DNA of 64,000 bases, taken from NCBI RefSeq assembly GCF_020711235.1, contig NZ_JAJFAV010000002.1, positions 434,001 to 498,000 of the forward strand, read 5' to 3'. Position 1 is the stretch's first letter. Each line of letters opens with the position of its first letter. Shown one piece after another: positions 1 through 64,000 of the stretch. The notes beneath the pieces were generated by a model. The model did no database searches. It was not told the DNA's origin and saw only the letters and a list, made by a program, of their open reading frames with translations. A program made the position numbers and the translations under genes. This DNA comes from Hymenobacter sp. 15J16-1T3B (lineage in GTDB: Bacteria > Bacteroidota > Bacteroidia > Cytophagales > Hymenobacteraceae).

Positions 1-37
1 CGCCCAGAAACAACAGAAAGCGTAAACAAAGCTTCAT
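1..37 (-). CDS. Start of a third T9SS surface-protein paralogue (cut by window edge)
   Basis: Reading leftwards from position 37, an ATG opens a frame that encodes MKLCLRFLLFLG before the window ends. This closely resembles the signal peptide of the next gene (MTRCLRFLLVL...), and the bases just upstream (GTGCTTATGA) are the same in both. I infer a third tandem copy of the secreted-protein family that occupies 75-3492. Only the start of the signal peptide is visible, so nothing can be said about the mature protein. Confidence 0.55.
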   Translation of the reverse strand, partial: MKLCLRFLLFLG

Positions 38-74
38 AAGCACTACGGGTTAAAGGTGACGGTGAGCAGCGGAA

Positions 75-1757
75 CTAGCGGCGCAGCAGGCGCACGGCGG
101 GCCCGCCGTCGGCCGCGCGGGCGGTGTAGAGGCCGGCGGGCAAGCCGGGGCCGGGGACCCAGGTGAGCGTGGCCTCGGCCCCGGCGCCGGCGGGCACGGG
201 CAGCTGGGCCACCACGCGCCCGAGCGGGTCGCGCACGAGCACCAGGGAGGCTCCGCGCGGGCGCGGCACGGTGAAGGTCACTTGCTCACTGAACGGGTTC
301 GGGTAGGCCGGCAGCACCGCTCGTGCCTGCGCCGGCCGAGTGGCGGTGGGAGTAGCGGCCCCGACGCGAATGACCAGCGTAAAGAGCCGGTTAATCTTGA
401 AGGGGCAAGCGTTATCGGCCACCCATACTGGAACGCGGACGGTGCGGCCCAGCAGCACGGTTGAGGGGTGCAGGCGCACCTGCAGCACCGGCGTGGCGGT
501 ACCGTTGCCCACCACGGTCAGGGGCATAAAGAACGGGCTGGGCAGATCGTACAAATCCCCGTAGATGTTCCATTGGTGCACGAGCGTCACCGTCAGCAGG
601 TCGCCGGGGTTGGGGTCACTGAAATGGTAGTCGACGGCGGTGTGGACCTGCACGGGGCTGTCTAGCACCAACGAATCGGTGGCGGGGCCGGGCGTGCCCG
701 CCGTGGTGCCCGGGGTGTTGGGCGTCTGGTTGCTGCCGCAGTCCTGCACCACTACCAGCAGGTCGCGGCGCATCGAGCCGACGAGGTAGTAGCGGCTGTT
801 GATGCGACGGTACTCCGTTACCTTGCCCGCCACCAGGTAGCGGTTGTTGGCCGGGCTAGTGGCGTCGTAGGAATAGGGCGTGAGGGAGACGTTGCCGGTG
901 CGGGTGTCGAAGGCAAACGAGGGCTGGGCCACGCGCACCGGGCAGCTGCCGGTGAGCATAAACGAGGGCAGCGGAAACGTAGCCGAGTAGCTGGTGCTGG
1001 CGCCCGCCGGCAGCGTGGCTACGCAGGGCGGGTTGGTCGAAATTGCTCCCATCATCCCGCTGCTGAAAGGCTTGTACGTCATCGGCTGGTTGCAGCCTTC
1101 CAGCGGCCGTTCCAGGCTGTACACCAGCGAGTCGCCGTCGGGCTCGAACGTGGCGAAGGAAAGCCCGCTACGCTGTTGCAGGCAGGCCAACGTCACCGGA
1201 ACATCCTGATTGAGGTACTGGGGCGACGTGTTGGTGATGGTCAGCAGGATGCCGCTGGCCAGCGCAATCTGGTTGTTGAGCGTGGCTTCCAGGTATAGAT
1301 CCTGGCTGGTGCCCGTCACGTTAGCCAGCGTCGGGCGGGCGTTTTCCGATACGCTCAGCGTCCACGACGCGGCAGGCGGCAGTTCCACGTACGCCTCGTA
1401 CGTGGCCCATTCGTAATTAAACCGCCCCCCCGTCCCGCAGGCATTGCCGAGGGAGGCGCAATACGGGGTGCCGGCCATAATCGGACCGCGCACGAGTGTG
1501 GCCGAGAAGTTACGCGGGTCGTTGCTGGCGCAAGTGGTGCTGGGCGTGCCCACCCGGCAACTCACCGATAAGGAGGTCGGTAATGAGCCGCCGCACTCGG
1601 TGAGTATTGCGCAGTGCACGCGGTAGCGGTTGCGCTGGGTCGAGGTGCCCGCGTAGTCGTAGGTTAGCTGCCCGCTCAGGGCGTGCGAAGCCTGTACGGT
1701 TCGGTTGCCGAGCAGCAACGCGCATAATACAAGCAAGAAGCGTAGGCATCGGGTCAT
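75..1757 (-). CDS. Secreted T9SS type A sorting-domain surface protein (paralogue 1)
   Basis: A 560-residue protein. An N-terminal signal peptide (about residues 1-24, ending in VQA) is followed by a GQLTYDYAG...NRYRVHCAI segment. This matches the Bacteroidota pattern 'GGxLTY...yRVxLxxxRDC' found at the start of large gliding/adhesion proteins. The middle has paired cysteines and a second beta-rich domain. The last ~75 residues (AYPNPFSEQVTF ... GLPAGLYTARA ... VRLLRR) are a T9SS type A C-terminal domain, so the protein should be exported and attached to, or released from, the cell surface. I chose the ATG at 1757 over a GTG two codons upstream. Residues 40-350 are clearly homologous to the neighbouring gene. 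The molecular role is unknown; adhesin or surface-layer protein is a guess. Confidence 0.85.
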   Translation of the reverse strand: MTRCLRFLLVLCALLLGNRTVQASHALSGQLTYDYAGTSTQRNRYRVHCAILTECGGSLPTSLSVSCRVGTPSTTCASNDPRNFSATLVRGPIMAGTPYCASLGNACGTGGRFNYEWATYEAYVELPPAASWTLSVSENARPTLANVTGTSQDLYLEATLNNQIALASGILLTITNTSPQYLNQDVPVTLACLQQRSGLSFATFEPDGDSLVYSLERPLEGCNQPMTYKPFSSGMMGAISTNPPCVATLPAGASTSYSATFPLPSFMLTGSCPVRVAQPSFAFDTRTGNVSLTPYSYDATSPANNRYLVAGKVTEYRRINSRYYLVGSMRRDLLVVVQDCGSNQTPNTPGTTAGTPGPATDSLVLDSPVQVHTAVDYHFSDPNPGDLLTVTLVHQWNIYGDLYDLPSPFFMPLTVVGNGTATPVLQVRLHPSTVLLGRTVRVPVWVADNACPFKINRLFTLVIRVGAATPTATRPAQARAVLPAYPNPFSEQVTFTVPRPRGASLVLVRDPLGRVVAQLPVPAGAGAEATLTWVPGPGLPAGLYTARAADGGPAVRLLRR

Positions 1758-1806
1758 AAGCACGGCGGATTACAGGGTGATAAGTTCAGCCAAGGCGCGC
1801 CGCGGG

Positions 1807-3492
1807 CTAGCGGCGCAGCAGGCGCATGGTCTGGCCCGTGCCGGCCACGCGGGCCAGGTACACGCCCGTCGGCAGCGGCGTAGCGGGCCGCCAGGTGGCC
1901 GTAGCGGAGCCGTCGGCGGCCGGGCGCAACGGCAGCTCGGCCACCACTTGGCCCAGCACGTTGCTCACCACCAGCCGCGTGGGGCCCGTGGCGCCCGCCA
2001 CGCGGAACGTAACGTCGTCAGTAAACGGATTAGGCGCGGCCGTGGTGAGGACGGGCGTCGCGGCGCTGGCCGCGCTGAGCACCCGTGCCGACACCCGGAA
2101 CCAGACGACGGCGTTGTAGACGCCCCGCGTCGGGCAGTTGTTGTCTTCGGCGCGCACCAGCACCGGGTACCGGCCCTCGGCCTGCCCAACGGGGGGCGTG
2201 AACGTGAGCTGCAGGCGGTTGGGCGTCGAGGTCACGGCCTGGAAAGCGCCCGTAGGTAGCGGTGCGGTGGCCTGCAGCTGCGCGGAAAAGCTGAGCTGGT
2301 GGGCGCTGTCGGGGTCCGAACCCGTCAGCACCACGTTCACCGCCTGGCCCGGTGCCACCCGCACCGTGTCGGTCAGCGGCACCGGCTGCGCGGCATTGCT
2401 GACGCGCATCAGCGGGTCGAGGCGCGGGTTATGGTTGGCAAACTGATACAACTCGCAATCGATGATGGCCACCAGCATGTTGCGCGTGATGCTGCCCACT
2501 TCGTAGTACGTGCCGTTGATGCGGCGGAATTCCGTCACGCGGCCCACCACCGCGTAATGGTTGCGGTTCCGGTCGGTGGGGCCGTTTTCGGGCAGGTATA
2601 CGGTAGGGGTAAATGAAAACGTGCCAGTCAACGGGCTAAACTGGAAAGAGGGCGTGCCCACTTGCGACGGGCACGCCCCGCTGAGCACGAAGCTGGGCAA
2701 GGGGTACGAGGGCGAGTAGCTGTTGGTGGCCGGCAGCGTGGCCACGCACGGCGGGTTGTTCGACAGTATCACCGTGCCGCCGGCGTACGCTTGGTAGCCG
2801 GCCGGTTGGGCGCAGCCGTACAGTGGCGTCGTCAGCGAGTACACCAGCGAGTCGCCGTCTGGCTCATAAGCATTGAAGGTGATGACGGTGCGTTGCCCTT
2901 TGCAGACCAAGTCTGCCGGCGCGTCTTGGGGCAGGTACTGCGCCGACGTGTTGATGATGGTGCGCGCGGCGCCGGCCACCGTCAGCTGGTTGCGCAGGGT
3001 CGCTTCCAGGCGCAGGGGCTGCGCGGCCGCGTTTTGCAGGTTGGCCAGGGCCGGACGGCAGCAGCCCTCCCAGCTCAGCGTCCATTCGGCGGCGGGCGGC
3101 AGCGTCACCACGGCCTCGTAGTAGGTCTCCTCGTAGTTGAACGGCGCATTCGGGTCGCACTGGTTCACCGTCGTCACCGGGCTGATGGTGCAGTACGGGT
3201 GGCCCGTAGTGGTGAGGGTGCGCGTGAGCGTGGCCGTGAAATTGCGCGCGTCGGTGCTGGCGCAGGAGGCTTGGGGCGCGCCTACGCGGCAGCTCAGCGT
3301 TTCGGTCTGGTTGAAGGCCGGCCCCGAACAGTCGCGCAGCAGCCGCAGCTTCACGCGGTACTGGTTGGCGGGAGCCGTAAACAGGGTTTCGTAGGTCAGT
3401 TCGCCCGCTAAGAATTGGGCTGCCTGCCCCGATAAGGGGAGCAGGCAGCAGAGCACGAGCAATTGAAACACGCGGGGTAGTGCTTGGAACAT
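1807..3492 (-). CDS. Secreted T9SS type A sorting-domain surface protein (paralogue 2)
   Basis: A 561-residue paralogue of the gene ending the tandem array downstream. The signal peptide is residues 1-24 (LPLSGQA-A). It is followed by LAGELTYETL...NQYRVKLRLLRDCSG, a shared central block including EPDGDSLVYSL and NNPPCVATLPA, and a C-terminal T9SS type A sorting domain (APNPFTDDVTF ... LPTGVYLARVAGT ... MRLLRR). About 50 bp separate it from the downstream paralogue, so the two are probably co-transcribed. The central repeat 'F.PDGDSLVYSL..PL.GC.QP' is nearly identical in both, which points to tandem duplication. No enzymatic motif is visible. It is probably a surface-exposed structural or adhesive protein. 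Confidence 0.85.
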   Translation of the reverse strand: MFQALPRVFQLLVLCCLLPLSGQAAQFLAGELTYETLFTAPANQYRVKLRLLRDCSGPAFNQTETLSCRVGAPQASCASTDARNFTATLTRTLTTTGHPYCTISPVTTVNQCDPNAPFNYEETYYEAVVTLPPAAEWTLSWEGCCRPALANLQNAAAQPLRLEATLRNQLTVAGAARTIINTSAQYLPQDAPADLVCKGQRTVITFNAYEPDGDSLVYSLTTPLYGCAQPAGYQAYAGGTVILSNNPPCVATLPATNSYSPSYPLPSFVLSGACPSQVGTPSFQFSPLTGTFSFTPTVYLPENGPTDRNRNHYAVVGRVTEFRRINGTYYEVGSITRNMLVAIIDCELYQFANHNPRLDPLMRVSNAAQPVPLTDTVRVAPGQAVNVVLTGSDPDSAHQLSFSAQLQATAPLPTGAFQAVTSTPNRLQLTFTPPVGQAEGRYPVLVRAEDNNCPTRGVYNAVVWFRVSARVLSAASAATPVLTTAAPNPFTDDVTFRVAGATGPTRLVVSNVLGQVVAELPLRPAADGSATATWRPATPLPTGVYLARVAGTGQTMRLLRR

Positions 3493-3752
3493 GGGCAGAA
3501 GGGTAAGGATGAACTAGGCGACCGTAGCGGCCGGACAACGGAGCCGATATACTTATTTCCGCAGCCGGAAGACGTGTTGCAAAGACTAGGCCAAAAGGTT
3601 CCATTTTTAGTTAAAATAATTTCGATTGTATAATTAGAAGATGCTACCTTCCGGCACAGTATGGTAATAGCTCCGTAACCTGGGCTTAACACCCAGGCAC
3701 GGAGGTGTTATCAACTTTGCTCCACTCTTTCTCCACCAAAACACCTGTTTTA

Positions 3753-4640
3753 ATGAAAGCAACGCTCACCCGCGTTGGTACCCTGCTCGTGCTGGGTGCC
3801 CTGGCCGCCTCCTGCGCCAAGCAAGACCTGGTCGGACCCCAACCCGACGAACCGCAGGCCAGCAGCCAAGAAGCCGACGCCACGCGCGACAGCAACCTGG
3901 CCATGGGCAACCCCAGCGGCGCCGTCGCCAGCACGTCGTACCCGACGAACTACCTGATGTCCAAGTCGCAGTACGCGCTGTCGTACCACCGCGACCAGGG
4001 CAAACCCAACTGGGTGTCGTGGCACCTGAGCTCGGCTTGGCTGGGCAGCACCCCGCGCCAAGACAACTTCGCCGCCGATGCCACCCTGCCCTCGGGCTGG
4101 TACCGCGTGGGCAGCACCAGCTACTCGGGCTCGGGCTTCGACCGCGGCCACAACTGCCCCTCGGCCGACCGCACCGGCTCGGTAGCCGATAACTCGGCCA
4201 CCTTCCTGATGACCAACATGATGCCCCAGGCGCCCACCAACAACCAGCAGACCTGGGCCAACCTGGAAAATTACTGCCGCACGCTCGTCGGCCAGGGCTA
4301 CGAGCTGTACATCATTGCCGGCTCCTACGGCAAGGGCGGCACCGGCTCCAACGGCTACTACACCACCATCGACGCCGGCCGCATTCAGGTGCCTTCTAAC
4401 TGCTGGAAGGTGGTTGTGGTGCTGCCCGAGGGCTCGTCGGACGCCAGCCGCGTGACGACCAGCACCCGCGTCATTGCCGTGAACATGCCCAACACCAACT
4501 CCATCAGCACCAGCTGGGGTTCGTACCGCACCACCGTCGATGCCATCGAGGCGGCCACCGGCTACAACATCCTCTCCAGCGTCTCGTCGACGGTGCAGAG
4601 CACCATCGAGGCGCGCGTCGACAGCGGCCCGACGAGCTGA
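3753..4640 (+). CDS. DNA/RNA non-specific endonuclease, lipoprotein
   Basis: A 295-residue enzyme of the NUC1/EndA family, which cleaves DNA and RNA using one metal ion and a catalytic histidine. A lipoprotein signal ends in LAASC with Cys21 as the lipidation site, so the enzyme should be anchored in the outer membrane or periplasm. The active-site motif DRGHNCPSADR lies at residues 130-140 with His133 as the expected general base. The metal-ligand region NMMPQAPTNNQQTWANLE follows at about 155-172. I preferred the ATG at 3753 because it gives a clean lipobox; an upstream start adds 16 residues with no function. It is likely used for nucleic-acid scavenging. A perfect terminator follows. Confidence 0.9.
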   Translation: MKATLTRVGTLLVLGALAASCAKQDLVGPQPDEPQASSQEADATRDSNLAMGNPSGAVASTSYPTNYLMSKSQYALSYHRDQGKPNWVSWHLSSAWLGSTPRQDNFAADATLPSGWYRVGSTSYSGSGFDRGHNCPSADRTGSVADNSATFLMTNMMPQAPTNNQQTWANLENYCRTLVGQGYELYIIAGSYGKGGTGSNGYYTTIDAGRIQVPSNCWKVVVVLPEGSSDASRVTTSTRVIAVNMPNTNSISTSWGSYRTTVDAIEAATGYNILSSVSSTVQSTIEARVDSGPTS

Positions 4641-4672
4641 TTACGGCCTTCGGTACGGCTCTTACAACACAG

Positions 4673-4701
4673 AAAGACGGCCCGCACTGCGGGCCGTCTT
4701 T
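4673..4701. terminator. Perfect 13-bp terminator hairpin
   Basis: AAAGACGGCCCGC (4673-4685), a three-base loop, and GCGGGCCGTCTTT (4689-4701) form a perfect stem. It lies between converging genes (endonuclease on +, barrel protein on -) and has T-rich ends on both strands, so it probably serves both. Confidence 0.85.
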
Positions 4702-4771
4702 GCTTATGGAGCGTTTATGTGAGCGGTGTGGGAGCGGTAAAACGAGCGGCCGCGCCGAACAGTATGCGGCG

Positions 4772-5533
4772 CTAAAAGGTGTAGTTCAGCGAGGCCTTGA
4801 CCACGCGGTTCTGCGCGTCGAACCGGTTGCTGTCGTCCAGCGACGAGAGGCCGTAGTCGTACCCCGCGCTCAGGCCCAGCCCGTTGGCGAACTGGTAGCC
4901 CGCGCCGCCCGTCACGCCGAAGTCGATACTGCGGAAGTACCGGCGCACGTCGAAATCCTGCTTGAAAGCCGTGAAGCCCAAGGCCCCGGCCGCCACGCGC
5001 ACCTTGCCCGTGGCCAGGTACGACGCCTGCGGACCGGCGTATAAGTACAGGCCGCGGGTGAGGTAACCTTTCAGCAGCACCGGCACGTCGATGTAGCCCA
5101 TGCGGGCCGTGGCGGTGGCTTTGGCGTTGAGAAAGTCGAGCTGCTCCAGCGGCAGCTTGCCGGTCACCACCACGCCTTTCTCGGCGTACTGCACGCCCGG
5201 CTCCAGCGTGAAGCGCGGGCCCAGCGGCAGGCTCACGTAGGCCCCGGCGTGGAAGCCCGGGCGCTGCTGCCGCGTCACGGCGCCGTCGGTGAGGTCGAGC
5301 AGCTGCTGCACGCCCTGCACGGCGTCGCCCGACCAATCGGCCACGTTCAGGCCCGCCCGGATGCCGAACCGGACGCCGTCGGCCTTGTTGGCCGGGGCGG
5401 CCGAGTGCGTGCTCGGGGCCTCGACGTAGGTGCGGGAATAGGCCGGGCGCTGGTCCTGGGCCGAGGCGGCCGTAGCGCCCAGCAGCAGGGCGGCGGAAAA
5501 GGCAATAGCAAGGGTGGCGCGGTTGTTTTGCAT
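4772..5533 (-). CDS. Outer-membrane beta-barrel (porin/PorT-like) protein
   Basis: A 253-residue protein with a signal peptide (residues 1-25, ...ATAASA-Q). It is followed by a region rich in alternating hydrophobic strands: FGIRAGLNVADW, FHAGAYVSLPLGPRFTLEPGVQYAEKG, GYIDVPVLLKGYL, LYLYAGPQASYL, and a terminal NRVVKASLNYTF. This is the outer-membrane beta-barrel domain (PorT/OMP_b-brl_2) common in Bacteroidota, including the terminal aromatic residue that BAM recognises. The ATG at 5533 was chosen because it starts the signal peptide directly; a longer frame upstream has none. Function is unknown. It is encoded alone and ends at the shared terminator. Confidence 0.85.
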   Translation of the reverse strand: MQNNRATLAIAFSAALLLGATAASAQDQRPAYSRTYVEAPSTHSAAPANKADGVRFGIRAGLNVADWSGDAVQGVQQLLDLTDGAVTRQQRPGFHAGAYVSLPLGPRFTLEPGVQYAEKGVVVTGKLPLEQLDFLNAKATATARMGYIDVPVLLKGYLTRGLYLYAGPQASYLATGKVRVAAGALGFTAFKQDFDVRRYFRSIDFGVTGGAGYQFANGLGLSAGYDYGLSSLDDSNRFDAQNRVVKASLNYTF

Positions 5534-5729
5534 GACCACGAGCGAAAGGAAAGTCGGAAAGAAAGCAGGAGCCGGTGCCGCCACTCACGCGTCCGTCGGC
5601 GCACCGGTAGTAGGGCCGATTGCAAAACCGTGCCAAAACCGACCGTTAAGCTGCGGGTCTGGGGCTTCGAGCAAGATTATGAATCTGTTACGTTTTGCGA
5701 GCAGACGCCCAACGCACCCGCCGGGCCCG

Positions 5730-5812
5730 TAATTTTGGGGTGGTGAGTGAGTGAAGAACCGCCAACAACACGTCGCGAAAGACCACGCTCCGGGGTGGTC
5801 TTTTGCTTTTTT
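5730..5812 (+). ncRNA. Possible short RNA with its own terminator
   Basis: The 405-bp gap between the barrel gene and the acyltransferase holds a perfect -7 box TAATTTTG (5730-5737) but no well-placed TTG -33 element. About 45 bp further on is an intrinsic terminator: AAAGACCAC (5778-5786), a loop, GTGGTCTTT (5795-5803), then TTTT and TTTTTT. There is no gene upstream on this strand for the terminator to serve, so a short transcript of about 65-70 nt is the simplest explanation. I do not recognise it. The rest of the gap shows nothing clear. Confidence 0.3.
5778..5812 (+). terminator. Intrinsic terminator in gap before acyltransferase
   Basis: A 9-bp stem (5778-5786 with 5795-5803) is followed by two T runs ending at 5812. 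It is oriented on the + strand with no annotated + strand gene directly upstream. Confidence 0.65.
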
Positions 5813-5938
5813 CGACCCGCTTTGAAAAGTCAGGCCGCGGAGCGTTTTGGATTGGGGCCGCCCCGGCGGCGCCCGTATTTCGGCAGCAGATAACCGAATG
5901 ATAATCCGGTCATAACGCCGGGCTAATTCCTGCTGACG

Positions 5939-7741
5939 ATGTTTGAGCAATTCCCCACCGCCGCCGTTCCCGGGCCCTTGGCCCTGCTCGATATGCTTTC
6001 CGCCGACCTTCCCCTGCCCGCTGGTTTCGGGAGCCGCTCCCGGGCGGCGCTGCGGCCCGTGCTGCAGCGCTTCACCCACCTGCGCGACCTGCAACGCCTC
6101 TACGAGCAGGCCGCCGAGCTAACGGGCCTGGAGTTCGTGGCCGCCATCCTGCAGCACTTGCAGATTACCGTGGAATACGACGCGGCCGAGCTGCGGCGCG
6201 TGCCCGCCGCCGGCGCCTTCATTGCCGTGGCCAACCACCCCAGCGGCATGCTCGACGGGCTGGTGCTGCTGCACGTGCTGGGCCAGGCCCGCCCGGAGCT
6301 GCGCACCGTGGCCAACGAGCTGCTGGCCCCCTTGCTGCCGCAGCTGCAGCAGCAGTTTGTGCTGGTGAAGCCCGACGCCGACGAAGCCGCGCGCAACGTG
6401 CCGGGCCTACGCCGCTTGCTGCAGTTTCTGCACAACGACGTGCCCCTGTTGCTCTTCCCGGCCGGGGAGGTGGCCCACCGCCACGCCCCGTTCGGTCCGG
6501 TGGAAGAATCGGCCTGGCACCCCACGGCGGGCCGGCTGGTGCGGGCCGCACGCCTGCCGGTGCTGCCGGTGTGGGTGAGCGGGCACAACAGCCAGTCCTT
6601 CAACTGGCTGGGCCTGGTGCACCCGCTGCTGCGCACGGCCCGGCTGCCCGCCGAGCTGCTCAACAAGCGCGGGCATACGGTGCAGGTGCGCATCGGGCAG
6701 GCCGTGGGGCCGCAGGAGCTGCACCAGCTGCCCGCCGACGAGCAAATGCCGTATCTGCGGGCCCGGGTGCACGCCCTGGCGCCGGCTACGCTCAGCCGCT
6801 CGGCCGCGCTGCTGGCCCCGCTGAAGCAGGCAGCCAGCGTGCCGGCCGCGGTGGTGGCCGAAACCCGCCCGGAGCTGATCGAAGCCGACTTGGCCGCCCT
6901 GCGCCCGGCGCGGCGCCTCGTTCAGAGCCGGCAGTGGGAGGTGTACGTGGCCCGCAAAAAGGAAATTCCCCATGTGCTGCGCGAAATCGGGCGCCTGCGC
7001 GAACTGACCTTCCGCCGCGAAGGGGAGGGCACCCTGCAGGCCATCGACCTGGACCAGCACGACGAGTACTACCGCCACCTGTTCGTGTACGACCGGGCCG
7101 GCCGCAAGCTGGTGGCGGCCTACCGCATCGGCCCGGGGCGGGCCATTCTGCGCCAGCACGGGCGGCGCGGGTTTTACCTGGATTCGCTGTTTCGGCTGCG
7201 CCGCGGGCTGAAGCCGCTGCTGCGCCAGTCGCTGGAACTGGGCCGCTCCTTTGTGCGCGAGGAGTACCAGCGCCAGCCCATGCCGCTGGCCCTGCTCTGG
7301 AAGGGCATTGCCGCTTACCTCGGCCAGCACCCCGAGTACCGCTACCTCATCGGGCCGGTGAGCATCAGCAACCGCTTCACGCCGGCGTCCAAGGGGGCCA
7401 TGGTCGACTTCATCCGTCGCCACTGCTTCGATGCGGAGCTGGCCGCGCACGTGCGCCCGCGCAAGCAGTTCCGCTACCGCCCCCTCGACGCGGCCGAGCG
7501 CCCCGGCGTGCTGCAAACCGGCGTCGACAGCATCGACGCGCTGGGCCGGCTAGTGGCCAGCATCGAGCCCCGCGGCCTCGGCATTCCCACGCTGCTGCGC
7601 CAGTATGTGCGCCTGAATGCCCGCTTTATCGGCTTCAACGTGGACCCGGCCTTCAGCAACTCCCTCGACGGCTTCATCGTGCTCGACGCAGCCGAGCTGC
7701 CCGAACGCGCCCACCGCCTGCTGGAGCGCCTGCCCGCGTAG
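5939..7741 (+). CDS. Bifunctional acyltransferase, OlsF-like (ornithine/glycine lipid synthesis)
   Basis: A 600-residue fusion. Residues 60-290 are a PlsC-type O-acyltransferase with the catalytic HX4D block NHPSGMLD (99-106) and a substrate-binding block FPAGEV (173-178). Residues ~330-600 are an OlsB-like N-acyltransferase of the GNAT fold: EVYVARKKEIPHVLREIGRLRELTFR, then LFVYDRAGRKLVAAYRIG. This order (O-acyltransferase, then N-acyltransferase) is that of OlsF, reported from Serratia and Flavobacterium, which makes ornithine lipids in one polypeptide. Bacteroides uses separate GlsB/GlsA proteins for glycine lipids. The protein probably acts at the inner membrane and produces phosphorus-free aminolipids. 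The amino-acid head group cannot be read from the sequence. The gene is monocistronic. Confidence 0.8.
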   Translation: MFEQFPTAAVPGPLALLDMLSADLPLPAGFGSRSRAALRPVLQRFTHLRDLQRLYEQAAELTGLEFVAAILQHLQITVEYDAAELRRVPAAGAFIAVANHPSGMLDGLVLLHVLGQARPELRTVANELLAPLLPQLQQQFVLVKPDADEAARNVPGLRRLLQFLHNDVPLLLFPAGEVAHRHAPFGPVEESAWHPTAGRLVRAARLPVLPVWVSGHNSQSFNWLGLVHPLLRTARLPAELLNKRGHTVQVRIGQAVGPQELHQLPADEQMPYLRARVHALAPATLSRSAALLAPLKQAASVPAAVVAETRPELIEADLAALRPARRLVQSRQWEVYVARKKEIPHVLREIGRLRELTFRREGEGTLQAIDLDQHDEYYRHLFVYDRAGRKLVAAYRIGPGRAILRQHGRRGFYLDSLFRLRRGLKPLLRQSLELGRSFVREEYQRQPMPLALLWKGIAAYLGQHPEYRYLIGPVSISNRFTPASKGAMVDFIRRHCFDAELAAHVRPRKQFRYRPLDAAERPGVLQTGVDSIDALGRLVASIEPRGLGIPTLLRQYVRLNARFIGFNVDPAFSNSLDGFIVLDAAELPERAHRLLERLPA

Positions 7742-7777
7742 GATAGGGAGGAAGCTCAGCAAGGGTTACTCGGGAAC

Positions 7778-7980
7778 GATATCCTCATCTGGCGTACGGC
7801 GCAGCCGAAGAACCTTCCTCGCTCCCTGCACCAACTACCAAGAAGCGCAGCCACCAGTGGCCCTACTCTAGGGCAGAAGGTGGCTGCGCTTCTTGGTTAC
7901 AACAGTGAAAAAGGTTTGCACTTTGTAGGCAGCGGCGGGGCAAGGTGGGAGGAAGGTTCTTAACGCTGTTCAGAATGACG
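7778..7980. repeat. Intergenic repeat element, long form (copy R1)
   Basis: This fills most of the 317-bp gap after the acyltransferase. Outer arms GAAGAACCTTCCTC (7807-7820) and GAGGAAGGTTCTT (7949-7961) enclose a perfect 16-bp inner stem: AAGAAGCGCAGCCACC (7840-7855) and its complement (7879-7894). The stretch TTTGTAGGCAGCGGCGG near 7922 recurs in the copy at 28.3 kb. The right end reads CAGAATGACG, a worn form of the GATGAC terminus seen in other copies. There is no coding potential. Confidence 0.8.
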
Positions 7981-8000
7981 GGCAGGAGGGCGTCAAAAGC

Positions 8001-8036
8001 AAAAAAGGCCCTGAGCGCGTGCTCAGGGCCTTTTTT
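8001..8036. terminator. Perfect 16-bp terminator, both directions
   Basis: AAAAAAGGCCCTGAGC (8001-8016), loop GCGT, and GCTCAGGGCCTTTTTT (8021-8036). It lies just downstream of the minus-strand gene ending at 8059 and has six T residues on either strand. Confidence 0.9.
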
Positions 8037-8058
8037 CGTTGCTGATAAGTGGCTGGGC

Positions 8059-8640
8059 TTAGTTGCCGGCGCTTTCCGAGGCGGGCAAACCCACGCTGCC
8101 GTCTTCGGCGGTCGGAATCTGGTTCATGTACGAGCGGAAGCTCATGGCAATTTCGCTGGCCAGGGCGTTGGCTTGGGCCCGCACGCGCCGGTCGTTCTTG
8201 TTTTTGTCGTTGTTCTTCTCGGCGCGCAGCAGCGAGAGGTAGGCGTCGAAGTTGACCAGCTGGCCCGGCTGCTGGGCGTCGGGGATGACCTTGAAGTTGC
8301 TCACGCTGTAGGTGTAGCCTTGCTCGGTGGCCTTGAAATTGAACTCAAAGCGGGCCGTGCGCTCCAGGGGCTGGCCCTTGCTGTCGACGGGCTTCAGCTT
8401 GATGGTGCCGAGCACGCTCACGGTGCCGGCCGCGGCGTCGGAGACGAAGTTGGTTTTCGGGCCATAGGCGAAGTGGTGGTCGACCCAGTCGGCGGCGCGG
8501 GCGTGCAGGGTGGCAATGCCGTAGTTGTCGGCGGGCACGCGCTCGGTGTATTCTATCGGAGCATCCTCGTCTTGCGCGGCAGCCGGAAAGGCGAGCAGCG
8601 CGAAAAACATGCCGAGCAGGAGGGGTAAGATTCGCTTCAT
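8059..8640 (-). CDS. Periplasmic DUF4468-like protein
   Basis: A 193-residue protein. A signal peptide (residues 1-22, ...AFPAAA-Q) precedes a domain whose course (VPADNYGIATLHARAADWV ... VSVLGTIKLKP ... RFEFNFKATEQGYTYSVSNFKVI) looks like the DUF4468 'TBP-like fold' proteins of Bacteroidota. These are small exported proteins of unknown function. A charged region EKNNDKNKNDRR follows near residue 145. The ATG at 8640 begins the signal peptide directly; the 55 residues upstream in frame look non-coding. The gene is monocistronic and ends at the perfect terminator 22 bp beyond the stop. Confidence 0.7.
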   Translation of the reverse strand: MKRILPLLLGMFFALLAFPAAAQDEDAPIEYTERVPADNYGIATLHARAADWVDHHFAYGPKTNFVSDAAAGTVSVLGTIKLKPVDSKGQPLERTARFEFNFKATEQGYTYSVSNFKVIPDAQQPGQLVNFDAYLSLLRAEKNNDKNKNDRRVRAQANALASEIAMSFRSYMNQIPTAEDGSVGLPASESAGN

Positions 8641-9037
8641 AGTGCAGCTGAAAGGCAATGGTGAAGGCTTGGAAATGTGCTGTGCAAAACTCGGGAGTAA
8701 CCGGAGCGGCTGTGTTACGGTTCTGTTAGCAAAACATGACCGAATACGCGAGGCGCTGCGGCTAGTACCGCGAATTTGAATGAAAGTTAACCATCGATTT
8801 TGCATTATTTCTATCGATGAGCATTTTCAATAAACTATCCATTTCCATCCGGGATTAGTAGAAAATGCAATCCTTTGCGACTCAGGTCGGCTCACTGTAT
8901 AGGTACTGTATTTGGTGTAAAATATTGGTTAGCAAACCAATGTATATAGGCTCGTGCAGCGTGCGCCTGTTCTTTGATAATATAAGCGCGAAGTGGTGGT
9001 AATATTTTCGTAACACGAAAAATATCCACAGCCCTGC
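8641..9037. other. AT-rich divergent upstream region
   Basis: I find no gene here. It contains the presumed minus-strand promoter of the DUF4468-like gene and two palindromes: ATTGGTT-AGCA-AACCAAT near 8933-8950, and ATATTTTCGT/ACGAAAAATAT at about 9002-9025. The second sits immediately upstream of the -33 element of the RNA promoter at 9038 and could be an operator. No further assignment is possible. Confidence 0.4.
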
Positions 9038-9067
9038 TTGCCCTGCCGGGGAACTTGGATACTTTTG
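9038..9067 (+). promoter_or_regulatory. Strong housekeeping-type Bacteroidota promoter
   Basis: TTG (9038-9040), a 19-base spacer, then TACTTTTG (9060-9067). This is a full match to the TTG-N19-21-TAnnTTTG consensus of the Bacteroidota primary sigma factor. Transcription should start about 9073. Confidence 0.75.
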
Positions 9068-9072
9068 CGACG

Positions 9073-9223
9073 TGCTTCTCCATAATCAACATCCGATGAA
9101 GCGCAGAACCGCCGCTCCGCCGGTTCTGCAACAGGGTCGAAACCCGTTCCCTTCTGTTGATTCCGTTTCGTTTTCCTGGTTTTCCCTTGTTGGCCGCCCG
9201 GTTTATTCCGGAGCGGTTTTTTT
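9073..9223 (+). ncRNA. Unrecognised structured RNA of about 150 nt
   Basis: The RNA is bounded by a consensus promoter and an intrinsic terminator. The transcript can fold as a closed multi-branch structure. AATCAACA (9084-9091) pairs with TGTTGATT (9155-9162). Inside are a hairpin GCAGAACCG/CGGTTCTGC and a small hairpin GGG-TCGAAA-CCC. The terminator hairpin follows. It is either a free-standing small RNA or a terminated 5' leader. A reading frame through it (MKRRTAAPPV...) crosses the terminator and looks accidental. I could not match it to 6S RNA, tmRNA, RNase P RNA or a riboswitch class known to me. The nearest downstream gene on this strand is the pyrD-like gene, about 600 bp away. Confidence 0.55.
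9194..9223 (+). terminator. Intrinsic terminator of the 9073 RNA
   Basis: CCGCCCGG (9194-9201), loop TTTATT, and CCGG-A-GCGG (9208-9216) form an 8-bp stem with one bulged A. Seven T residues follow (9217-9223). Confidence 0.85.
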
Positions 9224-9305
9224 GTGTCCGCTCATGTCGTCGGATGCTGGGGAAACGGCCGGCTCCGCTAACCCTTCACACCACTACAAGTCTCTTCATC
9301 AATTG

Positions 9306-9371
9306 ATGGAACAAACCCCCGCACCGGTCAAAGCACAGACTTTCCTGATCAACCGCGACAATGCCATCTAA
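9306..9371 (+). CDS. Possible 21-residue small ORF
   Basis: ATG to TAA encodes MEQTPAPVKAQTFLINRDNA plus a final Ile. It lies between the terminator at 9223 and a second terminator at 9388-9412, so a read-through transcript would carry exactly this ORF. There is no Shine-Dalgarno sequence, but few genes here have one. It could be a leader peptide or chance. I do not recognise it. Confidence 0.25.
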   Translation: MEQTPAPVKAQTFLINRDNAI

Positions 9372-9387
9372 GGGTGTATTCCGTAGG

Positions 9388-9412
9388 AGGCCCGGTGTAT
9401 GCCGGGCCTTTT
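9388..9412 (+). terminator. Second intrinsic terminator downstream of the RNA locus
   Basis: AGGCCCGG (9388-9395), loop TGTATG, and CCGGGCCT (9402-9409) are followed by TTT-G-TTTT. It lies 17 bp after the small ORF. Confidence 0.75.
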
Positions 9413-9825
9413 GTTTTGGCGGCGCAGGTGCCGAGCAGGGCCCCTTGTCCACTTTCCTTTCTCTTATCGATCAGGCGCCACACGCCGGCGGCAAGCCGGT
9501 TTGATGGCGGGCGCCGGTTGCGCCGCCCAAGCGGCTGACCGGCGCCAATCGGTCGAATTTTCTTGCTTTTCCCGGTCGGCCTGACCCGCAGCGCCGGCAG
9601 AGAAAAGAACCCAACAGCAACGAGTATGACGGCAGTGAGTTCCGTCCTGCAAGGCCAGCCGAGGCATCTGTACCGACCACAAGCGGACAAATTCGGTGAG
9701 CACAAAGGCGTCCGCGGCAGCGGTGCAGGTGCTTCGGCTAGCTTTGCAGGATGCTCGGCCCGGCGGAGCGGCGGTTCGTTTCTTTGCGCAGGCTGACCGC
9801 CCGAACCAGATAGCCCCAACCCCCT
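9413..9825. other. Upstream region of the pyr operon, no clear gene
   Basis: About 410 bp with no convincing ORF. A -7-like box TAGCTTTG lies at 9739-9746 but has no TTG at the right distance. There is no obvious PyrR-type leader or uracil-dependent attenuator. The long frames that cross it are GC-biased shadows. Confidence 0.4.
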
Positions 9826-10704
9826 ATGCAACTCGGCCCTTCCCTCACGCTGCAGAACCCCGTGTGCCTGGCGGCCGCCCCCTGGCAGCTGCCCGACGGC
9901 CTCGGCTACGAGCACCTCGGTGCCATTTTCACCAAGACGGTCATCATGGAACCCCGCCCCGGCAGCCGGAGCGAGGGCATCATCAAAGTAGCCGACGCCT
10001 CCCTGCTCAACACCACCGACCGCCGCACCGACGGGGCCGAGCAGCTGGTGCAGGAGCACTTGCCGCACCTGCGGCGCCACCGCGTGCCGGTGCTGGTGAG
10101 CATCACCGCCCCCGGCATCCCCGGATTCCGCAAAATTGCCCGTTACCTGGCCCGCGAAGCCGCCGGGCAAATTGCCGGGGTGGAAGTCTACATCAGCAGC
10201 GCCAGCACCCAAAAGGGCTTCGAGCTGACGCCGCGCTTCGTGCGCGAGGCCACCGAGGCCGTGCGCAACGAGCTGGGCCCCGACGCGGCCCTGGTGGTGA
10301 AGCTGCCGCCCTGGCCCGACCACGTGCGCGCCCTAGCCCTGGCTGCGCAGGAAGGCGGGGCCACGGCGCTGGCCGCCTCCAATACCCTGAAAGCCCTGCA
10401 CCTGCCCGATGAAGGGGAGCCGCTGCTCGGCGGCCTCTCGGGCGAGGCGCTGCGGCCCATTGCCCTGCGCTGCGTGTATGAGCTGGCCCACGACGAACAC
10501 ATCACCTTGCCCGTCATCGGCACCGGCGGCATCTTCACCGCCCAGCACGTGCGCGACTACCTGCGCTGCGGCGCCGCGGCCGTGCAAGTGGCCACCGGCG
10601 AGTGGCTCGAGCCCGGCCTGACTGCCCGTTTGGCCACTGAGTGGAACGAAAACTTCCCCGAAACCCAAACCACTACTAGTTCGGCTGCCGCATGGAACAA
10701 CTAA
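9826..10704 (+). CDS. Divergent dihydroorotate dehydrogenase-like protein (PyrD family)
   Basis: A 292-residue TIM-barrel flavoprotein of the class 1 dihydroorotate dehydrogenase family, which oxidises dihydroorotate to orotate in pyrimidine synthesis. Family landmarks are FTKTVIMEPRPGSR (35-48), VKLPPWPDHV, AASNTL and the FMN phosphate loop IGTGGIFTAQHVRDYLRCGAAAVQVATG. The catalytic segment is unusual. Where class 1 enzymes read NISCPN, this protein has YISSAS (residues 122-127), so the catalytic Cys is Ser and both Asn residues are lost. It overlaps pyrF by 13 bp, which argues for a role in the pathway. The altered loop leaves either a changed chemistry or a changed substrate. Confidence 0.7.
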   Translation: MQLGPSLTLQNPVCLAAAPWQLPDGLGYEHLGAIFTKTVIMEPRPGSRSEGIIKVADASLLNTTDRRTDGAEQLVQEHLPHLRRHRVPVLVSITAPGIPGFRKIARYLAREAAGQIAGVEVYISSASTQKGFELTPRFVREATEAVRNELGPDAALVVKLPPWPDHVRALALAAQEGGATALAASNTLKALHLPDEGEPLLGGLSGEALRPIALRCVYELAHDEHITLPVIGTGGIFTAQHVRDYLRCGAAAVQVATGEWLEPGLTARLATEWNENFPETQTTTSSAAAWNN

Positions 10705-11474
10705 CCCGCCGCGCCCAAACGGCTAACTCCCTGCTCTGCGTGGGCCTCGACCCAGTGGAGCTGACCCCGGGCGACAACGTGGAATTCCGCCTGCAACAGG
10801 TGGTGGAGCAAACCGCCGAATACGCCGCTGCCTTTAAGCCCAACCTGGCCTTTTTCCTGGCCCGCCCCGACGGCGTGGCCCTGCTGCAGCGCCTGCGCCG
10901 GTGGATTCCGGCGGACGTGCCGATGATTCTCGACGGCAAGTTCGGCGACATTGCCAACACCGCCGAGCGGTACGCCGCCTTCGCCTACGAGGTCATCGGC
11001 GCCGACGGCGTGACGGTGAATCCCTACATGGGCGAGGACGCCATTCTGCCCTTTGCCCGGCCCGGCAAAGCCGTGTTTGTGCTGGCCAAAACCTCCAACA
11101 AGCCCGCGCACTCCTGGCAGGATGAGGAACTGGTGCGCGGCGGCACGCTGAGCGACTTTTCGGCCGACGTGGTGCAAACGCTGACCCACGAGCACCCCGA
11201 CCTCGGCTTGGTAGTGGGCGCCACCAACCCCACGGCCCTGAGCCACCTGCGCCAGCGCTGCCCCGAGCTATGGTTTCTAGTGCCCGGCGTGGGCGCCCAG
11301 GGCGGCGACCTAGCCGCCACCGTGCAGGGCGGTTGCCGGCAGTCCGACGGCCTCGGCGTGCTCATCAATACTTCCCGAGTCATCTGGCAGGCCGCCGAGC
11401 CCGGCGCGGCGGCCCGAGACCTTACCAATCAAATCAATGCCCTACGCTCCGAGCGACTTTCAGCAGCAATTTGA
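10692..11474 (+). CDS. pyrF: Orotidine-5'-phosphate decarboxylase
   Basis: A 260-residue enzyme of the longer type 2 OMP decarboxylase subfamily (about 270 residues), which converts OMP to UMP in the cytoplasm. Key residues are the FKPNLAFF segment and the active-site signature LDGKFGDIANT (Lys and Asp of the catalytic array present). Substrate loops are NPYMGEDAILPF, KTSNKPAHSWQDEE and the phosphate-binding VPGVGAQGGDL. The usual Arg after Lys in the signature is Phe here. The start codon lies inside the pyrD-like gene (13-bp overlap) and the end overlaps pyrE by 38 bp, so the three are translationally coupled. Confidence 0.9.
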   Translation: MEQLTRRAQTANSLLCVGLDPVELTPGDNVEFRLQQVVEQTAEYAAAFKPNLAFFLARPDGVALLQRLRRWIPADVPMILDGKFGDIANTAERYAAFAYEVIGADGVTVNPYMGEDAILPFARPGKAVFVLAKTSNKPAHSWQDEELVRGGTLSDFSADVVQTLTHEHPDLGLVVGATNPTALSHLRQRCPELWFLVPGVGAQGGDLAATVQGGCRQSDGLGVLINTSRVIWQAAEPGAAARDLTNQINALRSERLSAAI

Positions 11475-12054
11475 GCAGCAGCTGCGCGGCGAAGACGCCC
11501 TGCTCAGCGGCCACTTCCGCCTTTCCTCCGGCCTGCACTCCGATACCTACGTGCAGTGCGCCCGCTTCCTGCGCCGCCCCGACCTGGCCACCCCCGCCCT
11601 CGGCGTGCTGGCTGACCTGATCCGCGCAGCCGGCCTGCAGCCCGACGTGGTAGTGGGCCCCGCCATGGGTGGCGTGGTGGTCAGCTACGAGCTGGCCCGG
11701 CAGCTGGCCGTGCCCGGCATCTTCACCGAGCGCGACGCCGATACCAAGATGACCCTGCGCCGCGGCTTCACGCTAGAGCCGGGCCAGAAGGTCATCATCG
11801 CCGAAGACGTGGTGACGACCGGCAAATCGACGATGGAGGTGGCCGTGGTGCTGCGCGCCATGGGCGTGGAAGTACTGGGCGTCGCCTGCCTGATTGATCG
11901 AACCGGCGGGCAGCACGGGCTGGATTTCCCTTTGTTTGCGTTGCTACCGGTTCAGGCGGCGACGTACCAGCCGGAAAATTGTCCGCTGTGCGCCAAGGGT
12001 ATTCCGGCCGTGAAGCCCGGCAGTCGGCCCGATGCGGTGCCGGCCGTTGGGTAA
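11437..12054 (+). CDS. pyrE: Orotate phosphoribosyltransferase
   Basis: A 205-residue type I phosphoribosyltransferase that joins orotate and PRPP to give OMP. It has the N-terminal hood with LSSGLHSDTYVQCARFLRRP (orotate and PRPP contacts), VVVGPAMGGVVVSYELAR and TERDADTKMTLRRGF. The PRPP loop is VIIAEDVVTTGKST. The start at 11437 lies 38 bp inside pyrF; no later Met would keep the N-terminal helix. PyrE and PyrF catalyse consecutive steps, so the overlap gives matched synthesis. The C-terminal ~25 residues contain two Cys (ENCPLC), as in some Bacteroidota homologues. Confidence 0.9.
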   Translation: MPYAPSDFQQQFEQQLRGEDALLSGHFRLSSGLHSDTYVQCARFLRRPDLATPALGVLADLIRAAGLQPDVVVGPAMGGVVVSYELARQLAVPGIFTERDADTKMTLRRGFTLEPGQKVIIAEDVVTTGKSTMEVAVVLRAMGVEVLGVACLIDRTGGQHGLDFPLFALLPVQAATYQPENCPLCAKGIPAVKPGSRPDAVPAVG

Positions 12055-12078
12055 GGTCAGCCGGAGTCCTTACCTTTG
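12047..12078 (+). promoter_or_regulatory. Consensus promoter at the end of pyrE
   Basis: TTG (12047-12049), 21 bases, then TACCTTTG (12071-12078). It fits the Bacteroidota primary sigma consensus. The first usable start codon downstream is more than 500 bp away (purL), so it may drive an RNA or a long leader. Confidence 0.6.
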
Positions 12079-12083
12079 CATCT

Positions 12084-12482
12084 CCTTCGCTACCCTGTGC
12101 AACGAAGCCTCTCCCATACCAACCCCTCGCTGAAGCGGATCAGGCCCCAGTCTGATTTCGACAGCATGTGGCGCGGCAGCGCGCTCTTCAGCGTAGCCGC
12201 GGGACACCGCCTCGACGTGGCCCGGGGAGAAGTGGAAGAGCGAATAGCCGAGCGGCAAACGCAGCTACGCGCGGCCGGCCAATCCCAGCACAGCGAAGCG
12301 TCCGCCCGTATAGCCGACTTACGAAAGCAGCTGCGAAAACCCGTAGCTGCCACGTCCGGAACACCGCTGGGCAACCACTGCGAAGTACCATCCGTCGATT
12401 CTGACCGGAGCCAAGCTCCGCACCAGGCTGTAAGCCGCCTCGGGGCCCGTTTGTCGGGCGCGGGGCGGCTTACCGCGTTTTT
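12084..12482 (+). other. Promoter-to-hairpin region, possible RNA gene
   Basis: About 400 bp between the promoter at 12047-12078 and a long hairpin ending in T5. The hairpin pairs GTAAGCCGCC (12430-12439) with GGCGGCTTAC (12464-12473), followed by CGCG and TTTTT (12478-12482). Frames here are short or look like shadows. The length fits tmRNA or RNase P RNA, but I could not find the CCA-ending acceptor stem of the first or the conserved core of the second. It may also be a decayed gene or a purL leader. Confidence 0.3.
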
Positions 12483-12492
12483 GGTCGTTGCC

Positions 12493-12611
12493 GTAGCGCG
12501 AAGCCAAGTGCGGCGCAAGCCAAGCTCGGTTTCGCGCTTGGCGGCCGATGCCCGCGCGACGGTCGTTTCGCCCCCTCGTTCAACGATACGCGAAGCCGAG
12601 CTTCGCGCTAC
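12493..12611. repeat. Intergenic inverted repeat with GCGAAGC arms
   Basis: GTAGCGCGAAGC (12493-12504) and GCTTCGCGCTAC (12600-12611) are a perfect 12-bp inverted repeat. The interior contains further GCGAAGCC/GGTTTCGC-like and GCCAAGC/GCTTGGC segments. It sits directly in front of purL. It resembles dispersed palindromic elements rather than a gene. Confidence 0.6.
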
Positions 12612-12635
12612 ACGCCACACTCCTTACTCTGCGCT

Positions 12636-15600
12636 TTGAGTAACACCGCCTCGCATACCATCCAACTGATTCCGCGCCCCGGCCAGCACGACGGCGAAGG
12701 CGCCCGCGTGGCCGAAGCCGCCCGGCGGCACCTGCACCTGCTCACCGGCCACGTGCAAACCAGCGCCGTGTACACCGTGCGTTACCCGCTCACGGCCGAA
12801 CAGCTCCGAAGCTTCGCCGCCCAGTGCCTGCAGGACCCGCTGCTGAACGACGCGGCCTTGGACCAGTGGGCCGTGGCCCCGGAGTTCAAGAGCTACATCC
12901 TCGTGGCGAAAGGACCCGGCGTAACCGACGACGAAGGCACCTCGGCCCAGAACGCGCTGCAGGACTTCCTCGGCCTGGAGCTGGACATCCGCACCCAGCA
13001 CATTTTCAGCAAGCGCCTGTACCTGCTGGAAAAGGAGCTGCCCGAAACCGATCTGCGCCGCCTGGCCGAGGAGTTGCTGGGCAACAAGCTCATCAACCGC
13101 TTCGTGGTGGGCCACACCGCCCAGGGCATCCGCGACTTCACCCCGCAGCCCGGCGGCGGCGCCGACTCGACCACCCACACCATTCGCCTGGAAAACCTGA
13201 CGGATGCCGAGCTGCTGCAGCTGTCGAAGGAGAACGTGTACGCGCTGAACCTGGAGGAAATGCAGGCCATTCGGGACTACTACTACGCGCCCGAAACCCA
13301 GATCAGCCGCGCCGAGGCCGGCCTGACGCCCGACCCGACGGACTGCGAGCTGGAAATCTTGGCCCAGACCTGGTCGGAGCACTGCAAGCACAAGGAATTC
13401 GCGGCCCTCATCCGCTACCGCAACGGCGTGACCGGCGAGCAGAAGGAAGTCGACGGGCTGTTCAAGACCTATATCAAAGGCGCGACATCGGAAGTCGACC
13501 GGCTCTTGCGTGAGAATGGCAACGACTGGCTCATCAAGGTGTTTTCGGACAACGCCGGGGCGGTGCGCATCAACAAGGAGTCGTTGTTTGTCTGGAAGGT
13601 CGAAACCCACAACTCGCCCTCGGCCATCGACCCGTATGGCGGAGCCATTACCGGCATCCTGGGCAACAACCGCGACCCGCTGGCTACCGGCATCGGCGGC
13701 GCACGGCTGCTGTTCAACACCAACGTGCTTTGCTTCGGCCCGCCCAGCTGGTCGGGGCCATTGTTGACGGGCCAATTGCACCCGCGCCGGGTGTTCGAGG
13801 GCGTGCGCAAGGGCATCGAGGACGGCGGCAACAAGTCGGGCGTTCCTACCGTGAACGGTGCCATCGTGTTCGATGAGCGCTACCGCGGCAAGCCGCTGGT
13901 GTACTGCGGCACCGGCGCCGTGCTGCCCATGCAGCTGGCGGGCCAAGACGCCTGGGAAAAGAAAATCGACGCCGGTGACCGGATCATCATGGCTGGTGGC
14001 CGGGTGGGCAAGGACGGCATCCACGGCGCTACCTTCTCTAGCATTGAGCTGGACGAAGCCGCGCCGGCCACGGCCGTGCAAATCGGCTCCCCGATTACCC
14101 AGAAGCTGGCCATGGACTTCCTGCTGCTGGCGACCCGCCGCGGCCTGATCAAGTGCAGCACAGACAACGGCGCGGGCGGTTTGTCCTCCTCGGTGGGCGA
14201 ACTGGCCGGCATCAGCGGCGGGGCCACGGTGGCGCTGGAAAAGGTGCCGCTGAAGTACCCCGGCCTGCGCCCCTGGGAAATTTTCCTCTCGGAGTCCCAG
14301 GAGCGGTTTACGCTGGTGGTGGAGCCCGCCAAGCTGGCCGAGCTGAACGCGCTGGCCGCCGAGATGGAAGTGGAGCTGTCGGACATCGGCGAGTTCACCG
14401 ACAACGGCCGCCTCGACGTGACCTTCGACGGGCAACCGGTGGCGTCTTTGTCGCTGGAGTTTCTGCACGAGGGTGTGCCGCGTAAGGTACTCGACGCCGA
14501 GTGGCAGCTGCCGACCCTGCACGAGCCCAAGCTGCCGGCTTCGCTCGACGCGACAGAGCTGCTGCTGAAGCTGCTCGGGGCGCTGAACATTTGCTCCCGC
14601 GAGGCGGTGATTCGGCAGTATGACCACGAGGTGAAGGGCCGCACTGTCGTCAAGCCCCTAATGGGCCGCACCGGCCAGGCGCCGCAGGACGCGGCCGTGG
14701 TGCAGTTCAACTTCGAGTCGTGGGAAGGCGTGGCGGTGAGCAACGGCATTCTGCCGCGCTACGGCGACATCGACCCCTACCAGATGTCGGCCGGCGCCTT
14801 TGACGAGGCCGTGCGGCAGATTATCTCCGTCGGCGGCAAGCTGCCCAACCTGACGCCCGGCGACGGGATTTTCTGGTCGGTCAACGACAACTTCTGCGTG
14901 CCCGACTCGGTGTACGACCCCGTCACCAACCCCGACGGCAAGCAGAAGCTGGCGGCCCTGGTGCAGCTCTGCGAAGCCCTGCGCGACATGTGCGTGGCCT
15001 ACCACATTCCGCTGACTTCGGGCAAGGACTCGATGAAAAACGACTTCAAGGCCGACGGGCAGAAGATTTCGGTGCCGCCCACGGTGCTGTACTCGATGAC
15101 CGCCCTGATGCCCGACGTGCGCCGCGCCGTCACCTCGGACTTCAAGGCCGCCGGCGACGTGGTCTACCTGCTCGGCGACACCTACGACGAGCTGGGCGGC
15201 TCGGAGCTCTACCACCTCTTTGGGGAGCTGGGCCAGAACGTGCCCCGCGTGCGCCCCGCCGAAGCCAAGGACCTGTACCAGAAAGTAGGGGAGGCCCACG
15301 AGCAGAACCTGATCCTGTCCTGCCACGACCTCTCCGACGGCGGCCTGGCCGTAGCCGTGGCCGAAAGCCTGTTCGGCGACGACTCGCTGGGCGCCGAGCT
15401 GAATCTGGAAGGCGAGCTGCCGGCCCTGACGGAGCTGTTTTCGGAAAGCCACTCGCGCTTCGTGGCCACCGTGGCCCCGGAAGACGTGGTAGCCTTCGAG
15501 GCACTGATGAACGGCCGCGCCACCCGCCTTGGTATCGTAACTGATGGTGGCCGCCTGGTGATTCGTCACCAAGACAAAACGGTGGTGGACGCCGCTATGG

Positions 15601-15677
15601 CTGAGCTGCGCGAAGCCTGGAGCAACGGCCCGGTGAACCGCGTCATGGCCGGCGAAGAACTAACCCTGCACGCTTAG
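12636..15677 (+). CDS. purL: Phosphoribosylformylglycinamidine synthase, synthetase chain
   Basis: A 1013-residue ATP-dependent synthetase for step four of purine synthesis (FGAR to FGAM). An N-terminal PurS-like region (about 1-160) and a linker precede two PurM-like halves. Landmarks are TWSEHCKHKEF, KVETHNSPSAIDPYGGAITGILGNNRDP, GAGGLSSSVGELAG and SGKDSMKNDF. It corresponds to the large single-chain PurL but stops before the glutaminase domain, which is encoded separately as purQ 12 bp downstream. TTG at 12636 is the only start in frame near the upstream end; a later start cannot be excluded. It is the first gene of a purine operon. Confidence 0.92.
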   Translation: MSNTASHTIQLIPRPGQHDGEGARVAEAARRHLHLLTGHVQTSAVYTVRYPLTAEQLRSFAAQCLQDPLLNDAALDQWAVAPEFKSYILVAKGPGVTDDEGTSAQNALQDFLGLELDIRTQHIFSKRLYLLEKELPETDLRRLAEELLGNKLINRFVVGHTAQGIRDFTPQPGGGADSTTHTIRLENLTDAELLQLSKENVYALNLEEMQAIRDYYYAPETQISRAEAGLTPDPTDCELEILAQTWSEHCKHKEFAALIRYRNGVTGEQKEVDGLFKTYIKGATSEVDRLLRENGNDWLIKVFSDNAGAVRINKESLFVWKVETHNSPSAIDPYGGAITGILGNNRDPLATGIGGARLLFNTNVLCFGPPSWSGPLLTGQLHPRRVFEGVRKGIEDGGNKSGVPTVNGAIVFDERYRGKPLVYCGTGAVLPMQLAGQDAWEKKIDAGDRIIMAGGRVGKDGIHGATFSSIELDEAAPATAVQIGSPITQKLAMDFLLLATRRGLIKCSTDNGAGGLSSSVGELAGISGGATVALEKVPLKYPGLRPWEIFLSESQERFTLVVEPAKLAELNALAAEMEVELSDIGEFTDNGRLDVTFDGQPVASLSLEFLHEGVPRKVLDAEWQLPTLHEPKLPASLDATELLLKLLGALNICSREAVIRQYDHEVKGRTVVKPLMGRTGQAPQDAAVVQFNFESWEGVAVSNGILPRYGDIDPYQMSAGAFDEAVRQIISVGGKLPNLTPGDGIFWSVNDNFCVPDSVYDPVTNPDGKQKLAALVQLCEALRDMCVAYHIPLTSGKDSMKNDFKADGQKISVPPTVLYSMTALMPDVRRAVTSDFKAAGDVVYLLGDTYDELGGSELYHLFGELGQNVPRVRPAEAKDLYQKVGEAHEQNLILSCHDLSDGGLAVAVAESLFGDDSLGAELNLEGELPALTELFSESHSRFVATVAPEDVVAFEALMNGRATRLGIVTDGGRLVIRHQDKTVVDAAMAELREAWSNGPVNRVMAGEELTLHA

Positions 15678-15689
15678 GAGGTGGAGACG

Positions 15690-16577
15690 ATGAACGAACT
15701 GACTGCAACGACCCATTCGGTCCACGCCCTGGTCCTGACCGGCTTCGGCATCAACTGCGAGGAAGAGCTGGCCGCCGCTTACCGGCTGGCGGGCGGCGCG
15801 GCCACCATCGTGCACTTCAACGAGGTGCTCAATGGGCAAACCAGCATCCACGACTACGACGTGCTCAACTTCCCCGGGGGCTTTTCCTTCGGCGACGATT
15901 TGGGCTCGGGCGTAGTCATGGCCAACAAGGTGCGCTTCCGCAAGCTGCCCTCGGGCCGCACGCTGCTGGAGGAAATCGGTGCCTTCATCAAGGCCGGCGG
16001 CTACGTGGTAGGCATCTGCAACGGCTTCCAGATGCTGGTGAAAATGGGCCTCTTGCCCGATTTCGCCGGCCAGCAGGAGCGCGAAGTGACCCTGACCCAC
16101 AATGCCTCGGGCCGCTACGAAGACCGGTGGGTGCGCCTGGCGGTGAACCCCAACAACCGCTCCCCCTTCCTCAAGGGCCTGACCTCGCTGGAAGTGCCCG
16201 TGCGCCACGGCGAAGGCCGCCTAGTTATCCGCGACGAGGCCATCCGCAGCCGCATCCTGGCCGAGGGACTGAACTGCCTGACCTACTGCGACAGCACCGG
16301 CTGCGAAACTGCCGAGTACCCGCTGAACCCCAACGGCGCCGAGCTGAACTGCGCCGGCCTCACCGACACCACCGGCCACGTCTTCGGCCTGATGCCGCAC
16401 CCCGAGGCCTTCCTGTCGCTCTACAACCACCCCGACTGGGCCCGGCGCAAGCGCCTCGACCCCGCGCTGTCGGAGGAAGGCGACGGGCTGAAGCTGTTCC
16501 GCAACATCGTGGAGCACATCAGCCAGACGCGCGCCGCGCAGCCCGCCGAAGCTGCCGCCAACCAAGTTTCTCTCTAG
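15690..16577 (+). CDS. purQ: Phosphoribosylformylglycinamidine synthase, glutaminase chain
   Basis: A 295-residue class I glutamine amidotransferase that supplies ammonia to PurL. The nucleophile elbow GICNGFQMLVKMG and the oxyanion region LNFPGGFSFGDDLGSG are clear, and the catalytic His-x-Glu is in LMPHPEAFLSL. I chose ATG 15690 over GTG 15681 because an unusually good Shine-Dalgarno sequence (AGGAGGTGG, 15677-15685) is correctly spaced for it. It is longer than the ~230-residue PurQ of Bacillus and closer to the C-terminal glutaminase domain of long PurL, as if the long enzyme had been split at the domain boundary. Confidence 0.92.
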   Translation: MNELTATTHSVHALVLTGFGINCEEELAAAYRLAGGAATIVHFNEVLNGQTSIHDYDVLNFPGGFSFGDDLGSGVVMANKVRFRKLPSGRTLLEEIGAFIKAGGYVVGICNGFQMLVKMGLLPDFAGQQEREVTLTHNASGRYEDRWVRLAVNPNNRSPFLKGLTSLEVPVRHGEGRLVIRDEAIRSRILAEGLNCLTYCDSTGCETAEYPLNPNGAELNCAGLTDTTGHVFGLMPHPEAFLSLYNHPDWARRKRLDPALSEEGDGLKLFRNIVEHISQTRAAQPAEAAANQVSL

Positions 16578-16594
16578 CCGCCCCGACGCTTCGC

Positions 16595-17542
16595 ATGAAC
16601 ACGCTCCCGCAATTCAACACGCCCCAGCTGGAACTGCTGCACCGCGGCAAAGTCCGCGACTCGTACCGCGTGCCCTCGGGCGAGCGGCTTATCGTCGTGA
16701 CGGACCGCCTCTCGGCCTTCGACTCGGTGCTGGAAACCGCCATTCCCTACAAAGGCGCCGTGCTCAACGGCCTGGCCGATTTCTGGTTCGACAAGACCCG
16801 CGACATCGTGCCCAACCACGTCATCCGCGTGGTCGACCCGAACGCCATGCTGGTGAAAGAGGCCGAGCCGATCCGGGTGGAAATGGTGGTGCGCGGCTAC
16901 CTCACCGGCTCCATGCTGCGCGGCTACCTCAGCGGCCAGCGCACCTTCTCGGGCGTGACCGTTCCCGACGGCCTGACCAAACACCAGCGCTTCCCCGAGC
17001 CCCTGGTGACGCCGACCACCAAAGAGGAATCGGACCGCGAAATCACCCCGGAAAACCTCGTTTCGGAGGGCTGGGTATCGGCTGAGCTGTACGAGCAGAT
17101 GCGCGTGGTGGCCTTGAAGCTGTTCAACTTCGCTTCGGCTTGGATGGCCGAGCGCGGCATCATTCTGGTCGACACCAAGTACGAGTTTGGCCTGCTGAAC
17201 GGGGAGCTGATTCTCATCGACGAAATCCACACGCCGGACTCCTCGCGCTTCTGGGACGCGGCCGACTACGCCACGAACCCCGAAGGCGCCGCCCAGATGG
17301 ACAAGGAGTACATCCGCCAGTGGCTGATTGCCCACAAAGTCGACGGCAAGTACCCCACGGCCCTGACGCCGGAAGTAACCGCCGAAGCCAGCCGCCGCTA
17401 CCTCGACATCTACCAGCGCATTACCGGCCAGCCCCTGGCCGGCGCCGCCGATGCCGACGTGAACGTGCCCGCCCGCCTGGTGCAGAATCTGGTCAAGGAA
17501 GGCTTCATGCAGGACGCGCCGGTGGAGCAGCTAAACGGCTAA
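16595..17542 (+). CDS. purC: SAICAR synthase
   Basis: A 315-residue enzyme that joins CAIR and aspartate (step seven of the pathway). Motifs are LLHRGKVRDSYRV (nucleotide-binding loop), VVTDRLSAFDSVL, IPYKGAVLNGLADFWF, VVRGYLTGSMLRGYLSGQ, KEESDREIT, LVDTKYEFG and IDEIHTPDSSRFWDA. It is the long form (~310 residues) found in Bacteroidota. The ATG lies 18 bp after the purQ stop. A frame that runs in from upstream is not part of the gene. Confidence 0.93.
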   Translation: MNTLPQFNTPQLELLHRGKVRDSYRVPSGERLIVVTDRLSAFDSVLETAIPYKGAVLNGLADFWFDKTRDIVPNHVIRVVDPNAMLVKEAEPIRVEMVVRGYLTGSMLRGYLSGQRTFSGVTVPDGLTKHQRFPEPLVTPTTKEESDREITPENLVSEGWVSAELYEQMRVVALKLFNFASAWMAERGIILVDTKYEFGLLNGELILIDEIHTPDSSRFWDAADYATNPEGAAQMDKEYIRQWLIAHKVDGKYPTALTPEVTAEASRRYLDIYQRITGQPLAGAADADVNVPARLVQNLVKEGFMQDAPVEQLNG

Positions 17543-17586
17543 AAACAACCTACTACTGGTAGCCAACGCCTGACCATCCACGAAGT

Positions 17587-18444
17587 ATGAGCCACCCGCT
17601 GACCTTAGTCGCCTCGCACCCCGCCGCCCCGCAGGCCCGGCCGCTGCTCGATGAGCTGTCGGCCCAGCTCGGCGCGCGCTTCGGTGGCGACGGACGCGAC
17701 TCATTTCAGGATTGGGCGGACGGTGAACGGTACATTTTCCTGCTAGCTAAGCGTGGCGACGAAGCGGTGGGCTGTGGGGCCGTGCGGCCGCTGACCGACT
17801 CGGTAGGGGAGGTGAAGCGCATGTACGCCAAGCGCCCTGGCCAAGGCATCGGTCGGGCGGTGCTGGCTGGGCTGGAAGCCTCGGCCCGGGCAGTAGGTTA
17901 CGCTGAGTTGTGGCTGGAAACCCGTGTGGCCAACACGGAAGCCTGCCGTTTCTACGAGCAGCAGGGCTACCAGCGCATTGACAATTACGGCAAGTATGCT
18001 GGGCGTGATAATGCCGTCTGCTTCGGCAAGCGGCTCGGTGAAACCAATGACACCGCAAACTCCGCCACGACCGACCCCCAGCAGCTGGTCCAGGAGTACA
18101 TCGACGCCTACAACCGCTTTGACGTGGCGGGCATGCTGCGGCCGCTGCACCCGGATGTGGTGTTTCGCAACGTAGCCGGCGGTGAAGTCACGCTGACGAC
18201 CAATGGCCAGAACGCTTTCCGCCAGCAGGCCGAACAAGCCACGCAGTACTTCACCCAGCGGGAGCAGCGCGTCACCGACTGGCGGGTTGCTGCCGGCCGG
18301 GTGGAAATCAACATCGATTACAACGCCGTGCTGGCCGTCGAACTGCCCAACGGCTTGAAGCCCGGCGACGCGCTGCAACTGCAGGGCCGGTCCGTTTTCG
18401 GCATTTTCGACGGGCTCATTCGTTCTATCGACGACATCAGCTAG
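17587..18444 (+). CDS. GNAT acetyltransferase fused to SnoaL-like domain
   Basis: A 285-residue two-domain protein. Residues 1-150 are a GNAT N-acetyltransferase: FLLAKRGDEAVGCGAVRPL, VKRMYAKRPGQGIGRAVLAGLEASARAVGYAELWLETRVANTEACRFYEQQGYQRI, with the acetyl-CoA loop R/Q-x-x-G-x-G/A as RPGQGIGRA. Residues ~158-285 are an NTF2/SnoaL-like domain: LVQEYIDAYNRFDVAGMLRPLHPDVVFRN...IFDGLIRSIDDIS. It lies between purC and purD, 44 bp after the first and 30 bp before the second, and is probably co-transcribed. The substrate is unknown. Its conserved position would make a link to purine metabolites worth considering, but this is only context. Confidence 0.75.
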   Translation: MSHPLTLVASHPAAPQARPLLDELSAQLGARFGGDGRDSFQDWADGERYIFLLAKRGDEAVGCGAVRPLTDSVGEVKRMYAKRPGQGIGRAVLAGLEASARAVGYAELWLETRVANTEACRFYEQQGYQRIDNYGKYAGRDNAVCFGKRLGETNDTANSATTDPQQLVQEYIDAYNRFDVAGMLRPLHPDVVFRNVAGGEVTLTTNGQNAFRQQAEQATQYFTQREQRVTDWRVAAGRVEINIDYNAVLAVELPNGLKPGDALQLQGRSVFGIFDGLIRSIDDIS

Positions 18445-18474
18445 CGTCAGCTTTACTCCAACCTCCTTCGACCC

Positions 18475-19773
18475 TTGGCAACGACCCCCACCAATATAGT
18501 CCTTCTCGGCAGCGGCGCCCGCGAACATGCCCTGGCCTGGAAACTAACCCAGGACGGCGCCCGCGTGCACGTGCTGCCCGGCAACGCCGGCATCCCCGGC
18601 TCGGTGCCCGCCATCAGCGCCACCGATTTTCCGGCCATCCAGCAGTTCTGTGCGGAGCAGCAGGTGAGGCTCATCGTGGTGGGCCCCGAGGCCCCGCTGG
18701 CCGCCGGCGTGGCCGACTACTTCGCCGATTCGGACATTCGCGTGTTCGGCCCGCGCAAGGCCGCGGCGGTGCTGGAAAGCTCCAAGGTGTGGTCGAAAGA
18801 CTTTATGCGCCGCCACGGCGTGGCTACCGGCCGCGCCTGGACGTTCCGCTCCGACCAGCTCGACCGGGCCCGCGCCGCCGCCGCCGAGCTGCAGGGCCAC
18901 GCCGTGCTGAAGTACGACGGCCTGGCCGCCGGCAAGGGCGTGTGGGTGTGCTCCTCGGAAGCCGAGTTTGAGGCCGCGTTGCAGGAAATGCAGGCCCTGG
19001 CCCCGGCCGGCCACGCCTGGTATTCCTTTCTGGTGGAAGAAAAGCTCACCGGCCCCGAAATCAGCATCATTGGCCTGACCGACGGCAAGACCATGCGCCT
19101 GCTGCCGCCTTCGCAGGACCACAAGCAGCTGCTGGCCGGCGACCAAGGCCCCAACACCGGCGGCATGGGCGCCTACTGCCCCGTGCCCTTCGCCGACGAC
19201 AACGTGCTGGCGCTGATCCGCGAAGTCATCATCGAGCCGACGCTGCGCGGCCTGCGCACCGAAGGGCTGCCCTTCCTGGGCTTCCTTTACTTCGGCGTCA
19301 TGCTCACGCCCACCGGCCCCAAGCTGCTGGAATACAACGTACGCCTCGGCGACCCGGAAGCCCAGGTGCTACTGGCCGCGCTGGGCAGCAGCCTGGTCGA
19401 CATCATCACCGCCGCCCTCGACGGCCGCCTGGCCGAAGTAGGCGTGCGGCAGAAACCTGGCTCCTTCGTGGGTGTGGTGCTGGCTTCGGGCGGCTACCCC
19501 GCCGCGCAGTTTCCCACGGGCTTTGCCATCGAAGGACTCGACAAGGTGGCCCCCGCCACGCTGGTATTTCAGGGCGGGACCAAGCGCAATGACGCCGGCC
19601 AGCTCGTCACCAGCGGCGGCCGGGTGCTGACCGTGGTGGCCGGCGGCCCCGACCTGGAAGTGGCCGTGGAGCGGGCTTACGCCGAAGTCAACAAGGTCAC
19701 CTTCCAGGACGCCTACTACCGCACCGACATCGGCCAGCGCCCCACCCCGGAGCTGGTCGGCCAAGCTTACTGA
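18475..19773 (+). CDS. purD: Phosphoribosylamine-glycine ligase
   Basis: A 432-residue ATP-grasp enzyme that makes GAR from phosphoribosylamine, glycine and ATP. Visible features are VLLGSGAREHALAWKL at the N-terminus, VVGPEAPLAAGVADYF and VWSKDFMRRHGVATGRAW. The ATP-grasp region is VLKYDGLAAGKGVWV, and NTGGMGAYCPVPFAD, LGFLYFGVMLT and YNVRLGDPEAQVLL follow. It starts with TTG at 18475. Its TGA stop overlaps the first ATG of purN by one base (TGATG), so the two are translationally coupled. Confidence 0.93.
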   Translation: MATTPTNIVLLGSGAREHALAWKLTQDGARVHVLPGNAGIPGSVPAISATDFPAIQQFCAEQQVRLIVVGPEAPLAAGVADYFADSDIRVFGPRKAAAVLESSKVWSKDFMRRHGVATGRAWTFRSDQLDRARAAAAELQGHAVLKYDGLAAGKGVWVCSSEAEFEAALQEMQALAPAGHAWYSFLVEEKLTGPEISIIGLTDGKTMRLLPPSQDHKQLLAGDQGPNTGGMGAYCPVPFADDNVLALIREVIIEPTLRGLRTEGLPFLGFLYFGVMLTPTGPKLLEYNVRLGDPEAQVLLAALGSSLVDIITAALDGRLAEVGVRQKPGSFVGVVLASGGYPAAQFPTGFAIEGLDKVAPATLVFQGGTKRNDAGQLVTSGGRVLTVVAGGPDLEVAVERAYAEVNKVTFQDAYYRTDIGQRPTPELVGQAY

Positions 19774-20501
19774 TGATGACGGAAGCAACCCCGCGCGAAT
19801 TGCTCAACGACGATGGCACTACGACGTCGAGTCGCGGTACCACGTCGGCCGCGCCGTCAGGCTCTTCTCTCACGGAGAGGAAGGCGAAACGCCTGGCCAT
19901 TCTGCTCTCGGGCCGCGGCTCCAACATGCTGGCCCTGGCCCGCGAGGTGCGCGAAGGCGTGCTGCACGGGCTGGCCGAGGTAGCCGTGGTGTTCAGCAAC
20001 ATTCCCGAAGCCGCCGGCCTTGAAGCCGCCGCCGAGCTGGGCTACGCCACCGCCAGCATCGACTCGCGGGGCCGCAAGCGCGCCGAATTCGACGCTGAGG
20101 TAGTAGCCAAACTGCGGGAGTATCAGCCCGATTACATCGTGCTGGCTGGCTACATGCGCATCCTGTCGCCCACGTTCATCCGGGCCTTTGCCGGGCGCAT
20201 TCTGAACATTCACCCGGCCGACACCCACCAGCACCAGGGCCTGCACGCCTACGAGTGGGCCTGGGAAAGCCGCCTGCCCGAAACGAAAATCACCGTGCAC
20301 CTTGTTGACGAGGGCCTGGATACCGGCCCCGTGCTGGCCCAGGCGCCCGTCGACCTGCGCGGCGCCGATTCCCTCCCGGAAGTGGAGCGCCGCGGCCTGG
20401 CCGTGGAGCACCGCTTCTACGCCGACACCCTGGCCCGCCTCATCCGGGGCGAGCTGCCCGCCGAAACACCCGCCCCCGCCGCTGCGGCTACCCAGCCGTA
20501 G
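19773..20501 (+). CDS. purN: Phosphoribosylglycinamide formyltransferase
   Basis: A 242-residue enzyme that transfers a formyl group from 10-formyl-THF to GAR. An N-terminal extension of about 37 residues precedes the family start KRLAILLSGRGSNMLALA. The catalytic Asn and His are kept in LNIHPADTHQ, and the catalytic Asp in VDEGLDTGPVLAQ. The segment after NIHP reads ADTHQHQGLHAYEWA, in place of the SLLPxFxG of the textbook enzymes. It starts at the overlapping ATG of the purD stop. A short Ala/Pro tail follows the core. Confidence 0.85.
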   Translation: MMTEATPRELLNDDGTTTSSRGTTSAAPSGSSLTERKAKRLAILLSGRGSNMLALAREVREGVLHGLAEVAVVFSNIPEAAGLEAAAELGYATASIDSRGRKRAEFDAEVVAKLREYQPDYIVLAGYMRILSPTFIRAFAGRILNIHPADTHQHQGLHAYEWAWESRLPETKITVHLVDEGLDTGPVLAQAPVDLRGADSLPEVERRGLAVEHRFYADTLARLIRGELPAETPAPAAAATQP

Positions 20502-20582
20502 CGCTCCGTTTTTCCCCTTCTCTCGCAACACCCCAGCTTCGTCGGCCTGAACCACCGGCAACCTGACAACTGACAACTCGAT

Positions 20583-22079
20583 ATGTGCGGAATCGTTGGT
20601 TTTTTCGGCCCGGATGACGTCGTCGGCGACATCGTAATCGGCCTGACGGCCCTGCAGCACCGCGGGCAGGACGCCGCCGGTATTGCCTCGTTCGACGGCA
20701 ATTTTCACCTGCACAAGGGCAACGGGCTGATCAACGACGTGTTCAAGCCCAAGCACCTGAAGAAGCTGACCGGCAACATCGGCATCGGCCACGTGCGCTA
20801 CACCACCCAGGGCTCCAGCGACGCGGCCCTGGCCCAGCCCTTCACCACCAGCTACCCCTTCGGGCTGGCCATGGTGCACAACGGCAACGTCATCAACTTC
20901 CGCCAGGCCGCCAAGCGCCTGCACGAGAAGTACCACGTGCTGCCCAAGACCAGCAACGACCTGGAGCTGATCATGTACACCTTCGCCTCGGAGCTGCGCC
21001 TGAAAAACCTCGATGCGCTGTCGGTGGTCGACATTTTCGACGCGGTGGAGACGACGCAGGAGCTGGTGAAGGGCGCCTACGCCACCATCACCATCATTGC
21101 CGGCCACGGCCTGCTGGCCTTCAACGACCCGAACGGCATCCGTCCGCTCGTCATGGGCCGCCGCGACACCCCCGACGGGCCGGTCTTCGCCTTCGCCTCC
21201 GAATCTACCTGCTTCGACTACCTCGAATTCGACCTGGTGGAAAACATCGGGCCCGGCCAGGCGGTGTTTATCGACCAGAACTTCCAGGTGCACCACAAGA
21301 ACCCGCCGGCCAAGCCCAAAGCCTTCTGCGTGTTCGAGCACATCTACTTCGCCCGCGAAGACTCCGTTATCCACGGCCGCCTGGTGGCCCGCGAGCGGGT
21401 GCGCCTGGGCAAGATGCTGGCGCGCAAAGTGCGCGAAGCTGGTATTGAGCCCGACATGGTTATCGACGTGCCGTCGTCGGGCTACTTCGCCGCCTCGGGC
21501 CTGGCCGAAGCCATTGGCGTGCCCTACCGCCGCGCGCTGGTCAAGAACAACCACATGGGCCGCTCCTTCATCGTGAGCAGCCAAGCGGGGCGCGAGGACG
21601 TGGTGAAGAAAAAGCTCAACCCCATCCGCGAGTTTGTGGAGGGCAAGAAAATTGCCGTGGTCGACGACAGCATCGTGCGCGGTACCACCTCGCGGCGCAT
21701 CGTGCGCATTCTGCGCGAGGCGGGCGCCACCGAGGTGTACTTCATTTCCTCGGCCCCGCCCATCGTCTCGCCCTGCATCTACGGCATCGACATGGCCATG
21801 AGCACCGAGCTGATTGCGGCCAACTACACCGAGGAGGAAATCTGCCGCTACATAGAGGCCGACAAGGTCATCTACCAGTCGCTTGAGGATTTGCAGGAGC
21901 TGTTCGGCGAGGACCGCGGCCACGGCGGTAGCTGCTTCGCCTGCTTCTCGGGCAAGTACCCCACCGGCGACGTGACCAAGTACCTGCGCCACATCCAGGA
22001 GGAGCGCACCAGCCACCGCCAGAAGGAGGACAAAGCGACTTCCGTCAGCGCCAAAGCCCCGGCCCCGACCGAGCACTAA
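20583..22079 (+). CDS. purF: Amidophosphoribosyltransferase
   Basis: A 498-residue enzyme for the first committed purine step, making phosphoribosylamine from PRPP and glutamine. The mature N-terminus is Cys2 (MCGIVGFFG), the glutaminase nucleophile. QHRGQDAAGIAS, TTQGSSDAALAQPF and HNGNVINF follow. The C-terminal phosphoribosyltransferase domain has the PRPP loop AVVDDSIVRGTTSRRIV and the flexible-loop region YRRALVKNNHMGRSFI. The tail GSCFACFSGKYPTGD carries two Cys, as in the iron-sulfur class. The gene lies 81 bp after purN. It is followed by a palindromic repeat before purM. Confidence 0.93.
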   Translation: MCGIVGFFGPDDVVGDIVIGLTALQHRGQDAAGIASFDGNFHLHKGNGLINDVFKPKHLKKLTGNIGIGHVRYTTQGSSDAALAQPFTTSYPFGLAMVHNGNVINFRQAAKRLHEKYHVLPKTSNDLELIMYTFASELRLKNLDALSVVDIFDAVETTQELVKGAYATITIIAGHGLLAFNDPNGIRPLVMGRRDTPDGPVFAFASESTCFDYLEFDLVENIGPGQAVFIDQNFQVHHKNPPAKPKAFCVFEHIYFAREDSVIHGRLVARERVRLGKMLARKVREAGIEPDMVIDVPSSGYFAASGLAEAIGVPYRRALVKNNHMGRSFIVSSQAGREDVVKKKLNPIREFVEGKKIAVVDDSIVRGTTSRRIVRILREAGATEVYFISSAPPIVSPCIYGIDMAMSTELIAANYTEEEICRYIEADKVIYQSLEDLQELFGEDRGHGGSCFACFSGKYPTGDVTKYLRHIQEERTSHRQKEDKATSVSAKAPAPTEH

Positions 22080-22099
22080 CCTGCCGAAATGAAAAAGAA

Positions 22100-22190
22100 C
22101 GTCATGCTGAGCTTGTCGAAGCATTTCTGCTGCTTCGCTGCAACGATTCGGACGAAGCGGTAGAGATGCTTCGACAGGCTCAGCATGACG
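22100..22190. repeat. GTCAT...GAGC inverted repeat (copy R6)
   Basis: Arms of 25 bp, 22100-22124 and 22166-22190, beginning CGTCATGCTGAGC and complementary except for one position. The element lies between purF and purM and could form a long mRNA hairpin that changes expression of purM. Confidence 0.8.
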
Positions 22191-22280
22191 CCCTCTGATA
22201 ATCGTGCAACGATTGTCAATCACCCCGCCCTTCGGGCACCCCTCCTCATCTGAGAAGGGGAGTTTCGCTTAACTACTCGC

Positions 22281-23399
22281 ATGAGCCAGACTACTGCCGC
22301 TTCCGACCTGAAAGCAACCGCCGGCTACTCCATCGAAGAAGGCAACGCCGCCTCGCGCAACGCCTACAACTGGGCCAAGAAAACCTTTAGCACCCGCGCT
22401 GGCAAGCCGGGTGAGCCGGCCCAGGACCTGGAAGGCGGCTTTTCCAACGAAATCCGCTTCGGGGCCGAGCGCCTGGGCATCGGCTCCGACGGCATCGGTA
22501 CCAAAATCGAAGTGGCCGAACGCGTGGACCGCTACGATACGCTGGGTCACGACCTGATTGCCATGGTGGCCGACGACCTGGTGGTGGCCGGCTTCATCCC
22601 GACCAACCTGTCGAACATCATCGACGTGAACACCCTGAACTATGAGGTGGTCGACGAGCTGATGCGCGGCCTGCACGACGCGGCGCAGTTCAGCAGCATT
22701 GCCGTGACGGGCGGGGAAATTGCCGAGCTGGGCAACCGCATCGGCGGCTACCCCGGCGCCCGCATGAACTTCAACTGGTGCTCCACCGCCGTGGGCGTGC
22801 TGCACCCGAGCCTGGAGCGGCCGCTCAGCGGCGCCAACGTGCGCGCCGGCCAGGCCGTGGTGGCGCTTCGCTCGCCCTCGTTCCGCTCCAACGGCTACTC
22901 CCTGGCCCGCCGCACCCTCACCAAAGCCTTCGGCGAGGAGTGGCACAAAGCCCCCTACACCGGCCCGGACGCCGCCGAAATGGGCGCGACCTGGGGTGAA
23001 GTCATGCTGGCTCCCTCGCTCATCTTCGCCCCCGGCGTGACGGCCGTGCTCGACGCGGGCCTGCCGCTGCACGCCGCCGCGCACATCACCGGCGGCGGCG
23101 TGGCCGACAACTTCAAGCGCGTGCTGAAAGCGGGTGTCGGGGCCGAGCTGGACAACCTCTTCGCGCCGCTGCCCGCCATGAGCCAACTGGCCGAGCTGGG
23201 CGGCATCAGCCCCGCCGACGCCTACCTGTACTGGAACATGGGCAACGGCATGCTGCTCGTCACCGACGCCGAGCAGGCCGAAGCCGTAGCCGCTGAGCTG
23301 ACCCGCAAGGGTTACCAGGCCCATGTGGCCGGCCGCATTATCGCTGAGCCGACGATTACGCTGAAAGTGGGCGCCGGGGAGCTGCGCTACGAGGTGTAG
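22281..23399 (+). CDS. purM: AIR synthase (phosphoribosylformylglycinamidine cyclo-ligase)
   Basis: A 372-residue enzyme that closes the imidazole ring (FGAM to AIR). It contains AASRNAYNWAKKTF, IGSDGIGTKIEVAERVDRYDTLGHDLIAMVADDLVV (ATP/substrate motif) and AVTGGEIAELGNRI. LRSPSFRSNGYSLARR, HITGGGVADNFKRVL and YWNMGNGMLLVT follow. It is longer than E. coli PurM (~345) in the way usual for Bacteroidota. It is the last gene of the purine cluster and is closed by a 15-bp terminator. Confidence 0.92.
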   Translation: MSQTTAASDLKATAGYSIEEGNAASRNAYNWAKKTFSTRAGKPGEPAQDLEGGFSNEIRFGAERLGIGSDGIGTKIEVAERVDRYDTLGHDLIAMVADDLVVAGFIPTNLSNIIDVNTLNYEVVDELMRGLHDAAQFSSIAVTGGEIAELGNRIGGYPGARMNFNWCSTAVGVLHPSLERPLSGANVRAGQAVVALRSPSFRSNGYSLARRTLTKAFGEEWHKAPYTGPDAAEMGATWGEVMLAPSLIFAPGVTAVLDAGLPLHAAAHITGGGVADNFKRVLKAGVGAELDNLFAPLPAMSQLAELGGISPADAYLYWNMGNGMLLVTDAEQAEAVAAELTRKGYQAHVAGRIIAEPTITLKVGAGELRYEV

Positions 23400-23421
23400 C
23401 CCCATGAGCAGCCCCGTAACG

Positions 23422-23463
23422 AGCCGGGCTCCTCAGCCACAAACTGAGGAGCCCGGCTTTTTT
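23422..23463 (+). terminator. Strong terminator of the purine operon
   Basis: AGCCGGGCTCCTCAG (23422-23436) pairs perfectly with 23444-23458 across a short loop. Six T residues (23458-23463) follow. Confidence 0.9.
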
Positions 23464-23546
23464 CGTGGCTTCGGGCCGCTGCGGCAGGGCGAATAGCGCC
23501 CACCCGAAGCAGGGCAATAGCCACGCCGTGTCCGGCGCTGGCAGCA

Positions 23547-23595
23547 GCGCCAAGGCACCCGCGCTGCTGCACGGGCAGCGCGGGTGCCTTGGCGC
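23547..23595. repeat. Perfect 21-bp stem-loop without T tail
   Basis: The arm at 23547-23567 (starting GCGCCAAGGCACCC) is the exact reverse complement of 23575-23595, with a 7-base loop. There is no T run on either side, so it is not a typical terminator. It lies in the 490-bp gap after purM. The remainder of the gap (23600-23889) becomes AT-rich and probably holds the promoter of the next gene. Confidence 0.7.
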
Positions 23596-23889
23596 CTCGC
23601 CTAAGGCCCTCGTAAACCGCTGCCGGCCGTGGCAACCCGGGGCAGCCGCCTGATGAGCAGCTTGGCTGGTAGCGTCGCGACCAAGGCCGGATGCAGCAGA
23701 ATAGACTTAAATGAAGGTTGTATTTTGTTGGTTTAAATCAAATAAATACCCGAATCTGGGTATTGTGCCAAGTATTCAGCGGTGAGTATATTTGTGTTGC
23801 TCCGGGGCTGAAATTCAGCCACGAATTCAAAACGAGGCGGAACCGAAAAGCCTTACGAGTAGGACCATTCACCCATCCACCACCGTTGC

Positions 23890-24360
23890 ATGATTAAAAC
23901 AGTACTCAATGCTGCCGCTCTGCTCATCGGCTTAACGGGCATTTTCTTCAAAGGCAGCCACTGGGCCGGCGCCGACATACTCATCCTGACGGGCTTTGGC
24001 CTGCTGCTGGTTTCCATAGTAGCCTTCACCGTAGGCGCCAACGCGGAAGCGGGTGTGCCTGGCCCGCTCAATTACCTGATGGTAGGCGCGCTGGCCGTTG
24101 GCGTTATCAGCGCCTTGTTTCGCATGATGCACTGGCAGGGCGGAGCCATGCTCGGCCTGGTGATGGTGGGCCTGATGGTCGTGCTGTGCGTGATGCTGCT
24201 GGCCGCCAAGGGCAGCGTGGGCGCTTCGCGTCAGTTCTTGACGGTTACCTTCCTGTTTTTCACGTTGGTGTTTGCCTTCCTGGCGCTGCCCATGCGCCAA
24301 GCCGATGCCGCCGCGGCCCAGGCCGCCACCCCGCAGGCCAACGTGGCCGCTACCCACTAA
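23890..24360 (+). CDS. Four-helix membrane protein resembling the GldL N-terminus
   Basis: A 156-residue protein with four hydrophobic segments (about 4-20, 27-48, 60-78, 84-104, with a further one at 115-135). Two similar turns, FFKGSHWAGAD and LFRMMHWQGGAM, recall the 'K/RxxHWPGA' motifs that precede helices in the gliding/T9SS motor protein GldL and related Bacteroidota membrane proteins. The tail is Ala-rich and the long cytoplasmic part of GldL is missing, so it is a relative and not GldL itself. The gene is monocistronic. Function is unknown. Confidence 0.6.
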   Translation: MIKTVLNAAALLIGLTGIFFKGSHWAGADILILTGFGLLLVSIVAFTVGANAEAGVPGPLNYLMVGALAVGVISALFRMMHWQGGAMLGLVMVGLMVVLCVMLLAAKGSVGASRQFLTVTFLFFTLVFAFLALPMRQADAAAAQAATPQANVAATH

Positions 24361-24400
24361 CTCCCGACCCCCTGCGCCTACCTATTGCTCACAAAACAAG

Positions 24401-24434
24401 AAGAGGCCCGGCGGATACATCCGCCGGGCCTCTT
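24401..24434. terminator. Perfect 15-bp terminator between converging genes
   Basis: AAGAGGCCCGGCGGA (24401-24415) with TCCGCCGGGCCTCTT (24420-24434) and a 4-base loop. It serves the + strand membrane protein and probably pncB on the - strand. Confidence 0.85.
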
Positions 24435-24463
24435 GCGTGTAGGGCCAGGGTCGAGCCACCCGT

Positions 24464-25951
24464 TTAAGCCGGCCGTTGCGGCCGCTTCTCCAGAATGAGC
24501 TGGGTGCGGAAGTCGTGCAGGCCTTTTTCCAGGCCCACCGGGTAGGTGTGCGGGTTCAGGAAGCGGCGGATGCTCGGGTCCAGCGAAGTGACTTCCTCGC
24601 GGGCCTTCTGGCGGCTAGCCGCCAGCGCGGGTACTTCCAGCACGCGCTGGCCCTGGCGAAACACAGGCTCCAGCAGCTCCCGAAACTCGGTGGATTTTAC
24701 CGGGCGGCGGCGCGTGGGGTCCAAGGGGTCGACGATGGTGAGCTGCTCGGGCAGGGGCTCGGCGGTGTTGTAGAGCATATCGGCCACGGGCTTGCCGTCG
24801 TGGTAGAAGCGGCGCACCTGCAGGATGCCGGGGATGCTGGTTTTGGCTAGCTGCTCGGAGAGCTTGATGGTGTAGTCCCAGCCGTCGGAGCCGTCCGTTT
24901 TCTTCATGGCGGCCAGCTTGTAGACGCCGCCCAGCGCCGGCTGGTCGTAGGCCGTCACCAGCTTGGTGCCAATGCCCCAGGTGTCGATGCGGGCGCCTTC
25001 GAGCTTGAGGGCAGTGACGAGCTGCTCGTCGAGGTCGTTGCTGGCCACGATGCGCACTTTGGGGAAGCCGGCCGCGTCGAGCAGCTTGCGGGCCTGCACG
25101 CTCAGGTAGGTCAGGTCGCCGGAGTCGAGGCGGATGCCGCCCAGCTCGTGGCCCTGCTGGCGCAGCCGCTCGGCCACGCGGATGGCGTTGCGCACGCCTT
25201 CCAGCGTGTCGTAGGTGTCGACGAGGAACACCGAGTCGTCGGGGAAGGCGGCGGCGTACTTCTCGAAGGCTTCTTCCTCGCCCTCGAAGGCCATGACCCA
25301 GCTGTGGGCGTGGGTGCCCTTTACCGGAATGCCGAACTGCTGCCCGGCCAGCACGTTGCTGGTGCCGTCGGCGCCGCCGAGGTAGGCGGCGCGGGTGGCC
25401 GAGAGGCCGCCGTCGAAGCCCTGGGCACGGCGCAGGCCGAACTCCAGAATCTGGTCGGTGGGCCCCACGGCTTCGCGGATGCGGGCGGCTTTGGTGGCAA
25501 TGAGCGTCTGGAAGTTCACCAGCGTGAGCAGGGCCGTTTCTACCAGCTGGGCCTGCAGCAGCGGGCCCTGAATGCGAATCAGCGGCTCGTTGCCGAACAC
25601 CACCGTGCCCTCGGCCACCGCGTCCACGTCGCAGGTGAAGCGCAGCTCGCGCAGGTAGTCGAGGAAGCCTTGCTCGAACAGCGCCGTGCCCTTGCTGCCG
25701 CGCAGGGAGCCGAGGTACGTGAGGTCATCCTCCGAGAAGCGCAGGTTTTCCAGCCAGTCCACCGCGTAGGCCAGGCCGGCGGCCACGGCGTAGCCGCCGC
25801 TGAAGGGGGCCTTGCGGAAGTAGAGGTGAAAGACGGCTTCGCGGTCCTGCATGCCCTGCCGCCAGTAGCCGTAGGCCATGGTCAGCTGGTAGAGGTCGGT
25901 GAGCAGGGTGAGGGAGGGGCGGTAGAGGGCGGAGAGGGGCTGTTCGGGCAT
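24464..25951 (-). CDS. pncB: Nicotinate phosphoribosyltransferase
   Basis: A 495-residue enzyme of the NAD salvage (Preiss-Handler) pathway that makes nicotinate mononucleotide from nicotinate and PRPP. Recognisable segments are SLTLLTDLYQLTMAYGYW (N-terminal signature), FRKAPFSGGYAVAAGL, EFGLRRAQGFDGGLSATRAAYLGGADGTSNVLAGQ and GTHAHSWVMAF. Further on are VDTYDTLEGVRNAI, GIRLDSGDL, IVASNDLDE and TWGIGTKLVTAYD. The ATG at 25951 starts at the family's usual N-terminus; the frame extends ~100 residues upstream but that part is unlike the family. The gene is divergent from the methyltransferase gene. Confidence 0.92.
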   Translation of the reverse strand: MPEQPLSALYRPSLTLLTDLYQLTMAYGYWRQGMQDREAVFHLYFRKAPFSGGYAVAAGLAYAVDWLENLRFSEDDLTYLGSLRGSKGTALFEQGFLDYLRELRFTCDVDAVAEGTVVFGNEPLIRIQGPLLQAQLVETALLTLVNFQTLIATKAARIREAVGPTDQILEFGLRRAQGFDGGLSATRAAYLGGADGTSNVLAGQQFGIPVKGTHAHSWVMAFEGEEEAFEKYAAAFPDDSVFLVDTYDTLEGVRNAIRVAERLRQQGHELGGIRLDSGDLTYLSVQARKLLDAAGFPKVRIVASNDLDEQLVTALKLEGARIDTWGIGTKLVTAYDQPALGGVYKLAAMKKTDGSDGWDYTIKLSEQLAKTSIPGILQVRRFYHDGKPVADMLYNTAEPLPEQLTIVDPLDPTRRRPVKSTEFRELLEPVFRQGQRVLEVPALAASRQKAREEVTSLDPSIRRFLNPHTYPVGLEKGLHDFRTQLILEKRPQRPA

Positions 25952-26120
25952 GGCGAAAAGGCGGCTGCGGACGCGGTAAGGTACGGCGCCCGGGCCGGTC
26001 AGTTCCCAAACCAGCACGAGACTATAGAAGCCGGGCGGAATGTTGTATTTTTTGCCAAGCCACAAGCCGCTGAGCGGCAGCGCGTCTGCGGCGTTTCGTG
26101 CCCTAACCCTCCTCCCGCTT

Positions 26121-26819
26121 ATGCCCCGACTCCTACTCTTACTCTGCGGCCTGCTCGCGGCGGGCGGCCTGCGCGCCCAAACCCCATCTGCCCCTTCCGC
26201 CCAGGAAATCGAGCAGGAGCGCCTGCGCTGGAACCGCGCCCTGGTGCAGGACACGGCCTACAAGTTCAACCACCAGCCCAACGCGTTGCTGGTGGAAACG
26301 GTGAAAGGCCGCCCGCCCGGCCGCGCCCTGGACATCGGCATGGGGCAGGGCCGCAACGCGCTGTTTCTGGCCCGGCAGGGCTGGCGCGTCACCGGCCTCG
26401 ACGTGGCCGACGAAGCCGTGGCCGTGGCCCAGCAGCAGGCCGCGCGCGAGGGGCTGCAGCTGGATGCCCGCGTGCAGCCCATGGAAACCTTCGACTTCGG
26501 CACGGCCCGCTACGACCTCATCACCTACATCTACGAGGGCTGCTTCGACGAGAATAACGGCGTGCTCGACAAGATCAAAACCAGCCTGAAGCCCGGCGGT
26601 GTGCTCGTGTTTGAGTTTTTTCACCGCGCGGCCGGCCTGGAAATGAACCGCCCGGATTTTGGCTGTCCCAACGGCGCCATCAAGGCGCTTTTCGCGCCGG
26701 ACAAGCGCTTCCGCATCGTGCGCTACGAGGAAAAAGCGGGCCGCCCGGACTTTGGCGGCGGCGTGAACAAACAGATGAAGCCGCAGCAACTGGTGTACTG
26801 CGTGGTGCAAAAACTGTAG
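26121..26819 (+). CDS. SAM-dependent methyltransferase with N-terminal signal peptide
   Basis: A 232-residue protein. Residues 1-20 (PRLLLLLCGLLAAGGLRA-Q) look like a cleavable export signal. A class I Rossmann methyltransferase follows: motif I is RALDIGMGQGRNALFLARQGWRVTGLD, then YDLITYIYEGCFDENNG and LKPGGVLVFEFFH. An upstream ATG at 26040 would bury the signal in a longer N-terminus. Such exported-looking methyltransferases occur in some Bacteroidota and Acidobacteria, but S-adenosylmethionine is cytoplasmic, so the location is puzzling. The methyl acceptor is unknown. The next gene, an M28 peptidase, begins 53 bp later and may be co-transcribed. Confidence 0.75.
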   Translation: MPRLLLLLCGLLAAGGLRAQTPSAPSAQEIEQERLRWNRALVQDTAYKFNHQPNALLVETVKGRPPGRALDIGMGQGRNALFLARQGWRVTGLDVADEAVAVAQQQAAREGLQLDARVQPMETFDFGTARYDLITYIYEGCFDENNGVLDKIKTSLKPGGVLVFEFFHRAAGLEMNRPDFGCPNGAIKALFAPDKRFRIVRYEEKAGRPDFGGGVNKQMKPQQLVYCVVQKL

Positions 26820-26872
26820 GACCGGGGGCCGCGCCGCGCAACGCTGCGGCCGGGTTCCGCTACTTTGCGCCT

Positions 26873-28204
26873 ATGAAACGACTTCTCCTGGGACTGTTGC
26901 TGGCCGGGGCTGCGCAAGCCGCCGTAGGGCAGAAGGCGGCCAAGCCCGCCAAAACGAAGATTGACGCCAAACTGATCGAGCGCGTCGAGAAGACCCTGGC
27001 CGACGACAAGCTGCGCGGCCGGGCCCTGAACACCGGCGCCGCGGAGGCGGCGCAGTTTCTGGCCGGCGAGTTCCAGCGCATCGGCCTGCAGCCCTTGCCG
27101 GGCCTCACCTCGTTCGAGCAGAAATTTCCGGCCTACGAAATCAACACCACCAGCCTGCAGGCCACCGTGGGCGGGGCGGCCGTGCCGCGCGAAAACGTGG
27201 TGCTGCTCTCGGGCCAGGAGCAGGTAAGCTGGGGCAGCGGGCAGGCCGGTGCGCCGCGCGTGGTAGTGGTGGGGCCGCAAGCCGATTTTCGCAGGGAAGT
27301 GGGGCCGCTGATGCGCGCCAAGGAAAACGTGCTGGTACTCATCGACCCGACCCACGCGGCTACCTTCAAGCGCCTGGCCGCGCAGGTGCAGCACAGCGCC
27401 TTCCGCGCCGAAAAACCCGAGCCCACCAGCGCTGCCTTCATCCTCACCGCGGCTACGCCCACTGAAACTACGCCTTACCAGCTAACCGGCAGCACCAGTA
27501 TCAAGCAGCTGGAAATCAAAAACATCGTGGGCGTGCTGCCCGGGCGCGACGCGGCCAAAGCCGCCGAGCAGGTGGTCTTTTCCGCCCACTACGACCACAT
27601 CGGCATCCTGCCCGCCGTGGCCGGCGACTCCATTGCCAACGGCGCCGACGACGACGCCTCCGGCACCACGGCCGTGGTGGCCCTGGCCGAGCACTTCAAG
27701 AGAACCAAGCAGAACGCGCGCACGCTCATCTTCGTGGCCTTCACGGCCGAGGAAATCGGCGGCTTCGGCTCCCAGTACTTCTCCAAGCAGCTCGATCCGG
27801 CCAAGGTCGTGGCCATGTTCAACATCGAGATGATCGGCAAGGTGTCGAAGTTCGGCCCCGGCGCGGCCTTCATCACCGGCTTCGACAAGTCCGACTTCGG
27901 CCCGATTCTGCAGCGCAACCTGCAGGGCAGCACCTTTAAGTTCGAGCCCGACCCCTACCCCGAGCAGCAGCTGTTCTACCGCTCCGACAACGCCACCCTG
28001 GCCCGCCTGGGCGTGCCCGCCCACAGCATCAGCACCGACCAGATTCCCACCGACAAGCTCTACCACTCGGTCGACGACGAAGTCGAGAGCCTGGATCTGA
28101 AGAACATGACGGAGGTTATCCGCGCCATTGCCGTCAGCTCCCGCGGCATCGTGGCCGGCACCGATACGCCCACGCGCATTCAGGACGCGGGCCAGCGGAA
28201 GTAG
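26873..28204 (+). CDS. Exported M28-family zinc peptidase
   Basis: A 443-residue aminopeptidase-like protein. A signal peptide (residues 1-20, ...AQAAVG-Q) is followed by a PA-type insert and the M28 catalytic core. Zinc and catalytic residues are visible in VVFSAHYDHIG (His and Asp), ANGADDDASGTTAVVALAEHF (bridging Asp) and IFVAFTAEEIGGFGS (catalytic Glu pair). Later segments are FNIEMIGKV and YHSVDDEVESLD (last His). It should release amino acids or dipeptides in the periplasm or outside. The gene ends directly before the intergenic repeat R2. Confidence 0.9.
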   Translation: MKRLLLGLLLAGAAQAAVGQKAAKPAKTKIDAKLIERVEKTLADDKLRGRALNTGAAEAAQFLAGEFQRIGLQPLPGLTSFEQKFPAYEINTTSLQATVGGAAVPRENVVLLSGQEQVSWGSGQAGAPRVVVVGPQADFRREVGPLMRAKENVLVLIDPTHAATFKRLAAQVQHSAFRAEKPEPTSAAFILTAATPTETTPYQLTGSTSIKQLEIKNIVGVLPGRDAAKAAEQVVFSAHYDHIGILPAVAGDSIANGADDDASGTTAVVALAEHFKRTKQNARTLIFVAFTAEEIGGFGSQYFSKQLDPAKVVAMFNIEMIGKVSKFGPGAAFITGFDKSDFGPILQRNLQGSTFKFEPDPYPEQQLFYRSDNATLARLGVPAHSISTDQIPTDKLYHSVDDEVESLDLKNMTEVIRAIAVSSRGIVAGTDTPTRIQDAGQRK

Positions 28205-28232
28205 TGTCTGGGTGACAGGTAACAAATCGTCT

Positions 28233-28417
28233 GTCATCCTGAGCCTAAGCGAAGGACCTTCCTCGCAACCCGCACAACTGAAAAGCGCAGCTACCAACGC
28301 CCTGTCGTCCGGGCATGGTGGCTGCGCTTTTGCCGTTCCAGCGAAGTAACGTCGACGCTTTGTAGGCAGCGGCGGTGCAGGGTGGGAGGAAGGTCCTTCG
28401 CTTAGGCTCAGGATGAC
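28233..28417. repeat. Intergenic repeat element, long form (copy R2)
   Basis: A perfect 32-bp terminal inverted repeat, 28233-28264 and 28386-28417, beginning GTCATCCTGAGCCTAAGCG. Inside is a second inverted repeat (AAAGCGCAGC / GCTGCGCTTT), and TTTGTAGGCAGCGGCGG is shared with copy R1. It fills almost the whole gap between the M28 peptidase and the converging DUF4132 gene. Confidence 0.9.
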
Positions 28418-28451
28418 GTTTCTTTTATACTTCCTCATCCACTCAACCGGC

Positions 28452-31124
28452 TCAACGCTTGATCTGTCGGGTGATGGTTTCGTCGGTGATTTTATCGTCG
28501 TCGGCCAGCAGCAGGGCTTTGCTGAGGATGATGCTCAGGATGGCGTCGCCCTCGAAGGGCAGAAACACGTCGGTGGCGGTGGCCTGCTTGGGGCTGCGGT
28601 CGGGCACGATGCAGAGGTACTGGTCGTTGGGCTCCATCAGGATATTGCCCGAGCCCAGGTGAATCTTGTAGGTGCGCAGCTTGCCCTTCACAACCAGGAA
28701 CCGGTCCTGGATTTCGCTGACTTTGGCAATGCGCAGGCGCGGCACCAGGCGCTGCAGGGCCAACTTGCGGTTTTTGGCCACTTCCGACAGCTCGCCGAAG
28801 GAGTAGTTCTCCCAGTAGTTGCGATACTGCACCAGCCCGCCGCCGTCGCGCCAGAGCGGGTCGTTGCCCACCGAGGCCACGCCCACAAACAAATCCACGT
28901 CGCGCATGACTTCCGAGAAAACCAGCGGCGGAATGTCGGTCAGCGGCAGCGGCTCCTGCCCGGCCAGGCGGGTGAAGCGCAGCTGGTCGGTGCTCACGTA
29001 GTGCCAGATGCCGGTATCGTTCCAGGCCCCGTCGGCGTTGACCTCGCTCACCCAGAACTCGGCCCGCAAATCGTGCGCCGGCAGGCTCAGCTGGGCCGCG
29101 TCCGATTCGTAACCCTTGTCGTAGGCGCCCATCAGCGCGTAGCGCCAGCCGCGCAGCTTGGCCAGGGAGTTGAACTGGTGCTGCTTGAGCACGTGGGCGG
29201 CCATGCGGTTGGAGTAGGTGCGGGTGCGCTCCTCGGGCGGCGTGAGTAAGTATACCTCGCGAAAGGCCTGCTTGAGCGGCTGGCGCAGCTCGCGGCGCTC
29301 CAGCAAGGCCCGCCAGGCCAGCACCTCATCGGTGGTGGCCAGCACGGGGTGCCAGAGCTGCACCTGCGCCTCATCGGCTGGGGCGGGTAGGGGGTGCTCC
29401 TGGGCGTTGCGCCAGGCGCCGTCGAGCCAAAGCGCGTCGTGCTGGGTACCGTCGGGGTGGGCGAAGCGCCAGATGAGCCGCTCGGCCAGCTGGCTCAGCA
29501 AGCCGTGCTCCAGGTAGTACTGGCGAAACCAGGCAAAGGGCATCCGGCGGGCCTCCACAAAGCTGCGGTCGAGCCGGTCGCGCTGGCCGGTGTAGGTTTG
29601 CTGGGCCTGGGTCTGGGCCACTTTCAGCTCCTTTAGTTCGGCGGCGTGGCTTTGCTTGAGCGCCGCCGGGGCCGCTTTCAGCGTTTTGCCGCCCTTCTGC
29701 CAGCTCACCTCGGCCTTGCCCTCCGCCAGTTCCAGCACCACGTGGTAGTCGCCGTAGTCGAAGTCGGCGCGGCCGTTTACCAGGCCCGCCGTGGGCACGG
29801 CCATGTCCTCGATTTCGGCCGGCGTGACGCCCAGCTCCTGCGAGGCCTTTTCGATGTGGCGGCCGATCAGCTCCTGGGTGTTGGCCTGCCGGATTTTGGG
29901 CCGCAGCCGCGAGAGTTGGGCCACGCCGGGCAGCCCGCCCTGCGCCAAGGCCAGCAGGCAGGCGTTGGCCAGGCCCGAGGCCAGCGGCCCCCGGCCCGGA
30001 ATCTTGCGGTAGCCCTTCAGGGCCAGCTCGGCCAGTTGCTGCTGCAGGGCCGCCGGCGCGGTGGGGCCGAGCGTCCATACCAAGCCCTTGGCCACGTTCA
30101 GGCTGGGTTCCAGCAGGAAGTGCCACTCGGAGTAAGTGTAGGTGCGGCCGCCTTCGTAGGTGTGCGTGTGCTCGATCTGTTCCACCGCGAGGCCCGCCAG
30201 CAGGGCCAGCCATTCGGCCGCTTGCGCCCGCACTGCCTCCGGCCCGATGGCGGCCACAGCGGCGTCGGCTTCCTTGCGAAACTTGGCCGTGGGCTGCCCG
30301 CCGCCGGCTTTTTGCCAGAGCTGCAGCAGCTGCAGCCAGGGCCGCGTGCTGGCCGCGCTGGGCGAGAGGCCGGCCACGAACTCGTTGAGCCGGCGCCCGA
30401 ACGCGTCGCCGTCGACGAACTGCACCGGCGGCAGCTCAGCGCTGGCCGGGCCGCCGAGCAGCTCCTGCAGCTTCAGCCGAATCTTGACGATGGTGCCGCC
30501 GCCGTAGCTGCGGTCCTGGTGCTCGGTGGCGGCCAGCAGCTGGCCCAGGCGGCGGGTCAGCTCGGCGTGCGGGCCGTGCTTTTTCTGAAATTTCTCCACC
30601 TGGCCCAGCGTCAGCAGCACGGGCATCATAAACAGGGCGTGCCCGACCTCCGCGGCCGCGTCGCCGGGCGGAAACTGGATGCCGTAGGTTTCCAGCAGCC
30701 GAATCAGCCCGGCCGCGTCCAGCTCCAGGGTGGAGCGCAGCAGCTGCTGTAGCAGGGCTTCGAGCAGGTTGCGGATCTGGTAGTCGACCACGCCGTGATG
30801 GTCGCGGCAAAAGCGGATAGCCTCGGCCGTGGCCAGCGCCAAGCGGCCCTTGTAGGCCGCGTCCTGCTCGCGGATGCCCTGGTAGGCCGGCACGTCCAGC
30901 AACTTGAGGGTGTAGTAGCTCATCTGGCGCTCCTCGATGTCGAGCAGCAGCTGCCGGAGCACCGGCTGCATTTCCTGGGCTTCGACGCTGGGGCCGGCCA
31001 GGGCTTGTTCGAACGCGCGGGATTTTTGGGTAGCGGGCATGGGGGTGGAGTTGGGAGAAACATCGGCAAACAGCCGGGCCGCGGCGTCCTGCGCGCGTTG
31101 CCACAGCTCGGTCCAGGCGCTCAT
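28452..31124 (-). CDS. DUF4132 (MolR-like) protein
   Basis: An 890-residue soluble protein with no signal peptide or membrane segment. The first ~450 residues are helical, Leu/Ala-rich repeats. The C-terminal part carries the DUF4132 region: LRQPLKQAFREVYLLTPPEERTRTYSNRMAAHVLKQHQFNSLAKLRGWRY, then GRDVDLFVGVASVGND-type strands and a terminal segment YLCIVPDRS..VFLPFEGDAILSIILSKALLLADD. Relatives include E. coli MolR/YehI-type proteins; their biochemical role is not established. It starts 5 bp after the small protein encoded upstream, so they form one operon. Length is normal for the family in Bacteroidota. Confidence 0.8.
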   Translation of the reverse strand: MSAWTELWQRAQDAAARLFADVSPNSTPMPATQKSRAFEQALAGPSVEAQEMQPVLRQLLLDIEERQMSYYTLKLLDVPAYQGIREQDAAYKGRLALATAEAIRFCRDHHGVVDYQIRNLLEALLQQLLRSTLELDAAGLIRLLETYGIQFPPGDAAAEVGHALFMMPVLLTLGQVEKFQKKHGPHAELTRRLGQLLAATEHQDRSYGGGTIVKIRLKLQELLGGPASAELPPVQFVDGDAFGRRLNEFVAGLSPSAASTRPWLQLLQLWQKAGGGQPTAKFRKEADAAVAAIGPEAVRAQAAEWLALLAGLAVEQIEHTHTYEGGRTYTYSEWHFLLEPSLNVAKGLVWTLGPTAPAALQQQLAELALKGYRKIPGRGPLASGLANACLLALAQGGLPGVAQLSRLRPKIRQANTQELIGRHIEKASQELGVTPAEIEDMAVPTAGLVNGRADFDYGDYHVVLELAEGKAEVSWQKGGKTLKAAPAALKQSHAAELKELKVAQTQAQQTYTGQRDRLDRSFVEARRMPFAWFRQYYLEHGLLSQLAERLIWRFAHPDGTQHDALWLDGAWRNAQEHPLPAPADEAQVQLWHPVLATTDEVLAWRALLERRELRQPLKQAFREVYLLTPPEERTRTYSNRMAAHVLKQHQFNSLAKLRGWRYALMGAYDKGYESDAAQLSLPAHDLRAEFWVSEVNADGAWNDTGIWHYVSTDQLRFTRLAGQEPLPLTDIPPLVFSEVMRDVDLFVGVASVGNDPLWRDGGGLVQYRNYWENYSFGELSEVAKNRKLALQRLVPRLRIAKVSEIQDRFLVVKGKLRTYKIHLGSGNILMEPNDQYLCIVPDRSPKQATATDVFLPFEGDAILSIILSKALLLADDDKITDETITRQIKR

Positions 31125-31129
31125 CGAAC

Positions 31130-31525
31130 TCAGCCGCCGACCAACGGCGTGAGTTTGACGAAAGCAGCCGTGGCGCCGGGCCCGAGCCAGATTTGCTCGT
31201 CGAGGCTTTCCACCTGCCGGTCGTTGACCAGGATGAAGTAGCCGTTCTGCTGAAAGGCCTCCAGCGCCCGGTACAGCTGCTTTTCCGCGTCGATGCGGTG
31301 GCTCTGCTTGAGACGGTAGCCGTTGAGCACCCGCTCCGAATCGGTGGGCTGCACCAGGCCGCTAAACACGCCGTTGTTGCGCTGGTTGTGGGCCGCCACT
31401 TCCTGGCGCACGCGCTGCTCGATCAGCTCGCGCACGGTGAGGGTTTCCTGGGCCAGCTCCAGGGCCAGGCGGTGCAGGACGGCGCCGGTGGCCGTTTCGT
31501 CCTGAATCAGCAGGGTTGTCGTCAT
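31130..31525 (-). CDS. Small protein encoded with DUF4132, function unknown
   Basis: A 131-residue soluble protein (MTTTLLIQDETATGAVLHRLALELAQETLTVRELI...). It has a central charged helix (RVRQEVAAHNQR), a basic stretch and an IWLGPGATAAFVKLTPLVGG ending. I do not recognise a family with certainty; the beginning (QDETATG ... LTVRELIEQRVRQEV) resembles small proteins found next to DUF4132 genes. The ATG at 31525 follows the short spacing of this operon; 14 more residues could be added upstream. It is the promoter-proximal gene of the pair, and its stop is 5 bp from the DUF4132 start. Confidence 0.6.
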   Translation of the reverse strand: MTTTLLIQDETATGAVLHRLALELAQETLTVRELIEQRVRQEVAAHNQRNNGVFSGLVQPTDSERVLNGYRLKQSHRIDAEKQLYRALEAFQQNGYFILVNDRQVESLDEQIWLGPGATAAFVKLTPLVGG

Positions 31526-31648
31526 GGTGAATTTGCTAAATAATTTAGCCTGCTCTAAAATACGCATTTGGATTGGTTTTGATATGTTAATTCGCTAAAA
31601 ATTTTAGTAATAACTGCTCAATTGCTGGGAAAATAGCGGCCCGGCCTG

Positions 31649-31830
31649 TCATCCCGAGGGCGCCGCCGAAGGACCTTGCGCGCGCCCCGCACCAGCTAAA
31701 AAGCGCAGCCACCAACGCTCTTTCGCTCGGGCCCGGGGCCGCGTTTTTACGTTGCCGACAAAGCGTCTGCGCTTAGTCGGCCGCGGCGGGGTGCGGTGCG
31801 AGGAATATCCTTCGTTGCGCGTACGGCCGA
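31649..31830. repeat. Intergenic repeat element, degenerate long form (copy R3)
   Basis: It begins GTCATCCCGAGG and contains GAAGGACCTT, AAGCGCAGCCACCAACGC and a distal ATATCCTTCG, in the same order as copy R2 but with many changes, especially in the right half. No coding potential. It lies between the DUF4132 operon and the adaptor promoter region. Confidence 0.65.
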
Positions 31831-31900
31831 CGGGGGCGACGGGCTTTTCTCCCGTTCTGCTTAAGTGTTGTCCGATTCTAGCACAGCGCCTTGGCAGAAC

Positions 31901-31925
31901 CGAACACTGTGTCCGAAACCGGACA
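31901..31925 (+). promoter_or_regulatory. Composite operator (UAS) of the sigma-54-like regulon, site A
   Basis: CGAACA-N3-TGTCCG (31901-31915), then N4 and a third half-site CGGACA (31920-31925). The same arrangement and spacing recurs at 39654 and 46694. The operator starts 91 bp upstream of the GG of the promoter at 31991. It is probably the binding site of the NtrC-type regulator encoded at 43669. Confidence 0.7.
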
Positions 31926-31990
31926 GATTCTGTACGGGTGGTAATCAACAATACGCGGTCAAGAATCAGATAATCAATGTATTAAAAGTT

Positions 31991-32007
31991 TGGCATTGGG
32001 CTTGGCT
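31991..32007 (+). promoter_or_regulatory. Sigma-54-type promoter, site A (adaptor/TolC operon)
   Basis: TGGCATTGGGCTTGGCT. The -24 GG is at 31992-31993 and the -12-like GC at 32005-32006. The GG-to-GC spacer is 11 bases rather than the classical 10. The start codon of the adaptor is 36 bp downstream. Confidence 0.65.
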
Positions 32008-32042
32008 GTCTACCTGCAGAACCGACCCCAATCCGAACGAAA

Positions 32043-33290
32043 ATGGACAGAGCTATATCCCCCGCCGCTCAGGCCAAGCGCCGCCGCCAACGCTGGCTGT
32101 TGGCCTCGGCCGTTGTGCTGCTGGTAGCCGGTGCGCTGTGGGCTTTCCGCGGCGTGCTCAAGCCCAGCATCAGCGCCACCGAGCTGCTGACGGCCCGCGT
32201 GGAAACCGGCGACGTGGAAGCCTCGCTCACGGCTTCCGGCCTCATCATCCCGGCCCACGAAGCGGTTATTACCAGCCCCATCCAGTCAACCATCCGGCGG
32301 GTGCGGCTCACGGCCGGCGACCGGGTGCAGCCGGGCCAGACCATCCTGGAACTGGACAAGGAGTTGACCGGCACGGCCCTGGCCAAGCTGCAGGACGAGC
32401 AGTTGCAAAACCAGAACAAGAACACCGTACTGCAACTGGGCCTGGAGCACAGCCTGAACGATTTGGAGTCGCAGGAAAAGGTGCAGCAGGAAAAGGTGCG
32501 CAGCCTGCAGTCGGGCCTGCGCGACGAGCAGCACCTGCTCAGCATCGGCTCGGGCACGCCGGAAGCGGTGCGCCAGGCCGAGCTGAACCTGAAGATTGCC
32601 GAGCTGGAACTGCAGCGCGTGCGCCGGCAGATCAAGAACCAGCGGCAGTCGAACCAGGCCGATGAGCGCGGCCTGGGCTACACCATGCAGATTCAGCAGC
32701 GCAGCATCAGTGAATTGGCCGGCAAGCTGCGCCAGGCCAACATCAGCGCCGAGCAGGCCGGTGTGCTCACCTGGGTCAACGAGGACATCGGCTCGACTGT
32801 CAACCAGGGCCAGGTGCTGGCCCGCGTGGCCGACCTGACCTCGTTTCGGGTGCGCGGCTCCATTGCCGATACCTACGCCGACTCCCTGCACGTGGGCGAC
32901 CCGGTGGTGGTGCGCCTGAACGGCACCGACCTGCGCGGCACGGTGAGCAGCATCAGCCCGGCCGTAGACAAGAACGTGGTGACGTTTTACGCTCAGCTCG
33001 ACGACAACCACCACCCGGCCCTGCGCGCCAACCTGCGCGCCGACGTGTTCGTGGTGACCCGCGCCCACCGCAACGTGCTGCGCATCAAGAACGGGCCCTT
33101 CTTCCAGGGCGGCCGCGAGCAAGTGGCCTTCGTGGTGCAGGACGGGCAGGCCGTGCGCCGCACCGTGCGCCTGGGCGACTCCAACTTCGACTACGTGCAG
33201 GTGGTGAGCGGCCTGCGCCCCGGCGAGGAAGTCGTCATCAGCGACACCAAGAAGTACGAAGAAGCCCCCGCCCTCACCATCAAGAACTGA
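32043..33290 (+). CDS. Efflux periplasmic adaptor (MacA/HlyD family)
   Basis: A 415-residue membrane-fusion protein that would link an inner-membrane ABC transporter to a TolC channel. A basic N-terminus (KRRRQR) precedes one transmembrane helix (about 18-35). The lipoyl/barrel-sandwich part (VEASLTASGLIIPAHEAVITSPIQSTIRRVRLTAGDRVQPGQTILELD) is interrupted by a long coiled-coil hairpin (about 100-230, rich in Leu/Gln/Lys/Glu). It then closes with QAGVLTWVNEDIGSTVNQGQVLARVADL and the beta-barrel domain. The gene lies directly behind the sigma-54-type promoter and ahead of a TolC gene. The matching ABC transporter is 6.5 kb away under an identical promoter. Confidence 0.88.
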   Translation: MDRAISPAAQAKRRRQRWLLASAVVLLVAGALWAFRGVLKPSISATELLTARVETGDVEASLTASGLIIPAHEAVITSPIQSTIRRVRLTAGDRVQPGQTILELDKELTGTALAKLQDEQLQNQNKNTVLQLGLEHSLNDLESQEKVQQEKVRSLQSGLRDEQHLLSIGSGTPEAVRQAELNLKIAELELQRVRRQIKNQRQSNQADERGLGYTMQIQQRSISELAGKLRQANISAEQAGVLTWVNEDIGSTVNQGQVLARVADLTSFRVRGSIADTYADSLHVGDPVVVRLNGTDLRGTVSSISPAVDKNVVTFYAQLDDNHHPALRANLRADVFVVTRAHRNVLRIKNGPFFQGGREQVAFVVQDGQAVRRTVRLGDSNFDYVQVVSGLRPGEEVVISDTKKYEEAPALTIKN

Positions 33291-33308
33291 CCCGGCGCCC
33301 GCCCCACG

Positions 33309-33337
33309 GCCCCTCCTGCGAAAAGGAGGGGCGCTTT
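33309..33337 (+). terminator. Weak hairpin between adaptor and TolC genes
   Basis: GCCCCTCCT (33309-33317) pairs with AGGAGGGGC (33324-33332), then TTTT (33334-33337). It could attenuate transcription into the TolC gene or stabilise the adaptor mRNA. Confidence 0.5.
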
Positions 33338-33407
33338 TCGCCCTGCCTGCTCTGCCTTTCCCATGCACCTACCGCTACCCCAACGCCCTGCCCTGCCTTT
33401 CTGCGCT

Positions 33408-34937
33408 ATGAAAACCCTGACGTTTTACCTGGATGTGCTTCGCCTCTGGCTGCTGATGGTAAGCATCGTGGCCCTGCTGCTGCTGATTTTCGCGCCCAAA
33501 GTGCTGCTGGCCCAGGAAATGCCCGCCGCCCGCCCGCAGCCGGCGCTGAGCCTGCCGCAGGTCATTGAGCTGACGCTGGTGCAGTCGTCGGTGGCCAAGC
33601 AGGCGGTGACCAACCGCGAGACGAGCTACTGGCAGTACCGCTCGTTCCGGGCCGACTACAAGCCGCTGCTGGCCGTCGACGGGGTGCTGCCGAACTACTC
33701 GCGCACCATCCTGGCCGTGCAGCAACCCGATGGCACCACCAACTTCCGCTACGTACGCATCAACACCTCCAACGTGGGCGCCAGCCTCACGCAGGGCATC
33801 GGCCTGACGGGCGGCAAGGTCACGGTGGGCAGCACCCTGCAGCGCTTCGACAGCTTCGAAGGCGCCGGGCAGCGGCTCTACAACAGCAACCCGGTGGCCA
33901 TCGGCCTGAGCCAGCCCATCGGCGGCTTCAACTCGCTGAGCTGGAACAAGCGCATCGAGCCGCTGCGCTACCGGGAAAGCCAGCGCCAGTACGTGGAGGA
34001 GCGTGAAACCATTGCCCGCCGCGTCACGGAGCTGTATTTCGACGTGCTGCTGCAGCAGGTGAATGCCCAGATAGCCCGCCAGAACCTGCGCGCCAGCGAG
34101 GAGCTGCTGCGCACCGGCCGCGAAAAAAGCAAGCTGGGCCGCCTCTCCGAAAACGACCTGCTGCTGCTGGAGCTGAACCTGCTAAACGCCCGCCAGGCCG
34201 AGGTGCAGGCCAGCGTGGACGCGCAAAACGCGGCCGTGCAGCTCAAGGGCTACACCGGCCTCACCATCGACCCCGCCGCCGCGCTGGACGTGCCCGGCAA
34301 CGCCCCGCTGCAGAGCGTGACGCCCGACGTGGCCCTGCAGCAGGCCCGGCAGTACCGCCGCGAGGGGCTGATGTTTCAGCGCCGCCTGCTCGAAGCCGAC
34401 CGCAACGTGGCCCAGGCCAAGGGCACCACGGGCTTTCAGGCCAACCTGACGGCTTCCTTCGGCCTGACCAGCAGCGCCGAGCAGCTCTCCGGCTCCTACG
34501 TCAACCCCGCCGACCAGCAGCAGGTGCGCCTGGGCTTCGCGGTGCCCATCGTGGACTGGGGCAAGACCCGCGCCGCCGTGAAGACCGCCGAACTGGCCCG
34601 GCAGCAGGCTCGCGTGACGGTGGAGCAGGAGCAGATGACTTTCGAGCAGTCGGTGCTGAGCCAGGCCGGGCAGCTCGACGCGCTGAACCAGCAGCTGCAG
34701 CTGGCCGCCCGCGCCGACTCGCTGGCCCAGCGCCGCTACGACATTGCCCAGGCCACTTACAAAGTCGGCCGCATCACCCTCAACGACCTCAACATTGCCC
34801 AGGGCGAAAAGGACCGCGCCAAGCGCAGCTACGTGGCTGCCCTGCGCGCCTGTTGGGTGGCTTACTACCAGCTGCGCACCCTCACGCTCTACGACTTTGA
34901 GCGCCAGCAACCCCTGTTGACGGCGCAGGCGGAGTAG
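33408..34937 (+). CDS. TolC-family outer-membrane efflux protein
   Basis: A 509-residue outer-membrane factor. An unusually long hydrophobic N-terminus (residues 6-34, ending LLA-Q) serves as the export signal. Two OEP repeats follow, rich in Ala/Gln/Leu heptads: YRESQRQYVEERETIARRVTELYFDVLLQQVNAQIARQNLRASEELL... and, in the second half, FEQSVLSQAGQLDALNQQLQLAARADSLAQRRYDIAQATYKVGRITLNDLNIAQ. Beta segments TTNFRYVRINTSNVG and GFQANLTASFGLTSS would form the barrel. It probably forms the channel for the adaptor upstream. The ATG at 33408 was preferred over 33363, which adds an uncharacteristic Pro-rich leader. Confidence 0.88.
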   Translation: MKTLTFYLDVLRLWLLMVSIVALLLLIFAPKVLLAQEMPAARPQPALSLPQVIELTLVQSSVAKQAVTNRETSYWQYRSFRADYKPLLAVDGVLPNYSRTILAVQQPDGTTNFRYVRINTSNVGASLTQGIGLTGGKVTVGSTLQRFDSFEGAGQRLYNSNPVAIGLSQPIGGFNSLSWNKRIEPLRYRESQRQYVEERETIARRVTELYFDVLLQQVNAQIARQNLRASEELLRTGREKSKLGRLSENDLLLLELNLLNARQAEVQASVDAQNAAVQLKGYTGLTIDPAAALDVPGNAPLQSVTPDVALQQARQYRREGLMFQRRLLEADRNVAQAKGTTGFQANLTASFGLTSSAEQLSGSYVNPADQQQVRLGFAVPIVDWGKTRAAVKTAELARQQARVTVEQEQMTFEQSVLSQAGQLDALNQQLQLAARADSLAQRRYDIAQATYKVGRITLNDLNIAQGEKDRAKRSYVAALRACWVAYYQLRTLTLYDFERQQPLLTAQAE

Positions 34938-35127
34938 GGGAGAGAGGCCGCAGCCTCCGGTTGGGTTAGTTTTGCTTGGATGAGCTTTTATTTGTACCCA
35001 TCTTATTATATATTGTAAGTAATTAATAAAATATAGCAGCTATAAGCAGCGCAGTGGCATAGCCGTGTCGTAACCGTTCGTGGCCATCAAGTGGATAGAA
35101 GGTTTCTTCCCTCAACCCGGCTGAGCT

Positions 35128-35649
35128 ATGAAATACCTGCTTGTCCTGCTTTGCCTGCTGGCCACGGCGCGGGCCGAAGCGCAGAATGCGCCCCGCGCGG
35201 CTGCCGCCACCGATGAAGCGGCCGTGCGCGCCCCCATCGAGGCCTGCCTGCGCAGCTGGAACCGCCACGACTACACCGACGTGGCCAGCTACACCACCGC
35301 CGACGTGGACTGGGTGACCGACATTGGCATGTGGTGGCGGGGGCGCGAGGCGGTGCAGCGCGCCCTGCAGACCTACCACCGGGGCATGTACCGGCACACC
35401 ACCCTGCGCAGCGAGCAGCTGACCGTGCGCCTGCTCGCGCCCGGCGTGGCCCTGGCCCACCAGCGCGCCTACATCAGCACCTACTACCCGCCCGACGGCA
35501 TCGACCAGGAATACAACCGCGACGGCGACAAGCAGTTGCTCATCAGCTACACGCTGCTGCGCCAGCAGGGCCAGTGGCTGATTGCCGCCGCCCAGGTGAC
35601 GGGCATCAACCAGGTCATGGCGGCGTACAACCCCGTTCAGGAACACTAG
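35128..35649 (+). CDS. Exported SnoaL/SgcJ-like protein
   Basis: A 173-residue protein. A signal peptide (residues 1-19, ...ATARAEA-Q) precedes an NTF2-like fold: EAAVRAPIEACLRSWNRHDYTDVASYTTADVDWVTDIGMWWRGREAVQRAL...QWLIAAAQVTGIN. This is the SgcJ/EcaC/DUF4440 type, a cone-shaped pocket often used for small ligands or simple catalysis. It lies 22 bp upstream of the TonB receptor gene and is probably co-transcribed with it. Substrate unknown. The 190 bp upstream are AT-rich and presumably contain the promoter. Confidence 0.75.
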   Translation: MKYLLVLLCLLATARAEAQNAPRAAAATDEAAVRAPIEACLRSWNRHDYTDVASYTTADVDWVTDIGMWWRGREAVQRALQTYHRGMYRHTTLRSEQLTVRLLAPGVALAHQRAYISTYYPPDGIDQEYNRDGDKQLLISYTLLRQQGQWLIAAAQVTGINQVMAAYNPVQEH

Positions 35650-35671
35650 CGCCGGCCGGGCCGCCTCCGCG

Positions 35672-38185
35672 ATGAAGCAGATGGAAACGCGACCGGGCCG
35701 CCGGCAGTGGTGGCTGGGCTGGCTGTTGCTGGGACTGCCGCTGGGCGCCGGGGCGCAGCAGCCGGCCGGCACCGTCAGCGGCAGCCTGCTCGACGCGGCC
35801 ACGGGCCAGCCGGTGCCCTTCGCCAACGTGCTGCTGCTGCGCGCCGCCGACTCGGCCGTGGTGACCGGCGCGGCCACCGGCGAGACGGGGCGCTTCGTCA
35901 TCGGGCCGGTGGCGGCGGGCAGCTACCGGCTGCGGGCCACGGTGCTGGGCTACCGGCCACTGCGGCGACTCCTGAGCGTGAGCAGCACCGAGCCGCTGGC
36001 CCTGGGCGCGCTGCGCCTGACGGCCAGCACCACGCAGCTGGGCGCCGTGACGGTAACCGGCGAAAAAGCCGTGGTGCAGGAAAGCCTCGACAAGAAGGTG
36101 GTGAACGTGGCCAAGGACCTGACCAGCGTGGGCGGCACGGCCGTGAACGTGCTGCAGAACGTGCCTTCGGTGGCAGTGGACCAAAACGGCACGGTGAGTT
36201 TGCGCGGCACCCCTAATGTGACCATTTACGTCGACGGCAAGCCCACCGGGGCGGCCGGCGGCGGGCGCAGCGTCAACCTCGAGCAGATTCCGGCCTCGCA
36301 GATTGAGGCGGTGGAGGTGATGACCAACCCCTCGGCCCGCTACGACGCCGAGGGCGGAGGCGGCATCATCAACATCATCCTCAAAAAGCCCCGGCAGGAC
36401 GGCTTCAACGGGCAGGCCGCGGCCACCGCCGGTACCGGCGACAAGTACAACACCTCCCTGAACCTGAACCAGCGCCGCGGGCCGCTGAACTACTTCGGCA
36501 GCTACGACTTTCGGCAGGACCACTTGCGCAACCACTACACCACCCGGCAGCTGTCGGCCACCGCCGACCGCAGCACGCTGGCTTGGCTGGAATACCGCAA
36601 CCGCGTGGGCTCCCAAACCCACGCCCTGCGTCTGGGCCTCGACTACGCCCTCAGCCCCGAGCAGACGCTGACCGTGTCGGCGGCGCCCCGGCGCAACACC
36701 GTGCGTACCCCGGAGGAGCAGTTTGGAGCCTTGGTTACCACGTTTCGGCCGGCGGGGCAGCCCGAGCGGACGGAGGACACCGAAGTGTACAGCCGCAACT
36801 ACACCCGCTCGCAGGCCACCGCGGCCGACTTCGCCCTGGACTACCGCCGCACCTGGGCCCGGCACAAGCGCCGGGAGCTGAGCGGGGCGGCCATCTTCAC
36901 GCCGGTGCGCGGCGAGCAGCAGGTGCAGCAGCACCAGCACCCCGAGCTGCCCACCGGCCTCTTGCAGCAGCAGCGCACCACGTTTGCCATCGACCAGGGC
37001 GCGGCCCAGCTCGACTACGTGCACCCCTTGGGCGACAAACGGCGCGCCGAAGCCGGCCTGAAAACCACCTACCGCGGCACCGACGGCACACTGGACTTCC
37101 GGCAGGCCGACGACCAGGGCGAGCTGCGGCCGCTGGAGCGCCTGTCGAGCCGTTACCGGTACCGCGAGGTGATTCCGGCGGCCTACGCGCAGTGGCAGGA
37201 CGAGCCGGGCAAGTTGAGCTACCAGCTGGGCCTGCGCGCCGAGTACACCCGCACCACCGGCCAGCTGCGCACCACCGGCGAGGCGTTTGCCCGCGCCTAT
37301 TTCAACCTCTTCCCGAGCCTGACGCTGGCGCGCACGCTGCCCCACGAGCAACGCCTGCAGCTGGGCTACTCGCGCCGCATCAACCGGCCCGAGCTGCCCT
37401 TGTTGCTGCCTTTCCCTAACTACTCCGACCCGCGCAACTACCGCGTGGGCAACATTCGGCTGCGACCCGAAACCCTGCACGTGCTGGAGTTGGGCCACCA
37501 GAAGAGCTGGGGGCCGGCCACGCTCACCAGCACCGCGTTTTTCCGGCAAACCAACGACGCCATTCAGCGCTTCCGCACCGTCGACACGGCGGCGACGCGG
37601 CTGAACGAGCAGGGCGCGCAGGCCACCCAGAACGCGGCCATCACCCGCACCAGCTACGCCAACGTGGGCCACAACCGCAGCTACGGCCTGGAGCTGAGCC
37701 TGAACTGGCCGGTGGCCAAGTGGTGGCGGCTGGCCCTCAACGGCTCGGGCTTCCGCAACGAAGTGTCGTCGCTGCTGCACTCGGAGGCCGATAACCGCAA
37801 CTGGGCGTGGTCGGGCCGTCTGAATACCACCGTAACGCCCCTCAAACGCCTCGACGTGCAGCTTACGGGCACCTACCGCTCGCGGCAGGTAGGCGCGCTG
37901 GCCGGCTCCCTGGGGCCGATTTACTTCGTGGAAGCGGCGCTGAAGAAGGACGTGCTCAAGGACCGCGGCAGCATTTCGCTGCGCGTAGCCGACGTGTTCA
38001 ATACCCAAGTGCTGCGGGTGCAGGCCTACTCGCCTGGGCTGGATTTCAACCTGCGCATCAAGCGCGAAACGCGCATTGGGTACCTGGGCTTTACGTACCG
38101 CTTCGGCGGCACCGAGCCGGCCCCGCGCCGCAGCCGCCGCTCGGAGCAGCCCGCCGCGCCCACCGGCATCGACATCGGCGGGTGA
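35672..38185 (+). CDS. TonB-dependent outer-membrane receptor
   Basis: An 837-residue receptor. The signal peptide is residues ~10-28 (LGWLLLGLPLGAGA-Q). A carboxypeptidase-regulatory-like domain follows (30-115: GTVSGSLLDAATGQPVPFANVLLL ... GSYRLRATVLGYRP). The plug domain is about 120-230: KKVVNVAKDLTSVGGTAVNVLQNVPSVAVDQNGTVSLRGTPNVTIYVDGKP ... IEAVEVMTNPSARYDAEGGGGIINIIL. The rest is a 22-strand-type barrel ending GYLGFTYRFGG. It belongs to the 'outer membrane beta-barrel family' receptors of Bacteroidota. No SusD partner is present, so a polysaccharide role is unlikely. A siderophore or peptide ligand is possible, but the sequence does not show it. Confidence 0.9.
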   Translation: MKQMETRPGRRQWWLGWLLLGLPLGAGAQQPAGTVSGSLLDAATGQPVPFANVLLLRAADSAVVTGAATGETGRFVIGPVAAGSYRLRATVLGYRPLRRLLSVSSTEPLALGALRLTASTTQLGAVTVTGEKAVVQESLDKKVVNVAKDLTSVGGTAVNVLQNVPSVAVDQNGTVSLRGTPNVTIYVDGKPTGAAGGGRSVNLEQIPASQIEAVEVMTNPSARYDAEGGGGIINIILKKPRQDGFNGQAAATAGTGDKYNTSLNLNQRRGPLNYFGSYDFRQDHLRNHYTTRQLSATADRSTLAWLEYRNRVGSQTHALRLGLDYALSPEQTLTVSAAPRRNTVRTPEEQFGALVTTFRPAGQPERTEDTEVYSRNYTRSQATAADFALDYRRTWARHKRRELSGAAIFTPVRGEQQVQQHQHPELPTGLLQQQRTTFAIDQGAAQLDYVHPLGDKRRAEAGLKTTYRGTDGTLDFRQADDQGELRPLERLSSRYRYREVIPAAYAQWQDEPGKLSYQLGLRAEYTRTTGQLRTTGEAFARAYFNLFPSLTLARTLPHEQRLQLGYSRRINRPELPLLLPFPNYSDPRNYRVGNIRLRPETLHVLELGHQKSWGPATLTSTAFFRQTNDAIQRFRTVDTAATRLNEQGAQATQNAAITRTSYANVGHNRSYGLELSLNWPVAKWWRLALNGSGFRNEVSSLLHSEADNRNWAWSGRLNTTVTPLKRLDVQLTGTYRSRQVGALAGSLGPIYFVEAALKKDVLKDRGSISLRVADVFNTQVLRVQAYSPGLDFNLRIKRETRIGYLGFTYRFGGTEPAPRRSRRSEQPAAPTGIDIGG

Positions 38186-38292
38186 CGCGCATAAGTTCCA
38201 AATGGCTGGTAGGCATTGGCGTGGGGAGGCACAGCGGCTTGGCGGGAATTATCGCGAATAGCTCTTAATTATTATATTTAATAAATAAATAT

Positions 38293-38322
38293 TTGTATTA
38301 AAATTATTCAATGGTTACCTTG
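38293..38322 (+). promoter_or_regulatory. Candidate promoter of the lipoprotein gene
   Basis: TTG (38293-38295), 20 bases, TACCTTG (38316-38322) in an AT-rich stretch 95 bp before the lipoprotein start. It is close to the TTG/TAnnTTTG consensus with one T missing. Confidence 0.45.
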
Positions 38323-38416
38323 ACCATACTTCCGTGTGCGCCCCGTCCGGTCCCGTCCAGAGGACCGGTGCCCCGTTGCCTGTGTGCGTCGACCAACCTC
38401 CTCTTTTCCCCAAACC

Positions 38417-39520
38417 ATGCGTAAACTTAGCCTCGTCTGCCTGACGATGGCTGCCCTGTGGGTAGCCGGTTGCCAGAAAACAGACCTCAATCCCCAACCC
38501 ACACCTACTGCCACCCTTAACGCCGACGTAGCCACGTGCACGCCCGACGTTATCACCTTCGACAACGTAGCGGCCGGCACGCGGCCCACTTCCATTACCA
38601 GCACCGGCGGCGTGGCGGTGGGCGTCGAAAGCCAGAACCCGCACTACGCCTACGACCGGGAGGCCATTGTATTCCGCAGCAGTCCCACGGTGTCGTCCTC
38701 GGAGGATACGGACCTGGGCAGCCCCAACGCGGCGTACGGGGGCGTGGGCATTGGGTACGGCGGCGGCCCGGGCGCTTACGCCAATACCACGCCGCTGGGC
38801 AACATCCTGGTGCTGCACAACTTCTTCAGCTACGACCCGAACACGGAGCCCAACGACGACGACTTCACGGAAAACGAAACGCCGGGCACCATAGGATTCA
38901 ATTTCAGCTCGCCCATCACGGCCACGTCCATCACCGTCATCGACGTGGAATACGCCTACAACAGCGAGCATGAGTACGGCTACGTGAAGCTATACGCTAG
39001 CAAAGGTGGCGCGCAGATCGGCGGGCAGTACAACTTCAGCGACGCGGGCCCCAACGGGGTGGAAGTGGTGAGCCTGGGCAACACGCCCGGCGTGCGCTAC
39101 ATCGAAGTGACCATCGGCGGCTCCATGGGCATCGACAACCTGCGCTTCTGCCGGCCCGCCGGCCACTGCACCCTTACCCAGGGCTACTGGAAAAACCACA
39201 GCTGGCCGGTACAGTCGCTCACGCTGGGCGGCACCACGTACACTCGTACCCAGCTGCTGGCCATCCTCAACACGCCGGTGCGCGGCAACGGCCTCGTGGC
39301 GCTGGCCTACCAGCTCATTGCCGCCAAGCTGAACCTGGCCAACGGCAGCGACGGCAGCGTGATTAGCGCCGACCTGGCCGCCGCCGACGCCATGTTTGTG
39401 GGCAAAAACATGGCCGCCGACCCGCTGCCCAGCGTGCCCACTTCCCAAACCAGCACCCTCACCGCCCGCCTCGACGACTACAACAACGGCGTCATCGGGC
39501 CGGGCCACTGCGACAATTAA
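38417..39520 (+). CDS. Secreted lipoprotein with C-terminal TQGYWKNH domain
   Basis: A 367-residue protein. A lipobox signal (RKLSLVCLTMAALWVAGC, Cys20) precedes a beta-rich domain (about 35-245) of the type found in 'choice-of-anchor' or jelly-roll extracellular proteins: VITFDNVAAGTRPTSITSTGGVAVGVES ... GTIGFNFSSPITATSITVIDVEYA ... VRYIEVTIGGSMGIDNLRFC. A shorter C-terminal domain then begins CTLTQGYWKNHSWPVQSLTLGGTTYTRTQLLAIL. The TQGYWKNH/TQGYWKTH motif occurs in many secreted bacterial proteins; its function is not known to me. The gene is monocistronic and followed by a strong terminator. Confidence 0.75.
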   Translation: MRKLSLVCLTMAALWVAGCQKTDLNPQPTPTATLNADVATCTPDVITFDNVAAGTRPTSITSTGGVAVGVESQNPHYAYDREAIVFRSSPTVSSSEDTDLGSPNAAYGGVGIGYGGGPGAYANTTPLGNILVLHNFFSYDPNTEPNDDDFTENETPGTIGFNFSSPITATSITVIDVEYAYNSEHEYGYVKLYASKGGAQIGGQYNFSDAGPNGVEVVSLGNTPGVRYIEVTIGGSMGIDNLRFCRPAGHCTLTQGYWKNHSWPVQSLTLGGTTYTRTQLLAILNTPVRGNGLVALAYQLIAAKLNLANGSDGSVISADLAAADAMFVGKNMAADPLPSVPTSQTSTLTARLDDYNNGVIGPGHCDN

Positions 39521-39567
39521 GCCCCATTGCGGCCGGCCGCGCCGGCTGCCGCATTGCCAACGTGCTG

Positions 39568-39597
39568 AAAAGGCCGGACGCTTCGTCCGGCCTTTTT
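39568..39597 (+). terminator. Terminator of the lipoprotein gene
   Basis: AAAAGGCCGGACG (39568-39580), CTT, and CGTCCGGCCTTTT (39584-39596) with a T run to 39598. Confidence 0.88.
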
Positions 39598-39653
39598 TCG
39601 TGGGCGAGCTTCCGAAATTTTTCAACGCTGGCGGACAGGGGGCGTGGCATTTC

Positions 39654-39678
39654 CGAACACCGTGTCCGCTTATGGACA
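39654..39678 (+). promoter_or_regulatory. Composite operator (UAS), site B
   Basis: CGAACA-N3-TGTCCG (39654-39668), N4, then TGGACA (39673-39678). It starts 91 bp upstream of the promoter GG at 39745, exactly as at site A. A lone CGGACA half-site lies at about 39632. Confidence 0.7.
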
Positions 39679-39743
39679 ATATTTTTACTGGCTATTTAGG
39701 CTGTTGGCTAAGTAATGAATAGATAGTCAATGGTTTATGGAAA

Positions 39744-39760
39744 TGGCACGCTGCTTGGCT
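39744..39760 (+). promoter_or_regulatory. Sigma-54-type promoter, site B (ABC transporter operon)
   Basis: TGGCACGCTGCTTGGCT: a full TGGCACG -24 element, then TTGGCT. GG (39745-39746) to GC (39758-39759) spacing is 11 bases. The expected start is about 39770, 87 bp before the ATPase gene. Confidence 0.72.
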
Positions 39761-39856
39761 ACTCCTACCCGGCCCCGCTTCACATCCGCGCAAAACCGGA
39801 CAGCACCGCCTTCATCCGAAACCCCTTCACGCCTCAGCCTAAACTCCCGCAGCCCT

Positions 39857-40588
<732 letters not shown>

Positions 40589-40610
40589 ACCAAGGGCGAA
40601 GTTGTGAAAG

Positions 40611-40662
40611 GTGAAGTTGTGAAATGGCCTTGGCGGCCCGCAACCCTGGTTCACAACTTCAC
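40611..40662. repeat. Inverted repeat in the ABC operon mRNA
   Basis: GTGAAGTTGTGAA (40611-40623) and TTCACAACTTCAC (40650-40662) are exact complements. A further partial copy (GAAGTTGTGAAAG) lies just upstream at about 40598. The hairpin separates the ATPase gene from the small ORF at 40688 and could set their expression ratio. Confidence 0.65.
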
Positions 40663-40687
40663 AAGTTCACCACTTCCCAACTTGACT

Positions 40688-40894
40688 ATGAAGCGCTTCT
40701 TCCGCTCCGCCGGCCTGCTGCTAGTGGCCACCGCGCTGCCCTTCGTGGGCGCCGGGCTCTACGACCTGACGGCCCCGGCCCGCGTGCCGGCGGCTACGCC
40801 GGCGCCCGCCGCTGCGCCGCGGCCCCTGGTACGGCCGGCCCTGCTGCTGACGCCTTCTCCCACTTCTTCCGCTCCCCACGTCTATGCTGCTTAG
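40688..40894 (+). CDS. Small exported Ala/Pro-rich protein in the ABC operon
   Basis: A 68-residue protein. KRFFRSAGLLLVATALPFVGAGLYDL forms a hydrophobic N-terminal segment (signal peptide or anchor). An Ala/Pro-rich tail (VPAATPAPAAAPRPLVRP...) follows, long enough to sit in the periplasm. Its stop overlaps the permease start by 11 bp, which supports its translation. I do not recognise a family. By position it may be an accessory subunit of the transporter. Confidence 0.55.
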   Translation: MKRFFRSAGLLLVATALPFVGAGLYDLTAPARVPAATPAPAAAPRPLVRPALLLTPSPTSSAPHVYAA

Positions 40895-42137
40895 CTATCT
40901 GAAACTCGCCTGGAAGGTGCTCTTGCGCCGCAAGTTCTTCACCTTCATCAGCCTCTTCGGCATCTCCTTCACCCTGATGGTGCTGCTGGTGGTGGTGGCC
41001 ATCTTCGACCACTCCTTCGGCGCGCACTACCCCGAGTCGCGCCTCGACCGCCTGACCTTCGCGCAGTTTCTGCACGTCAAGTTCAAGGACGGCGGCAACA
41101 TGAACACCCCGCCCAGCTACCACCTGCTCGACAAGTACGTGCGCACGCTGCGCACCCCCGAGAAGGTGGCCATTACCTCCAACTTCCACTCCACCCCGAG
41201 CTACGTGGGCAACCGCAAGCTCGACCTGGATCTGCGCTACACCGACGCCGCGTTCTGGCAGATCATGGACTTCAACTACCTCGAAGGCAAGCCCTTCCTG
41301 GAGTCCGACGTGAAAGCCGCGGCCCGCGTGGCCGTTATCAACCGCAGCACCGCCCGCCAGTACTTCGGCACCGAAACCGGCGTGGTAGGCCGCATCATCG
41401 AGGTGAACCAGACCAACTACCGCGTGCAGGGCGTGGTCGACGACGTGCCGGCTATGCGCTTCAGCTCCTACGCCGACGTGTGGGTGCCCATCACCACCTC
41501 GCCCGATGACCTGCACCGCGTGCAGCTGCAGGGCGACTATTTCGCCATCATCCTGGCCAAATCCGCTGCCGATGTGCCGGCGGTGCAGGCCGAGTTCGAG
41601 GCGGCCATGAAGCGCGTGCCGCTGCCCGACCCCAAGAACATGGACTACCTGGACCTGCACGCCGACCGGCTGATTGCCTCGTTTTCGCGCCAGCTGATGT
41701 CGCCGCTGACCGACTACAAGTCCGACGGCCTGGAGCTGCTCTACCCCATCCTGGCCGGCCTAGCGCTGCTGTTCATGCTGCTGCCGGCCCTGAACCTGAT
41801 CAACATCAACGTGAGCCGCATCATGGAGCGCTCCTCCGAAATCGGGGTGCGCAAGGCCTTCGGGGCCACCGGCGGCCGCTTGGTGGGCCAGTTCCTGGTC
41901 GAAAACATTTTCCTCACGCTCATCGGCGGCCTGGCGGGCCTACTGCTGGCCTACGTGGTGCTGCAGCTCATCAGCGGCTCGCAGCTGCTGGCCTACGCCG
42001 AATTTGGCCTGAACTGGCGGATTTTCGCCTGGGCCCTGCTCGTGACGGTGTTCTTCGGGGTGCTGTCGGGCGTGTACCCGGCCTTCAAGATGTCGCGCCT
42101 GCAGCCGGTGCAAGCGCTGAAAGCCAGCGGCAAGTAA
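40884..42137 (+). CDS. ABC transporter permease, FtsX/MacB type (first)
   Basis: A 417-residue permease. A first transmembrane helix (about 19-42: FFTFISLFGISFTLMVLLVVVAIF) and a periplasmic MacB_PCD domain of ~230 residues (GRIIEVNQTNYRVQGVVDDVPAMRF) come first. Three C-terminal helices of the FtsX domain follow: LYPILAGLALLFMLLPALNLININVSRIMERSSEIGVRKAFGATGGRLVGQFLVENIFLTLIGGLAGLLLAYVVLQ and beyond. The 'RSSEIGVRKAFGAT' coupling loop contacts the ATPase. It overlaps the small protein gene. It is one half of a heterodimeric or two-permease transporter with the gene at 42270. Confidence 0.9.
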   Translation: MLLSYLKLAWKVLLRRKFFTFISLFGISFTLMVLLVVVAIFDHSFGAHYPESRLDRLTFAQFLHVKFKDGGNMNTPPSYHLLDKYVRTLRTPEKVAITSNFHSTPSYVGNRKLDLDLRYTDAAFWQIMDFNYLEGKPFLESDVKAAARVAVINRSTARQYFGTETGVVGRIIEVNQTNYRVQGVVDDVPAMRFSSYADVWVPITTSPDDLHRVQLQGDYFAIILAKSAADVPAVQAEFEAAMKRVPLPDPKNMDYLDLHADRLIASFSRQLMSPLTDYKSDGLELLYPILAGLALLFMLLPALNLININVSRIMERSSEIGVRKAFGATGGRLVGQFLVENIFLTLIGGLAGLLLAYVVLQLISGSQLLAYAEFGLNWRIFAWALLVTVFFGVLSGVYPAFKMSRLQPVQALKASGK

Positions 42138-42152
42138 CTATCAAGTCGCCCG

Positions 42153-42252
42153 TCATCCTGAGCGCAGCGAAGGACCTTACCACGCCTGAACGAGTCGTTT
42201 TGACTTCAGTCGTGCTTATCCCATAAGGTCCTTCGCTGCGCTCAAGATGACA
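42153..42252. repeat. GTCAT...GAGC inverted repeat, short form (copy R4)
   Basis: 28-bp arms, 42153-42180 and 42225-42252, beginning GTCATCCTGAGCGCAGCG and complementary except for one base. It is inserted between the two permease genes of the ABC operon. Confidence 0.88.
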
Positions 42253-42269
42253 GACAAAATCATCCAGCC

Positions 42270-43475
42270 ATGATCCGTCACCTCTTCACCCTGATCTGGA
42301 ACCGCAAGCGGTCCAATTTCCTGCTCATTGCCGAAATTCTGTTGTCGTTTTTCGTGCTCTTCGTGGTGAGCAGCCTGCTGGTGAGCAGCTACTACAACTA
42401 CCGCCAGACCACCGGCTTCGCCCACGACAACGTGTGGGAAGTGAACCTGAACCCGGGCCAGGACACGGCGCACCGCAAGGAAACGCTGCAGCTCATGCTG
42501 CAGGGCCTGCGCGCCACGCCGGGCGTGGTAGCCGTCACGCGCACCAGCTCCAATACCCCGTTCTCGTTCAGCACCATGAACTCGAACCAGTACTACTACA
42601 AGGGCAAACAAGGCCCGCAGGCCGACCACTACGACGCCGACTACGACATGCGCAAGGTGCTGCGCTTCAACGTGACGCAGGGCCGCTGGTTTGACCGCCG
42701 CGACGACGCCAGCACCGACGACAAGAGCACGCCCGTCATCATCAACCAGAAGATGGCCACGGCCATGTTCGGGCCGGAAGCCGCCGTAGGCAAGGTGCTC
42801 ACCGACCGGGAAGGCAAAGCCAAGTGGCCCGTGGTGGGCGTCATCGATGCTTACCGCCCCGGCAGCGACTTTGCCGCCAACGAGCCGGCCGTGTTCTTCC
42901 GCACCGAGCTGAACGAACACGCCAAGCTCGACCCCAACGCGGGCCCGGGCGTGCTGCTGGTGCGCGTGCAGCCCGGCAGCGGCGCCGTGCTGGAGCAGCG
43001 ACTGGTGAAGGAAATCCTGAGCTCGACCAAGGGCTGGCACGCCGTGGTGAACACCCTGGACGAAAGCCGCCACGACAAACTGAAAGTGGTGCTGACGCCG
43101 CTGGTGGCCCTGGGCGTGGTGTCCTTGTTTCTGATCATCAACGTGGCCCTGGGCTTGTTCGGGGTGCTCTGGTACAACATCAACCAGCGCCGGGCCGAAA
43201 TCGGGCTCCGCCGCGCCCTGGGCGCCACGGGCGCGGGCATTGGTGGGCAGTTCCTGGGCGAAATGCTGGTGGTGACCACGCTGGGCGTGCTGGCCGGCGT
43301 GGTGCTGGCGGCGCAGTTTCCCTTGCTGGGCGTGTTCGGGCTGGAGCCCACGGTGTACGTGCTGGCCATTGTCCTCGCGGCCGTGCTCATCTACGTGCTG
43401 ACGGCCATCTGCGCCTTCCAGCCCAGCCGCATTGCCGCCGGCATTCAGCCCGCTGTGTCCTTGCGCGAGGAATAA
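42270..43475 (+). CDS. ABC transporter permease, FtsX/MacB type (second)
   Basis: A 401-residue permease with the same plan as the preceding one: N-terminal helix (LLIAEILLSFFVLFVVSSLLVSSYYNY), periplasmic MacB_PCD domain, then three helices. The coupling loop QRRAEIGLRRALGATGAGIGGQFLGEM is followed by FQPSRIAAGIQPAVSLREE at the end. Sequence identity to the first permease is low, so the two probably form a heterodimer on a single ATPase or on two copies of it. Repeat R4 separates the genes. The transporter would hand substrate to the adaptor/TolC pair at 32-35 kb, but that pairing is an inference. Confidence 0.9.
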   Translation: MIRHLFTLIWNRKRSNFLLIAEILLSFFVLFVVSSLLVSSYYNYRQTTGFAHDNVWEVNLNPGQDTAHRKETLQLMLQGLRATPGVVAVTRTSSNTPFSFSTMNSNQYYYKGKQGPQADHYDADYDMRKVLRFNVTQGRWFDRRDDASTDDKSTPVIINQKMATAMFGPEAAVGKVLTDREGKAKWPVVGVIDAYRPGSDFAANEPAVFFRTELNEHAKLDPNAGPGVLLVRVQPGSGAVLEQRLVKEILSSTKGWHAVVNTLDESRHDKLKVVLTPLVALGVVSLFLIINVALGLFGVLWYNINQRRAEIGLRRALGATGAGIGGQFLGEMLVVTTLGVLAGVVLAAQFPLLGVFGLEPTVYVLAIVLAAVLIYVLTAICAFQPSRIAAGIQPAVSLREE

Positions 43476-43668
43476 CCGCCGGCGCGGGCTCGGCCAGGCC
43501 TTCCGGCGGTCGAGCCCGCGTCCACCGGGACGTACCTCGCTCTGCTCGAACAATTGTCACGCTTCGGGCAATGCTATTGTCTGACCGGTAGTCGCTTACG
43601 TCTGCCTTGCCGCCGCGCTTCCCTTTCCGCCCCGAAATTCCGTCCTTCGCCTTCTCTCTTCAGCTGCT

Positions 43669-45057
43669 ATGATACTAATCGTCGACGATGATGTGGCCGT
43701 GCGCACCTCGCTGGGGCTGCTGCTCAAACAGGCCGGCTACGCCACCAAGGCCGTGGCCACCCCCGACGACGCCCTGCGCGTGGTGCGCGAGGCGGCCCCG
43801 CAGCTGGTGCTCATGGACATGAACTACTCCCTGGCCACCACCGGCGAGGACGGCCTGCGCCTGCTCGGGCAGGTAAAGGACGTGGCCCCGCAGCTGCCCG
43901 TCATCCTCATCACCGGCTGGGGCTCCATCAGCCTGGCCGTGGAGGGCATGAAGGCCGGCGCGGCCGAGTTCGTGACCAAGCCCTGGAACAACGACGCGCT
44001 GCTGCAAACCATTCGCACCGCGCTCAGCCTGGCCGAAAACGCCGCCACCGCGCCCGCCGACGAGGTCAGCCCCACGCGCCGGCAGCTCGACCGGCAGTAC
44101 AACTTTGCCAGCATCGTGGGGCAGGACGCGCAGCTCTTGCAGGTGCTACGCAGCGTGGGCCAGGTGGCCGCCACCGATGCCTCGGTGCTCATCGAGGGCG
44201 AGTCGGGCACGGGCAAGGAGCTCATTGCCGAGGCCATTCACCTGAACTCGAACCGGCGCAACAAGCCCTTCGTGAAGGTGAATTTGGGCGGCATTTCGGC
44301 GTCCTTGTTCGAGAGCGAAATGTTCGGGCACCGCCGCGGCGCCTTCACCGATGCCAAAGCCGACCGGCAGGGCCGCTTCGAGCTGGCCAACGGCGGCACC
44401 ATTTTCCTCGACGAAATCGGGGAGCTGGACTTAGGCTCCCAGGTGAAGCTGCTGCGCGTGCTGCAGGACCGCACCTACGAGGTGCTCGGCGACTCGCGCA
44501 GCCGCTCCCTCGACATCCGCGTCATCTGCGCCACCAACCGCGACCTGGCCCAGGAAGTGCGCGAGGGGCGCTTCCGCGAGGATTTGTTTTACCGCATCAA
44601 CCTCATCACCGTGCGCCTGCCCGCCCTGCGCGAGCGGCCCGACGACGTGCCCCTGCTGGCCCAGCACTTCGTGCAGAACCTGCGCACGGCCTACCACCGC
44701 CCGGCCCTGAAGGTGAACACCCGCGCCCTGCACTGGCTGCGCGAGCAGCCGCTGCCCGGCAACATCCGCGAGCTGAAAAACCTGGTGGAGCGCGCCGTGC
44801 TCGTCAGCGGCAAGGACGAGCTGGGGCCCGAGGACTTCCAGGCCCAGGCCCAGCGCTTCGTGCCCAAAGTGGAGCCCGGCGCCCTGCCCGAAGTCGGGCT
44901 GATGACGCTGGACGAAATGGAAGCCCAGATGATTCGCAAAACGGTGGACTTTTATGCCGGCAACCTTTCGCGCGTGGCCAAGGCTCTGGGCCTGAGCCGC
45001 GGCGCGCTGTACCGCCGCCTGGAAAAATTCAACATTCCCTTCGACGCTGCGCAGTAA
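43669..45057 (+). CDS. NtrC-type sigma-54-dependent response regulator
   Basis: A 462-residue regulator. The receiver domain (1-120) has the phospho-acceptor Asp50 in LVLMDMNYS and a Lys in VTKPWNND. An AAA+ domain (about 147-385) has Walker A GESGTGKE (177-184). The sigma-54 contact loop reads GAFTDA (224-229) where the textbook sequence is GAFTGA. Walker B is GTIFLDEIGEL. A Fis-type helix-turn-helix ends the protein (LSRVAKALGLSRGALYRRLEKF). It should activate the sigma-54-type promoters at 31991, 39744 and 46783. The 193 bp upstream contain one CGAACA half-site (43547-43552). Its kinase is the next gene. Confidence 0.93.
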   Translation: MILIVDDDVAVRTSLGLLLKQAGYATKAVATPDDALRVVREAAPQLVLMDMNYSLATTGEDGLRLLGQVKDVAPQLPVILITGWGSISLAVEGMKAGAAEFVTKPWNNDALLQTIRTALSLAENAATAPADEVSPTRRQLDRQYNFASIVGQDAQLLQVLRSVGQVAATDASVLIEGESGTGKELIAEAIHLNSNRRNKPFVKVNLGGISASLFESEMFGHRRGAFTDAKADRQGRFELANGGTIFLDEIGELDLGSQVKLLRVLQDRTYEVLGDSRSRSLDIRVICATNRDLAQEVREGRFREDLFYRINLITVRLPALRERPDDVPLLAQHFVQNLRTAYHRPALKVNTRALHWLREQPLPGNIRELKNLVERAVLVSGKDELGPEDFQAQAQRFVPKVEPGALPEVGLMTLDEMEAQMIRKTVDFYAGNLSRVAKALGLSRGALYRRLEKFNIPFDAAQ

Positions 45058-45078
45058 CGTTTGTTGAAAGCAAGTAGA

Positions 45079-45195
45079 ACGTCATTCCGAGCTTGCCGGG
45101 GAATCTCGCGTGCGGACGTCCGAGAGTAATTTCTTCGTGAAGGTTGCTATCCGACGAGCCCAGGCGAGATTCCCCGGCAAGCTCGGAATGACGTT
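45079..45195. repeat. GTCAT...GAGC inverted repeat, short form (copy R5)
   Basis: Perfect 32-bp arms, 45079-45110 and 45164-45195, beginning AACGTCATTCCGAGC. The centre (GTCCGAGAGTAA ... TATCCGACGAG) is shared with copy R7 at 62.9 kb. It lies between the regulator and kinase genes. Confidence 0.9.
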
Positions 45196-45227
45196 CTTTT
45201 AACAGCATAGCAACGCAGCCGCCCTGC

Positions 45228-46553
45228 ATGACCCTTCGCACCAAGTACATCCTCTTCGTCGCCCTCATCCACGCGGCCATTGCGGGGCTGGCGTTTCAGC
45301 TGCGCGAGTCCAACATGGTGCTGTTTCTGGTGACGGAGGCGCTGCTCATCGGCACGGCCGTCATCAGCGTGCAGCTGTACCGGGGCTTTGTGCGGCCCAT
45401 CAACCTGATTGCGGCCGGCACCGAAGCCATCCGCGACCGGGACTTCACCATGAAATTTCTGCCGGTGGGCCAGACCGAAATGGACCAGCTCATCGACACC
45501 TACAACACCATGATTGACGAGCTGCGGCAGGAACGCGTGAGTCAGCACGAGAAAAGCTTTTTGCTGGAGCGTCTCATCGACGCCTCGCCGGCGGGCATTC
45601 TGCTGCTCGATTTTGAGGGGCGTATTCAGGGCGTGAACCCCGCGGCCGAAAAGTGCCTGCAGCAGCCGGCGGCGCAGCTGCTCGGGCTGGCGCCCGCCGC
45701 GCTGCCCGGCGAGTGGGGCCGGGTGCTGGGGGAACTGGAGCCCGGGCCGCCGCAGGTGGTGCAGCTCTCGGGCCTGCAGACGTTCCGGGCCAGCGCCTCG
45801 CACTTCCTCGACCGCGGTTTTACCCGGCGCTTCATCGTGCTGGAAGAGCTGACGCAGGAGCTGATCCGGCAGGAAAAGCAGGCTTACGAGAAGCTGATCC
45901 GGATGATGTCGCACGAAATCAACAACTCCATCGGCGCCGTCAACTCCATCCTGCAGTCGTTCCGCTACTACGCCGCCCAGCTGGCCGAAGACGACCGCGC
46001 CGACTTCACCGAGGCGCTGGACGTGTCGGTGCAGCGCAACACGCACCTGGCCAACTTCATTGCCGGCTTCGCCAACCTCGTGCGCCTGCCCCCGCCCCAG
46101 CCGCGCCCCGTCGACGTGCACGAGCAGCTCAAGGCCATCTGCCGGCTGTTGCAGGTGCAGAGCGAGAAGCGCAACATCCGCTGGCACTGGCACCTGGCTC
46201 CGGGGCCGCTGTTTGTGGCGCTGGACGCGCAGCAGATGGAGCAGGCCCTGCTCAACATTTGCAAAAACGCCCTCGAAGCCATCGACCACGACGGCAACCT
46301 GTGGGTGCGCACCACGGCCCACCCGGCCGAAATCATCATCGAAAACGACGGCCCCGGCATTGCGCCCGCCGTGCAGCCCCACCTGTTCACGCCCTTTTTC
46401 AGCACCAAGCGCGACGGGCAGGGCATCGGCCTGACGATGATCCGCGACATTCTGCTGCAGCACGGTTTTGCCTTCAGCCTCGCCACCGACGCGGCCACCG
46501 GCCGCACGGCCTTCCGCATCAGCCTGGAGCCCGCCGGCGTCGCCCGTGCCTAA
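45228..46553 (+). CDS. Membrane sensor histidine kinase (NtrB/NtrY-like)
   Basis: A 441-residue kinase. Two closely spaced N-terminal helices (about 7-22 and 30-50) are followed by a HAMP-like linker (YRGFVRPINLIAAGTEAIRDRDF). A PAS domain is at about 110-205 (LIDASPAGILLLDFEGRIQGVNPAAEKCL). The dimerisation helix has the phospho-acceptor His229 in MMSHEINNS. An ATPase domain follows (NICKNALEAI, ENDGPGIAP, STKRDGQGIGLTMIRDIL). The periplasmic loop between the helices is only a few residues, so the signal is probably sensed in the membrane or cytoplasm. It should phosphorylate the NtrC-type regulator encoded 170 bp upstream, beyond repeat R5. Confidence 0.92.
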   Translation: MTLRTKYILFVALIHAAIAGLAFQLRESNMVLFLVTEALLIGTAVISVQLYRGFVRPINLIAAGTEAIRDRDFTMKFLPVGQTEMDQLIDTYNTMIDELRQERVSQHEKSFLLERLIDASPAGILLLDFEGRIQGVNPAAEKCLQQPAAQLLGLAPAALPGEWGRVLGELEPGPPQVVQLSGLQTFRASASHFLDRGFTRRFIVLEELTQELIRQEKQAYEKLIRMMSHEINNSIGAVNSILQSFRYYAAQLAEDDRADFTEALDVSVQRNTHLANFIAGFANLVRLPPPQPRPVDVHEQLKAICRLLQVQSEKRNIRWHWHLAPGPLFVALDAQQMEQALLNICKNALEAIDHDGNLWVRTTAHPAEIIIENDGPGIAPAVQPHLFTPFFSTKRDGQGIGLTMIRDILLQHGFAFSLATDAATGRTAFRISLEPAGVARA

Positions 46554-46566
46554 GCGGCCCCTGCAC

Positions 46567-46629
46567 CGCCCCCACGGGGGGCGCTTCGTCGCCCGGTAGT
46601 GCCGGCCGGCGGAGCGCCCCGTGGGGGCG
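46567..46629. repeat. Inverted repeat after the kinase gene
   Basis: CGCCCCCACGGGG (46567-46579) and CCCCGTGGGGGCG (46617-46629) are exact complements. No T run follows. It may protect the 3' end of the kinase mRNA or be a dispersed element. Confidence 0.65.
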
Positions 46630-46693
46630 ACGCTTTGTTGCCGGCCCGCGCTACGGCCTTTCGGAAAACTGTATCGGAACCGCACGACAGTAC

Positions 46694-46718
46694 CGGACAG
46701 GCTGTTCGGAATCGAACA
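46694..46718 (+). promoter_or_regulatory. Composite operator (UAS), site C
   Basis: CGGACA-N3-TGTTCG (46694-46708), N4 and CGAACA (46713-46718): the same three half-sites at the same spacings as sites A and B. It starts 90 bp upstream of the promoter GG at 46784. Confidence 0.68.
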
Positions 46719-46782
46719 GTTTTATTGGGGTGAAATTATTGAATATGCATTTAATAAAATGATTGTCAAGATATTATAAATA

Positions 46783-46799
46783 TGGCACGCGGCTTGGCT
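46783..46799 (+). promoter_or_regulatory. Sigma-54-type promoter, site C (small ORFs, DUF1345 gene)
   Basis: TGGCACGCGGCTTGGCT, almost identical to site B. GG (46784-46785) to GC (46797-46798) spacing is again 11. The expected start is about 46809, 25 bp before the 39-residue ORF. Confidence 0.7.
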
Positions 46800-46833
46800 A
46801 TAGGTAGACAAGAACCTCTAGCATCCCGCGAAA

Positions 46834-46953
46834 ATGAACACTGCCCGTCACTCCCTCGCTCTGCCCAACTCCTGCCCTCGGCTGCCGCTGCGGGCCCTTG
46901 GCCACGGGCCGGTGCGGGTCACGCGGGCCGGGCGGCCCCTGAGCGGCCGCTAA
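46834..46953 (+). CDS. Possible 39-residue small protein behind sigma-54-type site C
   Basis: The ATG at 46834 opens MNTARHSLALPNSCPRLPLR and ends at TAA 46951. The product is basic (many Arg, one Cys), with no hydrophobic helix. It is the first ORF after the promoter. No family is recognised and no Shine-Dalgarno sequence is visible, so translation is unproven. Confidence 0.35.
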   Translation: MNTARHSLALPNSCPRLPLRALGHGPVRVTRAGRPLSGR

Positions 46954-47000
46954 CCAGCATTGCCTTGTCTACTTCCTGTCACCTCACACTTTTCTGAGCC

Positions 47001-47084
47001 ATGAAAACGCGTCTTTCGTCCCCCGCCCTGTCTGCCCGTCCCTGGCGCCGCGCCACCCGCCGCTGGCTGCGCGCGGCCGTGTAG
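47001..47084 (+). CDS. Possible 27-residue Arg/Trp-rich peptide behind site C
   Basis: The ATG at 47001 encodes MKTRLSSPALSARPW followed by RRATRRWLRAAV and a TAG stop. There are eight Arg residues, one Lys and two Trp, with no acidic residue, so it is strongly cationic and amphipathic-like. It could be a secreted or membrane-active peptide, a toxin-like peptide, or a leader for the DUF1345 gene. It lies 48 bp after the preceding small ORF and ahead of a 13-bp hairpin. Confidence 0.4.
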   Translation: MKTRLSSPALSARPWRRATRRWLRAAV

Positions 47085-47125
47085 CCCCCGTTTCTGGGCT
47101 ATCCGGCTTTTCTGATACCGGTGCT

Positions 47126-47166
47126 ACCGCGGCCGGGCGCTGAGTGGATCGGTGCCCGGCCGCGGT
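47126..47166. repeat. 13-bp hairpin before the DUF1345 gene
   Basis: ACCGCGGCCGGGC (47126-47138) and its exact complement (47154-47166), loop of 15 bases, no T run. It separates the small ORFs from the DUF1345 gene and could act as an mRNA processing or attenuation point. Confidence 0.6.
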
Positions 47167-47223
47167 GCGTTGGGGCCCGGCCAACGCGGCGCAGCGCATA
47201 TTGCGCGCCTAAGTCCCTCGTTT

Positions 47224-47907
47224 ATGCCCGCTCGTTCTTCGTGGTGGTTTCGCGGCCTGCACCGGGCCGGTCAGCTCTCGGCCACCGTGCGCACCGGCCT
47301 GGCGTTGCTGGCGGCCGGGGCCACCTACGCGCTGCTGCCCGCCGCCCTGCACCCGCTCACCCGCGCCGTAGCGGCCTGGGACGCCTTCGCCCTGCTCACG
47401 CTCGGGCTGCTGTGGGCCGCCGTCGTCACGGCCGACGCCAACCACATCCGGGCCGTAGCCAGCACCGAGGACCCCGGCCGCAGCTGGTCGTTCGTGTTTA
47501 TCCTGACGGCTTCGCTGGCCAGCTTGCTGGCCGTGGTGGCCCTGCTGGACGTGATGCACGGGCAGCAGGGCGGCTTGCTGCGCTCCGCGGGACTGTCGGT
47601 GGTGGGCGTGATGGCGGCCTGGCTGCTGGTGCACACGCTCTTCACCCTGCGCTACGCCCACCTCTACTACGACCCGACCCAGGCCGGCGGGGAGGGCGGC
47701 CTGCTGTTTCCGGGTGCCCGGCTCGAACCCGATTACCTGGACTTCGCCTACTTCGCCTTCGTCATCGGCATGACGGCCCAAACCGCCGACATCAGCATCA
47801 GCGGCCGGCTGATGCGGCGCGTAGCCCTGCTGCACGGCCTGATTTCCTTTGGCTTCAACACCGCCGTGGTGGCCTTGACGGTAAGCGCCGTGGCCGGTGT
47901 GCTCTGA
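47224..47907 (+). CDS. DUF1345 membrane protein
   Basis: A 227-residue integral membrane protein of the DUF1345 family, with five or six hydrophobic segments: about 20-42, 55-75, 95-118, 125-145 and 205-226. Family landmarks are DAFALLTLGLLW, AVVALLDV, LLVHTLFTLRYAHLYY and YLDFAYFAFVIGMTAQTADISISGR. The function of DUF1345 is not known. The ATG at 47224 was chosen because the 24 residues upstream in the same frame overlap the hairpin region. It lies downstream of site C and may therefore belong to the same regulon as the efflux genes. Confidence 0.8.
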   Translation: MPARSSWWFRGLHRAGQLSATVRTGLALLAAGATYALLPAALHPLTRAVAAWDAFALLTLGLLWAAVVTADANHIRAVASTEDPGRSWSFVFILTASLASLLAVVALLDVMHGQQGGLLRSAGLSVVGVMAAWLLVHTLFTLRYAHLYYDPTQAGGEGGLLFPGARLEPDYLDFAYFAFVIGMTAQTADISISGRLMRRVALLHGLISFGFNTAVVALTVSAVAGVL

Positions 47908-47950
47908 GCCGGTGGGCTGCGTCGCCCTGCCCGCCCCGGCCAAACAACAA

Positions 47951-47990
47951 CGCGCCGGGCGGGCGCCGCGCAGGACGCCCGCCCGGCGCG
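47951..47990. terminator. Perfect 15-bp terminator between DUF1345 and fasciclin genes
   Basis: CGCGCCGGGCGGGCG (47951-47965) with its complement at 47976-47990. The minus-strand side is followed by TTGTTGTTTG, so it best fits the fasciclin gene and may also stop DUF1345 transcripts. Confidence 0.75.
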
Positions 47991-48021
47991 GGCGAGGTGG
48001 CAGTGCCCGCAGGCGACCAAG

Positions 48022-48636
48022 CTACGGCAGGCCCAATACCCGCTCCAGCACGTGCACGGTGCCGTTGCTGGCCAGCTGGTTGGTCGTGGCCACGTAGGCG
48101 CGCTTGCCGAACTGATCTTCCAAAGCGAGGCGCCCACCTACGCGGCGCACGGTAAGCGGGGTGCCGCCCACGGTGGTCAGCACCCGCCCGGGCGTCAGGT
48201 CTTGCTCCTTCAGGTTGCCCGCTACCACGTGCGAGGCCATCGTGGCGTACAGCCGGGCGCGGTTGACGGGTTTCCACAGGTCGCTGAGCAGCGCGGCTGG
48301 CAGCTGCCCGAAGGCGTCGTCGTGGGGGGCAAACACGGTGTAGGGCCCGGCGTCTTGCAGCAGCTCGACCAGCCCCGAGCGCTCGGCCGACAGCACGAAG
48401 GATTTGTAGGCACCGGCATCCTGCAGGTTGCGCAGCAGCGAGCTGGTGGGCGAAAAGCTACCGTTCAGGGCCGGCGTGGCGGGCAAAACAACGTCGCGAC
48501 CCGGCCGCTGATGAGCGTACGCGGCGGGACCGGCCGCCTGTACGCCGGCGCCGGCTTTGCTGATCGGGGCTTGTTGGGCCAGGGCGCTGCCGGCGGTGCT
48601 GGCAACGGCCAGCGTGAGCAAAAGGTGCTTGAACAT
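48022..48636 (-). CDS. Secreted fasciclin-domain protein
   Basis: A 204-residue protein. A signal peptide (residues 1-20, ...AGSALA-Q) precedes one FAS1 domain (about 60-204). The H1 and H2 motifs are visible: LLRNLQDAGAYKSFVLSAERSGLVELLQDAGPYTVFAPHDDAFGQLP, later GRVLTTVGGTPLTVRR and the terminal NQLASNGTVHVLERVLGLP. FAS1 domains mediate adhesion in the extracellular matrix. The gene is monocistronic, with a -7 box 100 bp upstream and a terminator after the stop. Confidence 0.9.
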   Translation of the reverse strand: MFKHLLLTLAVASTAGSALAQQAPISKAGAGVQAAGPAAYAHQRPGRDVVLPATPALNGSFSPTSSLLRNLQDAGAYKSFVLSAERSGLVELLQDAGPYTVFAPHDDAFGQLPAALLSDLWKPVNRARLYATMASHVVAGNLKEQDLTPGRVLTTVGGTPLTVRRVGGRLALEDQFGKRAYVATTNQLASNGTVHVLERVLGLP

Positions 48637-48735
48637 AGGGAGTTGGGAAGTTTGGAAAGGAGGAATCAATGGGGCGGGCGAGAAGCCGCCGGATGCCGAC
48701 TGACCAAGCCGGGTAGCGGTGCAGCGGCAACAACA

Positions 48736-48743
48736 CAAAGGTA
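48736..48743 (-). promoter_or_regulatory. -7 box of the fasciclin gene
   Basis: On the minus strand the bases read TACCTTTG, a perfect match to the Bacteroidota -7 element. The -33 TTG is not clear. The start should lie about 48730, giving a leader of about 95 nt. Confidence 0.45.
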
Positions 48744-48777
48744 TTTTGGTATTATTTCGCCTAATAGTGTGCTTTAT

Positions 48778-48822
48778 CGCATAAGCATGTGCCTGCGCAC
48801 CCGCATAAGCATGTGGCTGCGC
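48778..48822 (+). repeat. 21-bp direct repeat encoding an Arg-rich mini-ORF
   Basis: CGCATAAGCATGTGCCTGCGC (48778-48798) recurs at 48802-48822 with one change, 24 bp apart, i.e. eight codons. Read from ATG 48787 it gives MCLRTRISMWLRRATNRR and a stop. No promoter is obvious. The rest of the 536-bp gap (48637-49172) holds the GTGTCCCC hairpin at 48939 and otherwise nothing I can identify. Confidence 0.55.
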
Positions 48823-48938
48823 CGTGCAACCAACCGCCGCTGAAATGCCACGGCGCCCACGGCCACCGCGCCCGGTAAGTCGACTGTAGCCCGTCAGCTC
48901 GTTCTTCAGACCAAAACGGACCGGTGGGCCGGCTGCCT

Positions 48939-48964
48939 GCGTGTCCCCTAAATGGGGGACACGC
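48939..48964. repeat. GCGTGTCCCC hairpin
   Basis: GCGTGTCCCC (48939-48948), a six-base loop and GGGGACACGC (48955-48964), a perfect 10-bp dyad about 210 bp before the next gene. It could be a terminator-less hairpin or an operator. Confidence 0.5.
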
Positions 48965-49172
48965 GGATGTGGCAGGATAAATTGCCAGCGGAGAACTTTG
49001 CCCGCAAAAGCAGGAAGTAGCTCGAACCAACACTAAGCCAGCCGTCGGCGCAACCGGCGGCTGCCGAAGACGCTACTCCGCTACACAAGACAGTATTTGC
49101 CCCGGAAGAATGCAGGCAAACACCGGATTTGTCCCCGCATCCCGTACATTCGCAGAGCTTAATAAACTGGCT

Positions 49173-50627
49173 ATGAAACACGCTTACTCGCTTGTGACTC
49201 TCGGCTTGCTTGGGCTGGCCTCGTCGGCGGCGGCCCAGACGCTGACCAACAACGGCGCGCAACTCACCGTGAGCAGCGGCGCCACGCTCTACATCAGCGG
49301 CGGCTTCGAAAACAAAAGCGGCAGCACCCTGCTCAACAACGGCACCGTGCAGGTGACCGGCGACGTAACCAACGCGGGCACCATAGACGCGGCCGGCACC
49401 GGCACGCTGAGCCTGACCGGCACCACCGGCCAGACGCTGACGGCCGGCGGCGCTTCGCTCTACAAGCTGACCGTGGACAAGAGCGGCGGCGAGGTGAGCG
49501 TGCCCACCGACGTGACCGTGACCAACCAACTCACGCTGACCAACGGCATTGTGCGCACCGCGCAAACGGCCGCCGTGAAGCTGCCCAACGGCGCGACGCT
49601 GGTGGGCGAAGCCGCCGGCCGCTACGTGAAAGGCAACCTGCAGGTGGTCGTCAACGGCGTGAACGGCAACAGCGACGTGAGCTTTCCCGGCGGGCTGACC
49701 CTGAACCCGGGCACCAACAACCTGGGCAACGTGACGGCCACGCGCACGGCCGGCCTGAACACGGCCGGGGTGAGCTACGGCACCGACCCCACCAACACCA
49801 ACAATCCCAAGGGCATCGACCGGATCTGGCAGATTACGGCCGCCAGCCAGCCCGCCGCCAACAAGCCCGTCACGGTGGGCTTCAGCTGGGTGAGCGACGA
49901 CGACAACGGCAACACCAACCTCAGCCAGAGCCGCATGTGGCGCGGGCCGGCCGCCTCGGGCCCCTGGGCCCCGCTCAACGCCCCGGCCGATGCCAGCAGC
50001 CGTAGCCTGAGCGCCTCGTCCGCCAACCTGGGCTTCTTTACCATCAGCAACGCGGCCAACCCGCTGCCGGTGGAACTACTCGACTTCACGGCCGAGCGCC
50101 GCGGCCCCGACGCGCTGCTGCGCTGGGCCACCGCCTCGGAAACCAACAACGCCGGGTTTGAAGTGGAAGTCAGCCCCGACGGGCGCGCCTTCCGCCGCCT
50201 GACCACGGTGGCCGGCCACGGCACCACCACCCAGCGCCATAACTACGAGTACACCGACGCGCAGATTGCCCGCTACGCCACCGACCTGGTGTACTACCGC
50301 CTACGCCAAGTCGACCTCGACGGCAAGCAGACCCTCTCGCCGGTGCGCACTGTGCGCATCGAGGGCGTGGGCTTTGCCGTGCAGGCCCTGGCCAACCCCT
50401 TCGGCAACGAGGGGCTGAGCGTGCAGGTAAGCACCAAGTCGACTGGCCCAGCCACGCTGGACCTGCACGACGCCATCGGCCGCGTGCTGCTGAGCAGCAA
50501 GCAGGGCCTGACGGCCGGCAGCACCACGTTCACGCTGAACGGCGCCGGCAAGCTGCCCGTGGGCGTGTACTTCCTGACGGTGCGCCAGGACAAGCAGGTG
50601 ACCACGCTGAAAGTGGTGCGCGAGTAA
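49173..50627 (+). CDS. Secreted T9SS type A sorting-domain protein
   Basis: A 484-residue protein. The signal peptide is residues 1-20 (LLGLASSAAA-Q). A right-handed beta-helix-like segment follows: TNNGAQLTVSSGATLYISGGFENKSGSTLLNNGTVQVTGDVTNAGTIDAAG. The middle domain (about 290-400: PLPVELLDFTAERRGPDALLRWATASETNNAGFEVEVSPDGRAF) is the fibronectin-like module typical before T9SS tails. The C-terminal sorting domain ends GAGKLPVGVYFLTVRQDKQVTTLKVVRE. It is probably cell-surface attached. Monocistronic; a terminator follows 26 bp after the stop. Confidence 0.88.
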   Translation: MKHAYSLVTLGLLGLASSAAAQTLTNNGAQLTVSSGATLYISGGFENKSGSTLLNNGTVQVTGDVTNAGTIDAAGTGTLSLTGTTGQTLTAGGASLYKLTVDKSGGEVSVPTDVTVTNQLTLTNGIVRTAQTAAVKLPNGATLVGEAAGRYVKGNLQVVVNGVNGNSDVSFPGGLTLNPGTNNLGNVTATRTAGLNTAGVSYGTDPTNTNNPKGIDRIWQITAASQPAANKPVTVGFSWVSDDDNGNTNLSQSRMWRGPAASGPWAPLNAPADASSRSLSASSANLGFFTISNAANPLPVELLDFTAERRGPDALLRWATASETNNAGFEVEVSPDGRAFRRLTTVAGHGTTTQRHNYEYTDAQIARYATDLVYYRLRQVDLDGKQTLSPVRTVRIEGVGFAVQALANPFGNEGLSVQVSTKSTGPATLDLHDAIGRVLLSSKQGLTAGSTTFTLNGAGKLPVGVYFLTVRQDKQVTTLKVVRE

Positions 50628-50652
50628 CTCAGCCGCTTAGCATTCTACTGAC

Positions 50653-50680
50653 CACCGCCCGGCCCGCCAGCCGGGCGGTG
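50653..50680. terminator. Terminator between converging genes
   Basis: CACCGCCCGG (50653-50662) and CCGGGCGGTG (50671-50680), then TTGTTT. It serves the T9SS gene on the + strand. Confidence 0.75.
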
Positions 50681-50698
50681 TTGTTTGCGGCCCGGCCG

Positions 50699-51397
50699 TT
50701 AGAGTTTGTCTTGCCGGATGAGGGCGCGGTATACGGCCCGCAGCCGCGGCTGCGGCACGCCCAGGCGGTAGAGCACGTAGATCAGCAGAAACACGCCCTG
50801 CAGCCGAAACACGCCGTTGTCGAGGTACTTGCGCGCCGAGGTGACCACCGCCGCGGGCAGCACCGCAAACGACCCGTAGCGGCGCAGCCGCGGCACAATT
50901 TCCTGGTCTTCGAGCACCACCATGTCGGGGCGGAAGCCCCCGGCCCGCTCGAAGGCCGCGCGCCGCACAAACAGGCTTTGGTCGCCGAAGCGCACGGCAT
51001 CGGCCGAAAAGCGCGTGAACCACGCGCTCAGCCGCAGAAACCAGTGCCCGTGGTCGAACTGCAGGCGGAAGCAGCCGCCGGCGTGCGCGCAGGCGGCCTG
51101 CCGGATCTGCGCCAAAAAATCAACGGGCGGGTAGGTGTCAGCGTGCAGAAAGTAGAGCAGCTCCCCGCGGGCGTGGCGGGCGCCGTGGTTCATCTGCGGC
51201 GCCCGCCCGCGCTGGGGGCAGGGCAGCACCCGGGCACCGGCCGCGGCGGCCGCGGCGGCCGTGGCGTCGGTGCTCTGGCCGTCGGCCACGAGGATTTCGG
51301 CGTCTTCGGCCCCCGGCGCCGCGCGCAGGTAGCGCACCAGCGCCCCGATGCCGGCGGCTTCGTTGTAGGTGGGAATGATGATGCTGACGAGGGGCAT
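50699..51397 (-). CDS. Family 2 glycosyltransferase, TIGR04283 type
   Basis: A 232-residue glycosyltransferase with a single GT-A domain: LVSIIIPTYNEAAGIGALVRYLRA, AEILVADGQSTDATAAAAAAAGARVL, RGRAPQMNHGARHARGELLYFLHADTYPP and GGFRPDMVVLEDQEIVPRLRRYG. The 'RGRAxQMNxGA..A.G..L.FLHADT' pattern is that of the TIGR04283 subfamily, often near selenium or radical-SAM genes elsewhere; none is present here. A C-terminal hydrophobic stretch (FRLQGVFLLIYVLYRLG) suggests membrane association. I chose ATG 51397, which starts the family's LVSIIIPT strand. Its acceptor is unknown. Confidence 0.85.
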   Translation of the reverse strand: MPLVSIIIPTYNEAAGIGALVRYLRAAPGAEDAEILVADGQSTDATAAAAAAAGARVLPCPQRGRAPQMNHGARHARGELLYFLHADTYPPVDFLAQIRQAACAHAGGCFRLQFDHGHWFLRLSAWFTRFSADAVRFGDQSLFVRRAAFERAGGFRPDMVVLEDQEIVPRLRRYGSFAVLPAAVVTSARKYLDNGVFRLQGVFLLIYVLYRLGVPQPRLRAVYRALIRQDKL

Positions 51398-51481
51398 GGG
51401 CAGGCAAGAACGGGCCAAACAGCTTCTACGCGCAAGCCGCCCGGCCAGCCACGGCCGCGTTATCCAACCCTTGGTCAACAA

Positions 51482-51513
51482 AAAAGCCCTCCGCCAGGTG
51501 GCAGAGGGCTTTT
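51482..51513 (-). terminator. Terminator of the giant adhesin gene
   Basis: AAAAGCCCTC (51482-51491) and GAGGGCTTTT (51504-51513). On the minus strand the hairpin is followed by a T run (bases 51480-51485). It lies 20 bp beyond the stop of the 2919-residue gene. Confidence 0.85.
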
Positions 51514-51533
51514 CGCGCGGCATGGGCGCCGGC

Positions 51534-54500
51534 TTACTCGCGAACGAGCCGCAGGTGCTGCACGCCGTATTTGGTGGTCAGCCGTACCAGGTACAGCCCC
51601 ACCGGTAGGCCGGTGTTGTCGCAGGGCACGGCCACGTGGGCCCCGGCCCGGGCCGTGCCGGCCTGCAGGTGCTTCAGCAGGGCACCGCGCAGGTCGTAGA
51701 GGTCGAGGCGGTAGGCGTCGTCAGCCGAGAAGTCAACTTCGATGAGGGCGCGCTCGGCGAAGGGGTTGGGCGCGGCCGTGAGCGTGGGCCGGCCCGGCAG
51801 CTGCGTCGTCCGGACGGCCGCCACGGTGGCTGCCGTGGCCGTTTCGGGGGCTACCAAGGCGGTGGCCGTGGGCTCGGCCGCGTCGCGGGCCGCCGTGGTG
51901 CTGCGCACGCTGATTTTGCCGCCGTCGAGGTTCTGCAGCTCGGCTTTGGTGCCGGTCCAGTTGTTGGCGTAGAGCAGGTTGCTGCCGGCGTCAGTGACGC
52001 GGATGCTCACCATGTCCTTGCCCCCGGCCACCGTCGCCTGCACCACTTCCACGGTCAGGTCGAGGTTGCCGCCCAAGGAGAGGCCGGTGGTCAGGTTGGT
52101 CAGGTTGGCTTTGGTGTTGAACACGGCCTTCTTGCCCACCACCGTGGCGCCCGGCTTGTAGTCCGACAGCGTCAGCGAGTTGATGGCGTTGCTCTTGAAC
52201 TGGTAGTTGGCCCCGCCGCTGCGCACGATGATGTTGGCCTGGCCCTGCAGGTTGCGGCCGCTGTTGTTGTACTTCATCGTGAAGCCGAAGTTCGTTCTGC
52301 TGCCCGGCGCGGCGGCGTATTGGCCCACCGAGTTGGTCGGCAGCACGAAGCCGCCCCCCGAAATATTATCCTGCCCGGGCACGGAAATGGTGATGGTGGT
52401 GCACTCCTGGGCGGCGCCGGTGTAGAAGCTGCCGTTTTTGGCATTGAGCACCGGGGCCACGGTTAGCGTGGTGCCGCACTGGTTCACCTCGCTGCCGCTG
52501 AGCGTGTAGGCCAGCGAGGTAGAAGTAGCCAGCCCGTCGGTACCCACGCCCGGGGTAATGTAGCCGATGGGGCGCGTCAGGTTGGCTGCTTGGTTCATAA
52601 AGGCCGGCGCCGCCAAGTTGTTGTTGGTGCGGAAGTCCACCACGGCCTTGTTGACGATGTCGCCGCGCGAGCCGTCCGGGTCGTCCTGGGCCTGCGCCGT
52701 CAGCAAAAGGGTGGCCGTGGTCGAGGTCGGGGACGCGGTGGCGAAGTAGGTCTGGCCGGTGTAGCTCACCAAGCCGGTTTCCTCCGTCACCGTCAGCGTG
52801 CCCGGCACGAAGCGGAAGCGGTAGTTGGGCGCGCTTAGCGTGCCCACCGACGGCGTGATGGCGTAGGTTCCGGCCGGGCTGTTCACCGTGGGCGGCGTGG
52901 CCGCGCTGAACGCCGCCGGGCAAGCCAGGGCCGCCGCACCGCTCACCACGCCGGCATTGTCGCCGTTGCGGAAGCCGGAGAAGCTCACGCCGAAAGTCGG
53001 CTTGGGCTGGCTGTACTGCGTCGCGAAGCTGGTGGCCGTCACCGTCAGCTCGGCCTGGCCGATGGCAAACGGTGCCGTGTTGTAGGTAATGGTGTAGTTG
53101 CTCAGCGCTGCCGCGGGGCTCAGCGTGGCGCTGATGGTGTACGGGCTGCCGCCCACGTCTTCGCCCGGGGTTCGGTTGTAGGTGGCCGTGATGTTGTCGA
53201 GGCCCACAAAGCCGGTCAGGGTCCCCGCCAGCGGAGGCTCCGGCGCGCCGTACTCTTTGCCGGTGGCCGTGGGCGTTACCGCCGCCGCTTTGGCCGTGAT
53301 GCTGGCCGTGGTCGTCACCGGGCTGCTGGCCAGGCTGTAGTTGCTTACGTCGGTGCCCGCAATGCTCAGGCCGCTGGCCGTGACGGTCTTGCCCGTGCCC
53401 ACGTGCTTGGTGTCAAACGTGGCCGTGCCGCCGGTCAGCTGCACCGCGTCGCCCGGCACCACGCCCGTCAGGCTGCGGCCGGTGACGGTGGCCGTGGCGG
53501 ACCCGTCGTACACCTTGTCCGCGGCCGTGATGTTGCCGGTTACGGTTTTGGGCGTGATGTCAGCCGTGGTGGTGGCCGTAGTAGTGCTCAGCACGTAGTT
53601 GCCGGCCTGCGCGCCGCCCAGCGTGAGGCCCGCGGCCGTCACGGTTTTGCCGGTGCCGGCCGTTTTGCTGGCGAAGGTCTTCGAGCCGTTGGCTTCCAGC
53701 ACCACCGCATCATTGCCCACCAGCCCGGTCAGGGCCTGCGGCAGCACATCGGCGGAGGTATTGCCGTCGTAGACCTTGTTGCTGGCCGTTACCACCGGGG
53801 TCAGCGCCTTGGGCGTGATGACGAAGGTGGCCCCGGGCGTCAGCGTCAGGGTGTAGTTGGCGTTCAGCGCCAGGGAGCCAAGCCCGATGGCGTAACTGCC
53901 CGCGTTCTGGCCCGGGGTGCGGGCCAGCTGCCCGCTGAAGGCGTCGCCGGGCGCCAGCGAACCGGCGCTGATGCCGTAGGTCAGGGGCGGCTCGGCGGCG
54001 CCGTACACCTTGCCCTGGTTGGCCGAGGCCGTCACCGTCACGGCGCGCTCGGTAATGCTGGCCGTGGCGCTGGCCGTGGCGGCCGTCAGCTGGTAGTTGC
54101 CGGCATCGGCGCCGCCCAGCGCTACCCCGGCCGTCACCGTGCGGCTACCCACCGTGGGCAGGTCGAAGAGCGGATTGCTGGCCGCCACCGTTACCGCGTC
54201 CGGGCTGATGACGTCGGTGGGGGGCGTAATGGCCACCGCGCTCAGCGTGGCCGCCGTGCCGCCGTCGTACACCTTGCTCAGGGCCGTGATGGTGGCCGTC
54301 AGCGGCTTCGGCGTGATGGCCGCCGCGGCCGTGGCCGTGGCGTTGGCAGTGTAGTTGCCTGCGTCAGCACCGGTCTTGCTCACGGCGGCCGTTACGGTTT
54401 TGCCCGTGCCCACGTTCTTGGTGTCAAATTCCCCGCCGGTGGCCCCAACGCTGACCGCGTCGCCCAGCACGAGGCCGCTGCTGATGCTGGCACCCACGGT

Positions 54501-57500
54501 TGCCGCGCGGGTGCGGTCGTACACCTTGTCGCTGGCCGTGATGCCGATGACGAGGCCTTTGGCCGTGATGCTGGCCGTGGTCGTGGCGGTGGGGTTGGGC
54601 AGGTTGTAGTTGCCCGCGTCGTTGCCTGCAAGGCTCAGGGCGCTGGCCGAAACGGTTTTGCCCGTGCCCACGTGCTTGTCGGCGAAGGCGGCCGTGCCGC
54701 CGGTCAGCTGCACCGCGTCGCCCGGCACCACGCCCGTCAGGCTGCGGCCGGTGATGGTGGCCGTGGCGGACCCGTCGTACACCTTGTCCGCGGCCGTGAT
54801 GCTACCGGTCAGGCTCTTGGCCGTGATACTGGCCAGCGTCGGGCCGACGGCGCTAAGGGTGTAGTTACCGGCGTCGGCGCCACTGAGCGCCTGGCCGGTG
54901 CCCGTCACGGTCTTGCCCGTGCCCACGAGCTTGTTGCCAAACGCGGCCGTGCCGCCGGTCAGGCTCACCTCGTCGTTGCCGATGACGCCGTTGAGGGTGC
55001 GGTCGGTGAGCTGCGCGGCGGTGCCGCCGTCGTACACCTTATCGGCGGCCGCAATGCCGCCCGTGATGGACTTCGGCGTGATGTCGGCCAGGGCAGAAGC
55101 CACGGAAGTGAGCGAGTAATTGCCGGCGGCCGGGCCGGCCAGGGCGAAGCCGGAGCCGGTCACGGTTTTGCCGATGCCCGCGTGTTTATCGGCAAACGTG
55201 GCCGTGCCGCCGCTTAGGGTAATTTGGTTGATATCAACCGGGAGCACGCCCACCAGGGCGCGGCTGCCGATGGCGGCGCTGGTACTGCCGTCGTACACTT
55301 TGCCCGCCGCCGCGAAGGTGCCCGTGATGGGCTTGGGCGTGATGGTGAGGGTGGCGCCGGTAAAGGTGATGCTGTAGTTGGCGTTGGCCAGGTCGCCCTG
55401 CCCGATGGCGTAGGGCCCCGCGTTTTCGCCCGCCGCCCGACTCAGGCCCCCGCTCAGCGCATCACCCGGGAGCAGGCCACTGGTTTGGTAGGTCAGGGGC
55501 GGCTCGGCGGCGCCGTATACCTTGCTCTGCGCATCGGCGGTTACCACCAGGCCGCGGGCCGTGATGTTGGCGTAGGTGCTGGCCGTGGTGTTGGGCGTGT
55601 AGTTGCCGGCATCGGCCCCGCCCACGGTAATGCCGCTGACGCTGACGAGCTTGTGTTGGCCAACGGCGGCATCGTCAAACGAAGCCGCGGCGTAGCCCGT
55701 GGTCAGCACGTCGCCGCCCACGCGGTCGTCGCTGAGCGTGACGGTGGCTGCAATCGTGCCGTCGTAGGTTTTATGCTGCCCCCGGGCGCTGATGCTCAGC
55801 GCCCGGGGGCTGATGCGGGCCAGCACGGAGGCAGTGGCATTGGCGGCGTAGTTGCCCGCGTCAGCCCCGTCGAGGCTGATGCCGCTAACCGTTACGGTCT
55901 TGCCCGCGCCCACGTTTTTATTGGCAAAGGTGGCCGTGGCGTAAGTGGCCGTCAGCACGTCGCCGCCCACCCTATTGTCGCTCAGCGTCACCGTGGTAGC
56001 GGTGCTGCCGTCGTACAGCTTGTCGCCGCCGCTGGCACTCACCAGCAGGGCGCGCGGCCGGATGCTGGCCGTGGTCGTGGCGGTGGGGTTGGGCAGGTTG
56101 TAGTTGCCCGCGTCGTTGCCTGCAAGGCTCAGGGCGCTGGCCGTTACGGTCTTGCCCGTGCCCACGTGCTTGTCGGCGAAAGCGGCCGTGCCCCCGGTCA
56201 GTTGCACCGCGTCGCCCGGCACCACGCCCGTCAGGCTGCGGCTGGCAATGGTCGCGGCCATCGTGCCGTCATAGTCTTTATCGGCCGCCCCGATAGCAGC
56301 CGTCAGGCTCTTGGCCGTGATGCTGGCCGGGGCCGAAGCCGTAGCACCGGGCGCCAGCTGGTAGTTGCCGGCATCGTCGCCGCTGAGCGAAAGGCCGCTG
56401 GCCGTGACAGTGCGGGCGCCCACGCGGGCGTCGTCGAACTGCTGGCTGCCAACCACCAGGGCAACGGCCGTTTCGCCCGGCAGCAGGCCCGTAACCGACT
56501 GGCTGGCGAGTGTGGCGTTGGTGGTGCCGTCGTAGGTTTTGCCGTTGGCCGTGATGTGCGGCGTCAGCTGCAGGGCCGTGATGCTGGCCGTGGTGGTGAC
56601 GGGCGCTGGCGCCAGGTCGTAGTTGGCAATGGTTGAGCCGCTAAGCCCAAAGCCCGTGGCCGTGACGAGTTTATTCGTACCCACGGCGGGCGTCGCAAAA
56701 GCCGCCGTGCCGCCGGTCAGCGTCACGGTTTCGCCCGGCACCACACCGTCGAGGCTGCGGGCAGTAATGGTGGCGTCGGTGGTGCCGTCGTAGGATTTGT
56801 CGGCGGCGCTAAAGGCCGGCGTCAGCGCCTTGGCGTTGATGTCGGCCACCAGGGCGGTGGGCAGCGTCAGGGCGTAATTACCGTTGCCCGGGCCGCTCAA
56901 GGCCAGTCCCGAAACCGTTACGGCCTTGCTGGTGCCCACGCCCGCCGAGGCAAACGTGCCCACCGCCGTGCCGCTCAATGTCACGGCGCCCGGGATTTCG
57001 GCCGGCGGCACGCCCAGCAGCGCCGGCGTGCCGGTAAGCGGCGCCGCCAGGGTGCCGTCGTAGGCGCGGGAGCCGGCGCTCAGGCCGGTTACGGTCAGCA
57101 TCCGGGCGCGGATGGTGGCCGTGGTGGTGAGGGGCGCCACGGGCAGGCGGTAGTTGCCGGCGTCGGCGCCGGTCAGGCTCACGCCCGCCACGGTCACGGT
57201 CTTGCCCGGGCCCACGTGCTTGTCGGCGAAGGCGGCCGTGCCCCCGCTCACATTCACCACGTCGCCGTCGAGCACCCCGCCCACGACCACGCCGGTCAGC
57301 GTGGCATCGGCGGTGGCATCGTAGTCTTTATCGGCGGCCGCGTACGTCGGCGTGAGGGTCTGCGGCGTAATGCTCAGGGCCGCAGCGGCGCTGGATTTCG
57401 CGTTGTAGTTGGTGCTGCCCGTGTAGGTGGCCACCACTACGTAGGTGCCCGCTTGCGTGGGCGCTACCGCGGTCGGGCCGTAGGAAGTGGCGCCGGTGCC

Positions 57501-60293
57501 GCTGTAGCTGAGCTCAACCGGCGTCAGCCCGGCCGGCGGGCTGCCGAGGCCGCTGGCCGACCCGGTGCCGCCGTGCGGCTGCCGGTCGTAGGGAAACTGG
57601 CCCCCGGTTGCGGTAACGCTCGAGGGGTCCACCTTGCGCACCGTCAGCAGCACCGAAGTGGTGGCGGCGTTGTAGTTGGGCGTTGCGGCCACCTCCACCG
57701 TCAGCGCCTGGTCCGGGCCGGCGTCGAGCACGGTGCCGGCGGCCGGCGTGTACGTAACCGCGCCGGTTGCGGAGCCCTGCGCTACGCCCGCTACCGTCGC
57801 GTTTAGCTGCCCGGCCGTCAGGGGCGTGCCGTAGTCAATGGCGGCGGGCGCCGCCCAGTTGATGAATTGGTCGGCTTTGGCTACGGCCAAAGTGTTCGAG
57901 GCGCTGGCCGGCGCGAAGTTGCCGCTGCTGGGTGTAAAGTCCACCGTGAGGGCGTAGGCCGTGGCCTGGGCGTTGAGCTTGGTGGCCGCGGTGACCACGG
58001 CGCCGCCCTGGCGGTAAACGAACGTGCCGGGCACCGCAGCGCCCTGGAACGCAGCGGTGGCCGTGAGGCTGCCGCTCAGGTCAGCCCCGTACGTAATGCC
58101 CGGCAACGCCAGCCAGATGATGCCGGGAGTAGCGGGGGCAATGGTCAGCGTCGCCGTCTGTTCGGCTGCCAGGTACGGACTGCTGGCGGCTTGCGAAACC
58201 TTGAGCTGCACCGAGCCCGCGCCGGTAATGACCACCTGCCCAGCCGGGCTGACGCTGGCCCCGCTGCCCGACACCACCGAGTACGTAATGGCTCCGGGAG
58301 AATTGGTGGTGGCGCTAAGAGCAAAAGTGGCGTCGCCGTACGTTTTGTTGATGTCGGCAAAGGCCAACGTAGGGGGCTGCAACACGGTAAACGACGTGCT
58401 GCTGGTGCCCACGCCGTTGGCAGTCGTCACGCTGATGGGCCCCGACAAAGCCCCCGCCGGCACCGTTACGCTGATGCTGGTGCCGGCGCCGTTAACGGTG
58501 AAGGCCGTCGTGGTCGTGCCGCCGAAAGACACGGCGGTAGCGCCGGCAAACAGGCTGCCGCCCACGGTGACCAGGGCGCCCACCGCGCCGGAGGTCGGTG
58601 CGATGCTCGCCACCACGGGCGTGCACCCTTCGTCCACCTGCCCGTCGCAGTCGTCGTCGATGCCGTTGCCGCAGACTTCCGGCGCGCCCGGCCGAATGCT
58701 GGCTTGCGCGTCGTTACAGTCGTCGGCGTTGCTCACGTACCCGGCCGGCGCGCTGCAGGCCTGAAGCACCAGCGCCGCGTTGCCGTAGGTGTCGCCGTCG
58801 GCGTCCCGGTAAAAGGGCTGCAGCGGAAGCGTGCCAACGGTGTGCGTGCCCACCACCGGGCCGCACCCGTCAGCGGTGGCCGTAATTGTGCTGGAACCGC
58901 TGTAGCCGGCCACGTACGTGACGACCCCCGTCGTGGCCACGATGCTGTTGCCGGCGGCCAGCGAAGTGGCGTCCAGCGCGTACGTGATGCTCGTGGCGTT
59001 GGCCGCGGTGGCGGTGTACGTCACCGTGCCGGCGCCCTGACAGCGGCTGGAAGTCGTGCCAAGTGCGAACGTGAGGGTGCCCACGCGCGGGGCGAGGGTC
59101 ACGGTGCGCGTCGTGGGGGCCGAGGGGCCGCCGCACCCGCTGGCCGTGACCTGAATGGTCGCGGTACCGGTGTAGTTGCGGGTCCAGGTCACCACGCCCG
59201 CGCTGGTGATAGAGCCAGCCCCGGCGGGGCTGAGCGACCAGTTCAGGCCGGTGCTGTTGGTGGCCGAGGAACTGTAGCTCGTCGTCACCACTTGGTTGCT
59301 GGTGAACTGACACGTCGGCTCGGTGCCCGGCGTCACCCCAATGGCGCTGGGCGTGCCTACCGTAGGCGTGAGCGTAACGGCCACGGCCGTGCGGGCACTC
59401 TCGCAGCTATTGGTAGTGGCCGAAACGTAGTACGTGCTGTTGGTCAGGGCGGTGGTGCTGGTTAGCGCAGTGGTGGCCCCCAGGGAGCTGTACCACTTGT
59501 AGCTTCCCGAGCCGGTCGGTAGCGAAGCCACCGTGGGGTTATTGGCGGCGCAAAAGGTCTGGGCCGAAACGTTGGGCGCCGTCGGCGGCGAGGTCACCGT
59601 CAGCACGGTGACAGTGGATACGGACGCCGCACCGGACCCGGAGCCCCCAAACGTCGCCCGGAAGCTCAGGTTGTTCTGGGTGGTCGAGGCCGTGAACGAT
59701 AGGGTAGAGGTGGTGGTGTTGCCGGTGCTGGAAGTAGTAATGGTGTACCCCCCGCTGCCGCTGAAAATATTTGCCCACGAGGTGCCGTTGGTGCTGGATT
59801 GCCAGGAGGTAGCGGCGTTAGATGAGCCGTTGGCCGCGGCCGTTAGCTCCTTGGTGGCGCCCGCGCAAGTCGCGCTGGTGCTGGGCAGCGCTGTCACCAG
59901 AGTTGCGTCGCCGTCCGTAAACGTCGTTTGGGCCGTTAGCCCCGAGCTTTGGCCCGTGGCCGCCAGCGTAAACGCCTCGCCCAGGTGAATGGGCTGGATG
60001 ACGAACTGGTCGTTGTAGATGTGGCCGTTGGGGTCGGCCATGGCCGTGAGCACCGTGTTGCCGTGCGTAATGGTCGAGTGGTCGATTTCCAGCCGCACCT
60101 CCTCGCCGGGCTGCCAGCCGTTGCCTTCAATCACCACAATGTCGCCAGGCAGGTAGTCGGGCTTGTCCGTGTATACATTGGCCACCTGGGCCAGCGCGTT
60201 CAGCGAGGTCAGAAAGCTGAGCAGCAAGCAGAGCCAGAATCCGGCGCTGCGGCCCCTGGCTCTTCGCATAGGTGAGGGTAAAGGTGTGTTCAT
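51534..60293 (-). CDS. Giant T9SS adhesin with YDG/MBG repeats (2919 residues)
   Basis: The signal peptide ([18 protein letters not shown]) is followed by [34 protein letters not shown], an N-terminal domain common in such proteins. Ig-like and PKD-like modules come next. A MopE-type calcium-binding motif follows ([11 protein letters not shown] ... [19 protein letters not shown] ... [13 protein letters not shown]), then an IPT/TIG domain ([22 protein letters not shown]) and a few MBG-like modules. The central part is about 14 YDG repeats of 75-85 residues (consensus KVYDGxTxAT...[29 protein letters not shown]...GxDAGNY) with four MBG repeats ([12 protein letters not shown]) interspersed. A final domain and a T9SS type A tail ([13 protein letters not shown] ... 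[11 protein letters not shown] ... LRLVRE) complete it. It is a surface adhesin by architecture. Monocistronic. Confidence 0.9.
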
Positions 60294-60638
60294 GACGCTA
60301 TGTGAATAGGAGTGTGAAATGCAGCTCGGTAAAAGCATAGGTCTGCCGGGCTACCCCGAAGAGGCAGCTATAGAAGACCAGAAGAGACAATTGGACGGGA
60401 TGTAACTGAAAGGTATCTGTATGTGTATTTATCTAACAAATTATTGTAACTATTTTTTAAAAAGTTCGTAGCATCGTATTATTTGCTTGAATTAGTTATA
60501 TATATATGGTAAATAATTGTACTCGGTGCTGATCTGCCTCCATCAGTAGGTTATAGTAAATATTCTATTGGGTAATGCCGACAATAGCTGGTAAACAAAG
60601 GCGTGTCAAACAGGAGAGACCTAGGCTCAGGTAAAGCA
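60294..60638. other. AT-rich upstream region of the giant adhesin gene
   Basis: About 345 bp of unusually AT-rich sequence (runs such as TATATATATATGG and ATTTTTTAAAAAG around 60450-60510) without an ORF. It presumably holds the minus-strand promoter of the adhesin gene. I could not find a full consensus match. Confidence 0.4.
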
Positions 60639-60671
60639 AAAAGCCCGTTAGCCAAGGGCAAACGGGCTTTT
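60639..60671 (-). terminator. Terminator of the M13 peptidase gene
   Basis: AAAAGCCCGTT (60639-60649) and AACGGGCTTTT (60661-60671). The minus-strand product ends in a T run (60638-60642). It lies 20 bp beyond the peptidase stop. Confidence 0.85.
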
Positions 60672-60691
60672 GATTGGGAAGTAATGTCGGA

Positions 60692-62749
60692 TTACCAGAT
60701 GCGCACCTGGGCCGTGTCGGCGCGGTAGAGCTTCTGGCCGGGCTGTACTTTGAAGGCCTCGTAGAAGGCGGGCACGTCGGCCATCGGGCCGTTCACGCGG
60801 TACTGGGCCGGGGAGTGCACGTCGGTCATGATGCGCTGGGCCAGCTGCTCGTCGCGCTGGTGGCTCTGCCAGCCCAGGGCGTAGCCCAGGAAGTAGCGCT
60901 GCGAGGGCGTGAGGCCGCCGATTTTCTCACCCTTTTTGAATTGGTCGGTCTTTTTGAACGCGTCGTAGGCAATGACGATGCCGCCCAAATCGGCAATGTT
61001 TTCGCCCGCGGTGGCCTTGCCGTTGATGTGCAGGGAGTCGAGCACGGTGTAGCCGTTGAACTGGCGCACAATCTGGTTCACGCGCTTCTGAAACTCGGCG
61101 CGGTCCTGCTTGGTCCACCAGTTGCGCAGGTTGCCCTTCTCGTCGAACTGGCTACCCTCGTCGTCAAAGCCGTGCGTCAGCTCGTGGCCGATGGTGCTGG
61201 CCCCACCGTAGCCGTACACGATGGCGTCGTCGGCTTCCTCGTCCTTGAGGCCGGGAATGGCGAAGATGGCCGCCGGCAGCACAATCTCGTTGTTGGAGGG
61301 GTTGTAGTAGGCGTTGTAGGTCTGCGGCGTCATGTCCCACTCGGTGCGGTCCACGGGCTTGCCGAGCTTGTTGATGTTGTAGCGGTACTTCCACTCGTTG
61401 GCGCGCATCACGTTCTGGGCGTAGGAGTCGCGCTTCACGTCGAGCGAGGAGAAGTCCTTCCACTTATCCGGGTAGCCCACCTTCGGCGTGATTTTGCCGA
61501 GCTTCACCAAGGCCTTCTGCTTGGTTTCGGCGCTCATCCAGTCGAGCTGCTGAATATGCTCGCGGAAGGCGGCCATGACGTTCTGCGTCATCTGCTCGTA
61601 GCGCTGCTTGGTGGCCGGCGAGAAGTATTCCTTCACGAACAGCTGCCCCAGCGCCTCGCCCATGGCCGATTCCTCGGCGTCGAGCACGCGCTTCCAGCGG
61701 GGGCGCTGCTGCTTGCTGCCCTGCAGCACCGTGCCGTAGAAGCGGAAGTTTTCCTGGTCGAAGTCCTGGCTGAGCGTGGGCGCGTAGGCGTGCGCCAGCT
61801 GCCACTGCAGGTAGGCGCGCCAGTCCTCGGCCGGCGCCGACTTCAGCAGCTGCCCCACCGTGCGGTAAAACTCCGGCTGGCCCACGATGACGGTATCGAC
61901 CTTCTGCAGCTCCATCTGGCGCAGCAAGGCGGCCCAGTCGAGGCCCGGGGTGAGCTTGGGCAGCTCGGCCACGGCCATCTTGTTGTAGTTGCGGTACGGG
62001 TCGCGCAGGTCCTCGAGCTTGCGCGAGGAAGCGGCCAGCTTGGTTTCCAGCGCCACTACGCGGGCGCTGTTTTGCTTGGCCGTGGCCGAGTCCTGGCCCA
62101 GCAGCTGAAACATGCGCTGCACGTGGCGGCCGTACTGCTGGCGGATGTTGCGCGTGCGCGTGTCCTTGTTGAAGTAATAGTCGCGGTTGGGCAAGCCCAG
62201 GCCGCTCTGGTAGAGGTGCAGGGCCATTTTCTCGCTGTTCTTGGCATCCTGCCCCACGTAGGGCCCGATGAGCGCGTCGACGCCAATCATCTGCAGGCGG
62301 GCCACTTCAGCGGGCACGTCGGCGCCGGAACGGATGGCGGCAATGCGGTCCAGCTCGGCTTTCAAGGGCGCGGCGCCCTGCTTGTTGATGGCCACTGAGT
62401 CCATGCCGGTGCCCCAGAAGTCCCCGATTTTCTGCTGGGTGCTGCCGGCTTTGGCGTTGGCTTTGGCCGCGTCTTCGCTCAGGGCGCGCAGGCGGGCGTA
62501 CACCTCGTTCTGCACCTCCTTGCCGATGCCCCAGTTGCTTTCCGACGCCGGAATGGGGTGCTGCTTGAGCCAGGTGCCGTTGGCGTACTGGAAAAAGTCG
62601 TCGCCGGGGCGGGCGGTGGTGTCGAGGCTGGCCTGCAGCACATCGGGCTTGTTCGAGGAGGAGCCGCCCGATTGGCAGCCGGTAAGCAGCGCAGTGCCCA
62701 GCAGGGGCGCGGCCAGCAGCCAGCGGCCGATGGCAGAAGTGTGGGTCAT
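60692..62749 (-). CDS. M13-family zinc metallopeptidase, lipoprotein
   Basis: A 685-residue neprilysin/PepO-type endopeptidase. The lipobox is LLGTALLTGC, so it is anchored in a membrane facing the periplasm or outside. The N-terminal M13 domain begins RPGDDFFQYANGTWLKQHPIPASESNWG. The catalytic domain has HELTH at 522-526 (zinc ligands and catalytic Glu) in TIGHELTHGFDDEGSQFDEKGNLRNWWT. The third ligand Glu583 is in ENIADLGG, and the end carries the family's VNGPMADVPAFYEAFKVQPGQKLY and RIW. Length is normal. It is expected to degrade peptides. The gene is monocistronic. Confidence 0.93.
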   Translation of the reverse strand: MTHTSAIGRWLLAAPLLGTALLTGCQSGGSSSNKPDVLQASLDTTARPGDDFFQYANGTWLKQHPIPASESNWGIGKEVQNEVYARLRALSEDAAKANAKAGSTQQKIGDFWGTGMDSVAINKQGAAPLKAELDRIAAIRSGADVPAEVARLQMIGVDALIGPYVGQDAKNSEKMALHLYQSGLGLPNRDYYFNKDTRTRNIRQQYGRHVQRMFQLLGQDSATAKQNSARVVALETKLAASSRKLEDLRDPYRNYNKMAVAELPKLTPGLDWAALLRQMELQKVDTVIVGQPEFYRTVGQLLKSAPAEDWRAYLQWQLAHAYAPTLSQDFDQENFRFYGTVLQGSKQQRPRWKRVLDAEESAMGEALGQLFVKEYFSPATKQRYEQMTQNVMAAFREHIQQLDWMSAETKQKALVKLGKITPKVGYPDKWKDFSSLDVKRDSYAQNVMRANEWKYRYNINKLGKPVDRTEWDMTPQTYNAYYNPSNNEIVLPAAIFAIPGLKDEEADDAIVYGYGGASTIGHELTHGFDDEGSQFDEKGNLRNWWTKQDRAEFQKRVNQIVRQFNGYTVLDSLHINGKATAGENIADLGGIVIAYDAFKKTDQFKKGEKIGGLTPSQRYFLGYALGWQSHQRDEQLAQRIMTDVHSPAQYRVNGPMADVPAFYEAFKVQPGQKLYRADTAQVRIW

Positions 62750-62856
62750 GGACAGAAAGAAGGAGAGTGGAAAAGTGAAGGTAACAGACGCACCGACGAG
62801 TTGGGAGGCTGCAAGGGCGGGCTAGCCGTTAATTGGCCCAGCCTTGTGCCAGCAAA

Positions 62857-62884
62857 AAGCCCGCTTCTGGCAGGAAGCGGGCTT
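62857..62884 (-). terminator. Terminator downstream of the LacI-type gene
   Basis: AAGCCCGCTTC (62857-62867) and GAAGCGGGCTT (62874-62884). The minus-strand product runs into TTTTT. It lies beyond repeat R7. Confidence 0.75.
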
Positions 62885-62914
62885 GAAGCGGAGTTGAGGA
62901 AAATGGATACTGGC

Positions 62915-63019
62915 CGTCATGTCGAGCTTGTCGAGACATCTCGCGGGCTGATGTCCGAGAGTAACCCAATGATTGACATTACTATCCGGCGAGATGTCTC
63001 GGCTGCGCTCGACATGACG
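62915..63019. repeat. GTCAT...GAGC inverted repeat, short form (copy R7)
   Basis: Arms 62915-62944 and 62989-63019, beginning CGTCATGTCGAGC, differ only by a short internal mismatch. The centre GTCCGAGAGTAA ... TATCCGGCGAG matches copy R5. Confidence 0.88.
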
Positions 63020-63075
63020 TTTGGGTGGAAATATGCGCAGCAGCGTTGCACGCAGCACTACTAAGTCAATGGCCG

Positions 63076-64000
63076 CTACGCCCCGAGCCGCTGCGAGGAG
63101 CCGCGCACCAGTAGCTCGGGCTGCAGCACGATCTGGCGCGGGGCCAGCGTGCGGGATTGGTCCTCCACCATGTCGAGGAGCAGGCGCACGGCGGTGCGGC
63201 CCATCTCCTCGCAGCGCTGGTCGACGGTGGTCAGGTGCGGCTCGGTGAGCAGGGTGAACAGCTCGTTGCTGAAGCCGGCCAGCGCCACATCCTGCGGAAT
63301 GCGCAGCCCCCGGGCCCGCAGCACCTGCATGGCGCCGGCCAGGGCCAGGTCGTTGGCGGCAAACACGGCGTCGAAGGGCGCGTTGCGGCCGAGCAGTACC
63401 TCGGCCGCCTGCAGGCCGTCGGGCAGGGTCAGGTCGCAGAAGTACACCAAGTGTTCGTCGTAGGGCAGGCCGTGGGCTTGCAGGGCGTCGACGTAGGCGC
63501 GGTAGCGGTTTTTGCAGATGTTCAGGTGCTGGGGCCCGCCGATGTGGGCAATGCGCCGGCAGCCCTGGCCGATCAGGTGCGCCACGGCCTGGTAGGCGCC
63601 CTGGTAATCATCGAGCACCACGGCCGACACGTCGGGCGCCTCCAGAATGCGGTCGAAGAACACCAGCGGCAGGTGGCGGCGGCGCACTTCCTCGAAGTGC
63701 TGCACGTCCTTGCTGGTCAGCGACAGCGACACCAGAATGCCTTCCACCTGGGCGTTGAGCAGGGTTTCCAGGTTTTTCTTCTCGTGGGCCGCGTTTTCGT
63801 TCGACTGGCAGATCATCACGTTGAAGCCGGCTTGGTTGGCCCCGTTCTCGATGCCTTTGAGCACCAAGGCGAAAAAATGCCCGTCGATGTGGGGCACGAT
63901 GACGCCCAGGGTGTTGCTGCGGCCCTTGCGCAGGGCGGCGGCCAGCTGGTTGGGCTGGTAGTTGAGCGCGCGGGCCAGGTCCCACACCCGGCGCTTGGTG
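63076..64000 (-). CDS. LacI-family transcriptional regulator (5' end outside window)
   Basis: At least 308 residues are visible; the gene runs off the right edge. The visible N-terminus TKRRVWDLARALNYQPNQLAAALRKGRSNTLGVIVPHI is the end of a LacI/PurR DNA-binding domain (hinge helix), so only the first ~30 residues are missing. A periplasmic-binding-protein-like sensor domain follows: GHFFALVLKGIENGANQAGFNVMICQSNENAAHE, VFFDRILEAPDVSAVVLDDYQGAYQAVAHLI, VFAANDLALAGAMQVLRARGLRIPQDVALAGFSNE. It should repress or activate a sugar-use operon beyond the window. The effector is unknown. Confidence 0.9.
   Translation of the reverse strand, partial: TKRRVWDLARALNYQPNQLAAALRKGRSNTLGVIVPHIDGHFFALVLKGIENGANQAGFNVMICQSNENAAHEKKNLETLLNAQVEGILVSLSLTSKDVQHFEEVRRRHLPLVFFDRILEAPDVSAVVLDDYQGAYQAVAHLIGQGCRRIAHIGGPQHLNICKNRYRAYVDALQAHGLPYDEHLVYFCDLTLPDGLQAAEVLLGRNAPFDAVFAANDLALAGAMQVLRARGLRIPQDVALAGFSNELFTLLTEPHLTTVDQRCEEMGRTAVRLLLDMVEDQSRTLAPRQIVLQPELLVRGSSQRLGA

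Follow-up and report, generated by a model that had tools for sequence, protein, structure and literature searches.

An NtrC-type response regulator encoded at 43669..45057 in a 64,000-nucleotide stretch of the genome of Hymenobacter sp. 15J16-1T3B (the window, whose features discussed here all lie on the + strand) very probably activates RpoN promoters of an efflux pump, of its own gene and that of the adjacent histidine kinase, of two tiny proteins and of unlinked outer-membrane proteins. On this reading of the sequence, the kinase (45228..46553) would phosphorylate the regulator, which would then bind dyads of the form TGTYCR-NWWN-YGRACA and switch on RpoN-dependent promoters, each with two adjoining dyads upstream and one weaker dyad downstream, at about +16 to +31. 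Site positions, spacing, conservation and gene context are observed directly; from them we infer binding and activation.

The composite CGRACA-N3-TGTYCG-N4-YGRACA, reported three times in a first-pass annotation of the window, is exact at 31901, 39654 and 46694. Half-sites 1 and 3 are 19 bp apart in all three copies, and the first base lies 91, 91 and 90 bp, respectively, from the first G of the −24 GG of a sigma-54-type element. The annotation considered chance a very unlikely explanation, and the genome bears this out: the exact composite occurs four times in 6.33 Mb and the reversed pattern never. The fourth copy, outside the window (C33:241528, − strand), lies upstream of outer-membrane proteins, 91 bp from the GG of TGGCATCACGCTTGGCT; no copy in this genome therefore stands without a promoter at 91 or 90 bp (4/4). 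The first dyad by itself is found at five places, and its reversed control at two per strand. Promoter 1 would drive hlyD–tolC; promoter 2 the ABC ATPase, two MacB/FtsX permeases, regulator and kinase, creating positive feedback; and promoter 3 the two tiny proteins, while the targets elsewhere in the genome would be OMP_b-brl_3 outer-membrane proteins.

The best reading of the operator is a pair of 16-bp dyads with four half-sites, the outermost of which is worn. This adds to the annotated composite a first half-site 10 bp 5′ of its start, degenerate in this window. Dyads A and B lie at 31891..31906 (left half degenerate, right half CGAACA) and 31910..31925 (TGTCCG-N4-CGGACA) for promoter 1, at 39644..39659 and 39663..39678 (TGTCCG-N4-TGGACA) for promoter 2, and at 46684..46699 and 46703..46718 (TGTTCG-N4-CGAACA) for promoter 3. 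We set aside the composite's first pair of half-sites, CGRACA-N3-TGTYCG, as the dimer site because the symmetric, AT-rich centre falls instead in TGTYCR-NWWN-YGRACA, and because six loci (L124, L125, L126, L128, L129 and L130) keep the outermost half-site and have lost the second. Activator sites of sigma-54 promoters typically lie some 80–200 bp upstream; the two dyads here, with centres 19 bp apart, would span about −127 to −93 relative to a start that is itself predicted from the −12 element.

The −24/−12 elements are TGGCATTGGGCTTGGCT (31991..32007), TGGCACGCTGCTTGGCT (39744..39760) and TGGCACGCGGCTTGGCT (46783..46799) for promoters 1, 2 and 3. They follow the pattern TGGCAY-N5-TTGGCW, in which the −24 part fits the textbook TGGCAY-N5-TTGCW and the −12 part is shifted or altered, which is a point against the proposed reading; L138 and L139 have TTGCA. 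A search for promoters with TTGC at −12 returned none in 150 Hymenobacteraceae genomes, this one included, because that pattern is wrong and TTGGCW right, not because the site is absent. As evidence in its own right the sigma-54 box was rejected: with 13 matches against 19 in the control it is not enriched, so only the combination of operator and promoter is informative.

That combination recurs across the family. Scanning the 150 genomes for the first pair of half-sites plus promoter, with the gap left free over 31 lengths (60–90), gave 53 sites in 36 genomes and none for the reversed pattern. The gap was 75 in 50 sites, 76 in two and 74 in one, and half-site 3, which was outside the search pattern, was exact in 50 of the 53. 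When these loci were scanned with a weight matrix, 22 more sites turned up, none of them more than 1 bp off the usual gap (control, 0).

The annotation had not mentioned a further dyad, D, which is worn and sits at a fixed place 3′ of the predicted start: at 32034..32049, overlapping the HlyD start codon, for promoter 1; at 39787..39802 (CGCGCAAAACCGGACA), 5′ of the ATPase start codon, for promoter 2; and at 46825..46840, with a TGAACA half, one base nearer and overlapping the small-ORF start codon, for promoter 3. Of 99 promoters, 94 have the downstream half-site at 35 or 36 nt and five lack it; reversed leaders have none at these offsets. Searching with dyad D and without the operator uncovered three more putative regulon members. 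Of the 83 matches in this search, 14 were of non-exact length; seven of these 14 are not near any known target and appear to be chance matches, and another (G058) sits next to the regulator gene but on the opposite strand.

Dyad D could instead belong to the messenger, as a translation-start or leader signal, since the ATG falls within it at both hlyD and the small ORF, and in hlyD promoters the half-site ATGGACA is the start codon plus second codon. However, the promoters of ABC-ATPase and OMP_b-brl_3 genes mostly carry AAAACCGGACA or something near it at equal distance with no start codon, and the left half and A-rich centre of dyad D match those of the operator dyad; we regard a messenger signal as rather unlikely. 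As a protein site, dyad D would most simply act as a governor-type brake or give a fixed loop its third anchor. A stricter architecture is less likely than not, and we offer it tentatively: at base-exact distances in unrelated operons, two dimers upstream of the start site and one downstream would make a hexamer closed around the promoter, the downstream dyad overlapping the adaptor start codon. If true, this would mean that a sigma-54 activator can require a downstream anchor and fixed phasing, contrary to the usual rule that its enhancers are flexible in position.

Fixed spacing might also be mere inheritance, the promoters being recent copies of one ancestor. The 49-nt spacers do share 40% identity within a locus (35 pairs), against 29% when shuffled, and have an AT-rich block in register. 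Against this, the length varies by no more than 1 bp across nearly all promoters of the family although the spacer has mostly diverged, and hlyD promoter spacers from different genomes (38% identical) are no more alike than promoters within one locus. Moreover, the gap is 63 in two genomes of genus g6, so its length can change. We regard inheritance alone as unlikely. IHF-like sites in the spacer were considered and dropped, 91 promoters having given 30 loose matches, which fell at three offsets; we describe the feature as an AT-rich block.

The sites co-occur with the neighbouring regulator gene. All 36 motif-bearing genomes have the regulator gene, and none of the 19 genomes without the gene has the motif (Fisher p 0.007, ignoring the relatedness of the genomes). 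The exact motif is missing in 95 of 131 regulator-bearing genomes, 20 of which we looked at further with a lowered matrix threshold: 17 have matrix matches 5′ of HlyD or ATPase genes or after the kinase (control, 0), and in the remaining three a dyad precedes HlyD. A single stop codon interrupts five of the 131 regulator matches, two of which come from genomes with the motif. Of seven distant regulator loci, three matched the dyad pattern and three more showed a dyad by eye only; no dyad was seen at the seventh, L142.

As annotated, the regulator and kinase beside these promoters have the expected domains by Pfam. The regulator combines a receiver (PF00072), Sigma54_activat (PF00158) and a Fis-type HTH (PF02954) in one protein, and RpoN has a single match in the genome (PF04552, 192 bits). 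The loop that is GAFTGA in textbooks reads GAFTDA in 88 of 90 orthologue loci, as it does here, and GSFTDA in two (some genomes being counted twice). This counts against the proposed reading, although by the account in PMC2941729 NorR tolerates the change, a GAFTDA variant of it still opening sigma-54 promoters. The recognition helix, here LSRGALYRRLEK, retains LYRR at each of the 90 loci listed (again with some genomes counted twice), even where identity is as low as 50%. The regulator gene lies 3′ of site-preceded permease genes in the pump clusters that were fetched, except in L070, where the contig stretch ends earlier. That another sigma-54 activator or other DNA-binding protein occupies the sites and the neighbouring regulator is coincidental is very improbable: the genome does encode nine strong sigma-54 activators, but the helix differs in all six that we read of the other eight, the motif tracks this regulator and its gene follows the marked permeases, and recognition helix and half-site are both conserved as far as other classes of the phylum. 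We therefore retain the regulator at 43669 as the probable activator, in line with the annotation's proposal that one regulator controls a split adaptor–TolC and ABC–FtsX pump, which is supported by promoters at all four composites, by the regulator in every motif-bearing genome and by marked homologues of the same pump elsewhere.

A scan of 84,980 genomes returned 43 motif matches, 42 of them upstream of a pump-gene or OMP_b-brl_3 homologue. Called against 12 window proteins, the nearest downstream homologue was ABC in 24, HlyD in 16, OEP in one and OMP_b-brl_3 in one, with none at cut-off in the last, L180, which has a weaker OMP match only. The four matches outside Hymenobacter, in Parabacteroides, Bacteroides, a Bacteroidaceae MAG and a Neomarinimicrobiota MAG, are all 5′ of pump-gene homologues. 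In these four loci (L175, L182, L188 and L192) the pattern probably caught a second TGGCA, and a likelier −24/−12 lies nearer the operator, 44, 57, 45 and 45 bp past half-site 3, respectively. The motif is specific enough to find pump homologues without gene information, including in Bacteroidales and a Neomarinimicrobiota genome.

The pump comprises a HlyD-family periplasmic adaptor (32043..33290; PF13437/PF16576), a TolC-like outer membrane efflux protein (33363..34937; PF02321), a 243-residue LolD/MacB-type ABC ATPase (39857..40588, its start placed at the ATG 3′ of the promoter) and MacB_PCD-FtsX permeases a (40884..42137) and b (42270..43475). Like MacAB–TolC, it has a HlyD-type adaptor, a TolC-like duct and MacB-type permease domains, encoded together. 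Unlike in MacAB–TolC, the ATPase and the two permeases, which are unlike each other, are encoded as separate proteins and the MacB-type ATPase–permease fusion is absent, so we class it as MacB-like only. MacAB of E. coli and Salmonella is described as being under PhoPQ control (PMC5985334). Identification of the pump as the darobactin exporter DarBCD, as LolCDE or as ADOP was rejected, the matches falling under NCBIfam curated cut-offs.

The kinase has two adjacent transmembrane segments, HAMP, PAS and HATPase_c. Its hydrophobic windows cover residues 5–26 and 29–50, with none past residue 60, and its aligned orthologues have similar N-termini. No periplasmic domain was seen in this topology, which fits an intramembrane-sensing histidine kinase: two transmembrane segments with a very short loop and no extracellular input domain. 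Its signal therefore probably comes from the membrane or from the transporter itself, as with BceS-type kinases; by its topology and gene order, it may sense the transporter's flux as Bce-type modules do. BceRS–BceAB modules signal through an OmpR-type regulator, unlike the NtrC-type sigma-54 activator here. What they share with our locus, as PMC7828314 presents them, is an FtsX-type permease adjoining a kinase without an extracellular sensing domain. The arrangement suggests a transporter-sensing kinase that feeds a sigma-54 switch.

Sigma-54 enhancers are usually described as movable; here the spacing of operator, promoter and downstream dyad is base-exact at many promoters with different genes and spacers, which makes the activation geometry directly testable. 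The NtrC half-site differs from ours. At E. coli glnAp2, which like our promoters has an NtrC-family activator, two strong enhancer sites and extra weaker sites further downstream, the low-affinity downstream sites are proposed, as PMC3870243 presents it, to limit transcription at high activator-phosphate. Unlike at glnAp2, the extra site here falls past the predicted start, its distance is fixed and it recurs in many promoters, and the target is an efflux pump. The count of three dyads matches the NorR/norVW system, in which a fragment carrying three enhancer sites is reported to stabilize a hexamer-like ring (PMC2941729). In that system, however, the three sites are all upstream and NorR senses NO through a GAF domain, whereas our promoters have two dyads upstream and the third on the downstream side, and sensing falls to a separate kinase.

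The annotation knew of no published description of this regulon, and we recognized neither operator nor regulon among the papers listed in searches of open-access literature. For sigma-54 control as such the statement needs qualifying: a 2025 survey predicts it for COG0577, FtsX-like permeases of the ABC type for antimicrobial peptides, with enrichment in several classes, Bacteroidia being one of them (PMC12316311). As far as the text searched in that survey goes, the prediction is at class level, names no regulator or operator for these permeases and does not use the words Hymenobacter, macB or operator. Our regulator and operator are candidates for a Bacteroidota export-pump class that has so far had only this class-level prediction.

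Between the two halves of the pump lie three other genes. The first encodes a DUF4440/SnoaL-like protein (35128..35649), a possible member of operon 1, and the second an OMP_b-brl_3/CarboxypepD_reg outer-membrane barrel (35672..38185), for which we looked at this locus for an operator or promoter site of its own and found none. The third (38336..39520, with a start more likely at about 38414, MRKLS...) encodes a secreted protein of unknown family with counterparts in five other fetched pump clusters. An ORF at 40624–40902 has no counterpart at cut-off in those clusters and is therefore probably spurious.

The small-ORF/DUF1345 operon that the annotation placed under the regulator stands in its first part. 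The DUF1345 membrane protein (47224..47907; PF07077) is a possible extra member and a less certain target of promoter 3: in L059 and L060, close relatives whose regulator is 97% identical, its gene comes after that of the kinase, and a site between the two was not found. Promoter 3 lies directly 5′ of the two tiny ORFs, one of 39 residues (46834..46953) and one of 27, arginine-rich (RPWRRATRR...; 47001..47084), and both have counterparts 3′ of the kinase in L061, L065 and L119.

All three copies of the composite operator CGRACA-N3-TGTYCG-N4-YGRACA that the first-pass annotation placed at 31901, 39654 and 46694, starting 91, 91 and 90 bp ahead of the GG of a -24 element, are confirmed in the window sequence, as are those distances. 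They precede, in turn, hlyD-tolC, an ABC ATPase operon and small ORFs. The whole genome (6,334,101 bases, 42 contigs) holds four exact copies and no match to the reversed pattern. The fourth, on contig C33, likewise lies 91 bp ahead of the GG of a -24/-12 element, upstream of three OMP_b-brl_3-like outer-membrane protein genes in a row (Pfam checked for two). As the -24/-12 pattern by itself is no more frequent in this genome than its control, the evidence rests on operator and promoter combined. Outside the promoters described, a perfect TGTCCG-N4-CGGACA occurs at C42:90029 (locus L007) with AAAACCGGACA close by.

The arrangement recurs across the family. When 150 family genomes were searched for the first pair of half-sites followed by the promoter, any gap from 60 to 90 being allowed, 36 genomes yielded 53 matches, and the reversed pattern matched nowhere. 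Of the 53 gaps, 50 measure 75, two 76 and one 74, the last belonging to the window's own third promoter. The third half-site, though absent from the search pattern, is exact in 50 of the 53; TTG, all that was required of the -12 element, is followed by G in 53 and then by C in 50, and the element is therefore TTGGCW. A weight matrix applied to the same loci added 22 weaker sites, whose gap never differs from the usual one by more than 1 bp, and found none in their reversed sequence. Downstream lie an HlyD adaptor and TolC; an ABC ATPase, two MacB/FtsX permeases, regulator and kinase; or OMP_b-brl_3-like proteins; none of these follows the site in locus L063. At the level of the order, the same pattern matched five of 118 genomes, all five from the window's family. 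One locus (L137, genome G099) carries three MacB/FtsX permease pairs between ATPase and regulator.

In the window's lineage, the sequence before the first base of the composite favours C and A/G at positions -6/-5 and, like the centre of the second dyad, A/T at positions -3/-2; six loci (L124, L125, L126, L128, L129 and L130) keep the outermost half TGTCCR intact with the second half lost. Because of these preferences and loci, the simplest form of the operator is TGTYCR-N4-YGRACA-N3-TGTYCR-N4-YGRACA, two dyads (A and B) with centres 19 bp apart, one half of which may decay. Between operator and promoter, a conserved AT-rich block stands in register at offset 59-83 from the operator start, possibly an architectural-protein site. 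The consensus of 91 promoters in one register reads TAA.ww.yTGAwwwwyAr....TT for this block before the -24 element, with purines where +1 is expected.

A further element follows the promoter. Of the 53 promoters, 50 have YGGACA no more than 200 nt past the -12 element, 49 of them at offset 36 and one at 35; none of the 53 reversed leaders has it. In a larger set of 99 promoters, 92 have YGRACA at offset 36 and two at 35, the reversed leaders holding four scattered copies, none at either offset; the five promoters lacking this half-site are those of L063 and L131-L134. Read together with the bases to its left, the element is YGYnCR-AAAn-YGGACA, by its sequence the same dyad as the operator with a worn left half. 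The start codon falls inside it at hlyD promoters and not at ABC or OMP promoters. A search that dispensed with the operator (-24/-12 plus downstream half-site, eleven lengths allowed, 110 genomes) returned 83 matches in 53 genomes and 17 for the reversed pattern. One exact length is shared by 69 of the 83. The regulator gene is no more than 17.5 kb away from 64 of these 69; of the remaining five, one is a mapped hlyD (L070) and four are OMP loci (L057, L058, L066 and L247). Three loci that first came to light in this search (L247, L248 and L249) each have, at the same distance, an operator with slight mismatches; the next gene downstream is 88, 61 and 61% identical, respectively, to the OMP genes of C33. 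In L063 (from 8001, genome G030), operator and promoter, without the downstream dyad, precede two small proteins that appear to be secreted and are of unknown family.

The motif travels with the NtrC-type regulator encoded at 43669-45057. At E values up to 1e-120, one orthologue per genome was found in 131 of the 150 family genomes (five of the 131 matches contain one stop codon), including all 36 with the motif; none of the 19 genomes without the regulator has the motif (p 0.007, not corrected for descent). When 20 genomes with the regulator and no exact motif were sampled with the matrix at a lower threshold, 17 gave matches at pump promoters or 3' of the kinase (24 matches; gap 75 in 21, 74 in one and 63 in two), the control gave none, and the remaining three have a dyad upstream of HlyD. 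The recognition helix LYRR is kept in all 90 listed regulator loci, some genomes counting twice, and persists to 50% regulator identity, in other classes; in the window's genome the helix was read in six of the eight other strong activators and differs in all six. The loop of the regulator is unusual, reading GAFTDA rather than GAFTGA; of the 90 orthologue loci, 88 have GAFTDA and two GSFTDA, and in this genome the loop was read in five of the eight other activators, which have GAFTGA or GSFTGA. An excerpt of PMC2941729 describes NorR with the same change as still active and no longer dependent on its sensor domain. Seven distant regulator loci (51-60% identity) keep HlyD, ATPase, two permeases and regulator in the same order, although L142, L143 and L144 lack a detectable TolC homologue and L144 a detectable kinase. 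Three of the seven match the dyad pattern and a dyad was seen by eye in three others; L142 showed none.

Beyond the family, 84,980 genomes, a set from which the genome of the window or close ones may be missing, were scanned with CGAACA-N3-TGTYCG-N4-YGGACA-N60..70-TGGCA, a pattern holding no gene information. It yielded 43 matches in 42 stretches, 38 of them Hymenobacter. Twelve window proteins were then sought around the matches at a cut-off, and the nearest downstream homologue was the ABC ATPase in 24, HlyD in 16, a TolC-like protein in one and OMP_b-brl_3 in one; the last match (L180) has no homologue at the cut-off and a weaker OMP match. The four other sites, in a Parabacteroides and in Bacteroides, Bacteroidaceae and Candidatus Neomarinimicrobiota MAGs, all have pump homologues downstream (adaptor or duct 33-39% identical; ATPase, where seen, 68-71%), and the Parabacteroides site has all four operator half-sites. 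The regulator gene had no match within these four stretches as stored.

The third promoter had been assigned an operon of small ORFs and DUF1345. The small ORFs do follow it directly: one of 39 aa (46834-46953), then one of 27 aa (47001-47084), arginine-rich and strongly cationic (MKTRLSSPALSARPWRRATRRWLRAAV). Counterparts of 44 and 26 aa occur 3' of the kinase in L061, L065 and L119, the RPWRRATRR core of the second being identical in the first two loci and one residue different in L119. With the window omitted for length, differences between the three loci fall at third codon positions 35 times versus 22 and 22 in the first ORF and 20 versus 10 and 10 in the second, an excess that weakly suggests that both are coding. 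DUF1345 (47224) is a less secure target, because in L059 and L060 it comes after the kinase with no site found before it.

The analysis directly shows the sites, their spacing, their gene context and their conservation; the mechanism that follows is a proposal. The kinase (45228) has two adjacent membrane segments, with no outside domain seen, and might sense the membrane or the transporter. It would phosphorylate the regulator, which would bind dyads A and B and open the RpoN promoters, so that pump, regulator and kinase would be induced together. We infer two possible roles for the downstream dyad: it may limit output, like the role proposed for the governor sites of glnAp2 in an excerpt of PMC3870243, or complete a three-dimer complex resembling that of NorR (PMC2941729, in excerpt). 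A role for the pump involving antimicrobial peptides or envelope stress is suggested by its family only.

As to novelty, in the open literature searched we found nothing that we recognised as describing this operator, the regulator or the downstream dyad. The suggestion of the first-pass annotation, which knew of no published account of the regulon, is narrowed by PMC12316311, an excerpt of which already predicts sigma-54 control of this permease class in Bacteroidia. Elsewhere in the window, a 2934-aa ORF (51534-60338, minus strand) with 14 YDG and four MBG_2 stretches and a MopE-type motif perhaps encodes a large repetitive surface protein.
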